64,000 nucleotides of DNA from Dietzia sp. B32 (GTDB taxonomy: Bacteria > Actinomycetota > Actinomycetes > Mycobacteriales > Mycobacteriaceae): the NCBI RefSeq assembly GCF_024732245.1, contig NZ_CP093845.1, positions 2,356,001 through 2,420,000 of the forward strand, in the 5' to 3' direction. Numbering within the stretch: the stretch's first letter is position 1; every line of letters starts with the position of its first letter. Shown piece after piece: positions 1-64,000 of the stretch. A program made the translations under genes and the position numbers. The notes beneath the pieces were generated by a model. The model was not told the origin of the DNA, did not search any database, and worked only from the letters and a program-made list of their open reading frames with translations.

Positions 1-915
1 CCACCGCACGCCCGGCCCGGGCACGAAGCTGCGCTCGGGCGGGAGCAGGTGGTCGCCGCGGGTGGCGATGAGCGTGTACCCGACGCCGGGCAGGAACGGG
101 GTGCGGTCCAACCCGTACCAGGCGGTGATCATCGGGCTGCCCGGCGACAGTTCGGCGATCCCGCGGAGGTTGGCGGCCCACAGGCCCAGGCCCGCCACCT
201 CGCGCGGCAGCTGGTGGGGGAGGAGGCCGCTGTTGTCGGCGCCCCAGTAGCCGCCCACGGAGACGACGCGGTTCACGGCGCCCGGCCGCAGCACCTTGGT
301 GGTGTAGCCGGCGATCGCCGCGCCCTGCGAGTAGCCCACGAGGTCGACCTGCTGCGCTCCGGTCACGGCACGGACGTGGTCGATCACCCCGGCGAGTTGC
401 GGTCCCGACGCGCCGACGATCGAGTCGAGTCCGCCTCGCGCCGGGTTGCCGGCGTAGGCGCCGAGAGTCGGGGCGATCACGCAGAACCCCTGTCGGCGCA
501 GCGGTTCACCGAGGCGGGGCACGGTGTTGGCACCGTTGTCGAAGGTCCCGTGGACGAGGATCACCGGCCGCGGATGCGCCGGGGTGGGTCGGCAGGTGAC
601 GGGCGCGTCCACTCCGGCCGGCGGGCCGGGGTTGCCGAGCGGACCGTTGATCCCGTTCAGGGCCTCGGTGACGTACGGCCCCAGTTCGCCCGCGGGGTCC
701 AGGTCGCGCAGGTAGTCGCCGAGCGGTCCGAGCTGTGCCTGCGCCCCGGCCGAGGGGACGAACTGGTCCGCCACCCGGGCCGGCACGGCGCCCACCGAGG
801 CCGCGACGGGGATCGCCAGCGTCAGAGCGGCGAGCGCACCGGCCAGCCGGGAGCGGCCGGATCGGCGCGCCGGGCGACGGCCGGACGGGCGTGGGCGTGT
901 GCCGGAACCGAGCAT
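1..915 (-). CDS. Secreted alpha/beta-hydrolase lipase/esterase (3' end cut by window edge)
   Basis: Read on the minus strand from ATG at 915, the frame stays open to base 1, so 305 codons are visible and the C-terminus is missing. Residues 1-20 are Arg-rich, followed by a hydrophobic stretch to about residue 45 ending in small residues, which is a signal peptide of Sec or Tat type. The hydrolase core has the oxyanion HG at 122-123 (ILVHGTFDNG) and the nucleophile elbow GYSQG with Ser196. This fits the exported triacylglycerol lipase/esterase family of actinobacteria, which hydrolyse acyl esters outside the membrane. The Asp and His of the triad cannot be placed with confidence. It is divergent from the sigma factor gene at 1087. 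Confidence 0.75.
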   Translation of the reverse strand, partial: MLGSGTRPRPSGRRPARRSGRSRLAGALAALTLAIPVAASVGAVPARVADQFVPSAGAQAQLGPLGDYLRDLDPAGELGPYVTEALNGINGPLGNPGPPAGVDAPVTCRPTPAHPRPVILVHGTFDNGANTVPRLGEPLRRQGFCVIAPTLGAYAGNPARGGLDSIVGASGPQLAGVIDHVRAVTGAQQVDLVGYSQGAAIAGYTTKVLRPGAVNRVVSVGGYWGADNSGLLPHQLPREVAGLGLWAANLRGIAELSPGSPMITAWYGLDRTPFLPGVGYTLIATRGDHLLPPERSFVPGPGVRW

Positions 916-1086
916 TTCAGACCCCCCGGGGCGTGACGGTGAGACAAGTATGCGTCCCGCGCGGGCGATGGGGAACCGCTGCGCCTCACGAAATCGGAGC
1001 CCCGCGCGACTACCCGGTGACCATCGCGCGCCCCGTCTCCGGGGCGCCCGCACCCGGCAGCAGCCACGAGGGCAGGATCGACACAC

Positions 1087-1644
1087 ATGAGGGCAGCGTT
1101 CGACGCCGCGGTGGACCGTCACGGTCCCACCGTGCTGCGGGTGTGCCGCGCCGTCCTCGGCCCGGGCCCCGACGCCGATGACGCCTGGTCCGAGACCTTT
1201 CTCTCCGCACTCCGCGCCTGGCCCGAGCTGCCCGACGACACCGACGTCGAGGCGTGGCTGGTCCGGGTCGCGCACCGCCGCGCGGTGGACGTGGTGCGGC
1301 GCTCGGTGCGCGAGGCCGCCCCGAGCGGGGCCGCCGACGACGTCGCCGTTCTCGACGCCCGTGCACCGCGTCCGGCGGGGGCCCGGGGAGCGGCCGGGGT
1401 CGACGACGACGAGGTGGGCGACCCGCGGATCTGGGATGCGGTCGCCGCCCTGCCCTCCCGGCAGCGGGTGTGTGTGGCCTACCGGTATCTGGGCGGGCTC
1501 CGCTATGCCGAGATCGCCGAGCTCACCGGCGGCACCGAGGCGGCGGCCCGGCGCGCGGCCGCGGACGGGATCGCCCGCCTGCGCGCGACGTTGGCCCCGG
1601 GGACCACGCGGACCGTCGATTCCGTGGCCGAGGACCTGCCGTGA
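1087..1644 (+). CDS. ECF-type RNA polymerase sigma factor
   Basis: 185 residues, the normal length for an extracytoplasmic-function sigma factor. Region 2 is visible at about residues 10-75 (DADDAWSETFLSALRAW, then a VRVAHRRAVDVVRR segment for -10 recognition). Region 4 lies at about 115-180 (ALPSRQRVCVAYRYLGGL, then the helix-turn-helix YAEIAELTGGTEAAARRA). No anti-sigma factor gene is adjacent. The next gene, 30 nt downstream, is an O6-alkylguanine-DNA alkyltransferase with an extra N-terminal segment, so sigma and repair protein are probably cotranscribed. A role in an alkylation response is an inference from this pairing. The 3' end lies inside a 17-bp tandem repeat. Confidence 0.85.
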   Translation: MRAAFDAAVDRHGPTVLRVCRAVLGPGPDADDAWSETFLSALRAWPELPDDTDVEAWLVRVAHRRAVDVVRRSVREAAPSGAADDVAVLDARAPRPAGARGAAGVDDDEVGDPRIWDAVAALPSRQRVCVAYRYLGGLRYAEIAELTGGTEAAARRAAADGIARLRATLAPGTTRTVDSVAEDLP

Positions 1645-1678
1645 CCGAGGACCTGCCGTGACCGAGGAGATGCCATGA
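1628..1678 (+). repeat. 17-bp tandem repeat (3 copies) across the sigma factor stop and ogt start
   Basis: Copies at 1628-1644 and 1645-1661 are identical (ccgaggacctgccgtga). The third at 1662-1678 differs at 3 positions (ccgaggagatgccatga). Copy 1 ends with the sigma factor TGA, and copy 3 contains a purine-rich ribosome-binding stretch and the ATG of the alkyltransferase. The layout looks like a short duplication at an original stop/start junction. Confidence 0.9.
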
Positions 1679-2301
1679 CCGACCCGATCCACGATTCCGC
1701 GGCCATCGTGACCGCGGTGCTGCGTTCCGCCCCCGCGGACACCGCCCGGCTGCGGGAGCGGCTGGCCCGCGACGCCGAGCGCGAGGGCCTGGTCGACGTG
1801 GCGTACCGGACCGTCGACTCACCGATCGGCGGACTGCTGTTGGCCTCCACCCCGGTCGGGCTGGTGTACGTGGCGTTCGAGGTCGAGGACCCGGGCGCGG
1901 TCCTCGAGATGCTGGCCGGCCGGGTCGGCCCCCGGGTCCTCGCCGCCCCGCCGGAATCGCCGGTGCTCGACGAGGCCGCCACCCAGATCGACCAGTACCT
2001 CACCGGCCGACGCCGCGACTTCGACCTTCCCCTCGACACCCGCCTCGCCCGCGGATTCCGAGGGCAGGTCCAGCAGCATCTGGCGCGGATCGGGTACGGC
2101 CGGACCGCGACGTACCGCCAGCTCGCGGCCGAACTCGACCGGCCCGGCGCCGTCCGGGCGGTGGGCACGGCCTGCGCGACCAATCCGCTGCCGCTGGTGT
2201 GGCCGTGTCACCGGATCCTGCGCTCGGATGGCGGGCTCGGCGGGTACCGGGGCGGGCTCGCGGCCAAACGGCGTCTTCTCGAGATGGAAGCGGCGGCGTG
2301 A
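1675..2301 (+). CDS. ogt: Methylated-DNA--protein-cysteine S-methyltransferase with N-terminal extension
   Basis: 208 residues. The suicide methyltransferase moves O6-alkyl groups from guanine onto its own cysteine. The active site is WPCHR with Cys178, preceded by the conserved arginine-finger region (RPGAVRAVGTA, about 157-167) and followed by GGLGGYRGG. The N-terminal RNase-H-like domain starts near residue 43 (AYRTVDSPIGGLLLA). Residues 1-42 are an added, Arg/Asp/Ala-rich helical segment that ordinary Ogt lacks. The gene sits just behind an ECF sigma factor, so the extension could contact it; that is inference. The stop overlaps the GTG of the LysE-type gene. Confidence 0.9.
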   Translation: MTDPIHDSAAIVTAVLRSAPADTARLRERLARDAEREGLVDVAYRTVDSPIGGLLLASTPVGLVYVAFEVEDPGAVLEMLAGRVGPRVLAAPPESPVLDEAATQIDQYLTGRRRDFDLPLDTRLARGFRGQVQQHLARIGYGRTATYRQLAAELDRPGAVRAVGTACATNPLPLVWPCHRILRSDGGLGGYRGGLAAKRRLLEMEAAA

Positions 2302-3038
2302 CCGCGGCGCAGCTCCTCGGCCTGTTCGGGGTCTGGGCGATCGCGGTCGTCTCGCCGGGGCCCGACGTCGTCGTCGTCCTCCAACGCGCCCTCACCGGAC
2401 GACGTCAGGGGCTCGCCACCGCGCTCGGGATCGTCACCGGCCTCTCGGTGTGGCTCGCGGCCGCCTTCGCCGGTGTCGCGACGCTCGTGCGCGTGTACCC
2501 GCAGGTCATGACCGGGCTCCAGATCGCTGGCGGGATCCTGCTCGCCGCCCTCGGCGTGCTCGGCCTACGGGGCTGGTGGCGGGCGCGCGGTGCCACGCCA
2601 CCACCGGCCACCGCCGCACCCACCACCCCACCAACGGCCACCGCCGCACCCACCACCCCACCACCGGATCCGCTACTCGAAATCGGGATCCGCTACCCGG
2701 ATTCGGATAGCGGATCCCGAATCGGGGTAGCGGATCTGGTGCCGCGGGCGGACTTTACCCGGGGCCTGGTCACCAATCTCGCCAATCCCAAGGCCCTGGT
2801 GTTCTTCGGCGCGGTCCTCGCCCCGTTCCTGCGCGACGAGGTGTCCGCGGTCTGGTCGGTGGCGCTGGTCGCCGGGATGATCGCCGTGGCGCTGGCCTGG
2901 TTCGGGGGACTGGCGCTGGTCGCCTCACACCGGGTGGTCAACGAGCGGGTCGGACGACTGCTGCCGGTGGTCGACCTCGTGGCCAGCGGGTTGTTCGTGG
3001 TGGTGGGGGTGGCGTTCGTGGGCACCGCGCTCGTCTGA
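2298..3038 (+). CDS. LysE/RhtB-type amino-acid exporter with repeat-encoded loop
   Basis: The GTG start at 2298 overlaps the upstream TGA (GTGA), giving 246 residues. The N-terminus has the family signature VSPGPDVVVVLQRALTGRRQG and about five to six hydrophobic segments. LysE/RhtB exporters efflux amino acids or other small solutes at the inner membrane. The central cytoplasmic loop, about residues 101-147, is unusual. It is coded by two 30-bp repeats (Pro/Ala/Thr-rich) followed by nested inverted repeats, then the conserved second half resumes (GLVTNLANPKALVFFGAVLAPF). The insertion keeps the reading frame, so the protein is probably functional. The upstream coupling to ogt may only be positional. 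Confidence 0.85.
   Translation: MTAAQLLGLFGVWAIAVVSPGPDVVVVLQRALTGRRQGLATALGIVTGLSVWLAAAFAGVATLVRVYPQVMTGLQIAGGILLAALGVLGLRGWWRARGATPPPATAAPTTPPTATAAPTTPPPDPLLEIGIRYPDSDSGSRIGVADLVPRADFTRGLVTNLANPKALVFFGAVLAPFLRDEVSAVWSVALVAGMIAVALAWFGGLALVASHRVVNERVGRLLPVVDLVASGLFVVVGVAFVGTALV
2601..2660 (+). repeat. 30-bp direct repeat, two copies, within the LysE-type gene
   Basis: Copies at 2601-2630 and 2631-2660 differ at one base. Each encodes ten residues of a Pro/Thr/Ala-rich linker. Confidence 0.9.
2665..2737 (+). repeat. Nested inverted/direct repeat inside the LysE-type gene
   Basis: A unit containing ggatccgctac occurs at 2666-2676 and 2686-2696, and its inverse (tagcggatc) at 2708-2716 and 2728-2736. 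The inner arms 2683-2695 and 2708-2720 are a perfect 13-bp inverted repeat with a 12-nt loop. The outer arms 2667-2676 and 2727-2736 also pair. The whole block is translated without a stop. Confidence 0.9.
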
Positions 3039-3051
3039 GGCGCGCGCGGGA

Positions 3052-3057
3052 TAGGTT
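3052..3057 (+). promoter_or_regulatory. Probable -10 box (TAGGTT) of a leaderless MFS mRNA
   Basis: TAGGTT ends 8 nt before the ATG at 3066, and no Shine-Dalgarno sequence is present. That spacing puts the transcript start on or next to the start codon. Confidence 0.45.
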
Positions 3058-3065
3058 CTCACCCC

Positions 3066-4259
3066 ATGAGCACACGGCCGGTGGAGACGGTGGGAGCCCG
3101 GGACTGGGCCCGCGCGGCGCTGGCCATGTTCGCGGTCGGCTGGGGAGCCAACCAGTACGCCCCCCTGCTCACCATGTACCAGGACGAGCTGGGCCTGGGT
3201 CAGAACGACGTCACGGCGATGTTCGCGATCTACATCGTCGGCCTCATCCCCGCCCTGGTCGTGGCCGGTCGCTGGTCCGACCTCAACGGACGGCGCCGCC
3301 TCATGCGGCCGGTCCTCGTGTTGTCGCTGGTGGCGACCGTCGTGATGTTCCTGGGGCCGAATGACCCCCTGTGGCTGTACCTGGGACGTTTCCTCGCCGG
3401 GGTGGCCTCGGGGGCCGCCTTCGGGCCGGGCGGGGCGTGGATCCGGGAGCTGTCCGAGTCCGGGCCGCCCGGGGCGGGAGCGAGACGGGCGGCGGTGGCG
3501 GTGTCCGGCGGCTTCGGGCTCAGTGCGTTGGTCGCGGGGATCGTGGGTCAGTTCCTGCCCGCGCCCGAGTACACGCCCTACCTACCGCACCTGGTGCTCG
3601 GGGTGGTGGCCCTGGTCCTGGCCTGGAGCGCCCCCGACCCCTTCCGTCCCGCGCCGGACGCGAACCGCGCGCCACTGTTCCCGCACAGCGCGCGGACCCG
3701 CCGTTTCGCCCTCGGCGTGGCCCCGTGGGCGCCACTGGTGTTCGGGTGCGCGTCGATGTCGTTCATCGTCCTCGCCGGCCTCCTGGGCGGGGACGCCGCC
3801 GGGATGCCCGTGCTGTACGCGGGGCTGCTCGCGGGGATCACCCTCGGCACCGGAGTACTGGTGCAGCCCGCCGCCCGCCGTCTCGCCTCCGCCGCGGCCC
3901 CGTGGAGGGTGCCGGTGGCCGGACTGGTCGCCGCGGCTCTGGGGATGGCCGCCGGTGCCGGGCTGGCCGCCGCCGCGGGTCTGCCGCTGCGCGCGCTGCT
4001 GATGGTCCCCGTCTCGGTCCTGCTGGGCGCCGCGTACGGCACCCTGCTCGTCGGTGGCCTGGTTGAGGTCGAACTGCTGTCCGGCCCGGAAGAGCACGCC
4101 GCGATGGTCGCGGTGTTCTACGTCCTGGCCTACCTCGGGATGGCGACGCCGTACGTCATCGCCGCGGTCTCCCCGCTGGGCGGGCCGGTGCCGTGGATCG
4201 CCGCCGTCGCGGTCGTGTGCGTGATGCTCATCCCGCTGACCCGCCGTCAACTGGGCTGA
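3066..4259 (+). CDS. MFS transporter
   Basis: 397 residues with about twelve hydrophobic segments. The loop after TM2 carries GRWSDLNGRRRLMRP, the major facilitator superfamily G-x-x-x-D-R/N-x-G-R-R signature between TM2 and TM3. TM4 is LYLGRFLAGVASGAAFGPGGAWIREL, which resembles drug/proton antiporters. An exporter or small-solute porter in the inner membrane is likely; the substrate cannot be inferred. The leaderless-type promoter suggests it is transcribed independently of the upstream ogt-lysE pair. It converges on ppc with only 9 nt between the two stop codons. Confidence 0.85.
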   Translation: MSTRPVETVGARDWARAALAMFAVGWGANQYAPLLTMYQDELGLGQNDVTAMFAIYIVGLIPALVVAGRWSDLNGRRRLMRPVLVLSLVATVVMFLGPNDPLWLYLGRFLAGVASGAAFGPGGAWIRELSESGPPGAGARRAAVAVSGGFGLSALVAGIVGQFLPAPEYTPYLPHLVLGVVALVLAWSAPDPFRPAPDANRAPLFPHSARTRRFALGVAPWAPLVFGCASMSFIVLAGLLGGDAAGMPVLYAGLLAGITLGTGVLVQPAARRLASAAAPWRVPVAGLVAAALGMAAGAGLAAAAGLPLRALLMVPVSVLLGAAYGTLLVGGLVEVELLSGPEEHAAMVAVFYVLAYLGMATPYVIAAVSPLGGPVPWIAAVAVVCVMLIPLTRRQLG

Positions 4260-4268
4260 GACGCCGCG

Positions 4269-7109
4269 TCAGCCGGAGTTGCGCAGGGCCGTGGCCAGGC
4301 CGTTCATCGTCAGCTGGATGCCGGTCCGCACCGCCGGGTCGGAGTCCCCGGCGCGGTAGCGGCGCAGTAGCTCCACCTGCAGCACGTTGAGCGGTTCGAG
4401 GTACGGGAAGCGGTTGCGCACTGAGCGGGCCAGCGCGGGGTTGTCGTCCAACAGCGTCTCCTGCCCCGTGATCGCCAGCACCATCCGCCGGGTCAGCTCG
4501 AACTCGTCGGTGAGCACCCCGTGGATCCGCCGGCCCACCTCGGCGTCCGGGACCAGCTCGGCGTACCGGCCGGCCAGCCCCATGTCGGCCTTGGCCATCA
4601 CCTGCGCCATGTTGGACAGGGTCGTGCGCAGGAAGGGCCAGTCGTCGTACAGGCGACGCAGCGTGGCCAGTCTCTCCGCTGCGGCCTCGCCCTCGGCGTC
4701 GACCCACTGCCGCAGCGCAGTGCCCACGCCGAACCAACCGGGCAGCATCACCCGGGACTGAGACCACGACAACACCCACGGGATCGCCCGCAGGTCCTCG
4801 ACGCTCGAGGTCTGCTTGCGCGAGGACGGGCGGGACCCGATGTTGAGCTCGCCGATCTCCGCGACGGGGGTCGAGGTGGTGAAGTACTCGATGAACCCCG
4901 GGTCCGAGTGGACGAGCGAGGCGTACGCCTCCCGCCCGAGGGTCGCGAGTTCGGCCATCACCGCGTACGCCTCCCCGGCCCGCTCGCCCAGCCCCTCGAC
5001 GTCGAGCAGCGAGGCCTCGAGCGTCGCCGCCACGAGCGCCTCGAGGTTGCGGCGCGCCCGACGCGGCTCCGAGTACTTGGCCGAGATGACCTCGCCCTGC
5101 TCGGTGATCCGCAGTGCGCCCTGCACCGCTCCCGGCGGCTGGGCCAGGATCGCCTCGTAGGAGTTGCCGCCGCCCCGTCCGACGGCCCCGCCGCGACCGT
5201 GGAAGTAGCGCAGGTGCACGTCCGCGCGCGCCGCGGCCTCGGCGAGGTCGCGTTCGGCCTGGTAGAGCGCCCAGTTGGCGGCCAGGTACCCGCCGTCCTT
5301 GTTGGAGTCCGAGTAGCCGAGCATCACCTCCAGCACGTCGCCCTGCGCCCGGATGAGTGCCCGGAACTGCGGGATCGCCAGCGCCGTGTCGAGGATGTCC
5401 GGCCCCGCCGCGAGGTCGTCGATCGTCTCGAGCAGCGGGATGAGCCGAACGCTCGAGCGGGGCTCCGCCGGGTCGCCGGAGAACAACCCCACCTCGCGCA
5501 GCAGTACCGCCGGCTCCAGCAGATCCGACACCGTCCCGCACATGGACACGATGTAGTGCGGGACCACCTCGGGGCCGAGCAGGTCCACCGCCGCCGCGGC
5601 CGCCCGCATCACCCCGAGTTCCTTGGCCGCCAGCTCGGACAGCTCCGCGCGTGGCCCGAGCAGCGGCCGGTCGTGTGAGAGCTCGCGCAGCAGCAGCTCC
5701 AGACGGGCGTCCTCGTCCAGCGCCGAGTAGTCCTCGCTCACCCCGGCCAGCGCGAACAGCTCGGTGAGCACCTCCTCGTGCGACTCCGAGTTCTGCCGCA
5801 TGTCGAGCGCCTGCAGATGGAACCCGAACGTCCGTACCGCCCACCGCAGGTCCCGCAGACGCGGTGACCGCGCCAGGTCGCCACCGCAGGACCCGAGCGC
5901 GGCGTCGATGACATCCAGATCGGCCAGCATCTCCCCCGGGGAGGTGTAGGGCTCGTCGTCGTGACCGATGGCGTCCGGCGACGACCCGGGTGACGACGAC
6001 GAGGACCTCACCCGCGCGGCGAGCCGACGGCGGACCACCCGCACGGCGCGACGGAAGGGCACGTCCTCGCGTGCGGCGGCGAGCTCCCCGTCGGCCTCCA
6101 CCATCGAGTCCGCGAGGTCGCGCAACGCGGTGGGCACCTTCACGATCCGCCGCGACATGGGCAACTCCCGCTCGAGCAGCCGCAGTTCCTCCGTGTAGTG
6201 GCGGTGCAGTAGCGCGGCGGCCTGCTCGGTGGCGAAGCGCACCACGTCGCCGGTGACGTACGGGTTGCCGTCCCGGTCCCCGCCGATCCACGAGCCGGGG
6301 CGCACGACGGGGCGGTCCCCGGACCCGAGGCGCTCGGCGATCTCCGCGTTGAGCGGCGGGATGACCTCCATGAGCGTGGCCTCGTGATACTGCAGGCCAC
6401 CCAGGACCTCATCCTCGATCCGGGGGCGTTGGCTGCGGATGATCGCCGTCTGCCACAGCGTGAGCACATGTCGGCGGATGTCCCGTTCGACCCGGTCGAG
6501 TTCGGCGTCGGTGACCCGATCCCGCTCGGCGGCCCGCAGCCCGTCGCGGCGGCGCATGAGGTCCAGCACCCGCCGGGTGATCTCGAAGACCGAACGCCGG
6601 CGGGTCTCGGTGGGGTGCGCCGTGAGCACGGGGGCCACCCGGGCCGTCGCTCGCACGGCCTCCAGCCTCGCGGGGTCGGGGCTGGACTCGGCCAGTCGCG
6701 CCCACGTGGCCTCGAGGTCCCCGTCGGGCGGGGGTTCACCGGCCGCGGTGTGGATACCGCGACGACGCTCCTGGTGCAGGTCCTCGGCGACGTTGGCCAG
6801 GAGGGCGAACAGGGAGAACGCGCGGATGACGGGGATCATCTCGTCGGCGGACACGTCGGTGAACAGGCCCGCCACCTCGTCCCGGTCGGCCTCCGAACGG
6901 CGGACGGCGAAGGCGGTGCGCCGCGCGGTCTCGACCAGGTCGAAGATCTTCTCGCCGGCCTGGTCGCGCACCGTGTCGCCGAGCACCGCTCCGAGGAAAC
7001 GCACGTCGTCGCGCAGCGGCCGCACGGCGTCGTCGAGCCGATCGGAGTCGCCCGGCTCGGGCACGTCCGAGGCGGTGGCGGGCACGTCGGATCTGGTGGG
7101 GTCGGCCAT
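4269..7109 (-). CDS. ppc: Phosphoenolpyruvate carboxylase
   Basis: Carboxylates phosphoenolpyruvate with bicarbonate to oxaloacetate, replenishing the TCA cycle in the cytosol. 946 residues from ATG at 7109, full length for the family. Visible motifs are the catalytic-His site [13 protein letters not shown] (His165), [31 protein letters not shown], the mobile-loop [13 protein letters not shown], and the conserved C-terminus [12 protein letters not shown]. Start choice: a TACTGT -10 box ends 7 nt upstream of 7109, which favours this ATG over the one at 7118. A small insertion of serines follows the [12 protein letters not shown] segment. It is monocistronic. Confidence 0.97.
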
Positions 7110-7116
7110 GGCTGCC

Positions 7117-7122
7117 ACAGTA
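7117..7122 (-). promoter_or_regulatory. Probable -10 box (TACTGT) of ppc, leaderless
   Basis: On the minus strand TACTGT ends 7 nt before the ATG at 7109, the same geometry as several other starts in the window. Confidence 0.45.
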
Positions 7123-7463
7123 GGCGCGGCATATGACAGCCGCGTGAATCCCGTCGCCGAACCCCCGCGCTCGGGACTGCCTTGGTGATCGAGCGGTCAT
7201 CTGGGGCACGACCGCACGTACTTCCTGCGTGATCCGTGGACTATCCAGAGGCCCCGTCAAGTTCCTCGTAAGCCGGAGCGCTCGAATGGTCTAGGCCACA
7301 ACGTGACGGTGCTCGACACGGCCCGCCGGGAGGGCTACGGGCTTCACGACCTCGAGATGTGGATGGACGATTGGCGCCGGGTCGTGGTCCCGTAATGCCA
7401 TGTGGCGAACTCGAACGTCAATGCTGCACTCGGTGGTCCGTTGCCGCTCTCGGAGGGCCTCTT
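7123..7463. other. Intergenic region between ppc and the 63-residue gene
   Basis: No convincing complete gene. A plus-strand frame is open from about 7190 to TAA at 7393-7395, with a codon pattern that looks coding (it ends LHDLEMWMDDWRRVVVP). Its only good start is GTG at 7303, giving 30 residues. This may be a tiny gene or the 3' remnant of a lost one. Confidence 0.3.
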
Positions 7464-7493
7464 TTGCCCCTTGTCGGACCAATGTCCTAATAT
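7464..7493 (+). promoter_or_regulatory. Sigma-A-type promoter of the 63-residue gene
   Basis: The -35 box TTGCCC (7464-7469) is separated by 18 nt from the -10 box TAATAT (7488-7493). A start near 7500 would leave a short leader with AGGAG at 7513-7517, 5 nt before the ATG. Confidence 0.55.
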
Positions 7494-7522
7494 GCGAACC
7501 TCCACAACATTTAGGAGTTTTT

Positions 7523-7714
7523 ATGCCGCCGATTGACCTCAACATCCCGCTCTTCCCGGGTCTGCCCGGTACCGGCGCTGAGCAGATTGGGGCCGTCGTC
7601 GGGTCCATCGTGCTTGCGCCGGCCCTCTACCTTGCCAGCCAGTTCGCGGCGATTGGATCGCTCACGGGAAGCCTGGCCTCGCTTGAGGGGTTCGGCGGCG
7701 GGTACTACTACTGA
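7523..7714 (+). CDS. 63-residue hydrophobic protein, possible mycomembrane pore former
   Basis: ATG at 7523 is preceded by AGGAG and a clear promoter, so this short gene is real and probably strongly expressed. It has no signal peptide. Residues 1-18 are Pro/Leu/Ile-rich, 22-50 form an amphipathic to hydrophobic Gly/Ala/Ser helix (IGAVVGSIVLAPALYLAS), and the C-terminus is GGGYYY. Size, lack of signal peptide and amphipathic helix resemble PorA/PorH-class channel peptides of mycolic-acid bacteria, but sequence identity is not evident. A second gene of this style lies at 31569-31721. A hairpin follows 14 nt downstream. Confidence 0.6.
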   Translation: MPPIDLNIPLFPGLPGTGAEQIGAVVGSIVLAPALYLASQFAAIGSLTGSLASLEGFGGGYYY

Positions 7715-7728
7715 GCGTCGGGAACTAG

Positions 7729-7761
7729 CAGCCCTCGCACCGTGTCCTGGTGCGGGGGCTG
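7729..7761 (+). terminator. Hairpin terminator after the 63-residue gene
   Basis: Arms 7729-7741 and 7749-7761 form a 13-bp stem with one G-T pair and a 7-nt loop. There is no T-run, as is common in actinobacteria. Confidence 0.7.
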
Positions 7762-7974
7762 TCCCTGGATTAAGGAGGCTGTTAGCTTCAACTGGTGCAA
7801 CCGAACCGCGGCTCGAATCCATACGACGGTTAATCGTGGCCCGCACCGGCACCATCGGCCAGTCGATCGGGGTACTCCCGGGCCGCCGCCGAACCCCCGC
7901 CGCTGCCGCGACCCGGGATCGATACCGGGGACATCCCCGATGCGCGGATCCCGTCCGGCGAGCACACTGGGGGA

Positions 7975-8394
7975 ATGACCCAGCAGCCCGGCTTCCACCA
8001 GTACGACTACTCCCAGCACGGGCAGCAGGCCCCGGCCGTCGGCCCGGATGACCGCACCCCCGCGGCCCTGGCGCACGCGTCCAGCCTCATCGCGATGGCG
8101 CTGTCGGCCGGGTGGCTCTCGTTCGTCGGCCCGCTCGTGATGTGGCTGATCTACAAGGACCGCAGCCCGTTCGTGCGCCAGGCCGCCGCCGGGTCGTTCA
8201 ACTTCAATCTCGGCCTGTGGATCATGAGCATCGTGGGGTGGATCTTCATCCTCACGGTGATCGGCCTGCCCATCGGCCTCGTCCTGCTCGCGGTGTCCTT
8301 CCTCGCGCAGATCATCGGCCACGTCATCGGCACCGTTCGCGCTACCCGGGGACGGACGATCAACTACCCGTTCCAGCTGCGGGTCCTGCGCTGA
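7975..8394 (+). CDS. DUF4870 family membrane protein
   Basis: 139 residues. A hydrophilic Gln/Tyr/His-rich N-terminus (about 1-35) is followed by ALAHASSLIAMAL and FVGPLVMWLIYKDRSPFVRQAAAGSFNF, the recognisable DUF4870 core, then two more hydrophobic helices (about 82-98 and 98-118). The family is of unknown function and sits in the inner membrane. It stands alone, facing the convergent acyl-CoA ligase. The stop codon lies in a 15-bp tandem repeat. Confidence 0.8.
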   Translation: MTQQPGFHQYDYSQHGQQAPAVGPDDRTPAALAHASSLIAMALSAGWLSFVGPLVMWLIYKDRSPFVRQAAAGSFNFNLGLWIMSIVGWIFILTVIGLPIGLVLLAVSFLAQIIGHVIGTVRATRGRTINYPFQLRVLR

Positions 8395-8430
8395 CTCCCG
8401 CTGCGCTGACCCGCCGCGCTCAGACCCCCG
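8386..8430 (+). repeat. 15-bp tandem repeat across the DUF4870 gene stop
   Basis: 8386-8400 and 8401-8415 share ctgcgctgac and most of the rest. 8416-8430 is a weaker third copy. The stop TGA (8392-8394) lies in copy 1 and is repeated in copy 2. Confidence 0.7.
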
Positions 8431-10147
8431 CCGGCCGGCGCCCGTGGAGCTCGTACTCGGCGAGCAGGGCCTCGCGGTCGGCGTCGGTGAGCGGCCGGTA
8501 GACGTCGTCGTCGCCCGCCGCACCGCCACGCAGGTAGACCTCGCCGGGCTCGATCCACGACTCGCGTCGCAGGCTGGGCTTGGAGATCTTGCGGGTCGCG
8601 GTGACCGGCATCTCGGTCATGACGCGGACGAACCGCGGGGCCCACTTGGTGCCCATGTCGGGCTGGGTGCGGCAGAACTCGGAGAACGCGTCGGCGTCGA
8701 ACTCCACGCCGGGTTCGAGCTGGATGGCGGCCATGACCTGGTCGCCGGTGCGCGGGTCCGGGACCGGGTAGACGGCCACGACGAGCACGCCGGGGAACCG
8801 GTCGAGGATGCGTTCGACGGGCCCGGCGGAGAAGTTCTCGCTGTCCACGCGGATCCTGTCACCGGAGCGGCCGGCGAAGTAGAAGTACCCGTCCGCGTCG
8901 CGGTACCCCAGGTCACCGGTGTGGAAGACCTCGCCGATGTTGCGCTCGGCGGTGGCCTCGGGGTTGCGGTAATAGCCTTCGAACAATTTGGCGCCGGTGA
9001 CGTTGCAGATCTCTCCGATCGCCTCGCCGGCGTTGACCAGGCCGCCGTTGGCATCGAACTCGGCCCTGGGGCATTCGTTCTCATCCGCGTCGAGGATCGC
9101 GACGTCCATGTAGGCGCCGGCCACGCCGAGCGCGCCGGGCGGGGTGTCCTCGGTGTGGCTGATCACCACGCCGCCCTCACTGCTGCCGTACGACTCGAGC
9201 GGGGTCACGCCGAAACGACGCTCGAACTCGGTCCGATCGTGGACGGAGGCCTCGGTGCCGAACACGACCCGCAGGCGCGTCTGCTTCTCCTCGGGCACCT
9301 CGGGCTGGGCGAGGATGTAGGACAGTGACCGGCCGACGTAGTTGAAGTAGCTGGCGTTGAACCGCATCACGTCGGGGAGGAACCCGGAGGCGGAGAACTT
9401 GCGGCGCATGGCGAAGGTGCAGCCCACGTACGCCGACGGGGCGAACGCGGCGAAGAGGGCGTTGCCGTGGAACAGTGGCATCGCGCTGTAGGCCACGTCG
9501 TCGCGGACGAGACCCCGGTAGTTGATGGTGCCCATCATCGCCATGCGGCCGGTCGAGCACATGACGGCCTTGGGCGCGCCGGTCGAGCCGGAGGTGAACA
9601 GCAGCGCGAGCAGGGTGTGGGGGTCGCGCGCCTCGGTGGGGTGGAGTTGGGGCTCGGCGCCAGCGTGACCGTCGAGCAGGCCGCGCCACTGCTCGGAGTC
9701 GATGTCGAAGTGCGCGGCGGCGCCGGTGTCGAGGCCTGCGAGCAGGGCGGCGCCGTCGGAGTCGGTGACGATCACGTCGCAGTCCACGCCCCGGATGTCG
9801 GAGGCGAGCTCGGCGCCGCGTCGGGTGGGGTTGATGCCGACGATGGTCACGCCGGCGAGCGCCGCACCACACAGGGTGAACAGGTACTCGGGCACGTTCT
9901 CCAGCAGGATGCCCACGTGGAGGTGCCGGTAGGGGTCGGGTCGGTCCGCGTACGAGTCGGAGTGCTGCTCCGCCCAGCCGCGCAGGATCTCCGCACGGAC
10001 GGCGGCCTCGGCCACGAACTCCCTCCAGGTCCACGCCGAGTCCTCGAACAGCAGCCCCGGATGGTCGTCGGTGGAACGCTCGAGCAGGATGTCGCCGAAG
10101 GTCGCGTGCTGCATGGAGTGGCCGGGATTGAAGGCTGCTGTGGTCAT
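8420..10147 (-). CDS. Fatty-acid/steroid acyl-CoA ligase, FadD17-like
   Basis: Adenylate-forming enzyme that activates a carboxylate with ATP and CoA. From ATG at 10147 it has 575 residues. Motifs seen: P-loop LLFTSGSTGAPKAVMCS, substrate/adenine segment ESYGSSEGG, GDLGYRDADGYFYFAGRSGDR, and the C-terminal ARKISK lysine region. Composition and motif context match mycobacterial FadD17/FadD1 (LNPxRRG-like segment INPTRRGAELASDI). A TACTCT -10 box lies 8 nt before the start. It is paralogous to the ligase at 24869. The natural acid is unknown; steroid side-chain or fatty acids are possible. Confidence 0.88.
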   Translation of the reverse strand: MTTAAFNPGHSMQHATFGDILLERSTDDHPGLLFEDSAWTWREFVAEAAVRAEILRGWAEQHSDSYADRPDPYRHLHVGILLENVPEYLFTLCGAALAGVTIVGINPTRRGAELASDIRGVDCDVIVTDSDGAALLAGLDTGAAAHFDIDSEQWRGLLDGHAGAEPQLHPTEARDPHTLLALLFTSGSTGAPKAVMCSTGRMAMMGTINYRGLVRDDVAYSAMPLFHGNALFAAFAPSAYVGCTFAMRRKFSASGFLPDVMRFNASYFNYVGRSLSYILAQPEVPEEKQTRLRVVFGTEASVHDRTEFERRFGVTPLESYGSSEGGVVISHTEDTPPGALGVAGAYMDVAILDADENECPRAEFDANGGLVNAGEAIGEICNVTGAKLFEGYYRNPEATAERNIGEVFHTGDLGYRDADGYFYFAGRSGDRIRVDSENFSAGPVERILDRFPGVLVVAVYPVPDPRTGDQVMAAIQLEPGVEFDADAFSEFCRTQPDMGTKWAPRFVRVMTEMPVTATRKISKPSLRRESWIEPGEVYLRGGAAGDDDVYRPLTDADREALLAEYELHGRRPAGV

Positions 10148-10155
10148 GAATTCGG

Positions 10156-10161
10156 AGAGTA
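10156..10161 (-). promoter_or_regulatory. Probable -10 box (TACTCT) of the fadD-like gene
   Basis: The minus-strand TACTCT ends 8 nt before the ATG at 10147. No Shine-Dalgarno sequence is visible. Confidence 0.35.
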
Positions 10162-10323
10162 GGCGACCCGGCCACGGCGCACAGGCGAAACGGCCAGCAA
10201 CTTTGACAGGTGTCAGCATTACGGTCGCCGGGGCCCACCCGGTGGGCGCGGCCGGCCGGCATCAGGTAGGAACGAGGCGATGGCGCGCCACGTGGGCGCG
10301 CGGGGATCGAACAGGGGCGTGGG

Positions 10324-11184
10324 ATGGTCGGCGAACAGGGCGGGAACGTCGACGTGGACGTGGAATCGGGTGTCGTTTGGGGATCCGACGACGACGAGGT
10401 CGGTCTCGACCGGGACGGGTTCGTCGTCAGCGAGGTCCGACTCACCAGCGTCCACAACTTCCGGGACGTGGCCGGCCCGGGCTACGCACTCCGTCCGTCC
10501 GGTTCGATGGCCCGCGGGGTCGTCTACCGGTCCACGACCCTCGCCGTGGGCGACGAGGACCTCGCGGTTCTCGAGAGGCTCGGCGTCTCCACCGTCGTCG
10601 ACCTGCGCACGGGCGCCGAGATCGACAAGCATCCCGACGTGGTCCCCGCCGGGGCCGAGTACGTGCCCGTCGACGTCCTGGGTGGTCACACCTCCGCCGC
10701 GACCCTCACCGCGTCCGGACTGGGCGGGGCCGAGGAGGCGCGCCGCGAGATGGCCTCGACCTACGAGCGGTTCGTGGTGGGTGACCACGAGCGCCGGGCG
10801 TTCGGGCGTGCCGTCCACGCGGTGGCGGTGTCGTCCGGCCCGGCGATCGTGCACTGCACGGCCGGGAAGGACCGCACCGGCTGGATCTCCGCACTGCTCC
10901 AGTTGCTCGCCGGGGTGCGCGAGGAGGACGTGGTGGCCGACTACCTGCTGACCAGGGAGATGTCCGCGGACTTCGTCTCCTCCGTCCGCACCTACGTGCA
11001 GGCCGAGATGCCCGACAAACTCGAGGCCATCGAGGTGCTCATCGGTGTCGAGGAGGCCAACCTCCGCCTCTCCTTGGACGCACTGGCCAGAGAGTTCGGC
11101 GACGCGCGGCGGTATCTCGTGGAGGGCGCCGGCATGGACGACGCTGCCGTGGACGAATTGTCGGCCCGACTCAGGCGGGGATGA
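10324..11184 (+). CDS. PtpB-like protein tyrosine/phosphoinositide phosphatase
   Basis: 286 residues. The phosphatase P-loop HCTAGKDRTG holds the nucleophile Cys178 and Arg184, as in Mycobacterium MptpB (HCFAGKDRTG), a broad tyrosine, serine and phosphoinositide phosphatase. The N-terminal NFRDVAGPG and YRSTTLA motifs and the central VVDLRTGAE are typical of this dual-specificity family. No signal peptide is seen. The N-terminal 35 residues are acidic and poorly conserved in character, so the true start could be further downstream. The last codons and the stop lie in a 15-bp tandem repeat. It is monocistronic, converging on the next gene. Confidence 0.85.
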   Translation: MVGEQGGNVDVDVESGVVWGSDDDEVGLDRDGFVVSEVRLTSVHNFRDVAGPGYALRPSGSMARGVVYRSTTLAVGDEDLAVLERLGVSTVVDLRTGAEIDKHPDVVPAGAEYVPVDVLGGHTSAATLTASGLGGAEEARREMASTYERFVVGDHERRAFGRAVHAVAVSSGPAIVHCTAGKDRTGWISALLQLLAGVREEDVVADYLLTREMSADFVSSVRTYVQAEMPDKLEAIEVLIGVEEANLRLSLDALAREFGDARRYLVEGAGMDDAAVDELSARLRRG

Positions 11185-11227
11185 CTCGGGCGGGCGTGAC
11201 CCGGGCGGGGATGACTCAGGCGGCGAT
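11168..11227 (+). repeat. 15-bp tandem repeat (4 copies) across two convergent gene ends
   Basis: Copies at 11168-11182, 11183-11197, 11198-11212 and 11213-11227 share ga(c)tc/ccgggcggg-type sequence. The phosphatase TGA (11182-11184) falls at the first copy boundary. The last copy codes for the C-terminus of the opposite-strand gene. Confidence 0.85.
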
Positions 11228-11554
11228 GACCAGCGCGCCGACGACGCCGCCGAACCCGATCGCCTGGAGCACGACCGCGACCGTCCGGCCGAGTTCGGTG
11301 CGGGCCGCGGCGTGGACGCGGGGGCCGGCCAGGGTGACGGCGAAGACCATGATGATGGCGGCGACCGCGGTGAGGGAACCGGCCAGCCGGGAGGCGACCC
11401 CGTACACCGCGGCGGTCCCGAGTAGCCCGCCCGCCAGGGCGGCGATGATCGTCGTCAGGGGCGCCGGGAAGACGGTGGCACTGGTGTCGACGTCCGGGGT
11501 CGCCGTGCCGGTGTCGTCCGGCCACCGTTCCTCGAGCATCAGGGTGGTGCGCAT
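11216..11554 (-). CDS. Small membrane protein, unknown function
   Basis: 112 residues from ATG at 11554, chosen because a TAGGGT -10 box ends 7 nt upstream. A hydrophilic N-terminus of about 30 residues is followed by three hydrophobic segments (FPAPLTTIIAALAGGLLG; AGSLTAVAAIIMVFAVTLAG; TVAVVLQAIGFGGVVGALVI). No domain is recognised. It lies between a phosphatase and a GyrA-like-segment gene with no obvious link to either. Confidence 0.6.
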   Translation of the reverse strand: MRTTLMLEERWPDDTGTATPDVDTSATVFPAPLTTIIAALAGGLLGTAAVYGVASRLAGSLTAVAAIIMVFAVTLAGPRVHAAARTELGRTVAVVLQAIGFGGVVGALVIAA

Positions 11555-11561
11555 ACCTCGG

Positions 11562-11567
11562 ACCCTA
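11562..11567 (-). promoter_or_regulatory. Probable -10 box (TAGGGT), leaderless start
   Basis: The minus-strand TAGGGT ends 7 nt before the ATG at 11554. Confidence 0.4.
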
Positions 11568-11806
11568 CGTACTGATCCCGGCGTGAACTTCGGTGATAGC
11601 TGAGCGTTCGCTTTCTGCACTGTCGGCGCTGGTCAGGCCCTCGCATGGGCGGGGAGAGATCGGTCACATGTGGCGACCTTCCCGCCCTTCCGGTGGCCGC
11701 AGCGAAGGGCCGTCCTGGATCCGCCACGGGGGCGCGGGCGGGCGTAGGATTCCCGGGGATCTCGGGGGGGCGGACGTGTGGTTCGTCGACAGAAGTGGGG
11801 GTTGTC

Positions 11807-13036
11807 GTGGGCGCTGCGCGCGCTGTCGGAGGATGGTTCGAACCCGGTGACGACATCGGGCGGGCCTGGGACGAGGCGGAGGCGATCCTCCGTGCGTGTG
11901 AGGACCTGGACGGGGTCATGGCGGTGATCCGCGATGCCGAATCCCCGGTCGAGGCGCGCCGGGCTCTCAAGCTGGGCTTCGGCTTCACCGGCCGTCAGGC
12001 CGCCCTGTTGCTCACCCTGCCGGTGATGGCGTTCACCCGCTCGGAGCGCTCGCGCATGGCCGAGAGCCGCCGGGCGCGAGTTGACCTGCTGGCCGACGTC
12101 ACCGGGATACTGCCCGCCATCCGCGACGACGTGCCCCCGGCGGGCCTCCCCGCCGACGTGCCCCCAGCGGGCCTCCCCGCCGACGTGGCCCCAGCGGGCC
12201 TCCCCACCGGCGTGGCCCCGGTTGCCGACGAGGCCTGGACCGGCGGCAGCGAGTGGGGCGAGGAGTTCGACGGCGCTCTCGCGCACATCAGCTCGGCGAT
12301 GCAGGCGCCCTGGTCACCTGCCGGGCCCGCGACTCACCCGTACCCATCGGTGCCCGAGCCGCGGGATCCCGACATCGCGTCCCACACTCCGTCCGACGCC
12401 GGTGGCCGATCGAGCTCCCGGCGGCGGTCGATGGCGCGACAGGACGACACCTCGGCGGTGCTCGACGAGCAGATCGGGGAGCTGACCGACGCGATCGCCG
12501 AGCTTCTCCGGGTGACGCCGCACACCGTCCGGGCAGACACCGGGCCGGGTGACGATCCCCGGTTTTCGGGCAGTTCGTCCGGCGCGCTTCTCGACAGTTG
12601 CGGCGTCGATGACGCCACCGGCATCCGCACCCTGTTGTGGCACCTGAGCAGGACCGGTCTCGAGACGGTGGAGGGGTTGTTCCCGTTCGCGGACCCGCTG
12701 AGCGCCGCGCGGGGATTCGCCGTGCAGGCCGCGCGGTTCGAGGCGGCGATGGGCAGCGGCACTCTCGGGTCCGAGCCGGGTGGTGACGCGACGTGGGCGG
12801 GTCGGTTGTGGCCGCTGGCCGAGCGCAGCGGGTACGGCTACGCGGTCTCCTATCGCGCCGGTCCGGACGCAGGCTCGGTCTGGGCCTACGGTGGGGGTCA
12901 ACCGCTGCACCGGATATGGGACTCGGTCGTGGACCTGCTGGTCGAGCTCTACCAGGCCGTCACGGTGGGTGCACCGTGCGACTCGGCACTCGCCGCGGTC
13001 GTGGACGGCCGCGTGGTGTGGACCAACCTGGGCTGA
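11807..13036 (+). CDS. Protein with a GyrA-like helical segment and Pro-rich repeats
   Basis: About 409 residues if translation begins at GTG 11807; the start is uncertain. Residues about 15-85 resemble the helical exit-gate region of GyrA/ParC: a LDGVMAVIRDAESPVEAR segment, then a Gln-Ala-centred stretch (GRQAALLLTL) and an ERSRM-type helix, in the same order and spacing as gyrase A. The catalytic tyrosine domain and C-terminal beta-propeller of gyrase are absent. A 9-residue repeat (PPAGLPADV) follows, then a C-terminal domain ending in VVDGRVVWTNLG that I do not recognise. It could be a domesticated gyrase fragment that binds gyrase or DNA; this is inference. Confidence 0.6.
   Translation: MGAARAVGGWFEPGDDIGRAWDEAEAILRACEDLDGVMAVIRDAESPVEARRALKLGFGFTGRQAALLLTLPVMAFTRSERSRMAESRRARVDLLADVTGILPAIRDDVPPAGLPADVPPAGLPADVAPAGLPTGVAPVADEAWTGGSEWGEEFDGALAHISSAMQAPWSPAGPATHPYPSVPEPRDPDIASHTPSDAGGRSSSRRRSMARQDDTSAVLDEQIGELTDAIAELLRVTPHTVRADTGPGDDPRFSGSSSGALLDSCGVDDATGIRTLLWHLSRTGLETVEGLFPFADPLSAARGFAVQAARFEAAMGSGTLGSEPGGDATWAGRLWPLAERSGYGYAVSYRAGPDAGSVWAYGGGQPLHRIWDSVVDLLVELYQAVTVGAPCDSALAAVVDGRVVWTNLG
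12131..12211 (+). repeat. 27-bp in-frame tandem repeat, three copies
   Basis: Copies at 12131-12157, 12158-12184 and 12185-12211 encode nearly identical nine-residue Pro/Ala/Gly-rich units forming a linker. Confidence 0.9.
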
Positions 13037-13073
13037 CCTCGTCGGTACCCGCCCCGCCCCCCGGGCCGCCCCG

Positions 13074-16000
13074 TCAGCCCAGGTCGCGGGCCACCACCGT
13101 CGGGCGGGCCCCGCGGCAGAAGACCAGCTCGATCCGCCCCACCGATCTGCCGACGGAGCCACCGAGCAGCTCGGCGTAGGCGCACAGCTGGAGTAGGTAC
13201 TCGTCGACGGTGCCGACGGTGACGGCGACGTCGGTCTTGTAGTCGATGATCGTCAACGAGCCGTCGGCTTCCTCCATCACGAGGTCGACGACCCCGTCCA
13301 CCGCCACCGTCGTCCCATCGGCGGTGCTGAGCGGACCCGCCACGGGCAGCTCAGCCCAGTGGGTCCGGGCCGCCGCGCGTCGGACGGGCTCGGAGGTCAG
13401 GGCAGTTCTCGCGACGGAGACCATCTCCGCGACGGCTTCGGGGTTGCGGCTCCCGCGAAGCCCGCCTCCCGACCCGAGGGCCACCAGTTGGTCGGCCGCC
13501 CACCGTTCCCAATCCGCGATCGCGGAGACGGGGTCAGCGGTCGGTCCGAGCAGTCGACTGAGGTCGGTGTGCTCGGCGAGGTGATGCACGGCGGTGCCGA
13601 CGTCGGGTCCGGAGGCCAGCGGGGTGCCCCGCGGTGCGGGAGGGAGCTCCTCCGGCCGTGTCGGGGCGGGTCCGAACCGATCGCGCAGCGCGGAGGCCAG
13701 CAGTTCGGGAAGCGGGCGCGGTTCCCGAGCCTCGTCGTCGCGGGCGTCGTCATCGGTTCCGACGGGCCCGGCAGCGGCGTCCGGGTGCACGATCCGGGTC
13801 GCCGACCAGCCGGCGCGCTCGGCGGACCTCGCCGAGATCTGTCGGCTGCGTTCGGTCCACGCCGATTCCTCTGGCACGTCGACGGCGGGCGCGGGGGCGG
13901 GCTCGAGCAGGTTCTCGCCGTAGTCGATCAGAGGGGGAGCATCGGCGTCCTCGACCACCGATCCGAGGAGGGCACCCCAGACGTCGGCCTTGGGTTTGCC
14001 GCTCTTGTTGAGGATGTAGCCGTGGCCGGAGACGGCGAGGCGGCTCTCCGCGCGGGTCGTGGCGACATAGAGCAGGCGGATGCGCTCGGCGCGGGCGTGC
14101 TGCTTCTCCAGGTCGGCTGCGGTGGTGAACGCGGGGTCGCGGACGGCAGCGGAGAAGGAGACCGCGGGTAGGGCGGGCTGATCGTCGGTCCACAGGAGCC
14201 GGCCCTGGTTGGTCGGCCAGCCCCGACTCATCCCGGCCACGATGACCATCGGGTACTCCAGACCCTTGGACGCGTGGATGGTGGTGATGCGGACGGCGTC
14301 CACCCCGATCTCCGGGATGGCGGGCTCGGGGACGCGCGCGTCCTCGGCGGTCAGTGTCAACGCCCAGTCGGCGTACTCGCGCAGGTCGGCCCGAGAGGGG
14401 TCGGCGGCGGACTCCTCCCACTGCCAGGCGTGCTCGATCACGAACCGGATCCGTCGCCACAGGTCGTGCCTGCGGGGGGATTCGGCGACCGATTCGAAGA
14501 CCATGCGGTCGTGAACGAGCTTCTCCAGTAGCTCGCCGGGGCGACGGGTGTCGCGGGGCAGCGCGGAGAGGTAGTCCATCGCCTCCGCGACGGGGGACGT
14601 CGCGAGGCCCGACGGTGCCGGTGCGCCGGGAGCCCAGGTGCCGCCGGCGGCGCGCCAGCGTAGGAGGTCGTCGTCACCGCAGCCGAACAGGGGAGACCTC
14701 AGCGCACCCACGAGGGAGGCTTCGTCGGCGGTATTGGCCAGGGCGCGCACGGCCAGGAGGAGGTCGCGGATCTCGGGTGTCCCGTAGACGATCGAGGACG
14801 CTTCGGCGCGGTAGTCGATCCCGGCGTGGTCCAGGCAGGTCTCGAGCATGCGCAGCGACCCGCGCGACGGGAGCAGAATCGCGATGTCGCCCAGTCGTAG
14901 CGGGGTCTGCTGTCCGTCCTTCGATTCGTGGGTCCAGCCCTCCCTGATGGCGGTGGCGATGACCCTCGCCACATCGGAGGCCTCGGTCCACTGGCGCTCG
15001 GTGGTCTCCTTCGAGTCGGGTGGGCAGTGTTCCGGAACATCCGCGGTGCGGAAGACGAACGGAGCCGGACCGTGGGCGGGGTTGTACCGCGGCCTCGTCG
15101 GTGCGGGTTCGAGGTCGCGGTACTCGGGTTGGACGCCGTCCGAGGGGGTGAGCACCTCGGAGAACACGTCGTTGACCCAGTTCAGGACGGGGCGCGAACA
15201 CCGGAAATTGGTGCTCAACCGCTCGACCTCGACACCGGACCCGCTGCTGCCCCGAGCCCGGAGGTAGGTGCCGATGTCCGCGCGGCGGAACCGGTAGATG
15301 GACTGCTTGGGGTCCCCGACGGTGAAGAGACGGCCGGGCTCGGGGCCGGAACCGTCGGCTGCGGTGGTGAGGAGCTCGGCGATGTCCAACTGGATGGGGT
15401 CGGTGTCCTGGAACTCATCGATGAGGATCCGCCGGTAGCGCTCCCGGACCCGCTCGCGGACCGTCGGGTTCCGGAGTAGTTCGCGCGCCAGGACGAGCTG
15501 GTCGTGGAACTGCAGCGTGCCGTGACGCTGCCGGTCGGCGGCGTGCCGGCGAACCACCGGGATGAGGACGTCGAGCACGACGGCGATGCGTGGGCGCCAA
15601 TGCTCTGCGAGGAGCGCGTTGCAGACACCGTGGAGTTGCTTGATCTCCTCCTTGATGCCCTTGACCACGTCGGCGCCGCCCCAGCTGGCGCCCTTGCCGA
15701 CGTTGCCGACTTTGACCTGCTGCCTCAGCAGCTCCATCCATGAGGGTGACGCGGACGGGTCCGTCGTAGCGTCCTGCAGGTTCGCCAGCCAGGCTTCGTG
15801 CTCGCCGAGGACGGCGTAGAGCTTGTCCGTCTCGTCCTGACAGGAGTCCCGCCACCCGACGATCGACCCGACGGCGTCGATGACCTTCGCCAGGTCAGGG
15901 GAGACGGGTAGTTCGACGGCCCCGGTGTACAGCGGATCGGTGGGCAGGCGGTCCCAGTCCCGGTGCAGGGCCTCGACGACCTCGCGGAAGGCGGTGGGGC

Positions 16001-16508
16001 TCACGCCCGCGTCGAGCATGTCGTCGACGGCTCGCGCCAGGTTGCCCGACCGGGCGGCGGACGGGCCGCTCCCGAACAGGAGGGTCGCGCACTCCTGCCA
16101 CATGGCTTCCACGGCGGCGGCCTCGGCGGTGTCCTGCTGGACGGTGACCCTCGGCGGGATCCCCGCCTCGAGGGGATTCTCCGAGAGCAGTCGCAGGGCG
16201 AAGGAGTGCAACGTGCCGATGGCGGCGGTGTCGAGTCCTGCGAGGGCGGCATCGGCGCGGTGTTCGCCGTCCGCGCGCTCTTCGACCAGCTTCACGCGGA
16301 GGCGGTCGCGGAGCTCGGCGGCCGCCTTCTCGGTGAAGGTGATCGCGGCGATCTGTTCGACGCGCACGGCGTCGTTCAGCAGGAGGGTGCTGAGGCGCTC
16401 GACCAGCGCGTGGGTCTTGCCGGTGCCGGCGCCGGCCTCCACGAACAGGGTCGCGGAGGTGTCCGACTGCACGCGGAGACGGGCGGCCTCGTCGGGGAAG
16501 TGGCTCAT
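13074..16508 (-). CDS. UvrD-type helicase-nuclease, AddA-like subunit
   Basis: 1144 residues from ATG at 16508, which overlaps the upstream stop (ATGA). It is an SF1A ATP-dependent DNA helicase with the Walker A site VEAGAGTGKTHALVERL near the N-terminus, helicase motif II LIDEFQDTDPIQLDI, motif V RITTIHASKGLEYPMVIVAG and motif VI LLYVATTRAESRL. A C-terminal PD-(D/E)xK nuclease has VDGVVDLVMEE followed by IIDYKTD. With its partner at 16505-19429 it should process double-strand breaks for recombination, as AddAB/RecBCD do. The two genes form a translationally coupled operon. Confidence 0.88.
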   Translation of the reverse strand: MSHFPDEAARLRVQSDTSATLFVEAGAGTGKTHALVERLSTLLLNDAVRVEQIAAITFTEKAAAELRDRLRVKLVEERADGEHRADAALAGLDTAAIGTLHSFALRLLSENPLEAGIPPRVTVQQDTAEAAAVEAMWQECATLLFGSGPSAARSGNLARAVDDMLDAGVSPTAFREVVEALHRDWDRLPTDPLYTGAVELPVSPDLAKVIDAVGSIVGWRDSCQDETDKLYAVLGEHEAWLANLQDATTDPSASPSWMELLRQQVKVGNVGKGASWGGADVVKGIKEEIKQLHGVCNALLAEHWRPRIAVVLDVLIPVVRRHAADRQRHGTLQFHDQLVLARELLRNPTVRERVRERYRRILIDEFQDTDPIQLDIAELLTTAADGSGPEPGRLFTVGDPKQSIYRFRRADIGTYLRARGSSGSGVEVERLSTNFRCSRPVLNWVNDVFSEVLTPSDGVQPEYRDLEPAPTRPRYNPAHGPAPFVFRTADVPEHCPPDSKETTERQWTEASDVARVIATAIREGWTHESKDGQQTPLRLGDIAILLPSRGSLRMLETCLDHAGIDYRAEASSIVYGTPEIRDLLLAVRALANTADEASLVGALRSPLFGCGDDDLLRWRAAGGTWAPGAPAPSGLATSPVAEAMDYLSALPRDTRRPGELLEKLVHDRMVFESVAESPRRHDLWRRIRFVIEHAWQWEESAADPSRADLREYADWALTLTAEDARVPEPAIPEIGVDAVRITTIHASKGLEYPMVIVAGMSRGWPTNQGRLLWTDDQPALPAVSFSAAVRDPAFTTAADLEKQHARAERIRLLYVATTRAESRLAVSGHGYILNKSGKPKADVWGALLGSVVEDADAPPLIDYGENLLEPAPAPAVDVPEESAWTERSRQISARSAERAGWSATRIVHPDAAAGPVGTDDDARDDEAREPRPLPELLASALRDRFGPAPTRPEELPPAPRGTPLASGPDVGTAVHHLAEHTDLSRLLGPTADPVSAIADWERWAADQLVALGSGGGLRGSRNPEAVAEMVSVARTALTSEPVRRAAARTHWAELPVAGPLSTADGTTVAVDGVVDLVMEEADGSLTIIDYKTDVAVTVGTVDEYLLQLCAYAELLGGSVGRSVGRIELVFCRGARPTVVARDLG

Positions 16509-19429
16509 GAGGAGGTCTCCGATTCGTTCTCGGTCGGGTCGACGGCGACGAGGCCGGTGAACGCGGGGTGGGACGCGAGCGGCTCGCGGGTGGACAGTTC
16601 CGTCCAGGCCTGGTCGAGTTCCGCACCTCCGATGAGGTTCGCCAGGTCGCGGGACGAACCACGGCCACCCCGGAGCGGGAACCATCCCCGCTGGAGGGCG
16701 TCCACCAGATTGCCCACGTCCTCGCGGACCTTGTCCATCACCTCGACGGAGACGCCGAGGGAGATCCGCTCGAACTCCCCGCGCTCGGTGCAATACCAGT
16801 ACCGCACCTCGCGGACCGGCAGATCGCCGGCCGTCTCTGCTGCGGCGGCGTAGAGCGGTAGCTGGAATCGCGTGCCGGAGATGGTGGGATCGTCCTCTGT
16901 CGGCCGGTCGTCCTGCCCGGGGGGCTTACCGGTCTTGTAGTCCGTGACCCGCAGTGCGCCCGCCCGCTTATCGAGCCGGTCGATGGACCCGGAGAGGAAC
17001 AATGATGTCGTCCCCCGGGAGGTGGTCACCTCGAACGGGATCTCGACGACCGGGCCATCGGCGTCCCGACGCCCGAATTCGAGTTCGGTCGCTTCCGGGT
17101 GCCACCCGGTCTCGAAATCCGCCTCGTCCTCGGCGAACCACCGGTCGAGTTCGGCTGCGAGCAGGATCTCCCGCCGGCGCCACAGTGAGGCGACGAGGCC
17201 GGGCGAGGTCGCGATCGCGACCTCGCATTCACTGCGCAGTGCTCTCATCAGCAGGTCGCGGTCGGGTCCGGACCCGGTCTCGCGTCGATCGGAGATGTAG
17301 CGCTGGAGGATCGCGTGCACGAGATTGCCGTAGTCACGGAGGTCCATATCGATGTCCATCGCCGGATCATCGAGGGTCCGGACCCGCAGTACCGTGGAGA
17401 GGAAGAACAGATAGGGGCTCTGTGCCCAGTCCTCCAACCTGGTCGGCGACAGGGGATGGTCGAGGACGGTGAGCAGTTCGGCAGCAGACGAGACGTTCCC
17501 GGTGAACCGCGTGAAACGCCCCCGCCGACGGTCCTGACGCATCTCGTGGGCGCGGGCGAGCAACCCGGGGGCGTCGGCCCGGGCCAGCCACCCGTTGGTG
17601 GAGAGTTTCCGGATCCGCAGTTCGGTGAGGGTGGCCGGGTCCGAACCGAGGGCGGCCGGAGGGGTGAGCACCCCGTCGACGAACGACGGCACCGCGGTGA
17701 CACCCGGGCATCCGTCGACGTCCGTCTGCCACCTGGTGGCATGAACGGTCTTCGTGGCGAGTCGGGACAGGGTGGGCAGCAGCCAGCGGGACGGGATCCG
17801 GTTGCCGCCTCCTCGCATCGACCCCCGGGGGAACGAACACATCCGGCGCTCGGCGCCGGCGGCCAGAGCCATCTGGAGAACCCGGTACCGCTCGTCGAGC
17901 ATCTCGGAGGACAGGGGCTCGACCGCGCCCTCGGGTACGAGCGGGTCGGGCTTGTGCAGGACGGGGAGCAGGCCCTCCGCCATACCCACGACGCACACGG
18001 TGTCCAGGTCGCGGCCGACGGCGTCGTCGATCGGCCCCAGGGCGACCCCGGCTCCCTCCTCGCCGACCCGGTCACGGATCGGGTCCAGCCGGGACGCGAC
18101 CGCGCTCACGAGGCGATCCCGGGTGATCGCGGGTGCGACGGTGTCCAGATCACCGAGGGAACCGAGGACAGCGAGGACGGCGGCCCGGTCGGGGTTCTGG
18201 CGGAACAGCGACGCGACCAGGCCGGTGACGGCCTCCGCGGACTCCGTCCAGGTACGCGCGGCGTCGACGGCGGCGAGTCCGGTACGAAGGTTCCGGATCA
18301 GTCGCAGCAGAGCGGCAGCTGCGGCCCGATCGGACTCGGCGAGGGCGTTCGGCTCGGCCCGCAGCTGCTCTGCCAGTCGGTCCCAGTCGCCGGCACCGAT
18401 GACGGGGAATCGCGTCCGGGTGAGGATCTCCAGCCGCCGGGAGGAGACGATCGCGCCCGCGTCATCGAACGCCGTGATCGCGCCCTCGGCCACGATCGAG
18501 AGGAGCTCGGCGCGGGGCATCCGGTCGGCGTCCAGGCCCAGCAGCCGTACGAGGGTGCGGCCGGCGGCGGAACGGCCGAGACCCGTGTCGGAGGGGCCGT
18601 GGACGGCGATCCCGGCTTCGGCGAACGCCCGGTGGAGGAGACGCAGGTAGGGATCCGGCGACGGGTAGTAGACACCGATCCGGTGGCCGGGGACCCCGTC
18701 CGCGAGGCGCGACCGGACGAAGCGGACCACTGCCCTCACCTCGTCATCGGAGTCCGACGCGTGGAGCACGTGGGTGCCGGTGACCGCGTTCTCGGCACCG
18801 GGTTCCGCAGCGGAGGCGAGATGGTCGGACCCGGTGCCGGGTAGGGGGGAGATACCCCGCTGTTCCAGAGCGGCCCGGAGCCTGCGCTCGGCCTGCGTGC
18901 CGCGCAACGGTGCGGCGAGGACGATACGGCCCAGCTCGTCCAGACGCCCCAGTGCGACGGACACGGCCTCGAACGGTGTGTAGTAGGCGGCGCCGGTCAT
19001 GGCGTGGGCCTCGTCGGCCAACCGGAGGACCTCCGAGTGCAGGCGGGTCTCCGCGATGACGGACCCCGGTTCGACGGTTCCCAGCCGCTGGCAGGCCTGG
19101 GCGACCGCCTGCCCGGTGACGGGCTCGGATGCCACCGTCTCGAGGTGCCCCGGGTCGGTGTCCAACGCCTTCTCGACGGCTGCGGCCAGGAGCTGGAACG
19201 GGAGCGCGGCTCTCGGAGCGAGCACGGGAGCCGAGAGCTCGCTGATCACCTGGGAGGCGGTCCGCACCGCCACGTTGACCGCCCCGCCGCTGAGCGCCAA
19301 CGCCCGGACGAGGTCCCTGGCCGCCCCGAACGAGGGCACGAGGACGGTGATGCGGCCGAGGGGGTCGGTGCCGCGGAGGCGGTGCACCTCGGCGGCGAGG
19401 GCGTTGGGACGAACCTGGGCTGCGGTCAC
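16505..19429 (-). CDS. AddB-like nuclease subunit of the helicase-nuclease complex
   Basis: About 974 residues from GTG at 19429; GTG at 19447 is an alternative, and an ATG at 19437 is out of frame. The N-terminal half resembles a helicase fold without a usable Walker A site. The C-terminus is a PD-(D/E)xK nuclease (SGSIDRLDKRAGALRVTDYK, then GTRFQLPLYAAAAE). Classical AddB proteins hold an Fe-S cluster with a Cys in the W-x-x-CP-x-x-FF motif; here the position reads WAQSPYLFFL, with serine, and no matching C-terminal Cys cluster is seen. Probable partner of the AddA-like gene it overlaps. Confidence 0.82.
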   Translation of the reverse strand: MTAAQVRPNALAAEVHRLRGTDPLGRITVLVPSFGAARDLVRALALSGGAVNVAVRTASQVISELSAPVLAPRAALPFQLLAAAVEKALDTDPGHLETVASEPVTGQAVAQACQRLGTVEPGSVIAETRLHSEVLRLADEAHAMTGAAYYTPFEAVSVALGRLDELGRIVLAAPLRGTQAERRLRAALEQRGISPLPGTGSDHLASAAEPGAENAVTGTHVLHASDSDDEVRAVVRFVRSRLADGVPGHRIGVYYPSPDPYLRLLHRAFAEAGIAVHGPSDTGLGRSAAGRTLVRLLGLDADRMPRAELLSIVAEGAITAFDDAGAIVSSRRLEILTRTRFPVIGAGDWDRLAEQLRAEPNALAESDRAAAAALLRLIRNLRTGLAAVDAARTWTESAEAVTGLVASLFRQNPDRAAVLAVLGSLGDLDTVAPAITRDRLVSAVASRLDPIRDRVGEEGAGVALGPIDDAVGRDLDTVCVVGMAEGLLPVLHKPDPLVPEGAVEPLSSEMLDERYRVLQMALAAGAERRMCSFPRGSMRGGGNRIPSRWLLPTLSRLATKTVHATRWQTDVDGCPGVTAVPSFVDGVLTPPAALGSDPATLTELRIRKLSTNGWLARADAPGLLARAHEMRQDRRRGRFTRFTGNVSSAAELLTVLDHPLSPTRLEDWAQSPYLFFLSTVLRVRTLDDPAMDIDMDLRDYGNLVHAILQRYISDRRETGSGPDRDLLMRALRSECEVAIATSPGLVASLWRRREILLAAELDRWFAEDEADFETGWHPEATELEFGRRDADGPVVEIPFEVTTSRGTTSLFLSGSIDRLDKRAGALRVTDYKTGKPPGQDDRPTEDDPTISGTRFQLPLYAAAAETAGDLPVREVRYWYCTERGEFERISLGVSVEVMDKVREDVGNLVDALQRGWFPLRGGRGSSRDLANLIGGAELDQAWTELSTREPLASHPAFTGLVAVDPTENESETSS

Positions 19430-19565
19430 ACCGCCATGGTGCCGCACGGGTCCGACATTCCCGGGGTGGACTGTCTCTTATCGCCGCTGACGGAGTCGGA
19501 TACTGCTGCTACCGTCCGGTCAGACCGGCCCATCCGGGGAAGCGCGAAGCGAGGGGGCACCGCCG

Positions 19566-20240
19566 ATGTCGTATGGCTGGGACAACGGGGCGCAGGGCTC
19601 ACAGCCACCGCAGGGATGGCCGGGGCCCGGGTACGGGCCCGAGCCACAGCGCGGGGGCTCGGGCGCGGTGATCGCCGTCATCGCCGTCCTGGCGGTCCTG
19701 GCACTGGCTCTCCTCGGCGCGATCGCCTACCTGGTCCTGCGCCCGGGCGGCGGCGCCGGCGACGGGTCCGGGCAGGCGGCGTCGTCCTCCTCGTCGTCGT
19801 CCTCGCCGGCGGCGACCTCGCAGCCTCCGGTGACGGAGACCGCGTTCACCACCGCGCCGGAGCGCGAGACCGTCACCGTCACCCGCGAGGCCCCGCTGCC
19901 CCGCACGCCACGTAGTGCCGGGTACCCCGCCGGCGCGGACTCCTCCGGATGGGTCGACAACGCGCAGTCACGGTGCAACGCCGGGGATCCGGCGACGATG
20001 ATCGGCCGCACCACCCAGGCCTCGTTCTCCATCTGCGTCAACCCGGACAACGGCCGGTACTACTACCGCGGTTCGGCCGGCGGGGCCGGGGTGGAGGTGG
20101 ACGATCCCGCGGTCTCCGGTGGCTCGGCGATGGTGGCCAACAACGACGTCCTCTATTCGATCGACTCGTCCGGCATGCGGATCTACCAGAGCGGCGATCT
20201 GATCTCGAGCCAGCCGATGGTGTCCTTCTGGGCCGACTGA
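19566..20240 (+). CDS. Membrane-anchored protein with Ser-rich linker, unknown function
   Basis: 224 residues. A Gln/Pro/Gly-rich cytoplasmic tail (1-32) precedes one transmembrane helix (about 34-60, AVIAVIAVLAVLALALLGAI), then a Gly/Ser-rich linker (about 62-100) and an extracytoplasmic domain with two Cys (in SRCNAG and FSICVN) that could form a disulfide. A purine-rich RBS (gaggggg) precedes ATG 19566. Proteins of this layout are common in mycolate actinobacteria, but no function can be assigned. It is just upstream of tRNA-Asp. Confidence 0.7.
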   Translation: MSYGWDNGAQGSQPPQGWPGPGYGPEPQRGGSGAVIAVIAVLAVLALALLGAIAYLVLRPGGGAGDGSGQAASSSSSSSSPAATSQPPVTETAFTTAPERETVTVTREAPLPRTPRSAGYPAGADSSGWVDNAQSRCNAGDPATMIGRTTQASFSICVNPDNGRYYYRGSAGGAGVEVDDPAVSGGSAMVANNDVLYSIDSSGMRIYQSGDLISSQPMVSFWAD

Positions 20241-20300
20241 CGGGGTGGTCGAGAGCGTGCTCGCGGGGTCCGCTACTCTCCTATCCCGTGCCACGAGCAC

Positions 20301-20374
20301 GGCCCTGTGGCGCAGTTGGTTAGCGCGCCGCCCTGTCACGGCGGAGGTCGCGGGTTCGAGTCCCGTCAGGGTCG
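20301..20374 (+). tRNA. tRNA-Asp (GTC)
   Basis: 74 nt. The acceptor arm 20301-20307 pairs with 20367-20373 (one G-U). The D-arm includes GCGCAGTTGGTTAGCGC, the anticodon loop CTGTCAC sits on a five-pair CCGCC/GGCGG stem, and the T-arm has GGGTTCGAGTCCC. The CCA end is not fully encoded. A possible -10 box TACTCT is at 20274-20279. A strong terminator follows 8 nt later. Confidence 0.97.
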
Positions 20375-20382
20375 CCGGAGAG

Positions 20383-20423
20383 AGCCGGCGCATTCGGTTC
20401 ACACCGAATGCGCCGGCTTTCGT
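20383..20423 (+). terminator. Strong intrinsic terminator after tRNA-Asp
   Basis: A perfect 16-bp stem (20383-20398 with 20403-20418), loop TCAC, followed by TTCGTCTGT. It also faces the end of the convergent gene at 20432. Confidence 0.92.
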
Positions 20424-20431
20424 CTGTGCCG

Positions 20432-21295
20432 CTACCGGGGCCCCAACCTCGCCGCGATCGGGTCCCGGGTCGTGGAGAACGTGAACAGGAAGTGTTCGAG
20501 CGCCGCCTGGGCGTGCCGGGGGAGCAGAGGGGCGACCGGGACGGTGGTCCGCTGCAGGACGTGCCGACCGTCGAGGATCCACGACGTCTGATCGTCGTCC
20601 CGGTTGAGCCGTGCCACCTCGAGCGCGGCGTCGGACCGGGAGCGGACGCCCCGCACGACCCATGCCCAGATGCGGGCGTAGGGATCGTCCACGGTGAACG
20701 ACACCTGGATCGGGTGGCCGACGTGGTCGAAGACGATGTACCCCCGATCGTCGACCACGCACGACCCACCGGTGACCCGCTCGACGATCACCTCGAACCG
20801 ATCCCGGGCGTCCTCGTGGTCGGCCACCTCCACCGCCACGTCGATGGGGTTCGGGTAGTCGGCGGGGTCGTTGCCGACGGGCACCGAGTCGGACCGCAGG
20901 AGCCGCAGCGCCCCGGTGTGCCGCCCGACGGTGCCCTGGCAGCGCAGGGTCAGCAGTTGGGGGTGCGGCACCCCGAGCCGGTCGCGGCACGCGTCGACCA
21001 CCGCGCGCGCGATGGGCACGGGCGCGGTGGGCGAGGCCTGGGCGGCCATCTCCTCCGAGAGGGGGTGCCCGGCGTGGCGCACGGTCACCCAGGCGAGGGC
21101 GCCGTCCGGCGCGAGCTGGACGACGCACCGTCCGCGCGCTCCGGACGAGTCGGACGGGGCGCTGAACTCCATCGCGCCGGCCGTCTCCGGTCGGCGCAGA
21201 TGTCCGGCGAGTGTGGCCTCGAAGCTGTCCCAGGGGTCCTCGACCGGGCGCAGCGGTGCGCTTCCCGGGCCGGAGCGCTGATCATGCATGGTCAT
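20432..21295 (-). CDS. YbjN/TY-Chap-like protein, unknown role
   Basis: 287 residues. The ATG at 21295 overlaps the stop of the HD-domain gene (ATGA), so the pair is coupled. It has an N-terminal segment with DPWDSFEATLAGHL, a middle domain with VVQLAPDGALAWVTVRHAG, and a C-terminal alpha/beta domain (YIVFDHVGHPIQVSFTVDD, then ALEVARLNRDDD and VPVAPLLPRHAQAALEHFL). This resembles YbjN-type type-III-chaperone-like folds in mycobacterial proteins. The call rests on pattern only, so alternatives remain open. No signal peptide or TM segment. Confidence 0.55.
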   Translation of the reverse strand: MTMHDQRSGPGSAPLRPVEDPWDSFEATLAGHLRRPETAGAMEFSAPSDSSGARGRCVVQLAPDGALAWVTVRHAGHPLSEEMAAQASPTAPVPIARAVVDACRDRLGVPHPQLLTLRCQGTVGRHTGALRLLRSDSVPVGNDPADYPNPIDVAVEVADHEDARDRFEVIVERVTGGSCVVDDRGYIVFDHVGHPIQVSFTVDDPYARIWAWVVRGVRSRSDAALEVARLNRDDDQTSWILDGRHVLQRTTVPVAPLLPRHAQAALEHFLFTFSTTRDPIAARLGPR

Positions 21296-21882
21296 CCCAC
21301 CGGCGCGAGGGCGGCCACGTCGTCGACCGCCCGGCGGAGCTCGCGCGAGGCGGTGCAGTCACCGAGCCGTTCGGCGACGGCGTCGGCTATCGCGCGGTAG
21401 AACCACAACTTCTCCTCCGGACCGGCGTTGAAGAGGCCCCACATGTCACCGCCCAGCCGGTCGTGCGCCGTGACCATCGAGCGCAGGTTGTGGATCTTGT
21501 CGGCGGCCGAGATGAGCAGGCACTCGTGGGTGTCCTCGGCCAGCCGCGCGAGGTAACCCTCCTTGCGCACCCGCCACGGCGGGGTCTCCTCGCCGGCGGT
21601 CTTCTCCTCCGACACGCCGCGCACGAGTTCGGTGACCCGCTCACCGAACTCGGCGGTCATGTCGTCGGCCGAGTACACCGACGGCGGCACGTCCTCCAAC
21701 ACGTCGTGGAGGAGTGCGGCGACCGCCACATCCTCGTCGTCGGTGAAGTCCGACACGATCATCGCGACCGCGACCGGGTGGGCGATGTAGGGCGTCGGGT
21801 CGTCCTTGCGGGTCTGACCGGCGTGGCAGCGGGCGGCGACCGCGAGCGCGCGGTCGGTGGTGGGGGTCCAGGTGAGCGACAT
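21292..21882 (-). CDS. HD-domain phosphohydrolase, RelA/SpoT-hydrolase-like
   Basis: 196 residues from ATG at 21882, preceded by gaggag. The HD metal site is visible: His35 (YIAHPVAVAMIV), His59-Asp60 (AALLHDVLEDV) and the downstream ISAADKIHNLRSM, as in the (p)ppGpp hydrolase half of RelA/SpoT. There is no synthetase domain. Such short HD proteins can hydrolyse ppGpp-like or other nucleotides; the substrate here is not shown. It is first gene of a two-gene operon with the YbjN-like protein. Confidence 0.75.
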   Translation of the reverse strand: MSLTWTPTTDRALAVAARCHAGQTRKDDPTPYIAHPVAVAMIVSDFTDDEDVAVAALLHDVLEDVPPSVYSADDMTAEFGERVTELVRGVSEEKTAGEETPPWRVRKEGYLARLAEDTHECLLISAADKIHNLRSMVTAHDRLGGDMWGLFNAGPEEKLWFYRAIADAVAERLGDCTASRELRRAVDDVAALAPVG

Positions 21883-22092
21883 GGTGCACTCCTCGAGGGA
21901 GAGGTCCCGGCGCCGGGCGACGCCGCCGGGTCGTGGGTGGAGCCGGTGGTGACCGGTCCTCCCTCCACGCTTACGAGTACACACCACGGGTACGACACGA
22001 GGGAACCGTTCGGCGTGGGGCGCGCGTCGTACATGGTGAGGACGCCACGGGGGCGTCCCGGAAGTGGACCGGAACGACGACGAGGAGGGCTC

Positions 22093-22401
22093 GTGCCCGA
22101 CGGGACGATCAGGGCGGACGCCGGGAGGATCGCGAGCGCGGTCTCGGTGTTCCGCGACTGTGGGGAGGCGGCCGCAGAGGTGACGTTCGCCGAGGTCGCG
22201 GCGCAGCTGGGCGGAGGTCTGCCGGGCGGGTCGGCGATCGAGCAGGCGCTGGACCGGGCGTGCGGCGCGGCCGCGGTGTGCGCCTCGAGAATCGCGGGTC
22301 GGCTCGGTGGCCTGGCCGACTTCGCGGCCGAGGCGCATCGGTTCCTCGAGGCCGAGGATGAGGACTTCGCGGCTCTCCTCGGAACGGTGGCCCGGCGGTG
22401 A
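22093..22401 (+). CDS. EspC/DUF2580-like type VII secretion partner
   Basis: 102 residues from GTG 22093, with gaggaggg 4 nt upstream. Two long Ala-rich helices (about 5-35 and 48-95) are joined by a Gly-rich turn (LGGGLPGGS), the hairpin shape of WXG100/EspC-type proteins. The N-terminal pattern (IRADAGRIASAVSVFRDCG) fits the ESX-1-associated DUF2580 group. It overlaps the next gene by GTGA. It probably forms a heterodimer with the N-terminal domain of the 325-residue neighbour for export. No ESX core gene is in the window. Confidence 0.6.
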   Translation: MPDGTIRADAGRIASAVSVFRDCGEAAAEVTFAEVAAQLGGGLPGGSAIEQALDRACGAAAVCASRIAGRLGGLADFAAEAHRFLEAEDEDFAALLGTVARR

Positions 22402-23375
22402 GTCGTACAGTCGGCGACATTCGTCGTTGGGACGTGTCCGCACTGGCGGGCGCCGCCGGCGACGTCGGGCGGCAGGGCAAGGTGGCGGAGGGCATCCGAA
22501 GGTACCTGGTCGACGGTGCATCGACGTTGGATGACGGCTGGGACGGGCAGGCTGCTGACGCCGTCCTCGACACCGTGGAACGGGAGAAGTCGCACGTCAG
22601 CACGCTGGCTGACGGACTCGAGGATCTGGCCGATGCTCTCCGGGGCTCGCAGGCTGCGCTGGGGCGGGCAGTGCAGGCGGTCCGAGATCGGATCGCCGAT
22701 GCCGGGGCAGCCGGACTCCAGGTGGGCGAATCGTCGGTGCGCCCGGTGTCGGGTCGCGGCGACATCGATCAATCGACAGTCGAGGAACATGCGGAGGCGA
22801 TCAGCTCCGCGGTCGACACCGTGCGCTCTCTCGATGAGCACTACGGACGGGAGATCGACCGGATCGCCGCCCGGCTCCACGCCGCGATCCCGCCGGAGGT
22901 CGACCGGTCGCCGATCCCGGGCCCGGACGACCCGTGGCCGGGTCGCGGTGTGGACGCGATGACGGGGGCCGCATCAGGGGGCTACCCGGACGTCGCCGAT
23001 GAACTCGACCCCCGGACCCGGGGGAGGCACACGCTCAACCCGGCCCCGGACGACTTCGGGAGAGCCGCGGCGACGGGGTTGCGGGGACTCGGTAGGGTCG
23101 CCGGGCCGCTCGGTGGCGGGCTCACGGTGTACGACGGCGTGAAGGCCCACGCCGAGGGAAAGACCTCGGTCGGCGAAGCAGTATGGGAGACCGCTGGTGC
23201 ACTGGGTGGCGGAATGCTCGGTGGCGCCGCGGCCGGCGCCACTGCAGGGTCGATTTTCGGGCCGGTGGGCACGTTCGTCGGAGCGGGGATAGGCGCTGCC
23301 GTGGGGACCTACCTGGGTCAGAAAGCCGGCGACGCAGTCCACGAAGAGTTATTCGATGAACGTTCGGACGGGTGA
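22398..23375 (+). CDS. WXG100-domain protein with glycine-zipper C-terminus, candidate type VII effector
   Basis: 325 residues. The N-terminal about 105 residues form a helical hairpin with Trp48-Asp49-Gly50, a WXG motif at the turn. A second helical region runs to about 165, followed by a Pro/Asp-rich linker (165-215). Residues 265-308 are Gly/Ala-rich (GALGGGMLGGAAAGATAG, then FVGAGIGAAVGTYLG), a glycine zipper typical of membrane-inserting modules. The layout matches type VII toxins of the TspA and TelE kind, which depolarise membranes. The start overlaps the preceding EspC-like gene, and a small membrane protein follows after 1 nt. The toxin role is inferred. Confidence 0.6.
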   Translation: MSRTVGDIRRWDVSALAGAAGDVGRQGKVAEGIRRYLVDGASTLDDGWDGQAADAVLDTVEREKSHVSTLADGLEDLADALRGSQAALGRAVQAVRDRIADAGAAGLQVGESSVRPVSGRGDIDQSTVEEHAEAISSAVDTVRSLDEHYGREIDRIAARLHAAIPPEVDRSPIPGPDDPWPGRGVDAMTGAASGGYPDVADELDPRTRGRHTLNPAPDDFGRAAATGLRGLGRVAGPLGGGLTVYDGVKAHAEGKTSVGEAVWETAGALGGGMLGGAAAGATAGSIFGPVGTFVGAGIGAAVGTYLGQKAGDAVHEELFDERSDG

Positions 23376-23376
23376 C

Positions 23377-23607
23377 ATGGCGACACGGGACGATGACGGA
23401 CGACGTGAACCACTCGGCAACCGGGAGGGCCCGTACGAATATCCGGCTCTCGAACCCGAGACCGGCTATCGGGCGGGTCGATGGCTCGAGTTCAAGCGAC
23501 TGTTCGCCCGCTCGTGGAACAACGGACACACCAAGGAGACCGTCATCCTCTGTGGCATCGCCTGGGCGGTGATGGCGTTCGGGATGACGTTCCTCGGCTG
23601 GCGCTGA
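23377..23607 (+). CDS. Small single-TM protein, candidate immunity protein
   Basis: 76 residues from ATG 23377, one base after the stop of the effector-like gene. The N-terminal 50 residues are charged and Pro-rich. The C-terminus is one transmembrane helix (TVILCGIAWAVMAFGMTFLG). Size, position and membrane location fit an immunity protein guarding the inner membrane against the glycine-zipper protein. An alternative in-frame ATG at 23356 would overlap the upstream gene. No homologous family is recognised. Confidence 0.5.
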   Translation: MATRDDDGRREPLGNREGPYEYPALEPETGYRAGRWLEFKRLFARSWNNGHTKETVILCGIAWAVMAFGMTFLGWR

Positions 23608-23616
23608 CGCCGTCCC

Positions 23617-24675
23617 CTAGAACGTCTTGGCGTCGATCACGAACCGGTACCGGACGTCCGAGCTCACGACGCGGTCGTACGCCTCGTTGATCTTGTCCGC
23701 CGAGATGAGTTCGATCTCGGCGGTGACCCCGTGCTCGGCGCAGAAGTCGAGCATCTCCTGGGTCTCGGGGATGCCGCCGATCATGGAGCCGGTCAGGATC
23801 TTGCGGCCGGCGGCGACGGACCCGGCCCGCACCGACATGGGCTCGGCCGGGATGCCGATGTTGACCAGCGCCCCGCGTGGCTTGAGCAGCGCGAGGTACC
23901 GGTCCATCGGCAGGCTCGCCGACACGGTGTTGAGGATGACGTCGAAGGTGCCGCGGAGGTCCCGGAGCGTGGCCCTGCCCTCGTCGCCGGCGGTCGCGTA
24001 GTGCTCGACGGCGCCGTACTGCAGCGAGTCGTCCCGCTTGGAGGTGGTCTGCGACAGGACCGTCACCTCGGCGCCCATGGCCACGGCCAGCTTCACGCCG
24101 ACGTGCCCGAGCCCGCCCATGCCGATCACCGCGACCCGCGTGCCCGGGCCGACGTTCCACTGCTTCAGCGGCGAGAACATGGTGATCCCCGCGCACAGCA
24201 GCGGCGCCGCCGCGGCCGGGTCGAGCCCGTCCGGGACGGACACAACCATGGGCTCCTCGACCACGATGTGGGTCGAGTAGCCGCCGTTCGTCACCGGGCC
24301 CTCGGGGTGGCCCTCGGGCAGCGGGGAGCCGTAGGTCGCGACGGACCCGCGCTCACATTCCTGTTCCTGACCGGCCTCGCACGAGGCGCACTCGTGGCAG
24401 GCGCCGACCAGGCACCCGACACCCACGCGGTCGCCCACCGCGTGCCGGGTGACGTCGGACCCGACCTCGCGGACGATGCCGACGATTTCGTGCCCGGGCG
24501 CCACGGGGTAGGTGGTCTGACCCCACTCGCCGCGCACGTGGTGGATGTCGGAGTGGCAGATGCCGGCGTACTCGATCTCGATGAGCACGTCGCCCGGGCC
24601 GGTGTCCCGACGCCGGATCGTGGTCTTCTCCAGAGGCGCGTCCGGTGCGGTGGCGGCGACGGCGGCGACGTCCAT
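23617..24675 (-). CDS. Zinc-dependent NAD(P) alcohol dehydrogenase (cinnamyl-alcohol-dehydrogenase type)
   Basis: 352 residues from ATG 24675, preceded by a gggaga RBS. It is a medium-chain dehydrogenase: catalytic zinc ligands in [16 protein letters not shown] and PGHEIVGIV, structural zinc ligands in a [15 protein letters not shown] cluster, and the nucleotide-binding [21 protein letters not shown]. It interconverts primary alcohols and aldehydes, as YahK/AdhC-like enzymes do. The substrate is not defined by context. It is monocistronic and divergent from the acyl-CoA ligase at 24869. Confidence 0.9.
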
Positions 24676-24868
24676 GTGTGGTCTCCCGGTGATCGAGTCG
24701 TATTCGAGGTTCGAACTGTCCAGTTCGGGTGTCCGCCACAGTAGAGGCGCCCGCGCCCCCGGCGCAGAAAGCAGAGCTCTCGGGCGGTTCCCGGCCGCGA
24801 TCGCCTGACGAGTGTCAGCGCTGTGGTTATGATCCAGATCACACCGCCTCCTGTGAAGGAATTCCCAC

Positions 24869-26509
24869 ATGGCCGACACCGTCCGCGAACAACTCCTCCG
24901 CCACGCCGACTCGGATGTGGTCGCCATCCGCTACGAGGACACCTCGATCACCTGGCGTGACTACATCCGGGGTGCCCAGCAGCGGGCCGGTGTGATCACC
25001 GGGGTGCTCGACGGCACCCGGCTCGACAACGCTCAGCCGGACTCGGCCCGCCCCCGCCACGTGGCGACCCTGTTGGAGAACACCCCGGAGATGCTCTACG
25101 CACTGGCCGCCGGCGCGCTCGGCGGATACGTGACCGTCGGGCTCAACGCGACGCGTCGCGGAGAGGGCCTCGCACGCGACATCCGCAGATCCGACTGTCA
25201 GGTGTTGCTCACGGACAGCGAGCTGCGTCCCCTGCTCGACGGGCTGGACCTGGGTGACGTCAGCGTGATCGACACCGACTCGGAGGAGTGGGCCGCTCTC
25301 GTGGCCGCGGCCTCTGCGCCCGAGAACCCCCCGCCGGTGGAGGCCATGGACCCGTTCATGCTCATCTTCACCTCGGGTACCTCGGGCGATCCCAAGGCGG
25401 TCCGGGTCGGCAACTTCACCGTGACGATGTCCGGGGAGAACCTCGCCCCGTCCTTCGGCCTGACCTCCGATGACGTGCTGTACCTGTCCATGCCGCTGTT
25501 CCACTCCAACGCCATCATGAGCGGCTTCTCCCCGGCCATCGCCGCGGGCGCCACCATGGTGCTGGCCCGCCGGTTCAGTGCGTCACGCTTCGGCGACGAC
25601 ATCCGCCGCTACGGCGTGACCTATATGAACTACGTGGGAAAACCGCTGGCGTACATTCTCGACACCCCACCGCGGCCGGATGACGCCGAGACCACGCTCC
25701 GCGCCGCGTTCGGCAACGAGGCGGCGGCCAAGGACATCCCCGCGTTCGCGCAGCGGTTCGGGTGCGAGGTCCGCGACGCCTACGGCTCCACCGAGCTCGC
25801 GGTGATCATCGTGCGGACCGAGAACTCGCCTCTCGCGTCCATCGGGGAACCGTTCCCGGGGGTCGCCGTGTACGACCCCGCGACCGGTCAGGAGTGTCCC
25901 CGCGCGGTGTTCGACGACGACGGGGCCGTCACCAACCTCGACGAGTGCGTGGGTGAACTCGTGAACACCGAGGGGGCGGGGTTCTTCGCCGGGTACTACA
26001 ACGACGACACGTCGACGTCGGACCGGATGAGGGACGGGATGTACTGGTCGGGCGATCTGGCCTACCGCGACGCGGACGGCTACGTCTACCTGGCCGGGCG
26101 CAGTGGGGACTGGCTTCGGGTCGACGGCGAGAACATGGCCACCGGCATCGTCGAGGAGATCCTCCTGCGCAACCCGGCCGTGTCCCGGGTCGCCGTCTAC
26201 GGTCTGCCGGATCCGCGCGGGGTGGGTGACCAGCTCGCCGCGGCGATCGTCCCCCGGCACGACTCGGAGCTGGACCCGGCCGGGTTCGAGCAGTTCCTCG
26301 CCTCGCAGGCGGACCTGTCGCCCAAGGCGTGGCCGCGCTGGGTCCGCATCGCCGGGGACCTGCCCACCACGGCGACCAACAAGATCCTCAAGCGCGAGCT
26401 CATCAAGCAGGGCGTGGGAGCCGCCGGTGCCGACGCGGCCGGGGACTCCTGGTGGGAGCGCGACGAGCGGGGCACCGAGTACACCGAGCTGGCCGTGGTC
26501 CGCGCGTGA
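24869..26509 (+). CDS. Acyl-CoA ligase, FadD17-like
   Basis: 546 residues; aaggaa lies upstream of ATG 24869. Motifs: [17 protein letters not shown] (P-loop), [66 protein letters not shown] and TNKILKREL with the catalytic lysine. Many of these strings are close to mycobacterial FadD17, which activates long fatty acids or steroid side-chain acids. It is similar throughout to the ligase at 8420-10147. It is followed by a luciferase-like oxidoreductase 28 nt downstream, probably in one operon. Confidence 0.9.
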
Positions 26510-26537
26510 GGCGGGCCGCGGAGGCGGGGAGTCGCTG

Positions 26538-27548
26538 ATGGTCTACGTCGTCACGCGGTTCGACTTCCGCGCGCCGGGCGCCGGGCCGGAGGAGCGCCGG
26601 GACCGCTACCGGGCCGCCCTCGACATGGCCCGGTACGCGGAGGAGACCGGCCACGACGCCGTCAACCTCTCCGAGCACCACGCCTCCGAGGACGGGTACC
26701 TGCCGTCCCCACTCATCGCCGCGTCGGCGGTCGCGGCCGTGACCAGCAGCGTCCCCATCACGGTGTGGGCCCTGATCGCGCCGCTGTACGACCCGGTCCG
26801 CCTCGCCGAGGACATCTCCGTGCTCGACCACCTCGCGTCGGGCCGGGTCAGCTTCACCTTCGGGCTCGGTTACCGCCCGGTGGAATACGCGCTGCACTCA
26901 CGCGAGTGGAGAACCCGGGGCGCCCGTCTCGACGCCCAGCTGGAGACCATCCTGGCCGCCTGGCGGGGCGAGCCGGTCGGCGACGACCCGGCGGACGGTT
27001 CCCCGCGGTCCTCGCCCACCCCGCGTCCGTTCTCCGACCCCCACCCCCTCATCTTCCTCGGTGGTGGCGGGGCGGCCGCCCGGCGGGCCGGTCGTCTCGG
27101 CATGCATTTCCAGCCGCAGGTCGACGATCCCGAGCTCACCGCGTTGTACCGGGCGGAATGCCTCGCACACGGGCATCGGCCCGGCCTCGTCGTCGAACCC
27201 GTTCCCGGCCCCGCGACGGTGTTCTGCGCCGAGGACCCCGACGAGTTCTGGGCGCGGCACGGTCATCACCTCCTCGCCGACGCCCTCGGGTACCGCGCCT
27301 GGCAGACCGGCGCGGGCGACGCCGGCGGCACCCGGAGTTCCTTTGTGCACTCCGACGCCCGCACGGTCGACGAGCTTCGCGACGAGGGCGTCTACGTGGT
27401 GGCGACCCCCGACCAGCTGGTACGACTGGTGCGCGACGGCGACCTGGGGCTCATCACCAACCACCCGCTGTGTGGGGGTATTCCGATCGAGGCGGGGTGG
27501 GAGTCACTGCGGTTGCTCGGCGAGCGGGTCCTGCCGGAGGTCCGGTGA
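26538..27548 (+). CDS. Luciferase-like (LLM class) flavin-dependent oxidoreductase
   Basis: 336 residues from ATG 26538. The TIM-barrel LLM pattern is visible: a helix MARYAEETGHDAVNLSEHH, LAEDISVLDHLASGRVSFTFGLGY and PLIFLGGGGAAARRAGRLG. Such proteins use reduced FMN or F420. Which cofactor applies here cannot be told. Cotranscription with the FadD17-like ligase suggests a role in lipid or steroid breakdown, by inference. Confidence 0.8.
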   Translation: MVYVVTRFDFRAPGAGPEERRDRYRAALDMARYAEETGHDAVNLSEHHASEDGYLPSPLIAASAVAAVTSSVPITVWALIAPLYDPVRLAEDISVLDHLASGRVSFTFGLGYRPVEYALHSREWRTRGARLDAQLETILAAWRGEPVGDDPADGSPRSSPTPRPFSDPHPLIFLGGGGAAARRAGRLGMHFQPQVDDPELTALYRAECLAHGHRPGLVVEPVPGPATVFCAEDPDEFWARHGHHLLADALGYRAWQTGAGDAGGTRSSFVHSDARTVDELRDEGVYVVATPDQLVRLVRDGDLGLITNHPLCGGIPIEAGWESLRLLGERVLPEVR

Positions 27549-27565
27549 GGGGCCCGTCGCGCCCG

Positions 27566-27571
27566 TAGTCT
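27566..27571 (+). promoter_or_regulatory. Probable -10 box (TAGTCT), leaderless start
   Basis: TAGTCT ends 7 nt before ATG 27579. Confidence 0.4.
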
Positions 27572-27578
27572 CGGGCGA

Positions 27579-27989
27579 ATGAGATACGAGACCACTCGAG
27601 GAACCGTCCGCAGGGGTGCCCCCGGCCGAGCAGTCCGCTACTGGGCGATGCCCGCCGCCCTCGGCACGATGGGGGCGCTGCACTTCGTGGCGCCCCGGCC
27701 GTTCGACGGACTCATCCCACCGGAACTGCCGGGCAGTCGGCGCGCGTGGACCTACGGCTCGGGCGTCGTGGAACTGGCGGTCGCCGGGCTACTGGCCGCG
27801 CCCGGCACCCGGAAGTTGGGCGGTGCGGCCGCGACCGCGCTGTTCATCGGTGTCTTCCCTGGGAACCTGCAGATGGTCCGCGCGTGGCGCCGCAAGCCCG
27901 TGTGGCCGTATCAGGTGATCGCGTGGGGGCGGCTGCCGCTCCAGGTGCCGATGATCCTCGCCGCCGACAGCATCCGCCGCGGCGCCTGA
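27579..27989 (+). CDS. DoxX-like membrane protein
   Basis: 136 residues with about four hydrophobic segments. The pattern ALGTMGALHFVAPRPFDGLIPPELPGSRRAWTYGSG followed by VELAVAGLLAAPGTRKLGG and ALFIGVFPGNLQMVRAWRRKP is typical of the DoxX/DUF4267-type family in actinobacteria. Function unknown. It has its own likely leaderless promoter. Its stop lies in a short tandem duplication. Confidence 0.75.
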   Translation: MRYETTRGTVRRGAPGRAVRYWAMPAALGTMGALHFVAPRPFDGLIPPELPGSRRAWTYGSGVVELAVAGLLAAPGTRKLGGAAATALFIGVFPGNLQMVRAWRRKPVWPYQVIAWGRLPLQVPMILAADSIRRGA

Positions 27990-28020
27990 CCCCAACCCGG
28001 GTGCCTGACCCCACCCGGGG
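27984..28020 (+). repeat. Tandem duplication across the DoxX-like gene stop
   Basis: 27984-28002 (19 nt) and 28003-28020 (18 nt) share gcctgacccca and acccggg. The stop TGA (27987-27989) is inside copy 1 and repeated in copy 2. Confidence 0.8.
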
Positions 28021-28032
28021 TCCGGCCCGCGC

Positions 28033-29040
28033 TCAGTCGAGGCGCCAGGCCCCGATCCGGGCGAGCGCGTCCCGCTTGACGCCGTCCGGCGCGAACGACG
28101 ACTCGATCGACGCCCGCGCCACCCGGACGAGACGCTCCACCGAGACGCCCATCCGCTCGTGGGCGGCCACGTACTCGTCCACGACGTCCACACCGAACAG
28201 CAGCGGGTCGTCGGCGCCCAGCGAGCAGCGCACCCCGGCCTGGAGCAGCTGCGCCAGCGGGTGCTCCTCCAACGAGGGGTACACGTCCAGCACGACGTTC
28301 GAGGTGGGGCATACGTCGAGGCAGGTCCCGCGCTCGGCCAGCAGCTCCAGCACCCGGGGGTCCTCCACCGCGCGGACGCCGTGCTGGATCCGGTCCACAC
28401 CCAGCTCGATCGCCGACCGCACCTCCTCCGGGCCGGCCAGCTCGCCGGCGTGGGGCACCACCCCGAGTCCGGCGTCCCGGGCGATCGCGAACGCCTCGGC
28501 GGCCTCCGCGACCGGGTTGTCCCGCTCGTCGGCGACCAGGCCCACCCCGACCACGCCGCGGTCGGCGAACCGCGCGGCCAACCGGGCCGCCTCCAGCGCG
28601 TGGTCGGGGCCGGCACCGCGGTCGATGCTCACGATGGAGCCGGTCCACACCCCGTGACGACGCCCTGCGTCGGCCGCGGCCGGGAGGACGAACTCGAGCG
28701 CCTCCTCGGCGGATCCGAACGCCACCGCCTTCTCGGGGATCGAGGCGAACTCGAGCGCCACGACGCCCTGTGCCGCGGCATCGGCGACCACCTCATCCAG
28801 CAGCCGCTCGACCCGCTCCGGGGTGCGCAACAGGGCGATGAGCAGGCCGTACGCATCGAGGAACGCCGTGAAGTCCGCGTACTCGACGAGCGGCGGCACC
28901 TCGATCCCGTCCTCACCGCACCACTGGCGCAGTGTCGCCTCGCGCATCGCCGCCTCGAGATGCACGTGCAGGTGCGCCTTGGGCAGCCCGGCGAAGCGGC
29001 CGTACAGGTCGGGCCGACCGGCAGGGGCCGGTGCCGTCAC
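28033..29040 (-). CDS. add: Adenosine deaminase family hydrolase
   Basis: 335 residues. Hydrolytic deamination of adenosine (or a related adenine compound) to inosine in the cytosol. The zinc site is clear: His25 and His27 in HLHVHLE, His197 and catalytic Glu200 in HAGE, His220 in RIQHGVRA, and Asp277-Asp278 in SLGADDPLLFG. The usual HxHLDG motif reads HVHLEA, so substrate preference may differ. The start is GTG 29040, overlapping the stop of the AGCS symporter (GTGA), so uptake and deamination are coupled. Confidence 0.88.
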   Translation of the reverse strand: MTAPAPAGRPDLYGRFAGLPKAHLHVHLEAAMREATLRQWCGEDGIEVPPLVEYADFTAFLDAYGLLIALLRTPERVERLLDEVVADAAAQGVVALEFASIPEKAVAFGSAEEALEFVLPAAADAGRRHGVWTGSIVSIDRGAGPDHALEAARLAARFADRGVVGVGLVADERDNPVAEAAEAFAIARDAGLGVVPHAGELAGPEEVRSAIELGVDRIQHGVRAVEDPRVLELLAERGTCLDVCPTSNVVLDVYPSLEEHPLAQLLQAGVRCSLGADDPLLFGVDVVDEYVAAHERMGVSVERLVRVARASIESSFAPDGVKRDALARIGAWRLD

Positions 29041-30506
29041 GCCTTGGGCTCGACGTCGCGGGCCTCGTCGGCGACGTGCTGGTGGGTCATGGGGTCGGAG
29101 CCGTCCCAGGCGGTGACGTTCCTGGCCCGCGGCAGGTCGTCACGGTGGAACACCGGGTTGTGTCCCTTTGCCTTCTGCTGCAGGTAGTGCTGCAGCAGCG
29201 CCACGGCGAGTCCGCCGAGCGGGATGATCGCGATGAGGTTGATGGTGGCCATGAAGCCCATGAACAGATCCGCCAGCCCCCACACGAGGTCGACGGACCC
29301 CAGTGCCCCGCCGACCACGGCGACCAGGACGAGCCCCCGGAAGACGTTGATCGCGCGCGGACTCTCGCGCAGGAAGTTGATGTTGGCCTCGCCGTAGTAG
29401 GAGTTGCCGAGGATCGAAGAGAATGCCAGGAAGAAGATGACCACCATGAGGAACGGCACGCCCCAGTCCCCGACCTGCGAGGCGAGCGAGTCCTGGGTGA
29501 GGGTGATGCCCTCCCTGTCCCCACCGAACTCGGGGTCCGCCAGCAGGATGATGAACGCGGTCGCCGAGCACACGACGAGGGTGTCGAAGTAGACGCCCAG
29601 TGCCTGGACCAGGCCCTGCTTGACGGGGTGGGAGACCGATGCGGTGGCGGCGGCGTTGGGGACCGAGCCCATTCCGGCCTCGTTGGAGAAGAGGCCGCGG
29701 CGCATGCCCTGCATGATCGCCGCGCCGATCGCGGCTCCCGCGACCTCGCGGAAGCCGAGGGCGTGGCCGACGATGAGGGAGATCATCCCGGGGACCTCGG
29801 TGATGTTGATGGCCACGACGATGAGGGCGACGACGACGTAGGCGGCAGCCATGACCGGGACCAGGATCTCCGTGACCGCCGACAGGCGACGTACGCCGCC
29901 GAAGATGACGAGGCCCGTCACGATCGCCAGCACCACGCCGATGACGACGCCGGAACCGGTGCCCTCGAGGTCGAACTGGTTTCGGACGGACTCCGAGATG
30001 GAGTTGGCCTGGACGGCGTTGAACACGAAGCCGTACGTGACGGTGATGATCACCGCGAACGCCACGGCCATCTTCTTCCAGCCCAGCCCGTCGCGGATGT
30101 AATAGGCGGGCCCGCCGATGTAGGAATCCTTGCCCTTGATCTTGTACAGCTGGGCGAGGGTCGACTCGATGAACGCGGTGGCGCCGCCGATGATCGCGAT
30201 GAGCCACATCCAGAACACCGCCCCGGGCCCGCCGACGGTGATGGCGATCGCCACACCTGCGACGTTTCCGGTCCCCACCCTGGAGGCGGCGGAGATGGTG
30301 AAGGCCCGGAAGGCGGAGATGCCCTTCTTGTCCGGTTCGATGTCGGAGGGCTTCTCGACGATCGTCCGGAGCATCTCCGGGAACATCCGGATCTGGACGA
30401 TAAGTGTCGTCACGGAGAAGTAGAGGCCGGCCAGAACCAGCAGGGCGATGACGCCGTACCAGTAGACGTCGTTGATGCTCGCGACGAGCTCGGTGAGTTG
30501 GGTCAC
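29037..30506 (-). CDS. AGCS family sodium:amino-acid (alanine) symporter
   Basis: 489 residues from GTG 30506 with about ten or eleven TM segments. Family signatures include ASRVGTGNVAGVAIAITVGGPG-type sequence (about 94-116), GPGAVFWMWLIAIIGG and FIESTLAQLYKIKGKD, then GGPAYYIRDGL. These carriers import alanine, glycine or D-alanine with Na+. It is translationally coupled to the downstream deaminase, which is unusual for this family and could mean a nucleoside-related substrate, though that is only inference. A TAGGGT -10 box lies 6 nt upstream. Confidence 0.9.
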   Translation of the reverse strand: MTQLTELVASINDVYWYGVIALLVLAGLYFSVTTLIVQIRMFPEMLRTIVEKPSDIEPDKKGISAFRAFTISAASRVGTGNVAGVAIAITVGGPGAVFWMWLIAIIGGATAFIESTLAQLYKIKGKDSYIGGPAYYIRDGLGWKKMAVAFAVIITVTYGFVFNAVQANSISESVRNQFDLEGTGSGVVIGVVLAIVTGLVIFGGVRRLSAVTEILVPVMAAAYVVVALIVVAINITEVPGMISLIVGHALGFREVAGAAIGAAIMQGMRRGLFSNEAGMGSVPNAAATASVSHPVKQGLVQALGVYFDTLVVCSATAFIILLADPEFGGDREGITLTQDSLASQVGDWGVPFLMVVIFFLAFSSILGNSYYGEANINFLRESPRAINVFRGLVLVAVVGGALGSVDLVWGLADLFMGFMATINLIAIIPLGGLAVALLQHYLQQKAKGHNPVFHRDDLPRARNVTAWDGSDPMTHQHVADEARDVEPKA

Positions 30507-30512
30507 GGATCG

Positions 30513-30518
30513 ACCCTA
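30513..30518 (-). promoter_or_regulatory. Probable -10 box (TAGGGT) of the AGCS-add operon
   Basis: The minus-strand TAGGGT ends 6 nt before GTG 30506. It faces an identical box for the divergent patatin gene 33 bp away. Confidence 0.45.
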
Positions 30519-30551
30519 GTAACGGATGCACCGGTCCGCCAGTGAACCTCC

Positions 30552-30557
30552 TAGGGT
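30552..30557 (+). promoter_or_regulatory. Probable -10 box (TAGGGT) of the patatin gene
   Basis: TAGGGT ends 6 nt before GTG 30564, which supports that codon over the ATG at 30567. Confidence 0.45.
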
Positions 30558-30563
30558 GGAGGG

Positions 30564-31508
30564 GTGATGACTTCGGGGGCAGGTGACGCGCTGGGTGCAG
30601 CGCAGGCGCCCGCGCGGCCGGCGACCATGGAGCCGACCGCTCCGGACGTCGCCCTGCTGTTCGAGGGCGGCGGCATGCGGGCGGTGCACACCGCCGGTGT
30701 CGTGGAGACGTTGATCGAGGCGGACATCCACACCGGGCTGGTCGCCGGGATCTCGGCGGGCGCCTCCCACCTGGCCAACTACGTGTCCCGCGATGCGGTG
30801 CGGGCGCGCAAGAGTTTCGTGGAGATGGCCGCGGACCCTAATTTCGGCGACTGGCGCAGTTTCGCCCGCGGCAAGGGTTTGTTCAACGCCGAATACATCT
30901 ATGAACAGGCGGGCCTGCCGGACCAGGTGCTGCCGTATGACTTCGAGACGTTCGACGCCAGCGGTACCGCGGCGCGGATCGGGACGTTCCGCTGCTCGGA
31001 CGGTGAGACCGTCTTCTGGAATGAGGACGATGTCACGTCGATGGGCGATCTCATGCGGATGGTCCGGTCGTCGTCGACGATGCCGGTGTGGATGCCGCCC
31101 GTCCTCATCGACGGCGAGTACTACGTCGACGGGGCGCTGGGCCACGACGGCGGGATCCCGCTGTCGGCGGCCCGCGACGCGGGGTACGACAAGTTCCTGG
31201 TGGTGCTGACCCAGCCGCGCGGGTACCGGAAGATCCCGCCCCGTCGGCTGACGCCGTTCTACCGTTCCTATTTCCGCCGTTTCCCGGCGGTCGGCGAGGC
31301 TCTGATGCACCGCTGGGCCCTCTACAACGAGACGCTCGACGAGATCGAGGCGCTGGAGGATTCGGGGAACGCGCTGGTGTTCCGTCCGAACCGTGTGATG
31401 ATCCGCAGCTACGAGCGCCGGGTCGACCGACTCGCCGAGGCGTATGTGCTCGGGCGCGAGCAGGCCCGGCGTGAGGTGGACACCTGGCTCGACTTCTGCG
31501 GGATGTGA
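30564..31508 (+). CDS. Patatin-like phospholipase
   Basis: 314 residues from GTG 30564. The patatin Ser-Asp dyad is visible: oxyanion loop EGGGMRA (34-40), nucleophile Ser64 in GISAGAS, and Asp189 in VDGALGHDGG. It hydrolyses acyl chains of phospholipids, probably in the cytosol as no signal peptide is seen. It resembles the YjjU-type bacterial patatins in length and in the RGYRK-type middle region. It is single-gene, divergent from the AGCS operon and ended by a strong bidirectional terminator. Confidence 0.88.
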   Translation: MMTSGAGDALGAAQAPARPATMEPTAPDVALLFEGGGMRAVHTAGVVETLIEADIHTGLVAGISAGASHLANYVSRDAVRARKSFVEMAADPNFGDWRSFARGKGLFNAEYIYEQAGLPDQVLPYDFETFDASGTAARIGTFRCSDGETVFWNEDDVTSMGDLMRMVRSSSTMPVWMPPVLIDGEYYVDGALGHDGGIPLSAARDAGYDKFLVVLTQPRGYRKIPPRRLTPFYRSYFRRFPAVGEALMHRWALYNETLDEIEALEDSGNALVFRPNRVMIRSYERRVDRLAEAYVLGREQARREVDTWLDFCGM

Positions 31509-31528
31509 CGCCCGCCCGGAAATGCGAG

Positions 31529-31556
31529 ACGCCCCGGTGGCGAACCACCGGGGCGT
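31529..31556. terminator. Bidirectional hairpin terminator
   Basis: Perfect 12-bp arms (31529-31540 and 31545-31556) with loop CGAA between the convergent patatin gene and the 50-residue gene. Confidence 0.85.
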
Positions 31557-31568
31557 GTCGAATCGGGA

Positions 31569-31721
31569 TCAGGAGCCGAACAGCTCTGCGCCACCGCCGA
31601 GGGTGAGGAGGATGTAAGAGGGCAGCCCCAGAAGGCCGTCGATTGCAGCCGATCCGACCTCGGGAACGAGGTTGCCGGATCCGGTGGAGAGGCCGTACCA
31701 GAAATCAGAGAAGGAGCCCAT
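31569..31721 (-). CDS. 50-residue PorA/PorH-like small protein, candidate cell-wall channel
   Basis: 50 residues from ATG 31721 with aaagga upstream and a strong terminator downstream. There is no signal peptide. The sequence is acidic to neutral and amphipathic (MGSFSDFWYGLSTGSGNLV, then IDGLLGLPSYILLTLGGG, ending ELFGS). Corynebacterial PorA (45 residues) and PorH (57 residues) have the same size, lack of signal and FG/LLG-rich style. No clear homology can be shown by eye. A channel in the mycolate outer membrane is the best guess. A minus-strand TACCGT at 31770-31775 could be its -10. Confidence 0.55.
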   Translation of the reverse strand: MGSFSDFWYGLSTGSGNLVPEVGSAAIDGLLGLPSYILLTLGGGAELFGS

Positions 31722-31775
31722 GGTGTTTCCTTTCGACGTGGCACCCACCGTTTGTGGGCCGTGTCTCAGACGGTA

Positions 31776-32012
31776 CGGCCGGTGACGTGGCCCACGCCAC
31801 CGCTGCATCGTGACCCCACGGCGTTTTAAGCAATTACCTAGCCGTTATCCTGCTAAATGCCGGAAGTGTGAATAAATGCCCAGGCTCGCCGTGGCCCGGA
31901 TGCCGATGTCCCGGTCGTCGTCGGCGCCGCGCGCACTCGGCACCTCTTCGAGCTAACGCGTGGGGCGTGCCTGCGCAGCAGTCCGGAAAGGGGTGGGTAG
32001 TTTAGGTCACCC
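31776..32012. other. Intergenic region with AT-rich patch
   Basis: Between the 50-residue gene and the sulfite reductase. Bases about 31821-31880 are markedly richer in A+T than the surroundings. No gene or clear operator is seen here. Confidence 0.4.
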
Positions 32013-32045
32013 TTGATAGACAGACCAGTCTGTCCTGACTATTGT
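32013..32045 (+). promoter_or_regulatory. McbR/CymR-type sulfur operator and promoter of sir-cysH
   Basis: TAGAC (32017-32021), six bases, GTCTG (32028-32032) matches the corynebacterial McbR consensus TAGAC-N6-GTCTA with one mismatch. It also forms the palindrome gacagac-ca-gtctgtc (32019-32034). A -10 box TATTGT (32040-32045) ends 7 nt before ATG 32053, so the mRNA is probably leaderless and the operator covers the -35 zone. This layout implies repression when sulfur compounds are plentiful. Confidence 0.6.
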
Positions 32046-32052
32046 CGCGGGC

Positions 32053-33747
32053 ATGACCGACACTGCAGCCGCCCCCCGCCCCGCTCGTCCTGCGCGGGCT
32101 CCCAAGCCTCAGGGGCAGTGGAAGATCGACGGCAAGCTCACTCTGAACCACAACGAGGAGTTCAAGCTGGAGGACGACGCGCTCAACGTGCGGCAGCGGA
32201 TCCTCGACACGTACTCCAAGGAGGGCTTCGCCTCCATCCCGTCCGACGACCTCTCCGGCCGTATGCGTTGGTGGGGCCTGTACACCCAGCGCAAGCAGGG
32301 CCTGGACGGATCGCGCACCTCGAAGCTCGAGGCCGACGAGCTGCAGGACGAGTACTTCATGATGCGCGTCCGTACCGACGGCGGCGCGGTCACCACCGAC
32401 CAGCTGCGGGTGCTGGCCGGCATCTCGACCGACTTCGCCCGCGGCACCGCCGACATCTCCGACCGGCAGAACATCCAGTACCACTGGATCGCCATCGAGG
32501 ACGTGCCGCAGGTCTGGCAGCGGCTCGAGGACGTCGGGATCGACACCGTCGAGGCCTGCGGCGACTGCCCGCGAGTGATCCTCGGCAGCCCGGTCGCCGG
32601 TGTGGCGGAGAACGAGATCCTCGACCCGACCCCGGTGATCGAGGAGATCAAGGCCAAGTACATCGGCACACCGGAGTTCTCGAACCTGCCGCGCAAGTTC
32701 AAGTCCGCCATCACCGGCCACCCGAGCCTCGACGTGGTCCACGAGATCAACGACATCTCGCTGGTGGGCGTCGAGCACCCCGAGCTCGGACCCGGTTACG
32801 ACCTGTGGGTCGGCGGCGGCCTGTCCACCAACCCGCAGCTCGCGACCCGAATCGGCGTGTTCGTCCGTCAGGAGGAGGCCGCCGAGGTGTGGGCCGCGGT
32901 CGTGGGCATCTTCCGCGACTACGGGTACCGCCGCATGCGCACCCGCGCCCGTCTCAAGTTCCTCATCAAGGACTGGGGCGCCGAGAAGTTCCGCCAGATC
33001 ATGCAGGACGAGTACCTGGGCCGGGAACTCCCGGACGGCCCCGCTCCCAAGCGCGGCGTCGGGTCCGGTGACCACGTGGGCATCTTCGAGCAGAAGGACG
33101 GCCGCTACTACGTGGGCGCCGCCCCGACCGTCGGCCGTGTGGGCGGCGAGAAGCTGGCGCAGGTCGCCGATCTGGCCGAGGCCGCCGGCTCGCACCGCGT
33201 CCGCTTCACGCCGCACCAGAAGCTGCTGGTGCTGGACGTCGAACCGGACAAGGTCGACCAGCTGGTCGACGGCCTGGCCGAGATCGGCATGTACGCCCGC
33301 CCGAGCTCGTTCCGCCGCGCCACCATGGCGTGCACCGGGATCGAGTTCTGCAAGCTCGCCTTTGTCGACACCAAGGACACGGCCACCGCGCTGGTCGACG
33401 AGCTGGAGCGGCGCTTCGCCGACGACGCGCCCCTGCGCACGCCCCTGTCGATCCACCTCAACGGCTGCCCCAACAGCTGTGCCCGCATCCAGACCGCCGA
33501 CATCGGACTCAAGGGTCAGCTGCTCGACGGCGACACCCCCGGCTTCCAGGTCCACCTGGGCGGCGGTCTGGCATCCCAGGACCAGGAGTCGGGCGGGCTC
33601 GGACGCACGGTCCGCGGACTCCGCGTGCCGTCGGCGGAACTGCCCAACTATGTCGAGCGTGTGATCCGCAAGTACATGGAGACCGGTGCCGGCGGCGAGA
33701 CCTTCGCCGAGTGGGCGCACCGGGTAGACGAGGAGGTCCTCGTATGA
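32053..33747 (+). CDS. sir: Ferredoxin-dependent assimilatory sulfite reductase (NirA/SirA type)
   Basis: 564 residues. Six-electron reduction of sulfite to sulfide with siroheme and a [4Fe-4S] cluster, in the cytosol. Cluster cysteines are Cys427 and Cys433 (ACTGIEFC) and Cys472 and Cys476 (NGCPNSC). Tyr77 (LYTQRKQG) and Cys169/172 (ACGDCPR) correspond to the active-site Tyr-Cys region known in M. tuberculosis NirA, a sulfite rather than nitrite reductase. The neighbouring APS reductase and siroheme gene support a sulfur role. No RBS is seen; leaderless translation is likely. Confidence 0.93.
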   Translation: MTDTAAAPRPARPARAPKPQGQWKIDGKLTLNHNEEFKLEDDALNVRQRILDTYSKEGFASIPSDDLSGRMRWWGLYTQRKQGLDGSRTSKLEADELQDEYFMMRVRTDGGAVTTDQLRVLAGISTDFARGTADISDRQNIQYHWIAIEDVPQVWQRLEDVGIDTVEACGDCPRVILGSPVAGVAENEILDPTPVIEEIKAKYIGTPEFSNLPRKFKSAITGHPSLDVVHEINDISLVGVEHPELGPGYDLWVGGGLSTNPQLATRIGVFVRQEEAAEVWAAVVGIFRDYGYRRMRTRARLKFLIKDWGAEKFRQIMQDEYLGRELPDGPAPKRGVGSGDHVGIFEQKDGRYYVGAAPTVGRVGGEKLAQVADLAEAAGSHRVRFTPHQKLLVLDVEPDKVDQLVDGLAEIGMYARPSSFRRATMACTGIEFCKLAFVDTKDTATALVDELERRFADDAPLRTPLSIHLNGCPNSCARIQTADIGLKGQLLDGDTPGFQVHLGGGLASQDQESGGLGRTVRGLRVPSAELPNYVERVIRKYMETGAGGETFAEWAHRVDEEVLV

Positions 33748-34526
33748 CAGCTGTAGCCCTGGAACTGCTGCCCCGCAGCACGGTCCTCACCCCCGGCCCC
33801 GGCCGGAAGCGCACCACCTCCGAGCTCAAGGCGATCGCCGAGGAGGCCGGCCGTCGCTTCGATGACCGCGGCCTCTACGGGAACCACGCCGAGATCGACC
33901 CCGCCGAGGTCCTGGCCTGGGCGGGCGAGACGTTCGGTGACGCACTCGCGGTGGCCTGTTCGATGGCCAACACGGTCGTTCCGGAGATGACCGCACCCCA
34001 CGCGCCCGGCGTGGACGTGCTGTTCCTCGACACCAGCTACCACTTCTCCGAGACCGTCGGCGTCCGCGACGCCCTCGCGGCGACGCCCGGACTCAACGTG
34101 GTGGACGTGCGCAGCCCGGCGACCCGCGCCGAGCACGAGGCCGCACTCGGCCCGCGCCCCTTCGAGACCGACCCCGAGCTGTGCTGCCGCCTGCGCAAGG
34201 TGGAGCCCCTCGACGCCGCCCTGTCCGGCTACGAGGCGTGGATCACCGGACTGCGCCGCGTGGACACGGACCACCGGGCCGGTGCGGCCATGGTCGAGTG
34301 GGACGAGAAGCACTCGATGGTCAAGATCAACCCGCTGGTCGCGTGGACCCTGGAGCGCGTGCACAACTACGCCGCCGAGCACGGGTGCCTGCTCAACCCC
34401 TTGCTCGACGACGGCTTCCCGTCGATCGGCTGCGAGCCGTGCACCCGCCGCGTCGAGGCCGGAGCGGATCCCCGCTCGGGTCGCTGGGCGGGATCGTCCA
34501 AGACCGAGTGCGGCATCCACCTGTGA
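33744..34526 (+). CDS. cysH: Adenylylsulfate (APS) reductase
   Basis: 260 residues; ATG 33744 overlaps the sir stop (ATGA). Thioredoxin-dependent reduction of APS to sulfite. The Fe-S cysteines of the APS-type enzyme are present: CC in ELCCRLRKVEPL, and CEPC in IGCEPCTR, and the catalytic C-terminal Cys is in KTECGIHL. Presence of both CC and CxxC marks APS rather than PAPS reductase. It supplies sulfite to the upstream sulfite reductase; both are presumably under the McbR-type operator. Confidence 0.93.
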   Translation: MTAVALELLPRSTVLTPGPGRKRTTSELKAIAEEAGRRFDDRGLYGNHAEIDPAEVLAWAGETFGDALAVACSMANTVVPEMTAPHAPGVDVLFLDTSYHFSETVGVRDALAATPGLNVVDVRSPATRAEHEAALGPRPFETDPELCCRLRKVEPLDAALSGYEAWITGLRRVDTDHRAGAAMVEWDEKHSMVKINPLVAWTLERVHNYAAEHGCLLNPLLDDGFPSIGCEPCTRRVEAGADPRSGRWAGSSKTECGIHL

Positions 34527-35389
34527 CCAGCGCGCTCTCGGCACCGCCCGCCGGTCCCGCACCGGCGGCGTCGCTGGACGGGCTCCCGCTCACCGTGGGC
34601 CTGGCCGGGCGCGAGGTGCTGCTCGTCGGGGCCGGGCCGGTCTCGGCCCGCCGGGCGGTGACCTTCCTCGAGGCCGGCGCGAACCTCCGCGTGGTGGCCC
34701 CGCGCGTCGACCCGGCGATGGCGGACCTGGCCGCGCGGGCGGGCGATCACCTCGTCGTCGTCACCAGGCCGTTCGCCCCGTCCGACCTGGACACTCCCTG
34801 GATGGTGCACGTCGCCACCGGCGACCCCCGGGTCGACGCGGAGATCGCCGCGTCGTGCGAGGAGCGCCGCATCTGGTGCGTCACCGCGGGTGACGCCGAG
34901 CTCGGCTCGGTGCGGGTGCCCGCCCGCACGGCCGTCACCACGCCCGCCGGGATGGTGCGCATCGCCGTCGACTCGGGCGACCCCCGGCGGTCCGTGAGGG
35001 TCGGGCGGCACGTGGCACGCTCGCTGGCCACCGCGCCGGCCGGACTGCGCGCGCGTCGCCGCCCGGCCACAGGGTGGGTGGCGCTCGTGGGTGGCTCCGG
35101 CGACGGTGACCTGCTCACCGTGCGCGCCCGACGCCTCGTCCACGCCGCGGACGTCCTGGTCACCGACGGCGCGGCCGACGCCGCGCTGCTGACGGAACTC
35201 GACGACGACGTCGAGGTGCTCGAGACCGGACCCGGCCTGCCCGCAGCCCGCGTCGCCGAACTGGTGGCGACGCGGTTCGCCGCGGGTCACGGGGTCGTGC
35301 GGATCGCGGCGGCGGCCACCCTGGCCGCGCGGGCCCGCGAACTCGACGCCGTCGGGGTGGAGTTCGAGGTCGTCCCCGGCGTGGTCTGA
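34523..35389 (+). CDS. CysG-like siroheme synthase with truncated methylase domain
   Basis: 288 residues from GTG 34523, overlapping cysH (GTGA). Residues about 15-165 are the precorrin-2 dehydrogenase/ferrochelatase domain (GREVLLVGAGPVSARRAVTFLEAG; VTTPAGMVRIAVDSGDPRRS). Residues about 175-288 resemble the first half of uroporphyrinogen-III methylase, but GxGPGD is GGSGDGD, VRLKGGDP is replaced by VRIAAAATL, and the protein stops at FEVVPGVV, where the second lobe should begin. So the methylase part is probably inactive. It would make siroheme for the reductase, with methylation done elsewhere. Confidence 0.8.
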   Translation: MTSALSAPPAGPAPAASLDGLPLTVGLAGREVLLVGAGPVSARRAVTFLEAGANLRVVAPRVDPAMADLAARAGDHLVVVTRPFAPSDLDTPWMVHVATGDPRVDAEIAASCEERRIWCVTAGDAELGSVRVPARTAVTTPAGMVRIAVDSGDPRRSVRVGRHVARSLATAPAGLRARRRPATGWVALVGGSGDGDLLTVRARRLVHAADVLVTDGAADAALLTELDDDVEVLETGPGLPAARVAELVATRFAAGHGVVRIAAAATLAARARELDAVGVEFEVVPGVV

Positions 35390-35399
35390 GAGGTTCGGT

Positions 35400-36182
35400 C
35401 TAACCCCAGGCGGCGGTGAGGGCGTCGTCGATCCCGTCGCGCACCGCGCTTCGCACCTCGTCGATCGAGGGCGGCGGCCCGGAGTCCCACAGCACGGGTT
35501 CGCCGGCGGCCGCGACGGCGTGACGCGGAGGAAGTCTGGCGTGTTCGCGGCCGTGGTAGACGATGCCCACAGGCAACACCGCAACCCTGGCTCCCGCTTC
35601 GCGCGCGCCGGCCACCATCATCCCGACGCCCTTCTTCACCGAGTCGAGCCGTAGCGTCCTCAGGTCGTCGGCCGAGGAGTTGGTGCCCTCGACGAACGTC
35701 AAGACCACGCCGCCGTCGACGAGCCGGTCGACGCAGAGGCCGATGAGTCGGGCCGCGGCGGCGTCGTGGATGTCGGCGGCCGTGCCCTGGTAGTTCTTCG
35801 CGCGGAAGACCGGCACGGTGCCCGTGTACTCGAAGACCGGGCGCAGCGGGCCGCGGAACAGCGGGTCCTTGGTCAGGCCCGTCCCTTCGCAGAGGAAGCG
35901 AATCCGCTTGTCGAACAGCACGGCGGCCAGCACCGTCGGATCGTGTGCCGACGGGTGGTTGACAGCGACCACGATCCCGACGCCGTCGGCGTGGAGACGG
36001 TGCAGTTCGGAGACGATGTCAGGCGAGATCCGCAGCCGGGGACGGTAGATCGCGTCGACCAGGGTCAGCAGCGGATAGGTGAACCCGTTCCGGCGCCGCC
36101 CCGGCCCGTAGTAGTCGTACACGGCCTCCCAGTTGGCCACGGTGACCTCGGGCCGCGCACCCCGCCTGCCGACTGCGTTCAT
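35400..36182 (-). CDS. 1-acyl-glycerol-3-phosphate acyltransferase family (PlsC-like)
   Basis: 260 residues from ATG 36182; GTG 36188 is an alternative. The acyltransferase H-x4-D motif is NHPSAHDP, and the FPEGTRS-type motif reads FVEGTNS. A block with PVFRAKNYQG follows. It transfers acyl chains to lysophospholipids or another acceptor at the membrane; the specificity is unknown. There is no clear TM helix. It converges on the sulfur operon with only 10 nt between stops. Confidence 0.75.
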   Translation of the reverse strand: MNAVGRRGARPEVTVANWEAVYDYYGPGRRRNGFTYPLLTLVDAIYRPRLRISPDIVSELHRLHADGVGIVVAVNHPSAHDPTVLAAVLFDKRIRFLCEGTGLTKDPLFRGPLRPVFEYTGTVPVFRAKNYQGTAADIHDAAAARLIGLCVDRLVDGGVVLTFVEGTNSSADDLRTLRLDSVKKGVGMMVAGAREAGARVAVLPVGIVYHGREHARLPPRHAVAAAGEPVLWDSGPPPSIDEVRSAVRDGIDDALTAAWG

Positions 36183-36229
36183 GTTCACAGTGTCGCCGAG
36201 CGGATGCCGCGCCGCAGGCGGATTGCGGC

Positions 36230-36949
36230 ATGCTCGACGGGGTGAGCACTCTCGGTACGAATCCCCGCCTCCTGCTGGTCGCCCACGGCACCCGGTCGGC
36301 GGCCGGCCGCCGCGTGCTGGGCCGCGTCCTGCTCGAGACGCGTAAGCAGCTGCCCGGCGTGGACTGCCGGCTCGCCTGGGTGGATGTCCAGTCACCTGGG
36401 CCGGACCGAGTGCTCGCCGACGCGGCGCCGACCGTGGTGGTGCCCGCGTTTCTCGCCCGCGGGTTCCACGTCACGCACGACGTCGGACAGGCCTGCCGCG
36501 AAGCCCCGGGCCCGGTCGTCCAGACACCACACCTCGGCGCGGAGCCGGAGGTCGTCCGGGCGCTGATGCAGCGCCTCGCCGAGTCCGGTGCGGTGGGGGC
36601 ATTCGGCGCCGACGCCGTGGTGCTGGGGGCGGCGGGCAGCAAGAACGAGTCGTCGCTGGCGGAGACGAGGACGCTCGCCGGGACGCTCTCCGACCTGCTG
36701 GGTGTGCCGGTGACCTCCGGTTTCGCCTCGGCGGCGAGCCCGACCATCGCCGAGGCGGTCGAGCGGTTCCGTGCCGGGGGACTGCGGCGGATAGCGGTGG
36801 CGACCCACCTTCTCGCCCCCGGTTTCTTCGCCGACCGGATGGCTGCGGCAGGCGGGGATATCGTCTCTCCACCACTCGGCGCACACCCCGAGATCATTGA
36901 TCTGATTGCCCGGAGATATCGGGACAATTCCGCGTCAATCGACCACTGA
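36230..36949 (+). CDS. Sirohydrochlorin ferrochelatase (CbiX/SirB type)
   Basis: 239 residues from ATG 36230; GTG 36242 is also possible. Two homologous halves: the catalytic-His motif LLLVAHGTR near the N-terminus, a second-half VPAFLARGFHVTHDVGQ, and VATHLLAPGFFADRM. It inserts Fe2+ (or Co2+) into sirohydrochlorin, the last step to siroheme needed by the reductase at 32053. Its location beside the sulfur operon, as with Rv2393 next to nirA-cysH in mycobacteria, supports this. Confidence 0.85.
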   Translation: MLDGVSTLGTNPRLLLVAHGTRSAAGRRVLGRVLLETRKQLPGVDCRLAWVDVQSPGPDRVLADAAPTVVVPAFLARGFHVTHDVGQACREAPGPVVQTPHLGAEPEVVRALMQRLAESGAVGAFGADAVVLGAAGSKNESSLAETRTLAGTLSDLLGVPVTSGFASAASPTIAEAVERFRAGGLRRIAVATHLLAPGFFADRMAAAGGDIVSPPLGAHPEIIDLIARRYRDNSASIDH

Positions 36950-37092
36950 ACAGTTGTCGGATATCCCGGAGAGTTCAGTACTGAAAACATCGGCGGGAGG
37001 TGTTATCCAAAACATACATGTGCGTATTGCGACTTCTCTGTGCATAATGTCTCCATATAGACGGAGCAGGACCGGCCCAGGGGGAAGAAAGC
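36950..37092 (+). promoter_or_regulatory. AT-rich upstream region of lsr2
   Basis: Clearly lower in G+C than neighbours, with several short A+T runs (for example catatag at 37054-37060 and cataat at 37043-37048). Lsr2 binds AT-rich minor grooves, so this is a plausible autoregulatory site as well as the promoter. No single -35/-10 pair is convincing. A ggaagaaag RBS precedes ATG 37093. Confidence 0.45.
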
Positions 37093-37440
37093 ATGGCACA
37101 GCAGTTCCAGGTGCAGTACATCGACGACCTCGACGGAACGGATCTCGGCAGCGAAGCCAATACGATTTCGTTCGCGTTCGACGGTAAGGAATACACGATC
37201 GATCTCAGTGATGAGAATGCTGAGAAGTTCCGCGAGGCCATGGCGCCGTACGTGGAGAACGGACATCGCGTCTCGTCGAGCGGTAAGGCAAAGCCCGCAC
37301 GCCGGGCGGCCGCCAAGTCCTCGTCATCCTCGGGTGATACCAAGGCGATTCGCGAATGGGCACGGAACAACGGATACGAGGTCTCCGACCGCGGTCGAAT
37401 TCCGTCCGACATCATGGACGCCTACGCCGCGGCCAATTGA
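37093..37440 (+). CDS. lsr2: Lsr2 nucleoid-associated protein / xenogeneic silencer
   Basis: 115 residues, standard length. The N-terminal dimerisation domain (about 1-60, starting [28 protein letters not shown]) and the C-terminal DNA-binding domain (about 78-112, [19 protein letters not shown]) are joined by a Lys/Ala/Ser-rich linker. The RGR loop inserts into the AT-rich minor groove. In mycobacteria it silences foreign AT-rich genes. The usual lysS-clpC neighbourhood is not seen here, so this may be a second copy. A terminator follows. Confidence 0.95.
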
Positions 37441-37533
37441 TACGGATACCGGGGGATACGAACTGAACACGGACGCCGACTGGCCCCGCCGACACCCGAC
37501 GAGGCGGCGAACCGGAATCGCGCACGAAAGTAG

Positions 37534-37570
37534 GGCCCGCAGTCCCCGCAAGGGGCTGCGGGCCTTTCTC
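37534..37570 (+). terminator. Intrinsic terminator of lsr2
   Basis: Stem ggcccgcag (37534-37542)/ctgcgggcc (37556-37564), extended by cccc/gggg around loop GCAA, followed by TTTCTCTT. Confidence 0.85.
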
Positions 37571-37948
37571 TTCGCCTGCTGACCGTGCGGGACCCGGCCG
37601 GCTCTGTGGAGTCGCCCGGCCCGGCCCGGAGCCGACGTCCGAAGTCCTGGTTCCGCCGGGGTGTGCGTCCGGAATCGACCAAAGACGGCGCACAGCCAGG
37701 CCCGGATCGGGCGAAGCGGGCGCGCAGGTCAGAGGGGACGCGCAGGACAGTGGGGACGCGCTTCCGCGAGGCGGCCGCGGCCGGGCTCGAAACGCCGTCA
37801 CGGCATGTAGGACACCGTTGCCGCGGCGTGCTCGGCGGCGCCTGCCCGACGCGGGGCGCTGGTGTGATGGCGGAGCCACGACAACGGCATCACGGCGTCT
37901 GCGGCGACACGCCACACCGCTATGACACCGATCTCCTCGTCGTCGTCG
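37571..37948. other. Intergenic region with no recognised gene
   Basis: Between the lsr2 terminator and the TetR promoter. Open frames on both strands have no start/RBS support and no recognisable motif. The short string ggggacgcgc occurs twice around 37736-37762. Nothing else is supported. Confidence 0.4.
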
Positions 37949-37954
37949 TACCCT
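37949..37954 (+). promoter_or_regulatory. Probable -10 box (TACCCT) of the TetR operon
   Basis: TACCCT ends 6 nt before GTG 37961, supporting this start over ATG 37922. Confidence 0.45.
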
Positions 37955-37960
37955 GCCGGG

Positions 37961-38659
37961 GTGACCCCTTCCTCGCCGCGCGCCGCCACCCGCGCCCCCA
38001 ACCACGCCCAGTACGACGAGGCACTGCGCCGGGGGATCCTCGACGAGGCCACGCGTCGGCTCCGGGACGCGGCGCCGGAGTCGCTGGGGCTGCGGCCGCT
38101 CGCCGCCTCCCAGGGCACCTCCACCACGGCGATCTACACGATGTTCGGCGGCAAGGCCGGCCTGCTCGCGGCCGTCGCGCACGAGGCCGACCGCCAACTC
38201 GCCGCCGCCCTGCGCGAGTCGCTGCGCCACGGCAGCGTCGAGGGCGACATGCGCTCGCTGTGCCGCGCGTACCGGCGGTGGGCGCTGGAGAACGAGGGTC
38301 TCTACGGTCTGGTCGTGGGCGAGCCCGTGCGCTCGCCGCGCGCACGTGTCGCCGGGAACGCGGACGGGCCGGTCGACGCGCTGTGGCGTGAGCCGCTGCT
38401 CGAGGTGGTGGACGCGGCCGTGGACGAGGGCGTGTTCCGCTCCGTCGACGTGCACGAGACGGCCACCACGATCTGGGCGTCGCTGCACGGGGTCGTGTCC
38501 CTGGAGCTGAGCGTGTGGCGGTCCTCGCCCAGCGCGGAGCAGTACTTCGAGACGCAGCTCGCGGCGATCCTGCGGTCGTGGGCGGCGGGGTCGGCGGGCG
38601 GCGCGGTCGGGTTCGGCGCGTACGCCGGCGCCACCGGCACGGGCGGGGTGGCCCGATGA
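37961..38659 (+). CDS. TetR family transcriptional regulator
   Basis: 232 residues from GTG 37961. The N-terminal helix-turn-helix (about residues 20-65; ILDEATRRL, LRPLAASQGTSTTAIYTMFGGKAGL) is typical TetR. The ligand-binding half carries a TetR C-terminal WHG-type pattern (ALENEGLYGLVVGEPV and TIWASLHGVVSLEL). It overlaps the thioesterase-like gene (ATGA), so it probably regulates its own operon in response to an acyl-CoA or a related ligand. Confidence 0.85.
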   Translation: MTPSSPRAATRAPNHAQYDEALRRGILDEATRRLRDAAPESLGLRPLAASQGTSTTAIYTMFGGKAGLLAAVAHEADRQLAAALRESLRHGSVEGDMRSLCRAYRRWALENEGLYGLVVGEPVRSPRARVAGNADGPVDALWREPLLEVVDAAVDEGVFRSVDVHETATTIWASLHGVVSLELSVWRSSPSAEQYFETQLAAILRSWAAGSAGGAVGFGAYAGATGTGGVAR

Positions 38660-39513
38660 CCGATCGCGCGTTCTTCACCCTCGACGAGTCCGGGGCCTAT
38701 GTCCCCACCGTCTTCGCACGTAGCGCCTGGTCGGACAGCATGGTCAACGGCCCCGCCGTCGTCGTGGCCGCGGCCCGCACGCTCGAGCACGAATTCGGTG
38801 CCGAGGAGTTCCACCCCGCCCGCCTCACCGTGGACCTGTTCGCTCCGGTGCGCAATGAACCACTGGTCGTGCGGACCGAGGAGATCCGCAGCGGCAACCG
38901 CATCCGCGTGGCCGACGCCCGCCTGCTCCAGGACGGCAAGGCCGTCGCCCGTGCCACGCTCGTCCAGCTGCGCCGCGGTGAGCAGCCGCCGGGCAGAGTG
39001 TGGCGGTCCGGCCGGGCGCTCGCGGCACCGACCGACGCGGATCCGGGGGAGTCGGGGCCGGGGACCAACGTGTTCTTCGGCAGCGGCGAGCCCGGCCCCT
39101 CGTGGGACCGCGACATGGGTGCGCATCAGAACGACCAGCGCAAGCGCTTCTGGATCCACCCGTTGGACGTGGTGGTGGGGGAGTCGGCGTCCCCGTTCCA
39201 GCGGGCCGTCATCGTCTCCGAGTCCACGAGTCTCATGACGCACTGGGGGGACGAGGGGATCGGCTTCATCAATGCCGACCTCACCGTGGCACTGGCCCGG
39301 CTGCCGAGGTCGGGGGACATCGGGATCGAGGCCGACGAGCACGTCAGCTCGGACGGCGTCGCCGTGGGCACGGCCTCGCTGTTCGACCGCGACGGGATGT
39401 TCGGCACCGGCACCGTGGTGGCGGTGTCCAACGCGGGGCGACAGATCGACTTCACCCGCCGCCGGGCCGACGGTAAATCGCGCCCCGGTTCCGATGAGGC
39501 GACCCGCGTATGA
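38656..39513 (+). CDS. Acyl-CoA thioesterase family protein (double hot-dog)
   Basis: 285 residues. Two hot-dog folds: first about 15-115 (RSAWSDSMVNGPAVVVAAARTLE; LTVDLFAPVRNEPL) and second about 160-265 (SPFQRAVIVSEST; VGTASLFDRDGMFGTGTVVAVSN). This is the thioesterase/TesB-like pattern for hydrolysing acyl-CoA esters. It lies between TetR and a mycothiol-isomerase-type gene, overlapping both by ATGA. Confidence 0.75.
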   Translation: MTDRAFFTLDESGAYVPTVFARSAWSDSMVNGPAVVVAAARTLEHEFGAEEFHPARLTVDLFAPVRNEPLVVRTEEIRSGNRIRVADARLLQDGKAVARATLVQLRRGEQPPGRVWRSGRALAAPTDADPGESGPGTNVFFGSGEPGPSWDRDMGAHQNDQRKRFWIHPLDVVVGESASPFQRAVIVSESTSLMTHWGDEGIGFINADLTVALARLPRSGDIGIEADEHVSSDGVAVGTASLFDRDGMFGTGTVVAVSNAGRQIDFTRRRADGKSRPGSDEATRV

Positions 39514-40361
39514 CCGCCCGGCTCGGCCAGACCAGGATGCTCGACGCGCTCGAGGCGCAGGTCGGGCTGGTGCGGTTCGCGCTGGCCGGGGACGGGCCCG
39601 GTACCGTCGTGGACGTCACCGCCCCGGTGGCCTCGTGCCCGGGCTGGACCGTGCACGACCTGGTGGTCCACCTGGGCATCGTCAACTGGTGGGGCGGCGC
39701 CACGGTCCGCGAGGCCACGCCCGACTCGCGGACCCGGGGGATGAGCCCGGTGAAGCACTCCGCGCCGCCGGCGACCGAGGGGTCCGCCGCGCTCGTCGAC
39801 TGGTACTCCGGTCTCACCGCCGAGATGCTCCGGACCTTCACCGACACCGCCCCCGACGCTCCCGCCTGGACCTTCTCCGGCCCGGGCCGCGCCGACTTCT
39901 GGCCGCGGCGCCAGCTCCACGAGACCCTCGTCCACCGGTGGGACATCGAGAACGCCCTGCACGGTGCCGCCGCCACCACTCCCGTACCGGAGGACGTCGC
40001 CGTGGACACGGTCGACGAGTTCTGCACCGTCATGCGCCCGCACATGGCCGCCCACGTGCCGCCGCTCGCGGTGACGATCCGACTGCGCGCCGTACCCCAC
40101 GGCCCGGAGGGGGCGGCCGCGGGAGGCCTCGCCACGGGCGCAGAACCGCTGGGGGCGGGGTCCCTCGGTGCGGTGGAGTGGGAGCTGCCCGCAACGGACG
40201 GTGCGGGCCCCGACCCCACGGGCGTGGTCGAGGTGGCGGGGCCGCCGGAGACCCTCGCGCTGCTGTTGTGGGGACGCGTCGGTGCCGACGCCGCAGGACT
40301 GGAGATCACCGGCGACCGCGACGGCCTCGACGCCGCCCTGGAGGCCGGACTGTCCACGTGA
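39510..40361 (+). CDS. Maleylpyruvate-isomerase family mycothiol-dependent protein
   Basis: 283 residues. N-terminal DinB-like four-helix domain with the family signature SCPGWTVHDLVVHLG and, further on, RRQLHETLVHRWDIENA, whose His residues bind a metal in mycothiol-dependent enzymes. The C-terminal domain (about 185-283) matches the sterol-carrier-like MDMPI tail. The natural reaction is unknown: isomerisation or mycothiol conjugation. Last gene of the TetR operon. Confidence 0.82.
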   Translation: MTARLGQTRMLDALEAQVGLVRFALAGDGPGTVVDVTAPVASCPGWTVHDLVVHLGIVNWWGGATVREATPDSRTRGMSPVKHSAPPATEGSAALVDWYSGLTAEMLRTFTDTAPDAPAWTFSGPGRADFWPRRQLHETLVHRWDIENALHGAAATTPVPEDVAVDTVDEFCTVMRPHMAAHVPPLAVTIRLRAVPHGPEGAAAGGLATGAEPLGAGSLGAVEWELPATDGAGPDPTGVVEVAGPPETLALLLWGRVGADAAGLEITGDRDGLDAALEAGLST

Positions 40362-40374
40362 GCGGGCCGACGCA

Positions 40375-40803
40375 GTGAGGTTTCCCGCCGCGGTGGCGTT
40401 GGTCGCGGTCGGTGGCGCCGTCGGGACCTACGCGCGTGTCGCGGTGTCGCTGGCGGTCCCCGACCCGGCGCTCGTGGCGACCCTGGTCGTGAACCTGGTG
40501 GGTGCGTTCGCCCTCGGGTATGTGGCGACCCGGTTCGCCGACGCCGGTGGACCCGATGGTGCGAGTCGGGACCGGGAACGACGACGACGAGGTACGCGGC
40601 TGCTGCTCGGCACCGGCTTCTGCGGGGGATTCACCACCTACTCCCTCGTCGCCCTGGAGGCCGCGATGCTCATGCAACGGGGCGATGTGCCCGTCGCCGT
40701 CCTCTACGCCGCCGCCACGCTGGCTCTGGGCGCGGCGGCGACGATGCTCGGGATCGTTCTGGCGTCCCGGGGGCGCCGGGACCGGGCGCGGGCGGCCACG
40801 TGA
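40375..40803 (+). CDS. crcB: Fluoride channel subunit FluC/CrcB (first copy)
   Basis: 142 residues from GTG 40375. Four TM helices; GGAVGTYARVAVSL, VVNLVGAFALGYVATRF and the pore motif GFCGGFTTYSLVALE are CrcB hallmarks. It exports fluoride as a dual-topology dimer or heterodimer. A charged Arg-rich loop (GASRDRERRRRG) lies between TM2 and TM3. It overlaps the second crcB gene (GTGA), pointing to a heterodimeric channel. No fluoride riboswitch is seen upstream. Confidence 0.92.
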   Translation: MRFPAAVALVAVGGAVGTYARVAVSLAVPDPALVATLVVNLVGAFALGYVATRFADAGGPDGASRDRERRRRGTRLLLGTGFCGGFTTYSLVALEAAMLMQRGDVPVAVLYAAATLALGAAATMLGIVLASRGRRDRARAAT

Positions 40804-41225
40804 ACATCACCCTGGTGCCCATGACGTGGGACGACGCCGTCCTGGCCGGGTGGCTCGCGCTGGGCGGGGGCGGCGGCGCGGCACTGCGGTACGTGCTGGA
40901 CGTGGCGGTGTCGTCGCGCTGGCGCCGCACGTTTCCCCTGGCGACGTTCCTCATCAACGTGTCGGGTTCACTGGCCCTCGGCCTGCTCGTGGGCTGGTAC
41001 TACGCGGGCTCCGCAGGGCCGGGCTGGTCACTGGCGGTCCCCGTGATCGGCACCGGTCTGCTCGGCGGGTACACGACGTTCTCCACCGCGAGCTACGACA
41101 CGCTCCGCCTCGGCCGCGAGGGGCGGGTCGGCATGGCGCTGGCCTACGCGGTGGGCACGATGGTCGTCACGATCATCGCCGCCGCGCTGGGCTTGTGGCT
41201 GGGCGCGCGGTGGGCCACGGTGTAG
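40800..41225 (+). CDS. crcB: Fluoride channel subunit FluC/CrcB (second copy)
   Basis: 141 residues from GTG 40800. It has the same four-helix family pattern: GGGGGAALRYVLDV, FLINVSGSLALGLLVGW and GTGLLGGYTTFSTASYD. Adjacent paired crcB genes in actinobacteria encode two halves inserted in opposite orientations. Confidence 0.92.
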   Translation: MNITLVPMTWDDAVLAGWLALGGGGGAALRYVLDVAVSSRWRRTFPLATFLINVSGSLALGLLVGWYYAGSAGPGWSLAVPVIGTGLLGGYTTFSTASYDTLRLGREGRVGMALAYAVGTMVVTIIAAALGLWLGARWATV

Positions 41226-41254
41226 TGATGGGCGCGGTGAAGTGATGGGGCATC
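41221..41254 (+). repeat. 17-bp imperfect tandem repeat at the crcB/thpR junction
   Basis: 41221-41237 and 41238-41254 share tg(t/a)agtgatggg over the first 11 bases. Copy 1 spans the crcB TAG, and copy 2 contains the thpR GTG/ATG start. Confidence 0.6.
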
Positions 41255-41835
41255 GGATGTTCGTCGCGGTCATGCCACCCGACGGGGTCCGCGAGGAACT
41301 GGAGCGGTTCCTCGAACCGCGGCCGGGCCTGACGTGGACGAACCCCGCCCAGTGGCACCTCACCCTGACGTTCTGTCCCGACGTCGACGACTGGCGCCTC
41401 GACGAGCTGACCGAGCGGGTGGAGGCGGTCGCCCGGAAGCACGAGCCGTTCACGCTACGACTGGCCGGCGCGGGGGCGTTTCCGTCCGTCGAGCGGGCGA
41501 AGGTGTTGTGGGCGGGGGTCGATCAGTCCGAGGATCGGCCGCTGAACGCACTGGCGGCGGGCGTCCGCTCGGCCGCCAATGCGTCGGGCTGCGCCCCGGA
41601 CGGCGCCCGGTTCCGTCCGCACCTCACGCTCGCCCGGCTCGGCGGCCGTGACGATGCGACCGCCTGGCTGCGGGTGCTCGACACCTTCACGAGCAGCCGG
41701 TGGGAGGTCTCCGAGATCGCACTCGTCGACTCGTTCCTCGGCGAGGGGCCGCGGGGCCGGGCCCGCCACGAGGTCGTGGCCCGGTTACCGCTGGGTGCGG
41801 GCGAGCGACGCTGGTGGGACCCGTCAGGGGGCTGA
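41245..41835 (+). CDS. thpR: RNA 2',3'-cyclic phosphodiesterase (2'-5' RNA ligase family)
   Basis: 196 residues from ATG 41245 (GTG 41242 is also possible). It has both H-x-T-x motifs of the 2H phosphoesterase family: His38 in WHLTLTF and His126 in PHLTLAR. It opens cyclic phosphates on RNA and can ligate 2'-5' tRNA halves in vitro. The start region carries a 17-bp duplication. It is downstream of the crcB pair, functionally unrelated. Confidence 0.88.
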   Translation: MGHRMFVAVMPPDGVREELERFLEPRPGLTWTNPAQWHLTLTFCPDVDDWRLDELTERVEAVARKHEPFTLRLAGAGAFPSVERAKVLWAGVDQSEDRPLNALAAGVRSAANASGCAPDGARFRPHLTLARLGGRDDATAWLRVLDTFTSSRWEVSEIALVDSFLGEGPRGRARHEVVARLPLGAGERRWWDPSGG

Positions 41836-41857
41836 ATCGGGCGGGCCGGGCGACGGC

Positions 41858-41863
41858 TACCGT
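41858..41863 (+). promoter_or_regulatory. Probable -10 box (TACCGT) of the nucleosidase gene
   Basis: TACCGT ends 7 nt before GTG 41871; no Shine-Dalgarno sequence. Confidence 0.4.
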
Positions 41864-41870
41864 ATGGTCC

Positions 41871-42497
41871 GTGGAACTCATCGGGACCGTCGATCCGGCC
41901 CACCCTCTCGTCGTCGTCGCGCTGGAGCAGGAGGCGCGGCACTTCGTCACCGACTTCCCGGTGCTCGTCACCGGCGTCGGCAAGGTGCGCGCGGCGGTGG
42001 CCGTCGCGCACGCGCTCGGTGGCGGGACCCGTCCGCGCGAGCTCGTCAACGTGGGCACCGCCGGGGGTCTGCACCCGGGGATGGAGGGCACGCACGAGAT
42101 CGTGACCGTGTTCCAGCACGACTTCGACGACCCCGCCCTGCACGCCGTCACCGGCCGGCATGACGGCCCACCGCTGGCACTGTCCGCCACGCGCGCGGTG
42201 ACCCCCGAGCACGCCGCCGCGCCGTCGGGGCCCGGGGGGACGGCCGCACCCGTCCTCGCGACCGGCGACAGTTTCGTTGCCGGCGGTCCGGTGCGCGACC
42301 GCCTGGCCGGGATCGCCGACCTGGTGGACATGGAGGGGTACGCGGTGGCCGCGACGGGAGCGATGCTGGGCGTGCCGACGCGTCTGGTCAAGCACGTCTC
42401 GGACTCCGCCGACGACTCCGCGGGCGCCACGTGGGTCGAGGGCATCGACGCCTGCGCGCGGATCCTGGCGGAGTGGGTGGGTACCCGGTTGGGTTGA
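41871..42497 (+). CDS. MTA/SAH-type nucleoside hydrolase (phosphorylase superfamily)
   Basis: 208 residues from GTG 41871. Short MTAN-like fold: VVVALEQEARHF near the N-terminus, VTGVGKVRAAVAVAHAL, NVGTAGGLHPG, DMEGYAVAATGAML with the Glu of the ribose site, and KHVSDSADDSAG with catalytic Asp. It cleaves the N-glycosidic bond of methylthioadenosine, SAH or another nucleoside. The substrate is not decided by the sequence. Own leaderless-type promoter. Confidence 0.82.
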   Translation: MELIGTVDPAHPLVVVALEQEARHFVTDFPVLVTGVGKVRAAVAVAHALGGGTRPRELVNVGTAGGLHPGMEGTHEIVTVFQHDFDDPALHAVTGRHDGPPLALSATRAVTPEHAAAPSGPGGTAAPVLATGDSFVAGGPVRDRLAGIADLVDMEGYAVAATGAMLGVPTRLVKHVSDSADDSAGATWVEGIDACARILAEWVGTRLG

Positions 42498-42517
42498 TCC
42501 CGGGCGAGTCGGATCAA

Positions 42518-43567
42518 TCAGTCCGTTCTCGCGCTCGGCGGGTCGAGTCTCCGCAGGTAGACCGCGAGGAAAGGCGCACTGCCGAGAATGATGACAGTCC
42601 GCAGGATCTGCGCCGCCGTCACGAACCCCACGTCGCCCCCGATCGATTCCGACATCCCGAGGACCGCGTACACGCCACCGGGGTTGGTGGCCAGATAGGC
42701 ATCGGCGCCCGAGACTCCAGCGGTCGCCGTGAGGACCCACGCCAGCCCCGCGCACGAGACGAGGGTGATCGCGATGGCCACCAGGGCGGTGGGGATCATC
42801 GCGCCGATCGACCTGAGGCTGGCGACCGTGAACTTCAGCCCCACCTGGATGCCGATCGCGAGGTAACCGGCGCCCACGATCACCGGGTTGACGGTGACGC
42901 CCTCGAACAGCGGGACCAGGGAGAGCAGCGACGCCACGATGAGCGGTCCGAGGATCGGGGCTGACGGCAGGTGCGTGATCCGGCCGAGGAACAGACCGCT
43001 GGCGATGGCGATACCGGTGTAGAGCAGGCCCGTCCAGAGGTCGTCGGTGGCGGCCGAGAAGTCGGTGCCCGTCCCCGTGGCCCCGAGGACGAGCGTCACC
43101 ACGATCGGCAGCGTGACCAGCACGACGAGCAGGCGGATGTACTGCAACACCGCCACGACCCGGGCGTCGGCACCGAGATCGTCGGCGAGCGCGGTGAGTC
43201 CGGCGGCCCCACCGGCGACGGAGGAGAAGGTCGCCGTGGCCGGGCTGATGCCGTGCCGCAGCAGGAGTCGGCCGGCGAGGATGCTGATCACCACGGAGAA
43301 GAGGGAGACGGCCACGACGATCAGCCAGTCGGCGCCGAGGCCGCCGAGCGCCTCCCAGTCGATGACCGATCCGACGATCACGCCGACCACCGCCTGCCCC
43401 GCAATGAACCACGGCGAGGGCAGTGACAGCGGTGACAGAGGGCGGGCGAGGGCGTAGATCAACGCCCCGACGAGACCGCCGAAGAGCAGGGGGGTGGGCA
43501 GGCGCAGGAACTCGAAGGCCACAGAGGTCGCGGCGACGAGCGCGCCGAGCAGAATCCAGGATCGCAC
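42518..43567 (-). CDS. AbrB family membrane protein (ammonia-monooxygenase-like)
   Basis: 349 residues from GTG 43567, chosen because a TACCGT box ends 6 nt upstream; GTG 43600 gives 360. About ten TM helices in two repeats (LPTPLLFGGLVGALIYALA; ATFSSVAGGAAGLTALADDLGADARVVAVLQYIRLL; LPSAPILGPLIVA). The inner-membrane AbrB/PTHR38457 family has no settled function but is often beside transporters and catabolic loci. The name is not related to the AbrB DNA-binding protein. It is divergent from the catabolic cluster. Confidence 0.78.
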   Translation of the reverse strand: MRSWILLGALVAATSVAFEFLRLPTPLLFGGLVGALIYALARPLSPLSLPSPWFIAGQAVVGVIVGSVIDWEALGGLGADWLIVVAVSLFSVVISILAGRLLLRHGISPATATFSSVAGGAAGLTALADDLGADARVVAVLQYIRLLVVLVTLPIVVTLVLGATGTGTDFSAATDDLWTGLLYTGIAIASGLFLGRITHLPSAPILGPLIVASLLSLVPLFEGVTVNPVIVGAGYLAIGIQVGLKFTVASLRSIGAMIPTALVAIAITLVSCAGLAWVLTATAGVSGADAYLATNPGGVYAVLGMSESIGGDVGFVTAAQILRTVIILGSAPFLAVYLRRLDPPSARTD

Positions 43568-43573
43568 GGGGCC

Positions 43574-43579
43574 ACGGTA
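43574..43579 (-). promoter_or_regulatory. Probable -10 box (TACCGT) of the AbrB-type gene
   Basis: The minus-strand TACCGT ends 6 nt before GTG 43567. Confidence 0.4.
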
Positions 43580-43683
43580 GGCCCCGAATGTTTCCAACAC
43601 GTGCCGAAAATCGGGCCAGCTGTCCCGCTGTCCCGTGTGGTGTAACAGGCGCGGAACAACCGCGCGGTGGCGGTAAAAAGCCC

Positions 43684-43722
43684 GTTACCAGCTCCGATAA
43701 CCCCAACTTCGGCGCTTAGTGT
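43684..43722 (+). promoter_or_regulatory. Promoter and possible operator of the catabolic plus operon
   Basis: The -10 box TAGTGT (43717-43722) ends 7 nt before ATG 43730. Upstream, GTTACC (43684-43689) N6 GATAAC (43696-43701) is an imperfect palindrome covering the -35 zone, and gcgcgg-aacaa-ccgcgc (43649-43665) is another. Either could bind the operon's GntR-type regulator (45926). Confidence 0.4.
43717..43722 (+). promoter_or_regulatory. Probable -10 box (TAGTGT) of the plus catabolic operon
   Basis: TAGTGT ends 7 nt before ATG 43730, consistent with a leaderless mRNA for the first gene. Confidence 0.45.
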
Positions 43723-43729
43723 CACCGGC

Positions 43730-44575
43730 ATGACACGCAGCTCGTACACCCTCGCCATGGCCCAGCCCCTCCGACGTGAAGGCGGCGTGCCCAACGTCGA
43801 CCACGCCGTCCACCTCGTCGCCCGGGCGGCGGCCGAGGGCGCCGATCTGGTCTGCTTCCCCGAGTTCAGCCCCGGCCCCGTCCGCCCGGACGACGAGTTC
43901 TACGACGCTGCCCCGCAGATGACACAGGCGGCGAAGGATCACGGGATCAACGTCGTGTGGTCGCTCACCGAGCCGTGCAACGACGGCGAGCAACGCCTGG
44001 TCGTCTACGTGGTGGGTCGCGAGGGCCAGACCCTCCTGCGCTACGAGCGGACCCACCCCGCGACTATCCCGGTCGCCGAGAGCGGGCTGATCACGCCCGG
44101 CAACGAGTTCGCCAACCTCACGATCGACGGGCTGCCGATGGGCATCGTGGTCTGCTCCGAGATGTGGACCCCGGAGGTGGCCCGGATCGTCGCACTGCGC
44201 GGCGCCGAGATCATCCTGTCCCCGGCCGGCGGTGGGTTCACCAGCCTCACCAGGAACTGGCAGATCATCGTGCAGGCCCGCGCGATCGAGAACCAGTGCT
44301 ACGTCGGCCTGACCAACAACCTGTGGGGCGTCGAACAGGGCGCCGCGATGATCACCGGTCCCGAGCACCCTCTCGCCTTCGCGGGTCGGGACGAGCTGGT
44401 CGTGGCGACGCTCGACCTCGAGCGACTCCGGTGGTTGCGGTCCCACGACGACTCGATGGCCTCGCCCAAGCCCTTCGACTCCATCCCCGGCCTGCTCCGC
44501 GCCCGCCGACCCGAGATGTACGGCGACCTGGTCGCACCCCAGCCCGACGCCTTCGACTACACAGTGGGCTGCTGA
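43730..44575 (+). CDS. Nitrilase-superfamily carbon-nitrogen hydrolase, Arg at the catalytic Lys position
   Basis: 281 residues from ATG 43730. Alpha-beta-beta-alpha sandwich family: Glu45 in CFPEFS and Cys142 in VVCSEMW match two of the Glu-Lys-Cys triad. The Lys motif (YRKTHL-like) reads YERTHP, so position 107 is Arg. Such enzymes hydrolyse amides, nitriles or carbamoyl groups. With Arg the activity could be altered, or another Lys may serve. First gene of the plus operon; the amidohydrolase ATG overlaps its stop. Confidence 0.82.
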   Translation: MTRSSYTLAMAQPLRREGGVPNVDHAVHLVARAAAEGADLVCFPEFSPGPVRPDDEFYDAAPQMTQAAKDHGINVVWSLTEPCNDGEQRLVVYVVGREGQTLLRYERTHPATIPVAESGLITPGNEFANLTIDGLPMGIVVCSEMWTPEVARIVALRGAEIILSPAGGGFTSLTRNWQIIVQARAIENQCYVGLTNNLWGVEQGAAMITGPEHPLAFAGRDELVVATLDLERLRWLRSHDDSMASPKPFDSIPGLLRARRPEMYGDLVAPQPDAFDYTVGC

Positions 44576-45924
44576 TGAGCGCCCAGATCATCCGCGGCGG
44601 GTGGGTGCTCGCGCCGGAGCCGGTCCGCAACGGAGCCGTCGTGGTGGAGAGCGGCGTGATCGTCGCCGTCGGGACCTACGACGAGGTGGTGGCGCAGTTC
44701 CCGGACGCGCCGGTCCACGGCGGGGAGTACGACATCGTCAGCCCCGGGTTCGTCAACACCCACGGACATTTCTCCGAGGGCCTCATCACCGGGATCGCGA
44801 GCCAGTACACGCTGTGGGAGTGGATCGGCGCCCTGATCCGGCCGGTCAGCGCCCACCTGACGCACCGGGCCGCCTACCTGGGCACGATGCTCTCGGCAAT
44901 CCAGATGCTCCGCAGTGGCGTGACCACCGCGAACGACATGTTCGTCTCCGACCCGGGCACGACCGGGCCGATCACACCCGCCGTGGTGGACGCCTGTGAC
45001 GAGCTCGGCCTGCGGGGCGTGCTCTCCTTCGGCGCCGGCGACGAGTGTGGGGCCCGCCCGTTCGGGCCCGCGTTCGACGAACACGAGGCGCTCCGGGAGG
45101 CCGTCGCCGCCAGCCGGCTGCAGACGTTCCGGATGGGCGTCGGCGCGATCGGCGGGCAGAGCGACGAGATGTTCGCCCACTCGGTCGACTACGCGACCGG
45201 CGGCGGCCACGGCGTCCACATGCACATCCAGGAGATCCGGGAGGAAATCACCGCGACCTTCGCCCGCACGGGCCGCACCGTGGTGCAGCACTGCGCGGAG
45301 GAGGGGCTCTTCGCGGCGCCCACCCTGGCCGCGCACTGCGTCTGGGTGGACCGCGCCGACCGGGCGATCCTCGCCGAACACCGGGTGGGCGTGGCCCACA
45401 ACCCCGTCGCCAACATGATCCTCGCCAGCGGCGTGGCACCGGTCGCCGAGATGCGGGAGCTGGGCATCGACGTGGGGATCGGGGTCGACGGCGCCGCCTC
45501 CAACGACTCGCAGGATTTCCTCCAGGCCATGAAGTCGGCCGCGCTCCTGGCGCGGGTCCACCACCAGCAGGCCACCGCCATGAGCGCGAAGGAGGCCTGG
45601 GAGATGGCCACCATCGGTGGCGCGCGCGCTCTTCGGATGGAGGACACCATCGGCTCGCTCGAGGTGGGTAAGAAGGCCGACCTCGTGGTGCTCGACGGCG
45701 ACGACCCCACCCTGGCCAATGTGCACGACCCGTATCAGGCCGTGGTGTTCGTGGCGGGCAGCCGCGAGGTCGACCAGGTGTGGATCGACGGCGTACGGGT
45801 GGTCGACGACGGCGACGTGGTGAACGTCGACCCGCGGGAGATCGCGGCGGAGTCCCGGTCGGTTGCGGCGCGGCTCGTCAGCGACGCCAGCCTGGGGACC
45901 CTGTCAGCGCTGGTGGAGGCCTGA
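44575..45924 (+). CDS. TRZ/ATZ-type amidohydrolase
   Basis: 449 residues; its ATG at 44575 shares a base with the upstream TGA. A zinc amidohydrolase barrel with HGH in NTHGHFSEGL, HMHIQE, AHCVW and the GIGVDGAASNDS metal/active-site region. The family includes chlorohydrolases, guanine/isoxanthopterin/cytosine-type deaminases and 5-methylthioadenosine deaminase. It hydrolyses C-N (or C-Cl) bonds on N-heterocycles in the cytosol. It is closely similar to the amidohydrolase at 58236 (shared HNPVANMILASGV). The exact ring is unknown. Confidence 0.87.
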   Translation: MSAQIIRGGWVLAPEPVRNGAVVVESGVIVAVGTYDEVVAQFPDAPVHGGEYDIVSPGFVNTHGHFSEGLITGIASQYTLWEWIGALIRPVSAHLTHRAAYLGTMLSAIQMLRSGVTTANDMFVSDPGTTGPITPAVVDACDELGLRGVLSFGAGDECGARPFGPAFDEHEALREAVAASRLQTFRMGVGAIGGQSDEMFAHSVDYATGGGHGVHMHIQEIREEITATFARTGRTVVQHCAEEGLFAAPTLAAHCVWVDRADRAILAEHRVGVAHNPVANMILASGVAPVAEMRELGIDVGIGVDGAASNDSQDFLQAMKSAALLARVHHQQATAMSAKEAWEMATIGGARALRMEDTIGSLEVGKKADLVVLDGDDPTLANVHDPYQAVVFVAGSREVDQVWIDGVRVVDDGDVVNVDPREIAAESRSVAARLVSDASLGTLSALVEA

Positions 45925-45925
45925 G

Positions 45926-46867
45926 ATGAACGTCTCGCCGGGCATCGACGAGGTCCACGGGATTCTCATCGACCGACTGCTCACCGGGTATTACCCGGCC
46001 GGGTCGAAGCTGCCCTCGTGCCGCTCCCTGGCGCAGGAGCTGGGCACCAACTCCTCGACGGTCGACCGGGCCATCGGTCGGCTCGCCCGGGCCGGGCGCG
46101 TGCGCACCCTGCCCCGCCGGGGGACCTTCGTCTCCGAGGCCGAGGCCGGCAACGTCGATCCCAAGGCGGTGCTCACCGGGCAGCTCGAGGAGCTGCTCCT
46201 GCGGGCCAGACGCCTGGGGGTCACCGCGGCGGACCTCGACCAGATGGTCCTCTCGACGCTCGAGCGCGTCGACTCGATGCGCCGCATCGCGGTGGTCGAG
46301 TGCAACGAACGCGACCTCCGGCGGGTGCAGGAGATCGTGCAGGAGGCCACCGGGGTCGAGGTGCAGCCCGTGCTGCTCTGCGAGGCCGACGGTCGGGTGC
46401 TCGACGAGGAGTTCGACGCCGTGGCCGTCCCGGTATTCCACCTCAACGACGTCGCCGGGCACGTCAAGGACATGGACCAGGTGGTCGAGCTCAACCTCGT
46501 CGCCTCGCCCGGCACCCTGCGCCGTGTCATCGATGTGCGCGACCGCGAGCGTCTCGTCGTGGTGGCGCCCACGGCCCGTGGGGTGCAGTGGATGACCGCC
46601 CTGATCGGCCAGTACTTCCCCGGCGAGATCGAGGGTGTGGTGTCGGATCCGTCGGAGGGCACCGCCGGCCTCGACTCCGTGGGCGATCTGTCCGACGCCG
46701 TCGTCGTCGTCAACAACGCCGCGGGACTCCCCTACGACCTGGAGGGGCGGGCGGGCCAGCTCATCCCCATCGAGTGGGAGATCGACGGCCGCTTCGCGGC
46801 GTCGCTCAAGACCCGCATCGACAACCTCATCAACTTCCGCATCGCCTGCGGGAAAGGACAACCATGA
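45926..46867 (+). CDS. GntR family transcriptional regulator
   Basis: 313 residues. The N-terminal winged helix (about 1-70) shows the GntR pattern: IDRLLTGYYPAGSKLPSCRSLAQELGTNSSTVDRAIGRLA-type sequence and RRGTFV wing. The C-terminal effector domain (about 110-313) resembles a periplasmic-binding-like or aminotransferase-unrelated sensory fold (RRIAVVECNERDLRR; LIPIEWEIDGRFAASL). It lies inside the operon and probably senses the substrate of the pathway. The next gene overlaps by ATGA. Confidence 0.83.
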   Translation: MNVSPGIDEVHGILIDRLLTGYYPAGSKLPSCRSLAQELGTNSSTVDRAIGRLARAGRVRTLPRRGTFVSEAEAGNVDPKAVLTGQLEELLLRARRLGVTAADLDQMVLSTLERVDSMRRIAVVECNERDLRRVQEIVQEATGVEVQPVLLCEADGRVLDEEFDAVAVPVFHLNDVAGHVKDMDQVVELNLVASPGTLRRVIDVRDRERLVVVAPTARGVQWMTALIGQYFPGEIEGVVSDPSEGTAGLDSVGDLSDAVVVVNNAAGLPYDLEGRAGQLIPIEWEIDGRFAASLKTRIDNLINFRIACGKGQP

Positions 46868-47841
46868 CACTCTCGATAGGCCTGTCGAACTCGGCGCGGA
46901 CCCGGCCGCTCGCGGACGCACGCGTGCCCCTCGACGGGGTGGACGCCGACATCACCCTGATGGGCGTGCAGGCCCTGTTCAACCACCAGATGGCCCACCA
47001 CACCTTCGACGTGTGCGAGTTCCCCATCGCCACCTACCTGCGCAGCTTGGAGGACCCGGAGCAGCCCTACCTGGCGTTCCCGGTGTTCCCGTCACGGCAC
47101 TTCCGGCTGTCCTGCCTCTTCGTCCCGGAGAACAGCGACATCGCCACCCCCGCCGATCTCGCGGGCCGCCGGATCGGCCTGTCGGTGTTCGACATGGCCG
47201 CCGCGGTGTGGCTGCGCGGGATGCTCCAGGACCACTTCGGCCTCGACCGGTTCGCGCCGGTCTACGTGATCGGCGGGCTGGAGGAACCCCGCAACGGGGA
47301 CGAGCACCCGCAGTTCTACCCGCCGGGGTTCACCTTCGAGTTCCGGACCGACGCCAGCCTGGCCGAGCTGCTCGCCGCGGGCGAGATCGATGCAGTGGTG
47401 ACGGCCCGCGCGCCGTCCACCTGGCCGAACGGCGGTGTCCGCCGACTCTTCGAGGACCCACGCGCAGTGGAGACGGAGTACTACCGGAAGACAGGCATCT
47501 TTCCCGCCATGCACATCATGGCCATGAAGCGGCCCCTCGCCGAGGCGAAGCCCGAGCTGCGGGGTGTGCTGTACCGGGCCTTCTGCGAGGCACAGGGAAT
47601 GGCGCGGACCGACCTGTTCGACTCGGCCGCGCTCGACACCATCCTGCCGTGGCAGCTCGAGGACCTCCTCGAGACCGAGCGTGAACTCGGCGCCGACTAC
47701 TGGGCGACCGGACTGGAAGCCAACCGTCTGATGCTCGACACGATCGTCGACTACTCCCTCGCGGACGGACTCATCTCGACCCCCTTCACCCCTGAGCAGC
47801 TCTTCGCCGGACCGGGCGAAGCCGAGATGCTCGCCAGCTAG
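46864..47841 (+). CDS. 4,5-dihydroxyphthalate-decarboxylase-like protein
   Basis: 325 residues without signal peptide or lipobox, so it is not a normal periplasmic binding protein even though it has that fold. The pattern FDVCEFPIATYLRSLED, YLAFPVFPSRHFRLSC and AAAVWLRGMLQDHFGL follows the 4,5-dihydroxyphthalate decarboxylase (Pht5) family closely. These enzymes decarboxylate catechol-type carboxylates. In this operon it sits just before the HpaB-type hydroxylase and may decarboxylate a hydroxylated heteroaromatic acid; that is inference. Confidence 0.7.
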   Translation: MTLSIGLSNSARTRPLADARVPLDGVDADITLMGVQALFNHQMAHHTFDVCEFPIATYLRSLEDPEQPYLAFPVFPSRHFRLSCLFVPENSDIATPADLAGRRIGLSVFDMAAAVWLRGMLQDHFGLDRFAPVYVIGGLEEPRNGDEHPQFYPPGFTFEFRTDASLAELLAAGEIDAVVTARAPSTWPNGGVRRLFEDPRAVETEYYRKTGIFPAMHIMAMKRPLAEAKPELRGVLYRAFCEAQGMARTDLFDSAALDTILPWQLEDLLETERELGADYWATGLEANRLMLDTIVDYSLADGLISTPFTPEQLFAGPGEAEMLAS

Positions 47842-47852
47842 GAGACAGACAC

Positions 47853-49262
47853 ATGCGTACCGGAAACGACTACCTCGCCGCCCTCGACGACGGGCGTGCC
47901 GTCTACGTCGACGGCGAGAAGGTGGCCACCATGGCCGAGCACCCGGCCTTCAGTGGGGTGGTCCGCACCATGGCGTCGGTGTACGACGCCGCCGCGCTTC
48001 CCGACTCGCCGCTCGTGGACCCCGAGACCGGGAACCTCGCGATCTTCACCATCCCGTACACCCGCGAGCAGCACGACCTGCGCAAGCGGTGCCTCGAGGC
48101 GTGGTCGCGGATGACGCACGGATTCATCGGCCGCGGCCCGGACCACGTGGCCGGCCTGCTCGCCGGGTTCGCCTCGAACCCGGCGATGTTCGACACGGAG
48201 GCCCACCAGCTCGGCGAGACCGTGGTGGCCTACCACCGCAAGGCCGCCGCGGAGGGCCTGTGGATCAGCAACTCGATCGTCCCGCCGCAGATGAACATGC
48301 AGGACCCGACGAGTCGCGTGAAGCCGGTCGAACTGGTCGAGGAGACGGACGAGGGCATCTTCGTCCACGGCGCGATGATGCTCGGCACCGGCGCCGCGGT
48401 CGCCGACGGGATCTTCGTCTCGAGCATCCGGCCGCTGGCCCCGACCGAGTCGGACCGGGCGCTGAGCTTCGTGGTGCCCGTCGCGACCGAGGGACTCACG
48501 CTGATCTGTCGCCGCCCCTACGCCACCAGCGGCAGTGACTTCGACTACCCGCTGTCCACGCGGTTCGACGAGACCGACGCGATGGTCACCTTCGACAACG
48601 TGCTCGTGCCGTGGGAGAGCGTCTTCGCCGTCGGCGAGGTCCCGGTGATCAACAACCAGTTCTTCGGCACCGCCGCGCACCAGATCGGCAACCTCCAGTC
48701 GATCATCCGGCTCACCGCCAAGCTGGAGTTCCTCACCGGCGTGGCCAGCCGGATCGTCTCCGCCAACGGTCGCGACTCGGACATGGCGATCAGGGGCCAG
48801 CTCGCCGAACTGTCGACCGTCCACACGGTCTCCAAGGCACTGACCGAGTCCGCGCACGCCTTCGCGGAGCAGGACGAGTTCGGCGTCTATCGGCCCGCCG
48901 GGCAATACCTGTACGCCGCGCTGGGCATGCAGACCGAGGTTTACCCGCGCGCGGTGAAGATGCTCGGCGAGCTCGCCGGCGGTGGCGTGATTCAGGTGCC
49001 GTCCTCCGTCGAGGACTTCTCCGACGAGGCGGAGACCGTGGCGATGGACCTGCTCATGGGCTCCGACCAGCTGCCGGTCCGCGACCGCGTGAAGCTCTTC
49101 AAGCTCGCCTGGGACATGGTCGGCACCGAGTTCGCGGGGCGCCACGTGCAGTACGAGCGCTTCTACTCGGGCTCGGCCCCGGTGGTCCGGGCGCTCGCGC
49201 ACCGCTTCTACCCGTTCGCCGCCGCCGAGGCGTCGGTGGACGAGTTCCTGGGGACCTACTGA
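47853..49262 (+). CDS. HpaB-type FADH2-dependent monooxygenase
   Basis: 469 residues. 4-hydroxyphenylacetate 3-hydroxylase large-subunit family: MRTGNDYLAALDDGRAVYVDG start, a middle domain with MNMQDPTSR, VHGAMMLGTGAAVADGIF, and a C-terminal helical domain (VGTEFAGRHVQYERFYSG). It uses reduced flavin from a partner, here the HpaC-type protein at 54975. The class hydroxylates phenols and, in pyrrole-2-carboxylate and similar pathways, N-heteroaromatics. It follows the decarboxylase-like gene by 11 nt. Confidence 0.9.
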   Translation: MRTGNDYLAALDDGRAVYVDGEKVATMAEHPAFSGVVRTMASVYDAAALPDSPLVDPETGNLAIFTIPYTREQHDLRKRCLEAWSRMTHGFIGRGPDHVAGLLAGFASNPAMFDTEAHQLGETVVAYHRKAAAEGLWISNSIVPPQMNMQDPTSRVKPVELVEETDEGIFVHGAMMLGTGAAVADGIFVSSIRPLAPTESDRALSFVVPVATEGLTLICRRPYATSGSDFDYPLSTRFDETDAMVTFDNVLVPWESVFAVGEVPVINNQFFGTAAHQIGNLQSIIRLTAKLEFLTGVASRIVSANGRDSDMAIRGQLAELSTVHTVSKALTESAHAFAEQDEFGVYRPAGQYLYAALGMQTEVYPRAVKMLGELAGGGVIQVPSSVEDFSDEAETVAMDLLMGSDQLPVRDRVKLFKLAWDMVGTEFAGRHVQYERFYSGSAPVVRALAHRFYPFAAAEASVDEFLGTY

Positions 49263-49263
49263 C

Positions 49264-50421
49264 ATGGCGACTCTCGAGGGCGTCCGGGTCGCGGTGAAGG
49301 ACCTGTTCGACGTGGCGGACATGGTGACGGGGGCCGGCAACCCGACGCTGGCCGCCGGCCCGCCCGCCACCCGCGACGCGGCAGTCGTGGCCGCGCTCCG
49401 CGCCGCCGGGGCGCAGGTGGTGGCGAAGGTCGCGACCGACGAGCTCGCGATGGGCATGTTCGGCGTCAACTCCCACTACGGGACCCCGGCCAACCCGGCT
49501 GCACCTGATCGCGTCCCGGGCGGCTCGTCGAGCGGGTCCGCGTCCGCGGTGGCCGCCGGCGACGCCGACCTGGGTCTGGGCACCGACACCGGCGGGTCGA
49601 TCCGCGTACCCGCCTCCTTCTGCGGGCTCGTGGGGCTGCGGCCGACCCACGGGCGGATCAGCCTCGAGGGCGTACGACCGATGGCCCCCGGTTTCGACAC
49701 CGTGGGGCTCCTCGCCGCCGACGTGTCCGGCGTGGCGGACGCGTTCGACACCCTGATCGGGCCGGCTGCCGTGCCCGCCCCCGGATCCGCCGCCGTCCCC
49801 GCCAGCGCGCCCATCACCGAGCCCGCTGCCGGTCCCCGCGAGGTCACGGACCTGGTGCTGCTCACTGACCTGGTCGACCGCGCCGAGCCCGCCGTCGCGG
49901 AGCGGACCCGGGAATGCGCGCGGGCGTGGGCGGACCAGCTCGGCCTCGGCCTGAGGGAGGCAGGCCTGGCCGCGGGCGAGGCCCTGGTCGAGATCTTCTG
50001 GCCGCTGATGAGCCGGCAGCTGTGGGAGAGCAACGGGGCGTGGGTGGAGACGGAGAATCCGGTCCTCGGCGAGGGGATCGCCGAGCGCATCGCCGCCGCC
50101 GGCCTGACCGGTGACGGCGAAGTGGCGGCGGCCGAGCAGGCACGCGCGGAGTTGCGCTCCCGCCTGGCCGAGCTCCTCGACGGTGCCATCGCCGTGCTGC
50201 CCACGACCATCGACGTGGCGCCGCTGCGGACCTCGACGCACGCCGACCTCATGGCCTTCCGGGACCGCAACCTGGCTCTCATCGTGCCGGCCTCGCTTTG
50301 CGGTGCGCCGCAGCTCACCCTGCCGGTCGGGCAGGACCGGGGTGCGCCGTTCGGAGTGTCCCTGCTGGGCCTACCGGACGACGACGAGCTGCTGTTGGCG
50401 ACCGCGGGAGGTGTGCTGTGA
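49264..50421 (+). CDS. Amidase-signature family amidase (first copy)
   Basis: 385 residues from ATG 49264, 1 nt after the monooxygenase stop. The Ser-cisSer-Lys triad is present: Lys12 in VAVKDLFDV, cis-Ser88 in PGGSSSGSA and nucleophile Ser112 in DTGGSIRVP. It is shorter than the usual 450-500 because the N-terminal helices are missing. It hydrolyses a primary or small amide. Unrelated in detail to the second amidase at 51305 beyond the signature. Confidence 0.88.
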   Translation: MATLEGVRVAVKDLFDVADMVTGAGNPTLAAGPPATRDAAVVAALRAAGAQVVAKVATDELAMGMFGVNSHYGTPANPAAPDRVPGGSSSGSASAVAAGDADLGLGTDTGGSIRVPASFCGLVGLRPTHGRISLEGVRPMAPGFDTVGLLAADVSGVADAFDTLIGPAAVPAPGSAAVPASAPITEPAAGPREVTDLVLLTDLVDRAEPAVAERTRECARAWADQLGLGLREAGLAAGEALVEIFWPLMSRQLWESNGAWVETENPVLGEGIAERIAAAGLTGDGEVAAAEQARAELRSRLAELLDGAIAVLPTTIDVAPLRTSTHADLMAFRDRNLALIVPASLCGAPQLTLPVGQDRGAPFGVSLLGLPDDDELLLATAGGVL

Positions 50422-51308
50422 GCGAGAGAACGACCCGGTCGGAGAGGGCAGCGCCGACCCCCTTCCGCCTGAGCACCCAGGCGCCCGTCCTTGACCCCCT
50501 CGACGGTGCGTCGCTCCTGGTCAACGTCGTGCTCAACCTCGAGCACTGGACCCTCGACCGCCCGATGCCGCGGGCCGCCCTGCCCGCCCCGCACGGGCTG
50601 ACGGTGGTCCCGGACGTCGCCAACCACTCGTGGGTGCTCTACGGCCTCCGGGTCGGGCTGCCGCGGATGGCCAGGGCACTCGAACCGCTCGGCACCGCGG
50701 TCACCGTGGCCCTCAACGCGGACGTGATCGACCACTACCCGCAGGTCGCCGACCTGATCGCCGAGCGCGGCTGGGACGTGGTGGCCCACGGGGTCCGGCA
50801 GCAGTCCATCCAGTCCTACGACGCCGAGGAGCCCGTGATCACCGAGACCCTCGCGCGGATCACGGAACGGTTCGGCGCCCCTCGCGGTTGGTTGAGCCCT
50901 GGCATGAACCAGACCGACGACTCGCTGACCCTCATGACGCGGGCCGGGCTGGGGTTCAACCACGACTGGATGATCGACGACCGCCCGGTCTGGCTCAGCA
51001 CGGAGGCGGGACCGATCGTCGGGCTGCCCTACACGCTGACCCTCAACGACGTGACCACCTATCAGGTCGGACTCCAGGCCGACGGTGCCCTCGCCGATCG
51101 CGTCGAGCGGAGCCTGGCGGTGCACGCCGTGGAGGCCGCCGAGAACCCCCTGGTCATGCCCATCGGTCTGCACCCGCACATCATGGGCGTGCCCCACCGG
51201 ATCGCCGAGATCGAGCGGATCGTCGACGCGATCACCCGGACCCCCGGGGCCGCAGCAGTGACCTCCGGGCAGATCTACGACTGGTTCACCGGGCAGGTGC
51301 CGTCATGA
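50418..51308 (+). CDS. Polysaccharide-deacetylase (PuuE-like) family hydrolase (first copy)
   Basis: 296 residues from GTG 50418, overlapping the amidase stop. CE4/NodB-fold pattern: VALNADVIDHYPQVADLIAERGWDVVAHG, LTETLARITERFG-type helix, RGWLSPGMNQTDDSL and IGLHPHIMG with two His residues. This sub-family includes allantoinase PuuE rather than chitin deacetylases, which fits a nitrogen-compound pathway. No signal peptide, so it acts in the cytosol. It overlaps the next amidase gene by ATGA. Confidence 0.78.
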   Translation: MSERTTRSERAAPTPFRLSTQAPVLDPLDGASLLVNVVLNLEHWTLDRPMPRAALPAPHGLTVVPDVANHSWVLYGLRVGLPRMARALEPLGTAVTVALNADVIDHYPQVADLIAERGWDVVAHGVRQQSIQSYDAEEPVITETLARITERFGAPRGWLSPGMNQTDDSLTLMTRAGLGFNHDWMIDDRPVWLSTEAGPIVGLPYTLTLNDVTTYQVGLQADGALADRVERSLAVHAVEAAENPLVMPIGLHPHIMGVPHRIAEIERIVDAITRTPGAAAVTSGQIYDWFTGQVPS

Positions 51309-52480
51309 GCGTCACCGTGAGCCTGGCCGAGCGGGACGCCGAGCTGCGCGCGTTCACCCACATCGCAGAGCCTCCGCCGGTGGATGACGCAGTACCGGTC
51401 GGGCCCCTCGCCGGCCTGCCGGTCGCGGTCAAGGAGATCATCGACGTGGCTGGGATGCCCGTCACCTACGGCTCCCCGCTGTTCGCCGATCGGGTCCCCG
51501 ACACGGACGCCGAGGCGGTGCGCCGGCTCAAGGCCGCCGGCGCGGTGATCGCGGGTATGACCACCACGACGCCCTTCGCCTGCGGTACGACCACCGTCAC
51601 CCGCAACCCGCACCGGCTCACGCACACGCCCGGCGGCAGCTCCGCCGGCTCAGGAGCAGCGGTCGGCGGCGGGTTGGTCCCGGTCGCCCTGGCCAGCCAG
51701 AGCCAGGCCTCCACCCTGCGCCCGGCCTCCTACTGCGGGGCGTGGGGCTACAAGCCGAGCCACCTGCGCCTCCCGCGCGCCGGGATGCACCTGCTCTCCG
51801 ACACCCTGGACGATCTGGGCCTCGTGGCCGCCGACCTCGACGTGCTCGAGAAGGTCCTGGCGGTCCTCGCCGACGACTGGCGGCCGGAGGCGACCCCTCG
51901 GACACTGCGGGTCGGGCTGGTCCGGCTCGACGACGGTGATCTGCCCCGCCCGGAGACCCTCCGCGCCCTCGAGGAGCTCGTGCAGCGCCTCGACGGCGAC
52001 GGGATCTCGTTCGTCCGCACCGACGGACTGCGCGACCTCGACGAGCAGGTGGACGGCTCGGGACTGTCGTGCTTCGACATCTTCGCCGGTGAGAGCGCCA
52101 CCGTCCTGGCGGAGTACGTCGCGGCGGGTGAGCCCGATCCCCGCCTGCGCGAGATGGTGGACCATGCCGACCCGTCCCGCCTGGTCCGCGCGCTGCAGCA
52201 CCGGGCGGCGTTGGTGACGGCGTACCGGGTGGCCACCGTCGCTGTCGACGTGCTGCTCACGCTGTCCACCACGAACCCCGCCCCCGGGGGCCTGGAGTCG
52301 ACCGGGTGCCGCCGGATGCCGGCCACGTCGTCGCTGCTCGGCGTCCCGGCGCTGTCGGCGCCGTGGCTCACCGTCGACGGCCTTCCGCAGGGCGTGCAGC
52401 TCCTGGGACGCCCGGGCGGGGACGAGCGACTGGTCGCGGCCGCGCGGGCGCTCGCCGCGCGCGAGGAGGAGACGCGATGA
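51305..52480 (+). CDS. Amidase-signature family amidase (second copy)
   Basis: 391 residues from ATG 51305. Triad residues Lys43 (VAVKEIIDV), cis-Ser112 (PGGSSAGSG) and nucleophile Ser136 (QASTLRPASYCG; the usual DTGGS stretch is QSQAS). The protein also has a C-terminal half with LSTTNPAPGGLESTG. A different substrate from the first amidase is likely. It is followed by a second deacetylase-type gene with ATGA overlap. Confidence 0.87.
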   Translation: MSVTVSLAERDAELRAFTHIAEPPPVDDAVPVGPLAGLPVAVKEIIDVAGMPVTYGSPLFADRVPDTDAEAVRRLKAAGAVIAGMTTTTPFACGTTTVTRNPHRLTHTPGGSSAGSGAAVGGGLVPVALASQSQASTLRPASYCGAWGYKPSHLRLPRAGMHLLSDTLDDLGLVAADLDVLEKVLAVLADDWRPEATPRTLRVGLVRLDDGDLPRPETLRALEELVQRLDGDGISFVRTDGLRDLDEQVDGSGLSCFDIFAGESATVLAEYVAAGEPDPRLREMVDHADPSRLVRALQHRAALVTAYRVATVAVDVLLTLSTTNPAPGGLESTGCRRMPATSSLLGVPALSAPWLTVDGLPQGVQLLGRPGGDERLVAAARALAAREEETR

Positions 52481-53412
52481 CGACGACGACCCCTTCGAGC
52501 TCGACCGGATCCGGTCATCCCGGGACCGAACCGCGCGATCTCCGCGGCTACGGACCCGACCGGCCGGACCCGCGGTGGCCGGGCGGGGCCAGGCTGGCCC
52601 TGACGATCGTGGTCAACTGCGAGGAGGGGGCCGAGTACGCCGTCGGTGACGGCGCAGCCCGCAGCGAGTCCCCGCTCACCGACGCGGCGGATGCCGGGGC
52701 GGATGTCCCAGGCCGCGACCTGGCGGCCGAGTCGATGATGGCCTACGGCAGCAGGGTCGGCTTCTGGCGGATCCACCACCTGCTCACCGAGCGGGGGATC
52801 CCGGCCACCGCCTCGGCCTGCGCCCTGGCGTTCGAGCGGGTGCCCGAGATCGCCGCGGCCGCGCGGGATGCCGGGTGGGGCCTCCTCGGGCACGGCTACG
52901 GCTTCACCAAGGCCTACCTGATGGACGAGGACGCCGAGCGCGCGGAGATCGTGCGGGCCCTGGCCTCCTTCGAGCGCACCTGGGGCAGCGCCCCGACCGG
53001 GTGGTACTGCCGCTACGGCCCGTCGCTCGCGACCCGCCGGCTGCTGGTGGAGGCGGGGTTGTCCTATGACAGCAACGCCTACGACGACGACCTGCCCTAT
53101 TGGACCCGGGTCGACGGTCGACCGCACCTGGTGGTGCCGCACACCTTCTCGGCGAACGACAACAAGTACGCCAAGGGCTGGTGGTCCACCTCCGACGACG
53201 CCGTCACCTACCTACGGGACACCTTCGACGTGCTCTACGCCGAGGGCGGGCAGCTCATGACCGTCTCGCTCCACCCGCGGCTGTCCGGTCACCCGGCACG
53301 CTCCGCCGGGGTGGCCCGGTTCCTCGACCACGTCCTGGCCCACGACGACGTGTGGATCACGACCCGGCCCGAGGTGGCCGAGCACTGGGCGCGGGTGCAT
53401 CCCCATGGGTGA
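52477..53412 (+). CDS. Polysaccharide-deacetylase (PuuE-like) family hydrolase (second copy)
   Basis: 311 residues from ATG 52477. CE4 pattern: LTIVVNCEEGAEYAVGDG (Asp/Glu site), YGSRVGFWRIHHLLTERGIPATASAC, WGLLGHGYGF, WYCRYGPS and VSLHPRLSGHPARS. Closer to bacterial allantoinase PuuE than the first copy, by the YGSRVG(V/F)WR string. It would open a hydantoin-like ring or a related cyclic amide. Ends by overlapping the amidohydrolase start. Confidence 0.82.
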   Translation: MTTTTPSSSTGSGHPGTEPRDLRGYGPDRPDPRWPGGARLALTIVVNCEEGAEYAVGDGAARSESPLTDAADAGADVPGRDLAAESMMAYGSRVGFWRIHHLLTERGIPATASACALAFERVPEIAAAARDAGWGLLGHGYGFTKAYLMDEDAERAEIVRALASFERTWGSAPTGWYCRYGPSLATRRLLVEAGLSYDSNAYDDDLPYWTRVDGRPHLVVPHTFSANDNKYAKGWWSTSDDAVTYLRDTFDVLYAEGGQLMTVSLHPRLSGHPARSAGVARFLDHVLAHDDVWITTRPEVAEHWARVHPHG

Positions 53413-54868
53413 CCTGCTCATCACCGGGGCGCTCGTGATGAGCGGCCCCGAGTGGCGGCCGACGCCCCTCGACCTGCTGATCCGCGACGGCCGCATCGCC
53501 GCGACGGCCGCACCGGGGAGTCTCGGCGGCCGGGGCGTGGCGACCTGGGAGGCGGACGGGCGACTGATCCTGCCGGGCCTGGTCAACGCCCACACCCACT
53601 CGCACGCGATGGTCGCCCGCGGTGCCGCCCGGTACTGGACGCTCGAGGCGTCGTTGCTGCACGGGGGCTGGATGTCCGCACCCCGGTCCGCGGAGCTCGC
53701 CGAGCTGAGCGCGGTCCTGGCCGCCACCGAGATGATCGCGACCGGCGCGACCGGTGCCTTCGACCTCTCCGCCCAGGCCGGGGGCCCCGATGTGGCGACC
53801 CTGGTGGCGACGGCCCGCGGCTACCAGCGTGTGGGTCTGCGGACGGTCATCGCCCCGATGGTGGCCGACCGGACCGTGTACGAGGCGGTACCGGCGATCG
53901 GGGAGTGCTGTGGAGTGCCCGCGGCGACCGGACTCGGTGCGGCGGAGATCGTCGACCGGTGCGCCGAGTTCGCCGCCGCCGTCGCCGACCCCGCCGCCGG
54001 TCTCGGACTCATCACTCCCGCCGTCGCTCCGACCATCCCGACCCACTGCACCACCGGGCTCGTGCGGTCGTTGCACGGGCTGGGGCTACGGATGCAGGTC
54101 CATCTGGCGGAGTCGCGGCCCCAGGCGAGAGCCGGCAGGGAGCGGTTCGGTCATTCGCTCACCGCCGAGCTCGCACGGACCGGGGTGCTGGACGAGAGGT
54201 TCACCGGCGCCCACGCGATCTGGCTCGATGATGAGGACCGGGCGCTGCTGGCACAAGCGGGAGCGGTGGTGGTCGCGGTACCGGGCAGTAACCTGCGCCT
54301 CGGCTCGGGCCTGGCCGACACGCCCTCGGCGTGGGCGGCCGGACTGCAGGTGGCGGTGGGCACCGACGGCGCCAACTCGGCCGACGCCCTGGACGTCCTG
54401 GACGCCGCCCGCCTGACCCTGCTGCTCCCGCGGCTGATGGAGGCGGATCCCGCCCGGTGGCCGCGAATCGAGCAGGTCCTCGACGCGGCCACGACGGGAG
54501 GGGCCGCGGCCTGCGGGTGGAGCGACGTCGGGCGGATCGAACCCGGGCACGCCGCCGACCTCATCGCGCTGGACCTGGCGTCGAGCGCCTTCACCCCGGC
54601 CCACGACCTGCCGCACCAGGTCCTGTCCGCGGCGCGGGCAGGCGACGTGACCGACGTGATGATCGCCGGCCGGCACGTCTACCGCGACAGACGGTTCCCC
54701 CATCTCGACGTGGCCTCGCTGCGCAGACGCTTCACCGAGCTCGTGTCCGAGTGGGGCGTCGGAGCCGAGCCCGCGCGGCAGACGGCGGAGAAGGATGTCG
54801 CGGCTGCCCGGGACGTGATCACGAGACTGCGTTCGGGGACGGAGACCCGGTCAGTGACTGACACCTGA
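53405..54868 (+). CDS. Amidohydrolase family protein (TRZ/ATZ-like)
   Basis: 487 residues. Metal-site motifs NAHTHSHAMVARG, the MQVHLAESRPQARAG segment, AHAIWLDDED and VGTDGANSADALDV. The C-terminus has IEPGHAADLIALDLA typical of dihydroorotase/chlorohydrolase-type proteins. It is more divergent than the two close paralogues at 44575 and 58236. A 60-residue tail after the barrel (ETRSVTDT end) has no clear domain. A 15-bp repeat array follows the stop. Confidence 0.83.
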   Translation: MGDLLITGALVMSGPEWRPTPLDLLIRDGRIAATAAPGSLGGRGVATWEADGRLILPGLVNAHTHSHAMVARGAARYWTLEASLLHGGWMSAPRSAELAELSAVLAATEMIATGATGAFDLSAQAGGPDVATLVATARGYQRVGLRTVIAPMVADRTVYEAVPAIGECCGVPAATGLGAAEIVDRCAEFAAAVADPAAGLGLITPAVAPTIPTHCTTGLVRSLHGLGLRMQVHLAESRPQARAGRERFGHSLTAELARTGVLDERFTGAHAIWLDDEDRALLAQAGAVVVAVPGSNLRLGSGLADTPSAWAAGLQVAVGTDGANSADALDVLDAARLTLLLPRLMEADPARWPRIEQVLDAATTGGAAACGWSDVGRIEPGHAADLIALDLASSAFTPAHDLPHQVLSAARAGDVTDVMIAGRHVYRDRRFPHLDVASLRRRFTELVSEWGVGAEPARQTAEKDVAAARDVITRLRSGTETRSVTDT

Positions 54869-54870
54869 GC

Positions 54871-54945
54871 ACTGCACTTGCACGCACTGCACGTACACGC
54901 ACTGCACGTACACGCACTGCACGTACACGCACCGCACATATACGC
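54871..54945 (+). repeat. 15-bp tandem repeat, five copies, between operon genes
   Basis: Units at 54871-54885, 54886-54900, 54901-54915, 54916-54930 and 54931-54945. Three are identical (actgcacgtacacgc), and the outer two have changes. The array lies two bases after the amidohydrolase stop and 29 nt before the flavin reductase start. Confidence 0.95.
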
Positions 54946-54974
54946 GCTGCACCAACTGGAAGGGAGCTCAACCC

Positions 54975-55556
54975 ATGATCGACACCGTGGGACCCACGTC
55001 CGCCACGCTGGGCCATACATCCGGCGCGGCGGTCACCACGACCGACACCGACGACCGATCGCAGGTCGTGGTGGACCGGGTGGACGCCGGTGACCTGCGA
55101 CGGATGATCGCGCGCATCCCGGCACCGGTGACGATCGTCGCCGCGTACTCCGAGCACGGGCCGGTGGGTTTCACCGCGAGCAGCTTCGTCAACATCTCCG
55201 TCGATCCGCCGCTCGTCGGGTTCTTCGTGGCCGAGTCCGCCCGGAGCTTCGAGCATTTCGAGCGGGTGGACCGGGTGGCCATCAACGTGCTCGCCGACCA
55301 TCAGAGCGAGCTGGCGTCGGTGTTCGCGGGCAAGTCCGAGGACAAGTTCGCCGGCATCGAGCTCGACCCGACCATCCCCACGGCCCCGGTGGTCACCGAG
55401 GCGATGGGGGCCATCGTGGGCTCGGTCCACGGCCGCGGGATGGTCGGCGACCACCTGATGGTGACGGTGCAGGTCGACAGCGTCGTGCGGCGGTCACACG
55501 CCCCGCTCGTCTACCAGGACCGCACCTTCCGCGTCCTGACGGACCTGCTCAGCTGA
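54975..55556 (+). CDS. Flavin reductase, HpaC-like
   Basis: 193 residues from ATG 54975, RBS gaaggga. FMN-reductase fold: MIARIPAPVTIVAAYSEHGPVGFTASSF-type sequence (about 40-70), VDPPLVGFFVAESARSF, and KFAGIELDP. It supplies reduced flavin to the HpaB-type monooxygenase at 47853. The N-terminal 35 residues are Thr/Asp-rich and extra to the family. Last gene of the plus operon, separated by the repeat array and followed by a terminator. Confidence 0.87.
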   Translation: MIDTVGPTSATLGHTSGAAVTTTDTDDRSQVVVDRVDAGDLRRMIARIPAPVTIVAAYSEHGPVGFTASSFVNISVDPPLVGFFVAESARSFEHFERVDRVAINVLADHQSELASVFAGKSEDKFAGIELDPTIPTAPVVTEAMGAIVGSVHGRGMVGDHLMVTVQVDSVVRRSHAPLVYQDRTFRVLTDLLS

Positions 55557-55592
55557 CCGACCTGCTGAGCTGACCGACCTGCTGAGCTGACC
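55542..55592 (+). repeat. 17-bp tandem repeat, three copies, across the flavin reductase stop
   Basis: 55542-55558, 55559-55575 and 55576-55592; the last two are identical (gacctgctgagctgacc). The stop TGA (55554-55556) is in copy 1 and repeated in each copy. Confidence 0.92.
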
Positions 55593-55600
55593 GAGACAGG

Positions 55601-55634
55601 ACGAGGCCCGCCGGCGATGACCGGCGGGCCTCGT
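55601..55634. terminator. Bidirectional terminator between the two catabolic operons
   Basis: Perfect 14-bp arms (55601-55614 and 55621-55634) with a 6-nt loop, serving both convergent operons. Confidence 0.9.
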
Positions 55635-55710
55635 GGTCTGTCGAGTCGTGGTGTGCCGGGGAACGGTCGCGCGGCAGGGGCAGATCAGGACGTCGGCGCG
55701 CCGCGAGTGC

Positions 55711-56676
55711 TCAGCGCGCGAGGAGCACGGCGTGGGGGAGCGGGTGCCCCGTCCGCTCGACCGAGGAGAACCCGGCGGCCAGGAGCAGGTCGATCAGCTC
55801 CTCGACCCGGCGCGCCCGGCCGGGGGTCTCGACCCGCATCATCAGGTCGAACATCGGCCCGAATGCCTCGAGATCACCCTCTCCCGGGTCACCGGGGAGC
55901 TCGAACACGATCACCGTGCCGCCCTCGCGGACGACCTCACGGGCCAGGCGCAGGAGCCGGAGGGCGATGTCGTCGTAGTCGTGCAACAGGTGGCTGACCA
56001 GGGCGACGTCGGCGGATCCGGGTCCCAGCGCGGCGAGGGCGCCGGGACCGGTCAGGTCCACGGCCTCGACGGTGATCCCCGGCGCGGCTGCGAGCTCCTC
56101 GCCGGCCCACTCGGCCACCGCGGGCAGGTCGATCAGGCGGACCTCCGCACCGGCCCGGGCCAGGGGGACGGCGTAGGACCCGAGCCCGCCGCCCAGGTCG
56201 ACGACCCGCGCGCCGGGCTCGACCAGCGCGGCGAGGTCGGGGCCGGTCTCGGTGGCCAGCACCACCAGGGCGCGAAGGAAGTCGCGGCACTGGTCGGGAT
56301 CAGTGACCAGGCGCTCCTCCCACGCGGCGATGCGGGGTCGCCCGGTGCGGACGGTGTCTGCCAGGTCGAGCCATGCGCGGGCGAAGAACGCCTCCTTCTC
56401 GGCGACCGGGCGCAGGTCGCCGGCGGATCCCAGGCGGGCGCTGAGCGCGGTGGCCGCGTATCGCGAGTCCATCCGCTCCAGCAGGCCGAGCCCGACGAGG
56501 GAGTCCAGCAGGGACAGGGTCCCCCCGGGATCGGTGCCGAGCGCGGTGGCGATCTGGCCGGCCGTCGCGGGCACGCCTGCGGTGAGGTCGAAGATCCCCA
56601 GCCGGCTCGCAGCGGTGAGCGCGGCGGCGGCCTGGTAGCCGGTCAGCAGATCGATTGCGCCGAGTGCCGTGGTCAT
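55711..56676 (-). CDS. SAM-dependent O-methyltransferase
   Basis: 321 residues from ATG 56676, which overlaps the upstream stop (ATGA). An N-terminal winged-helix dimerisation domain (about 1-95; AAALTAASRLGIFDLTAG) precedes the class I methyltransferase domain with RVVDLGGGLGSYAVPLARAG (SAM site), VEAVDLTGPG, and VALVSHLLHDYDD. This is the plant-COMT/acetylserotonin O-methyltransferase-type family. Methylation is not an obvious degradation step, so it may act on a hydroxylated intermediate or an unrelated compound. Last gene of the minus operon. Confidence 0.83.
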   Translation of the reverse strand: MTTALGAIDLLTGYQAAAALTAASRLGIFDLTAGVPATAGQIATALGTDPGGTLSLLDSLVGLGLLERMDSRYAATALSARLGSAGDLRPVAEKEAFFARAWLDLADTVRTGRPRIAAWEERLVTDPDQCRDFLRALVVLATETGPDLAALVEPGARVVDLGGGLGSYAVPLARAGAEVRLIDLPAVAEWAGEELAAAPGITVEAVDLTGPGALAALGPGSADVALVSHLLHDYDDIALRLLRLAREVVREGGTVIVFELPGDPGEGDLEAFGPMFDLMMRVETPGRARRVEELIDLLLAAGFSSVERTGHPLPHAVLLAR

Positions 56677-58205
56677 GGTCGTCCTCTTCTCATGGTCCGA
56701 TAGGCGGCGAACCCCTGTAGGAGCCCGTGCAGCTCGCGACCGGCGCGGTGGGCCACGGAGTCGCGGCGCCGCCGAGGGTCGAGGACCGCGTCGGCGGCCG
56801 TCATCCCCGACGCGCCGCTCAGCCCACCGCCGGGGTGGTGGCCGGCGCCGGCGAGGAACAGCCAGGGCAGTTCGGAGCGGCCGTCGGCGTGGCCGGGTGC
56901 CCGCCAGCCGAGGAGTTGGTCGAGGGTGTTGTCGATGTGGCTGGGGTTGCCGTCCCCGCCGATACGTCCGGCCCAGGTCGCGGGGCCGGAGACGACCATG
57001 TCCACCAGGCCCCGGCGGAGGTCGATCCCGGTCACCTCGCACGCCTGGTCGACGACGCGCCGGGCGGCGGACCGCTCGCGTTCCGGGGTCCACGGCGAGG
57101 TGGTGCGCAGCGGCACGATCGAGCTGAGCCAGACACCCCCGCCCTCGACGGACGCCATCATCGCCCACGGGGACTCGGGCGCCCGTCCCGCTTTGACCTC
57201 GGCGAAGCTCTGGTGCACGTCGGCGGGGTCGGCCACGAGGTAGTGCACCGCGTCGCGATCCTCGAGCCCGAGGTCGATCCCGTTCTCGTAGACCAGGGAG
57301 ATGGTCAGCTCGCCCACGTTGAACTGGCCGCTGTGCAGGGACGACGCCACCGACCGCAGCCGCGGGGCGGGGTCGGTGAGCGCGACGGCCGTCCGGGGGA
57401 TCCCGATCGTGCTGATCACGGCGTCCGCGTGCAGCGTCTCTCCGTCGGCGAGGGCGATCATCCCGCCACCACCCGCGTCGCTGCCGAGGCGCACGACCTC
57501 GGCCCCGGTGCGGACCCGGCCCCCGCGGGACTCCAGGGCCCGGATGAGGGAGGCGGTGAGCGCGCCGGATCCGCCCGCGGGTCGGAGCCCGTTCTCCCCG
57601 TGGTCACCGGGCAGCATCAGCGCGAGCATCCCTGTGCCGGGCGCCCACGCCGGGACCTGGGCGTGCGCGGCCTGCAGGACGAGGGCGGCGCGGGTGTGCC
57701 GGTCGACCAGGGCGTCGTCGAGCGCGGCCTCGGCGGAGCCGATCATGGTCCGGAACAGGGCGTCGCCGCCGGCGAGCGGGGCGAGGGCGGAGGCGACCGA
57801 GGTCAGCGTGGGCGGGGTCTCGAACGTCTCGAGCAACCCGAACAGGGCGGAGGCGCGCTCGGCGAGCCGCCGGTACGCGGGACCGTCCATGCCGAGGCCG
57901 GCCACGGTCCTGTCGAGGTCGCTGTAGAACATCCGCCGCTCGCCGTCCCCGAAGAGGAACCCGGCCAGCACGGGGTGCTCGCGATACTCCACATCCAGCC
58001 CGAGTTCGGTCACCACCCGCCGCATCCCGCCGTGCTCGAACGCGCCGCGCTCGACGATCGCTCCCGAGGCGTGACGCTCGGTCCACAGGCAGCCGCCCGT
58101 CTCGGCCCCGCGCTCGAGGACCGTGACCCGGCACCCGCGCTCGGCCAGGCGGACCGCGGCGACGAGCCCGTTGTGGCCACCGCCGATCACCGCGACCGAT
58201 CTCAT
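56673..58205 (-). CDS. CrtI-like FAD-dependent oxidoreductase
   Basis: 510 residues. The N-terminal dinucleotide-binding motif VAVIGGGHNGLVAAVRLAERG, then GGCLWTE and the C-terminal flavin-contact FLAGAGHHPGGGLSGASG, follow the phytoene-desaturase/FAD-oxidoreductase family. Members oxidise C-C or C-N bonds or reduce carotenoids. A role in the catabolic pathway is inferred only from the operon. The start region sits in a 34-bp-spaced duplication with the upstream gene's end. Confidence 0.82.
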   Translation of the reverse strand: MRSVAVIGGGHNGLVAAVRLAERGCRVTVLERGAETGGCLWTERHASGAIVERGAFEHGGMRRVVTELGLDVEYREHPVLAGFLFGDGERRMFYSDLDRTVAGLGMDGPAYRRLAERASALFGLLETFETPPTLTSVASALAPLAGGDALFRTMIGSAEAALDDALVDRHTRAALVLQAAHAQVPAWAPGTGMLALMLPGDHGENGLRPAGGSGALTASLIRALESRGGRVRTGAEVVRLGSDAGGGGMIALADGETLHADAVISTIGIPRTAVALTDPAPRLRSVASSLHSGQFNVGELTISLVYENGIDLGLEDRDAVHYLVADPADVHQSFAEVKAGRAPESPWAMMASVEGGGVWLSSIVPLRTTSPWTPERERSAARRVVDQACEVTGIDLRRGLVDMVVSGPATWAGRIGGDGNPSHIDNTLDQLLGWRAPGHADGRSELPWLFLAGAGHHPGGGLSGASGMTAADAVLDPRRRRDSVAHRAGRELHGLLQGFAAYRTMRRGRP

Positions 58206-58247
58206 GCGATCACCGATGTCATGTGAGTGCCGACCTCATGCGATCAC
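58201..58247 (-). repeat. Junction duplication at the amidohydrolase stop and CrtI-like start
   Basis: The 13-mer ctcatgcgatcac occurs at 58201-58213 and 58235-58247, 34 bp apart. One copy provides the stop of the amidohydrolase, and the other the start of the CrtI-like gene. The two read ...TGATCGCATGAG on the coding strand. Confidence 0.88.
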
Positions 58248-59675
58248 GGAGAGCCCGGAGTCGATGAAGCCGGAGTCGCGGCCGATCTGCTCGATCAGTG
58301 GTCGGCAGCGGGCGATCTGGGTGGCCTCGTCGACGGTGACGCAGCGGTGGTCGGCCACGACCTGCCGGCCGTCCACCCACACGTCACGGACGGACCGCGG
58401 CGAGGCGCCGTAGACCAGCTGTGCGACAGGGTCGTGGAGCACCGACACGTCGACCGTGTCCTGGAGCAGGACGATGTCGGCCCGCTTGCCGGGCTCCAGC
58501 GACCCGATGAGGTCGTCCAGTCCGAGGGCGCGGGCCCCCTCGATCGTCGCCATGGTGAGGACGTCGAACGCGTCGATCACCAACGCGTCGAGGTGATGGA
58601 CCTTCTGCAGCAACGCCGCGGACTTGACCGCCTGGAGCATGTCCTGGCTGTCGTTGGAGGCCGCGCCGTCGGTCCCGATCCCCACGGGGACCCCGGCGGC
58701 CCGCAGCCGCGGGACCGGGCAGACGCCGGACGCGAGGATCATGTTGGCCACCGGGTTGTGCGCCACTGCGACGCCCGCGCGGGCGAACGTCGCGACGTCG
58801 GACTCGGTCACCCACACACAGTGGCCGGCGATGAGGGGACGCTCGAACAGGCCCAGGTGCTCCGCGTGGGCGATGGTCCGCCGGCCCCACCGGTGCTGGG
58901 ACGAGGTGATCTCCTCGCGCGCCTCGGCGAGGTGGGTGTGGACCGCCCAGCCGTGCTCGCGGCACAGGTCGACGCCGGCGGCGAGCAGCTCGTCGCTCTG
59001 CCCGAGCATGGTGCCCACCCCGAACCGGAAGGTGACGAGCGGCGCGGTCGCCGCACGCGCGGCGAGGTCGAGCTGTTCGGCGAGGATGTCCTCGAGGATC
59101 CGGTCCGACGAGAGGTCGGTGAGGGTGGCGATGGGGACGTCCTCGGCGCCGTAGGAGACCACCGCGCGCATGCCGGACCTCTCCAGGCCGTCGACGACGC
59201 CGAGGCTCGCTCGGGAGCCCACGTTGCCGTGGCAGAACATGTCGTTCACGGTCGTCACGCCGGAGAGCAGCATCTCCACCGAGCGCAGGGCGGTGCCCTC
59301 GGCCGCGATCTCGCGGGTCAGCGCGAGGCCGAGGGGTCCCACGATGTCCGCGCCCCACTCGAACAGGGACAGCTCCGAGCCCATCCCGGTGGCCAGCGCC
59401 TCGGACAGGTGCGTGTGGGTGGAGACCAGGCCGGGGATCACCAGCCCGGTGCCGTCGCCGTGGACGGGGAGTCCGGGGTGACGGTGCCGTAGGGCGGCGA
59501 AGCTGTCGACGGCTTCGATTTCCCCGTCCCGCACATGGACCGCACCGTCGGGGATGACCCCGTGTAGCTGGGGCCGGTGGGAGCGGACGCGCTCGGAGAC
59601 CGGCGGCAGGCCGGCCATCGTGAGGACATGGCGGCCGCGGACCAGGAACTCGGTGGCGGGCTGGGACTCAGACAT
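58236..59675 (-). CDS. TRZ/ATZ-type amidohydrolase (paralogue of 44575)
   Basis: 479 residues from ATG 59675. Zinc amidohydrolase with STHTHLSEALATG, the VHTHLAEAREE site, GHCVWVTE, HNPVANMILASGV and GIGTDGAASNDSQD. The long identity-like blocks with the 449-residue protein at 44575 mark a duplication. It is in the minus operon, between the aminotransferase and the CrtI-like gene, and overlaps the aminotransferase stop by 8 nt. It probably hydrolyses a different intermediate or an isomeric ring. Confidence 0.86.
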   Translation of the reverse strand: MSESQPATEFLVRGRHVLTMAGLPPVSERVRSHRPQLHGVIPDGAVHVRDGEIEAVDSFAALRHRHPGLPVHGDGTGLVIPGLVSTHTHLSEALATGMGSELSLFEWGADIVGPLGLALTREIAAEGTALRSVEMLLSGVTTVNDMFCHGNVGSRASLGVVDGLERSGMRAVVSYGAEDVPIATLTDLSSDRILEDILAEQLDLAARAATAPLVTFRFGVGTMLGQSDELLAAGVDLCREHGWAVHTHLAEAREEITSSQHRWGRRTIAHAEHLGLFERPLIAGHCVWVTESDVATFARAGVAVAHNPVANMILASGVCPVPRLRAAGVPVGIGTDGAASNDSQDMLQAVKSAALLQKVHHLDALVIDAFDVLTMATIEGARALGLDDLIGSLEPGKRADIVLLQDTVDVSVLHDPVAQLVYGASPRSVRDVWVDGRQVVADHRCVTVDEATQIARCRPLIEQIGRDSGFIDSGLSVIA

Positions 59676-60924
59676 CGCCCTCGACCTCGCCGAGCACGGT
59701 GCCGAGCGACTCGAGGAAGGCATCGATCTGCTCGAGCGTGATGACCAGCGGCGGCATGATCCGCACGGTCCCGGCCTGGTTGAGCACGGACCCGACGAGC
59801 ACGCCGAGGTCCTGGAGTCGGTTGACGATCGGCTGGGCGTCGCGGGAGAGCTCGATGGCGCACCACAGACCCTTCCCGCGGACGTCGACGAGCAGCTCGG
59901 GGAAGCGTTCGCGGAGGGCGCCGAGACCGTCGCGCAGGTGGTCGCCGGCGACCCGGGTGTGCTCGAGGACGCCGTCCGCCAGCACGTCGAACGCCGCGAT
60001 GCCGGCGGCGCACGCCACCGGGTTGCCGCCCATGGTGGTGAGGTGGGACAGCGGCGGGCTCACGAAGGTCTCGAACAACTCCGATGACGCCAGGACCGCG
60101 CCGAGCGGCAGTCCGCCGCCGAGGGCCTTGGCCATGGTGATGATGTCGGGCCGCACGTCCCAGTTCTGGTGGGCGAACCACTGACCGGAGCGGCCCATCC
60201 CGCCCTGCACCTCGTCCACGATGAGGAGCGAGCCGGCCGCGTCGCAGAGTGCGCGCAGGCCGGGCAGGAAGTCGTCGGACGGCACACGGATGCCGCCCTC
60301 GCCCTGGATCGGTTCGACGATCACCGCGGCGGTGCGGTCGTCGATCGCGGCGGCCGCGGCCTCCAGGTCGTCGTAGGGGACGAACGTGACCTCCTCGAGG
60401 AGTGGCTCGAACGGCGTGCGCCACTCCTCACGCCAGCTCACGGACAGCGCCCCCAGGGTGCGGCCGTGGTAGGCGCGCTCGAAGGCGACGAACTTGGGCC
60501 GGCCGGTGGACTTGCGGGCGAGCTTGAGCGCGCACTCGGTGGACTCGGCGCCCGACGAGGTGAGGTAGGCCATGTCGATGCCCTCACCCGCCACCGAGGT
60601 CAGGCGCTCGACGATCTCGACCTGTTCGGGCACGACGAACCGGCCGTACACGTTGACGTGCGCGTACCGGGTGGCCTGCTCGACGATCGCGGCGGTGACC
60701 GTGGGGTGGCAGTGGCCGACGTTGGCCACGCCGATGCCCGAGGTCATGTCGAGGTAGCTCGTGCCGTCGGCGGTGGTGACGATGCAGCCCGTGGCGTCGG
60801 CCACGACGATCTCCTTGCGCCCGGGCACAGTCTGGGACAGGCGGGCGACAAAGCGGTCGCGGAACTGCTCGACCTCGTCGTGGGTCATCGAGCCGGTGGC
60901 TGCGGGCGTGGTGGTGAGGGTCAT
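59668..60924 (-). CDS. Class III PLP aminotransferase
   Basis: 418 residues from ATG 60924, with ggagaagaag upstream. Fold type I aminotransferase of the ornithine/4-aminobutyrate group: LTSSGAESTECALKLARK (PLP phosphate region), AYHGRTLGALSVS, Asp237 in LLIVDEVQGG and the Schiff-base Lys266 in TMAKALGGGLPLGAV. It transaminates an amino or omega-amino acid, probably the product of ring opening. The neighbouring aldehyde dehydrogenase would oxidise the resulting semialdehyde, as in GABA-type pathways. Confidence 0.9.
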   Translation of the reverse strand: MTLTTTPAATGSMTHDEVEQFRDRFVARLSQTVPGRKEIVVADATGCIVTTADGTSYLDMTSGIGVANVGHCHPTVTAAIVEQATRYAHVNVYGRFVVPEQVEIVERLTSVAGEGIDMAYLTSSGAESTECALKLARKSTGRPKFVAFERAYHGRTLGALSVSWREEWRTPFEPLLEEVTFVPYDDLEAAAAAIDDRTAAVIVEPIQGEGGIRVPSDDFLPGLRALCDAAGSLLIVDEVQGGMGRSGQWFAHQNWDVRPDIITMAKALGGGLPLGAVLASSELFETFVSPPLSHLTTMGGNPVACAAGIAAFDVLADGVLEHTRVAGDHLRDGLGALRERFPELLVDVRGKGLWCAIELSRDAQPIVNRLQDLGVLVGSVLNQAGTVRIMPPLVITLEQIDAFLESLGTVLGEVEGDV

Positions 60925-60964
60925 CTTCTTCTCCGGGAACTGTGAGGGTGTGCGTGCGGTGTGG

Positions 60965-62380
60965 TCAGTCACGACCACGCGGCACGGGCGCCACACCCGC
61001 TGGTCTCACCCCGCGCAGGGCGATGAATCGGGTCCGGGTGAGTTCGTCGAGGGTCCATCCCGGTCCCTCCCGGCCGGCTCCGGCCAGGTCCACCCCGCCG
61101 AACGGCACGACGGGGGGTCGGTAGTTGTTGGTGCCGTTGACCACGATGCCGCCGAAGTCGAGGCGGGGTGCCATGGCCAACGCCGCCTGCAGGTCGGCGG
61201 TGAAGACCGCTGCGGTGAGGCGCAGGCGGGTGGCCCCGGCCAGGGCCAGGGCCTGTTCGTCGGTGTCGACGACGCTGACGGGGACGACGGGTCCGAAGAT
61301 CTCGTCGTCGTGCATCACCGCCGCCTCCGCAGGCACGTCGGCCAGGACGGTGGGGGCGAACCAGGCACCGTCCGGGGCCCTGCCGGTGGTCCGGGTGCCG
61401 CCCTGGGCGATCACCCGCTGGACCTGCTGCTCGACGCGGGCCGCGGCACCGGCGTCGATGAGGGGACCGAGACGGGCTCCCTCGGACAACGGATCGGCCG
61501 GTTCGATCTCGCCGAACGCGGCGGTGAGCCGCTCGGTGAGCTCCGCGGCGACCGACCGGTGCGCGATGACGCGCTTGGTGGCCGCGCAGGCCTGTCCGTT
61601 CATGAGCAGCCGCCCGCGGAGGGTCTCGCTGACGACCAGGTCCAGGTCGGCGTCAGCCCGCACGATCGCGGCCCCGTTGCCCCCCAGTTCCAGATGCAGC
61701 AGACGCAGCTGACCGGCGGTGGCCTCGGCCACGGCGACGCCGGCCCCGACCGATCCGGTGAGGGACACGGCGTGCACCCCCTCGGCCGCGCAGAGCGCTG
61801 CCGAGGCGGGGGTGTCGGCGTCCACCTGCTGGAGCACGCCGACGGGCAGGCGCCGCTCGAGCACCTCCAGGGCCGCGCTCGTGGCGAGCGGGTTCTGGGG
61901 CGGCAGCTTGACGATCACCACGTTGCCGGCGGCGAGGGCGGCCCCGGCCTTCTCGATCGCCAGCTCGATCGGGAAGTTGAAGGGCAGCACCGCCACCACC
62001 ACGCCGAGCGGGACCCGCTCGACCCAGGTGAGGTCCTGCTCCCCGCCGGGGAGCGCACCGGTGGGTGCGAGCGCCCCGGCGGAGGACAGCGCGATCTCGG
62101 CGTTGCGGCGCAGGAGTCCGATCGCCCCGCGGACTTCGTGCCGGGCCTGCGGGAGGATCTTGCCGGACTCACGGGAGTGGGCCTCGGCCAGGGCGTCGGC
62201 CTCCGCGGCGAGGTCCTCGGCGGCGGCGAGGAGCAGGTCGCACCGCTGCCGGGGGGAGGCCGCCGCCCAGTCGCCGGCCGCGGCCGTGGCCGCGGCGACG
62301 ATCCCGGTCACCTCATCGACGGTGACCGGGGTGATGGTCCCGAGCGGGGTGCCCGAACCGGGTGCGAGGATCGTCCTCAT
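60965..62380 (-). CDS. Aldehyde dehydrogenase
   Basis: 471 residues from ATG 62380, which overlaps the previous gene (ATGA). Catalytic residues are visible: Asn135 (LPFNFP), Lys158, Glu231 (LELGGNG) and Cys265 (NGQACAATKR). It oxidises an aldehyde to an acid using NAD(P)+. The C-terminal half includes EIFGPVVPVSVV and PFGGVDLAGAGREG. With the aminotransferase next door it suggests a semialdehyde intermediate. Confidence 0.92.
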   Translation of the reverse strand: MRTILAPGSGTPLGTITPVTVDEVTGIVAAATAAAGDWAAASPRQRCDLLLAAAEDLAAEADALAEAHSRESGKILPQARHEVRGAIGLLRRNAEIALSSAGALAPTGALPGGEQDLTWVERVPLGVVVAVLPFNFPIELAIEKAGAALAAGNVVIVKLPPQNPLATSAALEVLERRLPVGVLQQVDADTPASAALCAAEGVHAVSLTGSVGAGVAVAEATAGQLRLLHLELGGNGAAIVRADADLDLVVSETLRGRLLMNGQACAATKRVIAHRSVAAELTERLTAAFGEIEPADPLSEGARLGPLIDAGAAARVEQQVQRVIAQGGTRTTGRAPDGAWFAPTVLADVPAEAAVMHDDEIFGPVVPVSVVDTDEQALALAGATRLRLTAAVFTADLQAALAMAPRLDFGGIVVNGTNNYRPPVVPFGGVDLAGAGREGPGWTLDELTRTRFIALRGVRPAGVAPVPRGRD

Positions 62381-63432
62381 CCCTCGGCCCACTCGTCGAT
62401 CGCCGCCGCGAGGCGGGCGGTCAGCTCGGGCAACCCCAGCGGGGTGTCGTGGCCGTCGCCCCGGGCGAACACCGCTCGCACCGAGGCGGGGGCGCTCGAG
62501 CGTCCCTCCGCGGCGAGACGGTCGGCGAGCTCCGCGCGGGAGGCGTCGATGTCCTCCCGGAGCGGCAGCATGCGCACCGCGTCGGGGCCCAGCGTGTCGA
62601 GCGCGCCCCGCAGGGGGAGGTCGCCGGAGACGCCCGCGCGGGAGTGCGGCAGCCCGTCGGCGTCACGGAACGCGGCGTCGGCCAGGAAACTCCGGTGGGT
62701 CAGACCCGGGGAGGTCCAGGAGCCGATCACGTCGTAGTACCGACCGATCCGTCCGAGGACGGCGGCGATCGCGTCCGCCATGGCGTTGTGCATCTCCACG
62801 TAGGCCTCACGCTCGGCGGGACCCCACGGCTCCTTGGCCCGGCGCTCGAACAGACCCGGGTCGTCGTAGGAGGTCGCGGGGGACTGGCTCCCGCGGAACT
62901 CCATGGTCAGCTCGTAGGGGACCACCGCCATCGGCTCGGAGAGGACGAACCGGTCCAGCACCACCCCGTCGCGGACGAGCGGGGAGTTGGCGAACAGGTC
63001 CGGGCTCTCGTCGGGCTCCAGCAGGTCGAGGAGCTCGGCGGGGCCGTCGAAGGGGCGCAGCGGCTTCCAGCCGGAGGTCAGCAGCGCGGAGTTGATGCCC
63101 CGGTGCTCCCGGCTGGTGAAGTACGGCTTGTACTTCGTGCACGGCAACAGCAGCCCGAGCCGGCGCCGGGCCCCCTCGACGGGGGTCGGCGTCCACTCGT
63201 CGCGGATCGCGGCGTGCCACTCGACGAGCCGCGGGTTCGCCAGGCTCGCGACGTTGGCCTGCGGGGTGTAGAGGCACAGCTCCGGGTCGAGCACATACGG
63301 CGTGCGGATCTTCCGGGCGGAGGACCGCAGTAGGGCCTCCGCCGCGGCGTCGTCGTCGACCTCCACCGTGACCGCGTCCGCGGTCACCTCGATGACCGTG
63401 GCGGCGGGGGACGTCGTCAGGGTGCCGGTCAC
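62377..63432 (-). CDS. DUF5591 (archaeosine-synthase-like) domain protein
   Basis: 351 residues from GTG 63432, overlapping the binding protein's stop. The block LLLPCTKYKPYFTSREHRG, Cys98 and His110, and the later FVLSEPMAVVPYELTMEF with SPATSYD about 80 residues on, match the catalytic core pattern of archaeosine synthase ArcS (PCS-x-KPY-x-x-S-x-x-H; VPxELE; YD). No tRNA-binding PUA domain is seen. The family has not been placed in catabolic operons as far as I know. Its role here is unknown: amidine/nitrile-type chemistry on a ring would be one idea. Confidence 0.5.
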   Translation of the reverse strand: MTGTLTTSPAATVIEVTADAVTVEVDDDAAAEALLRSSARKIRTPYVLDPELCLYTPQANVASLANPRLVEWHAAIRDEWTPTPVEGARRRLGLLLPCTKYKPYFTSREHRGINSALLTSGWKPLRPFDGPAELLDLLEPDESPDLFANSPLVRDGVVLDRFVLSEPMAVVPYELTMEFRGSQSPATSYDDPGLFERRAKEPWGPAEREAYVEMHNAMADAIAAVLGRIGRYYDVIGSWTSPGLTHRSFLADAAFRDADGLPHSRAGVSGDLPLRGALDTLGPDAVRMLPLREDIDASRAELADRLAAEGRSSAPASVRAVFARGDGHDTPLGLPELTARLAAAIDEWAEG

Positions 63433-64000
63433 TTGTCGGTCCCCTCGAGGCTGATCGAGGTGTCGAGGAACTGGTTGGTGACGAGGTCCTCCGGGGTGAT
63501 GCCGGAGACGTCGACCGGGCCGTACTCGTCGACGATGTCGATGAGGCTCTGGACGCGGTCGAGGTCGAACTGGCCGGTGATGCCCTCGGCGCTGTCACCG
63601 AGGATGCCCAGCTCGACGCCGGTGTCGTGGGCGAACTCGCCGCCCTCGAGGGTGTAGACCCAGCCGGTGTCGTACTCGCTGACCAGCTCGACGATCAGGT
63701 CGTTGGTGGCCTCCGGGTCCGTGATGTAGTTGTTCTGCGCCTTCTGCATGATCGGCACCAGTGCGGAGAGGCACTCGGCCTGGGCGGTGACGTCCTCAGA
63801 GCGGACGGTGAGCGCCTGGAAGTACTCCTCGTACCCGGTGTCGTGGATGAGCTGGCCCTCGACCGGCTTGCCCCACTCCGGGATCTCGACCTCGTACATG
63901 AACGGCTCCGCGGTGATGAAGCCGGCCTCGGCCAGCTCGCCGCCGGCGGCGACGAACATGGCCGGCTTGTTCTGGTCGCTCAGGTCGAGCTGCTCGCGCT
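63429..64000 (-). CDS. ABC transporter substrate-binding protein, NMT1/THI5-SsuA-like (5' end cut by window edge)
   Basis: The C-terminal about 190 residues are visible, and the frame is open to base 64000, so the start lies beyond it. The pattern NKPAMFVAAGGELAEAGFIT, YFQALTVRSEDVTAQAECLS and PIMQKAQNNYITDPEATND fits the SsuA/THI5-type periplasmic binding proteins for small N- or S-containing compounds. It would import the pathway's substrate; the permease and ATPase genes are presumably outside the window. First visible gene of the minus operon. Confidence 0.8.
   Translation of the reverse strand, partial: REQLDLSDQNKPAMFVAAGGELAEAGFITAEPFMYEVEIPEWGKPVEGQLIHDTGYEEYFQALTVRSEDVTAQAECLSALVPIMQKAQNNYITDPEATNDLIVELVSEYDTGWVYTLEGGEFAHDTGVELGILGDSAEGITGQFDLDRVQSLIDIVDEYGPVDVSGITPEDLVTNQFLDTSISLEGTDK

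What the first reader, a model, noticed from the sequence alone, without database searches (positions are those of the whole stretch)
43730..64000. Two convergent operons forming a large, unassigned C-N bond-breaking catabolic locus
Seen: three amidohydrolases, two amidases, two PuuE-like deacetylases, a nitrilase-family protein, HpaB/HpaC-type monooxygenase pair, a dihydroxyphthalate-decarboxylase-like protein, aminotransferase, aldehyde dehydrogenase, CrtI-like oxidase, O-methyltransferase, GntR regulator and a THI5/SsuA-like binding protein. Known: HpaB-type enzymes plus amidohydrolases act in N-heteroaromatic breakdown (for example pyrrole-2-carboxylate), and PuuE opens cyclic ureides. Inference: sequential decarboxylation, hydroxylation and repeated C-N hydrolysis of one N-rich ring compound, ending in a semialdehyde. 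I cannot match the whole set to a named pathway.
Basis: partly seen in the sequence, partly recalled or inferred. Interest (0 to 1): 0.72.

Follow-up and report, generated by a model that had tools for sequence, protein, structure and literature searches.

The report
Conserved purine-like ring breakdown gene cluster

Summary
Window 43730-64000 carries two tightly packed convergent operons with the listed enzymes. All 16 family members scanned hit the ArcS models at E <= 0.1 (best 6.5e-11).

The two operons are one unit. Their order (42518 to window-equivalent 66389) is kept in Mycolicibacterium, and a common promoter element precedes both operons in both genera. The core (ArcS-like, dihydroxyphthalate-decarboxylase-like, HpaB-like, amidase; usually PuuE-like, amidohydrolase, flavin monooxygenase) recurs in most of 27 other genomes or records, mainly Alphaproteobacteria. 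Among 397 genomes of one order, the ArcS-like gene and this decarboxylase-like subfamily occur in the same 8.

Best reading: nitrogen-scavenging catabolism of a purine-like N-heterocycle. Purine-breakdown genes lie near the ArcS-like gene in 17 of 27. My leading, unproven candidate is a 7-deazaguanine (preQ0/preQ1/queuine type).

No substrate is shown. The ArcS similarity is confined to short motifs, no fold match was found, and the window amidohydrolases lack the guanine-deaminase glutamine.

The parts
42518..43600 (-). AbrB-type membrane protein, divergent from the + operon; edge of the conserved block
   Evidence: TIGR03082 190.5 bits vs cut-off 94.7; 63% identical syntenic copy in Mycolicibacterium L044; synteny stops beyond it
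43620..43658 (+). shared promoter element CTGTCCCNCTGTCCC-N6-TGTAACA-N5-GGAACA upstream of the + operon; a second copy of its first part (to TGTAACA) lies upstream of the ABC operon at window-equivalent 66472-66499 (-)
   Evidence: 0 hits in 100-200 shuffles, but the pattern was derived from these sites; also upstream of both operons in Mycolicibacterium; contains an exact match to the M. smegmatis GlnR consensus of PMC3662644
43730..44575 (+). carbon-nitrogen hydrolase (nitrilase superfamily, amidase-like)
   Evidence: PF00795 102 bits
44575..45924 (+). amidohydrolase AH1, AHS subtype III type, HxHxxE in place of HxHxxQ
   Evidence: PF01979 205 bits; alignment; 45% identical to AH3
45926..46867 (+). 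GntR-family regulator
   Evidence: PF00392 54 bits
46864..47841 (+). 4,5-dihydroxyphthalate-decarboxylase-like protein ('THI5' in the tables)
   Evidence: alignment A3 hits 9jp7 at 3.6e-77; 50-72% identical to 13 relatives
47853..49262 (+). HpaB-like FADH2-dependent monooxygenase
   Evidence: PF11794/PF03241; TIGR02309 278 bits, below the equivalog cut-off; best PDB relatives are HpaB-type hydroxylases
49264..50421 (+). amidase-signature enzyme 1 (core)
   Evidence: PF01425 230 bits
50418..51308 (+). PuuE-like hydrolase 1 (divergent)
   Evidence: TIGR03212 78.5 bits vs cut-off 424.6; no Pfam hit
51305..52480 (+). amidase-signature enzyme 2
   Evidence: PF01425 202 bits
52477..53412 (+). PuuE-like hydrolase 2 (core)
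   Evidence: TIGR03212 299 bits vs cut-off 424.6; PuuE allantoinase 3cl6 5.4e-71
53405..54868 (+). amidohydrolase AH2 (core)
   Evidence: PF01979 134 bits
54975..55556 (+). flavin reductase, presumed partner of the monooxygenase
   Evidence: PF01613 114 bits
55592..55643 (.). hairpin between the convergent operons, probably a bidirectional terminator
   Evidence: inverted repeat, 83% over 23-base arms; -40.8 kcal/mol; the terminator scan, which needs a T-tract, finds none here
55711..56676 (-). O-methyltransferase-like protein
   Evidence: PF00891 56 bits
56673..58205 (-). CrtI-like flavin oxidoreductase
   Evidence: PF01593 68 bits
58236..59723 (-). amidohydrolase AH3, paralogue of AH1
   Evidence: PF01979 197 bits
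59668..60996 (-). class III aminotransferase
   Evidence: PF00202 361 bits
60965..62392 (-). aldehyde dehydrogenase
   Evidence: PF00171 366 bits
62377..63432 (-).
   Evidence: 16 of 16 family members hit PF17884 (best 1.9e-9) and NF040592/NF053620 (best 6.5e-11, 3e-9) at E <= 0.1; AF2 model pLDDT 87.7
63429..64000 (-). ABC substrate-binding protein, 3' part; continues to window-equivalent 64586, followed upstream by permease (64669-65652) and ATPase (65649-66389)
   Evidence: L002; 64% identical in Mycolicibacterium

Best explanation
The two operons form one sporadically distributed, co-regulated catabolic unit that imports a purine-like N-heterocycle through its own ABC transporter and takes it apart for nitrogen. 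The HpaB-like monooxygenase (with the flavin reductase) puts a hydroxyl on the ring; the decarboxylase-like protein removes a ring carboxyl; the amidohydrolases deaminate or open rings; the PuuE-like enzymes and amidases cut the resulting cyclic and open amides; the aminotransferase and dehydrogenase handle an amine/aldehyde side chain. The ArcS-like protein works on the substituent or base that ArcS-type domains recognise. The leading candidate substrate is a 7-substituted 7-deazaguanine (preQ0, preQ1 or queuine type). For that substrate, oxidation of an aminomethyl group by the aminotransferase and dehydrogenase would give the 7-carboxy form, HpaB-type hydroxylation would occur on the pyrrole ring next to it, and decarboxylation would follow. 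Shown: gene content, conservation, coupling, shared promoter, purine context. Inferred: every reaction, their order and the substrate. My estimate is about 0.85 for catabolism of some N-heterocycle, 0.5 for a purine-like one and 0.25 for a 7-deazaguanine.
For: Same order of both operons in Mycolicibacterium, 59-81% identity for the 20 shared genes, with synteny ending at AbrB and at the ABC ATPase. Shared promoter element at both operon heads in two genera, containing at the + operon an exact match to the published GlnR consensus. Core in the 27 other D5591 genomes or records: decarboxylase-like 24, HpaB-like 23, amidase 1 23, FMO 21, AH2 20, PuuE2 18. In one order the decarboxylase-like subfamily (582-609 bits) and D5591 occur in the same 8 of 397 genomes; 28 further genomes have only family members of 336 bits or less. 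ArcS/DUF5591 homology in 16 of 16 members with motif order kept against AF0587; among 14 control genomes DUF5591 rings only in three archaea. Purine context: 8-oxoguanine-deaminase-type gene at the locus in 12 of 27 by tblastn, over the curated cut-off in 4 of 4 proteins tested and within about 10 kb of D5591 in 6 of 10 genomes searched besides the own one (D5591 or HpaB places); ureidoglycolate-lyase-type gene in 5 of 27; D5591 about 3-9 kb from a set of urate-pathway genes in G603; with overlap removed, 17 of 27. In the window genome a transporter with 42, 50 and 57% identity to the cluster's three components lies in a cluster with 8-oxoguanine deaminase, allantoinase, urease and XdhC, with an FMO relative.
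Against: The ArcS similarity is limited to short motifs: Pfam covers 27 residues of the window protein, whose own ArcS scores are only E 0.002 and 0.00067, and AF0587 is found at E 0.0017-0.0033. Foldseek gave no significant fold match in PDB or BFVD, and 2q07 is not among the 50 PDB rows shown of 255. The window amidohydrolases carry E, A and E where guanine-type deaminases have Q, so they are not guanine deaminases by that rule. The three other actinobacterial loci (Mycolicibacterium, Frankia MAG, Ilumatobacter MAG) show no 8-oxoguanine deaminase at the cluster. No preQ1 or purine riboswitch at 40000-64000 of the window or in the 15 loci L008-L022 (later loci not searched). Three loci (G603, G681, Ilumatobacter MAG) have D5591 without HpaB or the decarboxylase. 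Loci were mostly chosen by D5591 and many are close relatives, so counts are not independent. The promoter pattern was derived from the sites it was then searched with. The window lacks the FMO gene in its operon, although 21 of 27 have one; its nearest relative lies in the purine cluster.
Confidence: 0.5

Rival explanations
1. The substrate is a monocyclic N-heteroaromatic acid (pyrrole- or pyridine-carboxylate type): HpaB-type hydroxylation, decarboxylation, hydrolytic ring opening.
For: HpaB-like plus flavin reductase plus Pht5-like decarboxylase suit ring acids; a flavin monooxygenase followed by a hypothetical amidohydrolase assigned to oxidative ring opening is described for 4-hydroxypyridine (PMC7356986, abstract and section list read).
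Against: Does not explain the ArcS-like gene, the purine genes near it in 17 of 27 loci or the transporter related to that of the purine cluster.
Confidence: 0.22
2. The substrate is a pterin or folate fragment (for example pterin-6-carboxylate), deaminated, hydroxylated, ring-contracted and decarboxylated to xanthine, which feeds urate catabolism.
For: Would need deaminase, hydroxylase and decarboxylase and would join purine genes; the pathway outline is recalled, not looked up.
Against: No specific homology: the putative cytosine/guanine deaminase 2paj, which I recall as isoxanthopterin deaminase, is only 9th of 13 PDB relatives of AH1 and last of 11 for AH2 (AH3 not searched); ArcS homology points to deazaguanines.
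Confidence: 0.13
3. The cluster is biosynthetic or tailoring (ArcS joins an amine to a nitrile; O-methyltransferase and CrtI-like oxidase decorate a product).
For: O-methyltransferase, CrtI-like protein and aminotransferase are present; ArcS transfers lysine to preQ0 (PMC11298593, start of abstract in the search listing).
Against: Many hydrolases, an ABC transporter with a binding protein, and a nitrogen-control-like promoter; O-methyltransferase and CrtI-like genes were found in only 1 of 27 other genomes or records, Mycolicibacterium (the Frankia MAG contig ends in the dehydrogenase gene, so it cannot be judged).
Confidence: 0.1

Closest known systems
Archaeosine synthase ArcS (NF040592, NF053620; DUF5591 PF17884)
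   Same: Motifs PCTxxKPYxxSxxH, SxPLxxVPxE and YDxP in the same order as in AF0587 (the last two score too low to count alone); all 16 members hit the ArcS models at E <= 0.1
   Different: Far below the equivalog cut-offs (window protein 18 vs 600 and 17 vs 440 bits); bacterial, beside catabolic genes; no fold match found
4,5-dihydroxyphthalate decarboxylase (9jp7)
   Same: Full-length homology, E 3.6e-77
   Different: Separate subfamily tied to D5591 (582-609 bits versus 336 or less for other family members among 397 genomes)
HpaBC-type two-component flavin monooxygenases
   Same: HpaB_N and HpaB domains, flavin reductase gene in the same operon
   Different: Below the HpaB/HpaC equivalog cut-offs; substrate unknown
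Urate/allantoin catabolism (PuuE, allantoicase, ureidoglycolate lyase)
   Same: PuuE homology; relatives share neighbourhoods with urate and 8-oxoguanine deaminase genes
   Different: No urate oxidase, HIUase or OHCU decarboxylase family was hit among the 19 window proteins scanned; HpaB-, decarboxylase- and ArcS-like steps are not part of it (recalled)
Riboflavin (lumichrome) catabolism, lum genes (PMC12746152, abstract and section list read)
   Same: Hydrolytic breakdown of a fused pyrimidine ring plus a heterocycle decarboxylation
   Different: Uses P450, thiamin-dependent decarboxylase, Rieske dioxygenase; no such family was hit among the 19 window proteins scanned

Membership tests
ArcS / DUF5591 | score over the family cut-off | tested here: inconclusive
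   DUF5591 24.4 bits vs 26 for the window protein alone, 27.1 with its neighbours in the frame; the two ArcS equivalog cut-offs are clearly not met by the window protein
ArcS / DUF5591 | signature motifs in order | tested here: met
   invariant P97 C98 T99 K102 P103 Y104 S107 H110, S165 P167 V171 P172 E174, Y189 D190 P192 in alignment A2, aligned in this order to AF0587, the second stretch at insignificant score
ArcS / DUF5591 | same fold as AF0587 (2q07) | tested here: inconclusive
   no significant Foldseek match; 2q07 not in the 50 rows shown of 255
ArcS / DUF5591 | acts on 7-cyano-7-deazaguanine with lysine | not testable with these tools
   needs enzyme assay
4,5-dihydroxyphthalate decarboxylase | full-length sequence homology | tested here: met
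   profile positions 3-311 of 318 aligned to 9jp7, E 3.6e-77
4,5-dihydroxyphthalate decarboxylase | acts on 4,5-dihydroxyphthalate | not testable with these tools
   needs enzyme assay; a separate subfamily by score
HpaBC 4-hydroxyphenylacetate 3-monooxygenase | equivalog cut-offs of HpaB and HpaC | tested here: not met
   278 vs 480 bits; 65 vs 206 bits
PuuE allantoinase | TIGR03212 cut-off | tested here: not met
   299 and 78.5 vs 424.6 bits
Guanine/8-oxoguanine deaminase | family cut-off NF006055 | tested here: not met
   AH1 243, AH3 245, AH2 155 vs 532 bits; met by neighbours in the four alphaproteobacterial loci tested
Guanine/8-oxoguanine deaminase | glutamine after strand 1 (read here as HxHxxQ) | tested here: not met
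   HGHFSE, HTHLSE, HTHSHA in the window; HHHFFQ or HHHLYQ in the three 8-oxoguanine-deaminase-type proteins aligned (rule from PMC12828455; its placement in the HxH motif is my reading)
GlnR nitrogen regulon | Gn2AC-n6-GnAACA site at the promoter | tested here: inconclusive
   two exact sites in the window, one inside and one at the edge of the gap between the AbrB and C-N hydrolase genes; 0.74 expected in 64 kb, 17 of 100 shuffles reach two; at the ABC operon 1 mismatch, no more than chance (10 found, 8.0 expected in 18 kb)
Pyrrole-2-carboxylate degradation | orthologous monooxygenase and amidohydrolase | not tested
   no paper found; reference sequences not at hand

The most novel reading that the evidence does not exclude
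This is a bacterial pathway that eats 7-deazaguanines (preQ0, preQ1, queuine or archaeosine base), the modified purines of tRNA and DNA, with an ArcS-core domain moved from tRNA modification into small-molecule catabolism as a step coupled to a Pht5-type decarboxylase.
Probability: 0.25. Interest if true: 0.87.

Novelty: new variant of a known kind. Interest (0 to 1): 0.64.

Why it matters
A multi-step pathway shared by scattered Actinobacteria and Alphaproteobacteria, one copy on a Rhizobium plasmid with five of seven core genes annotated 'hypothetical', has no assigned substrate. The ArcS-like gene gives a concrete, testable lead. If the substrate is a 7-deazaguanine, it would show where queuine and preQ0 go in the environment, a supply that animals and many bacteria depend on (recalled). 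Even if not, it is a tightly defined gene set (about 7 core genes) for an unassigned N-heterocycle pathway and a second setting for the ArcS-core domain.

Tried and rejected
Rejected: true HpaBC, PuuE or 8-oxoguanine deaminase identity for the window proteins. Rejected: control by a known riboswitch in the stretches searched (only a glycine riboswitch at the far end of L008, outside the cluster). Rejected: identity with the lumichrome pathway.

Led nowhere: Foldseek of the ArcS-like model against PDB and BFVD (weak uracil-DNA-glycosylase rows in BFVD at E 0.73 and 5.7 are not evidence). A ring-contraction route from a 7-deaza-urate to a carbamoyl-asparagine was thought through and dropped because the ring atoms do not fit. 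A 7-base spacer in the promoter pattern gave no match; the spacer is 6. Regions L037 and L038 were fetched from another contig of G301 than the cluster and left out of the tables. Plasmid search with the ArcS-like protein gave one record.

Not done: no archaeal ArcS sequences could be fetched for a profile-profile test; no tree; one structure job and one Foldseek job left unused; PHROGs and PADLOC were not scanned; queuosine genes were not searched for; no control set of random genes was used for the purine-neighbour count.

Dropped before counts: the window genome is not counted; matches covering under 45% of a query were dropped, so split matches can be missed; 'present' means anywhere in the stretch fetched, which ranges from 8 to 59 kb per genome. 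Four of the 27 have under 16 kb of sequence (G305, G152, AlphaMAG, Ilumatobacter MAG), and the G1090 contig ends at the decarboxylase-like gene. 'FMO' counts the first or second FMO-like gene alike. 'AH2' at 27-33% identity in the Acetobacterales-type genomes is a loose call. The pairing of L009 with G152 and of L016 with G1090 rests on equal contig lengths.

Full report
OBSERVATION. The window is G000:C1:2356001-2420000 of a 3.73 Mb single-contig genome; it shares its class with a genome whose contig matches a Frankia MAG, so it is an actinobacterium. The + operon runs 43730-55556: C-N hydrolase, amidohydrolase AH1, GntR, dihydroxyphthalate-decarboxylase-like protein, HpaB-like monooxygenase, amidase 1, PuuE-like 1, amidase 2, PuuE-like 2, amidohydrolase AH2, flavin reductase. 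The - operon, read from its start, is ABC ATPase, permease, binding protein (start outside the window), then the unlisted gene 62377-63432, aldehyde dehydrogenase, class III aminotransferase, AH3, CrtI-like oxidoreductase and O-methyltransferase. The two meet at a hairpin at 55592-55643.

THE MISSED GENE. 62377-63432 gives a weak DUF5591 hit alone (24.4 bits, E 3e-5, cut-off 26; 27.1 bits with its neighbours). With 15 relatives aligned (A2), all 16 members hit DUF5591 (best 1.9e-9) and both archaeosine synthase models (best 6.5e-11 and 3e-9) at E <= 0.1; the only other families listed were single-member hits at E 0.05-0.1. The profile finds AF0587 (2q07) as the only PDB chain that matters, E 0.0017 with 16 and 0.0033 with 28 sequences, with two further motifs in the same order at insignificant score. 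Among 14 control genomes DUF5591 rings in three, all archaea. ArcS transfers lysine to 7-cyano-7-deazaguanine in archaeal tRNA (PMC11298593: start of abstract in the listing; a passage search found only one line of its reference list). An AlphaFold2 model of good confidence (pLDDT 87.7) found no significant fold match in PDB or BFVD. I take homology to the ArcS core as likely and shared chemistry as open.

ONE UNIT. A scan of one genome per species found 15 loci. Searches of whole genomes found the gene in 2 of 296 of the class, the window genome being one of the two; in 3 of 385, 9 of 395 and 8 of 397 in three draws around alphaproteobacterial genomes, each draw including its centre, which has the gene by choice; and in 1 of 23 of the own genus, which is the window genome itself. 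It is therefore sporadic, as expected of a horizontally spread trait; one copy sits on a Rhizobium plasmid. In Mycolicibacterium austroafricanum both operons are kept in the same order, 59-81% identical, with one extra FMO gene between amidase 2 and PuuE-like 2 and no flavin reductase at E <= 1e-10; the synteny begins at the AbrB gene and ends at the ABC ATPase, and the flanking reading frames tested have no counterpart at E <= 1e-8. Across 27 other genomes or records with the gene, the decarboxylase-like gene is at the locus in 24, HpaB-like 23, amidase 1 23, FMO 21, AH2 20, PuuE2 18; AH1, AH3, amidase 2, C-N hydrolase, O-methyltransferase, CrtI-like and the window-type aminotransferase in 1 (Mycolicibacterium). 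These counts start from D5591 and include close relatives. A check from the other side is cleaner: the decarboxylase-like profile, run on the same 397 genomes, gives 582-609 bits in exactly the 8 genomes that have D5591; 28 more genomes have family members, all of 336 bits or less (4 of these 8 loci contributed to the profile).

CO-REGULATION. Upstream of both operons in the window genome and in Mycolicibacterium lies the same element, CTGTCCCNCTGTCCC-N6-TGTAACA followed after 25-26 bases by GTAAA, and a looser one before the ABC operon of the Frankia MAG. The four sites have 0 or 1 mismatch, and no shuffle has one (100-200 shuffles), but the pattern was read off these sites. TGTAACA occurs only twice in 76 kb of this genome, at these two places. 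The M. smegmatis GlnR consensus Gn2AC-n6-GnAACA (PMC3662644, passages read) has two exact matches in the window against 0.74 expected (17 of 100 shuffles reach two), but both lie inside or at the edge of the gap between the AbrB and C-N hydrolase genes; at the ABC operon the match has one mismatch, which is common by chance (10 found, 8.0 expected in 18 kb). Nitrogen control is a good lead, not a proof.

PURINE CONTEXT. In the alphaproteobacterial loci the neighbouring amidohydrolase is a curated 8-oxoguanine deaminase (600-618 bits against 532) in 4 of 4 proteins tested. A whole-genome search put an over-cut-off copy within about 10 kb of D5591 in 6 of 10 genomes besides the own one; three have it only on other contigs, Mycolicibacterium has none. 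By tblastn 12 of 27 loci have this gene and 5 a ureidoglycolate-lyase-type gene. In G603 the ArcS-like gene lies about 3-9 kb from a xanthine/uracil permease, ureidoglycolate lyase, allantoicase, PuuE-OHCU decarboxylase fusion, HIUase and urate oxidase, but there HpaB and the decarboxylase are missing. Together 17 of 27. The window genome has a separate purine cluster at 1.434-1.472 Mb with urease, 8-oxoguanine deaminase (625 bits), allantoinase (522 bits against 358) and XdhC; it holds an FMO (43-44% to core FMOs) and an ABC transporter related to the window's (42, 50, 57%). No control set was run for how often such genes lie near unrelated genes.

MECHANISM. From the families, not from assays: import; hydroxylation by the HpaB-like enzyme; decarboxylation by the Pht5-like enzyme; deamination or ring opening by AHS subtype III proteins, which keep the residues invariant in the alignment with true deaminases, including the HxH pair, a later H, E, H and D; ureide and amide cleavage by the PuuE-like enzymes, amidases and C-N hydrolase; amine-to-acid oxidation by the aminotransferase and dehydrogenase. 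A 7-substituted 7-deazaguanine could use each class, and it is the only ligand type known to me for the ArcS core. Against this, the window amidohydrolases lack the glutamine that the guanine-deaminase group uses (PMC12828455, section 4 and part 1 of section 5 read; alignment), and no preQ1 or purine riboswitch was found in the stretches searched. Queuosine protein genes were not searched for.

NOVELTY. No Pfam or NCBIfam model names the pathway. Literature searches (open-licence PMC library only, lists capped at 10-15 papers) showed no paper on deazaguanine catabolism or on a bacterial ArcS-core protein in catabolism; N2,N2-dimethylguanine hydrolases (PMC13054789, title, abstract start and passages) show that modified guanines can be amidohydrolase substrates. 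I file it as a new variant of a known kind (N-heterocycle catabolic cluster), with a bolder reading at probability 0.25.

Noticed in passing
L087 and L088 (G000:C1:1434000-1472000): Separate purine/allantoin cluster in the same genome with urease, 8-oxoguanine deaminase, allantoinase, XdhC, a 2OG-Fe(II) oxygenase, an FMO and an ABC transporter related to that of the finding.
   Followed up: partly
L031/L032 (G603:C3:752000-790000): ArcS-like gene about 3-9 kb from a set of urate degradation genes, without HpaB or the decarboxylase-like gene.
   Followed up: partly
L033:12678-14514: ArcS-like gene directly behind a cytidine-deaminase-fold protein (PF00383, 39.5 bits), without the other core genes; a second, perhaps simpler, setting for the family.
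   Followed up: no
L089 (CP021373.1, Rhizobium sp. ACO-34A plasmid): Plasmid-borne copy of the pathway with asparaginase and 8-oxoguanine deaminase; five of seven core genes annotated 'hypothetical protein'.
   Followed up: partly
41700-42497: Phosphorylase-superfamily (nucleosidase-type, PF01048) gene just outside the conserved block; no counterpart seen in the Mycolicibacterium flank.
   Followed up: no
40168-41225: CrcB-type (PF02537) gene at 40800-41225 behind an ORF that reads like a second CrcB protein (by eye).
   Followed up: no
43720-43735 and window-equivalent 66384-66399: TGTCA-N6-TGACA palindrome at the start codons of both operons in this genome, nowhere else in 76 kb (spacers 2-9 searched) and not in L008 or L044; may be the GntR operator or a -10/start feature of leaderless mRNAs.
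   Followed up: partly
L002:8677-17263: Beyond the cluster edge, by eye only: an old-yellow-enzyme-like and a molybdenum-cofactor-like gene, then an oligopeptide-type ABC transporter operon (two permeases, two ATPases, binding protein).
   Followed up: no
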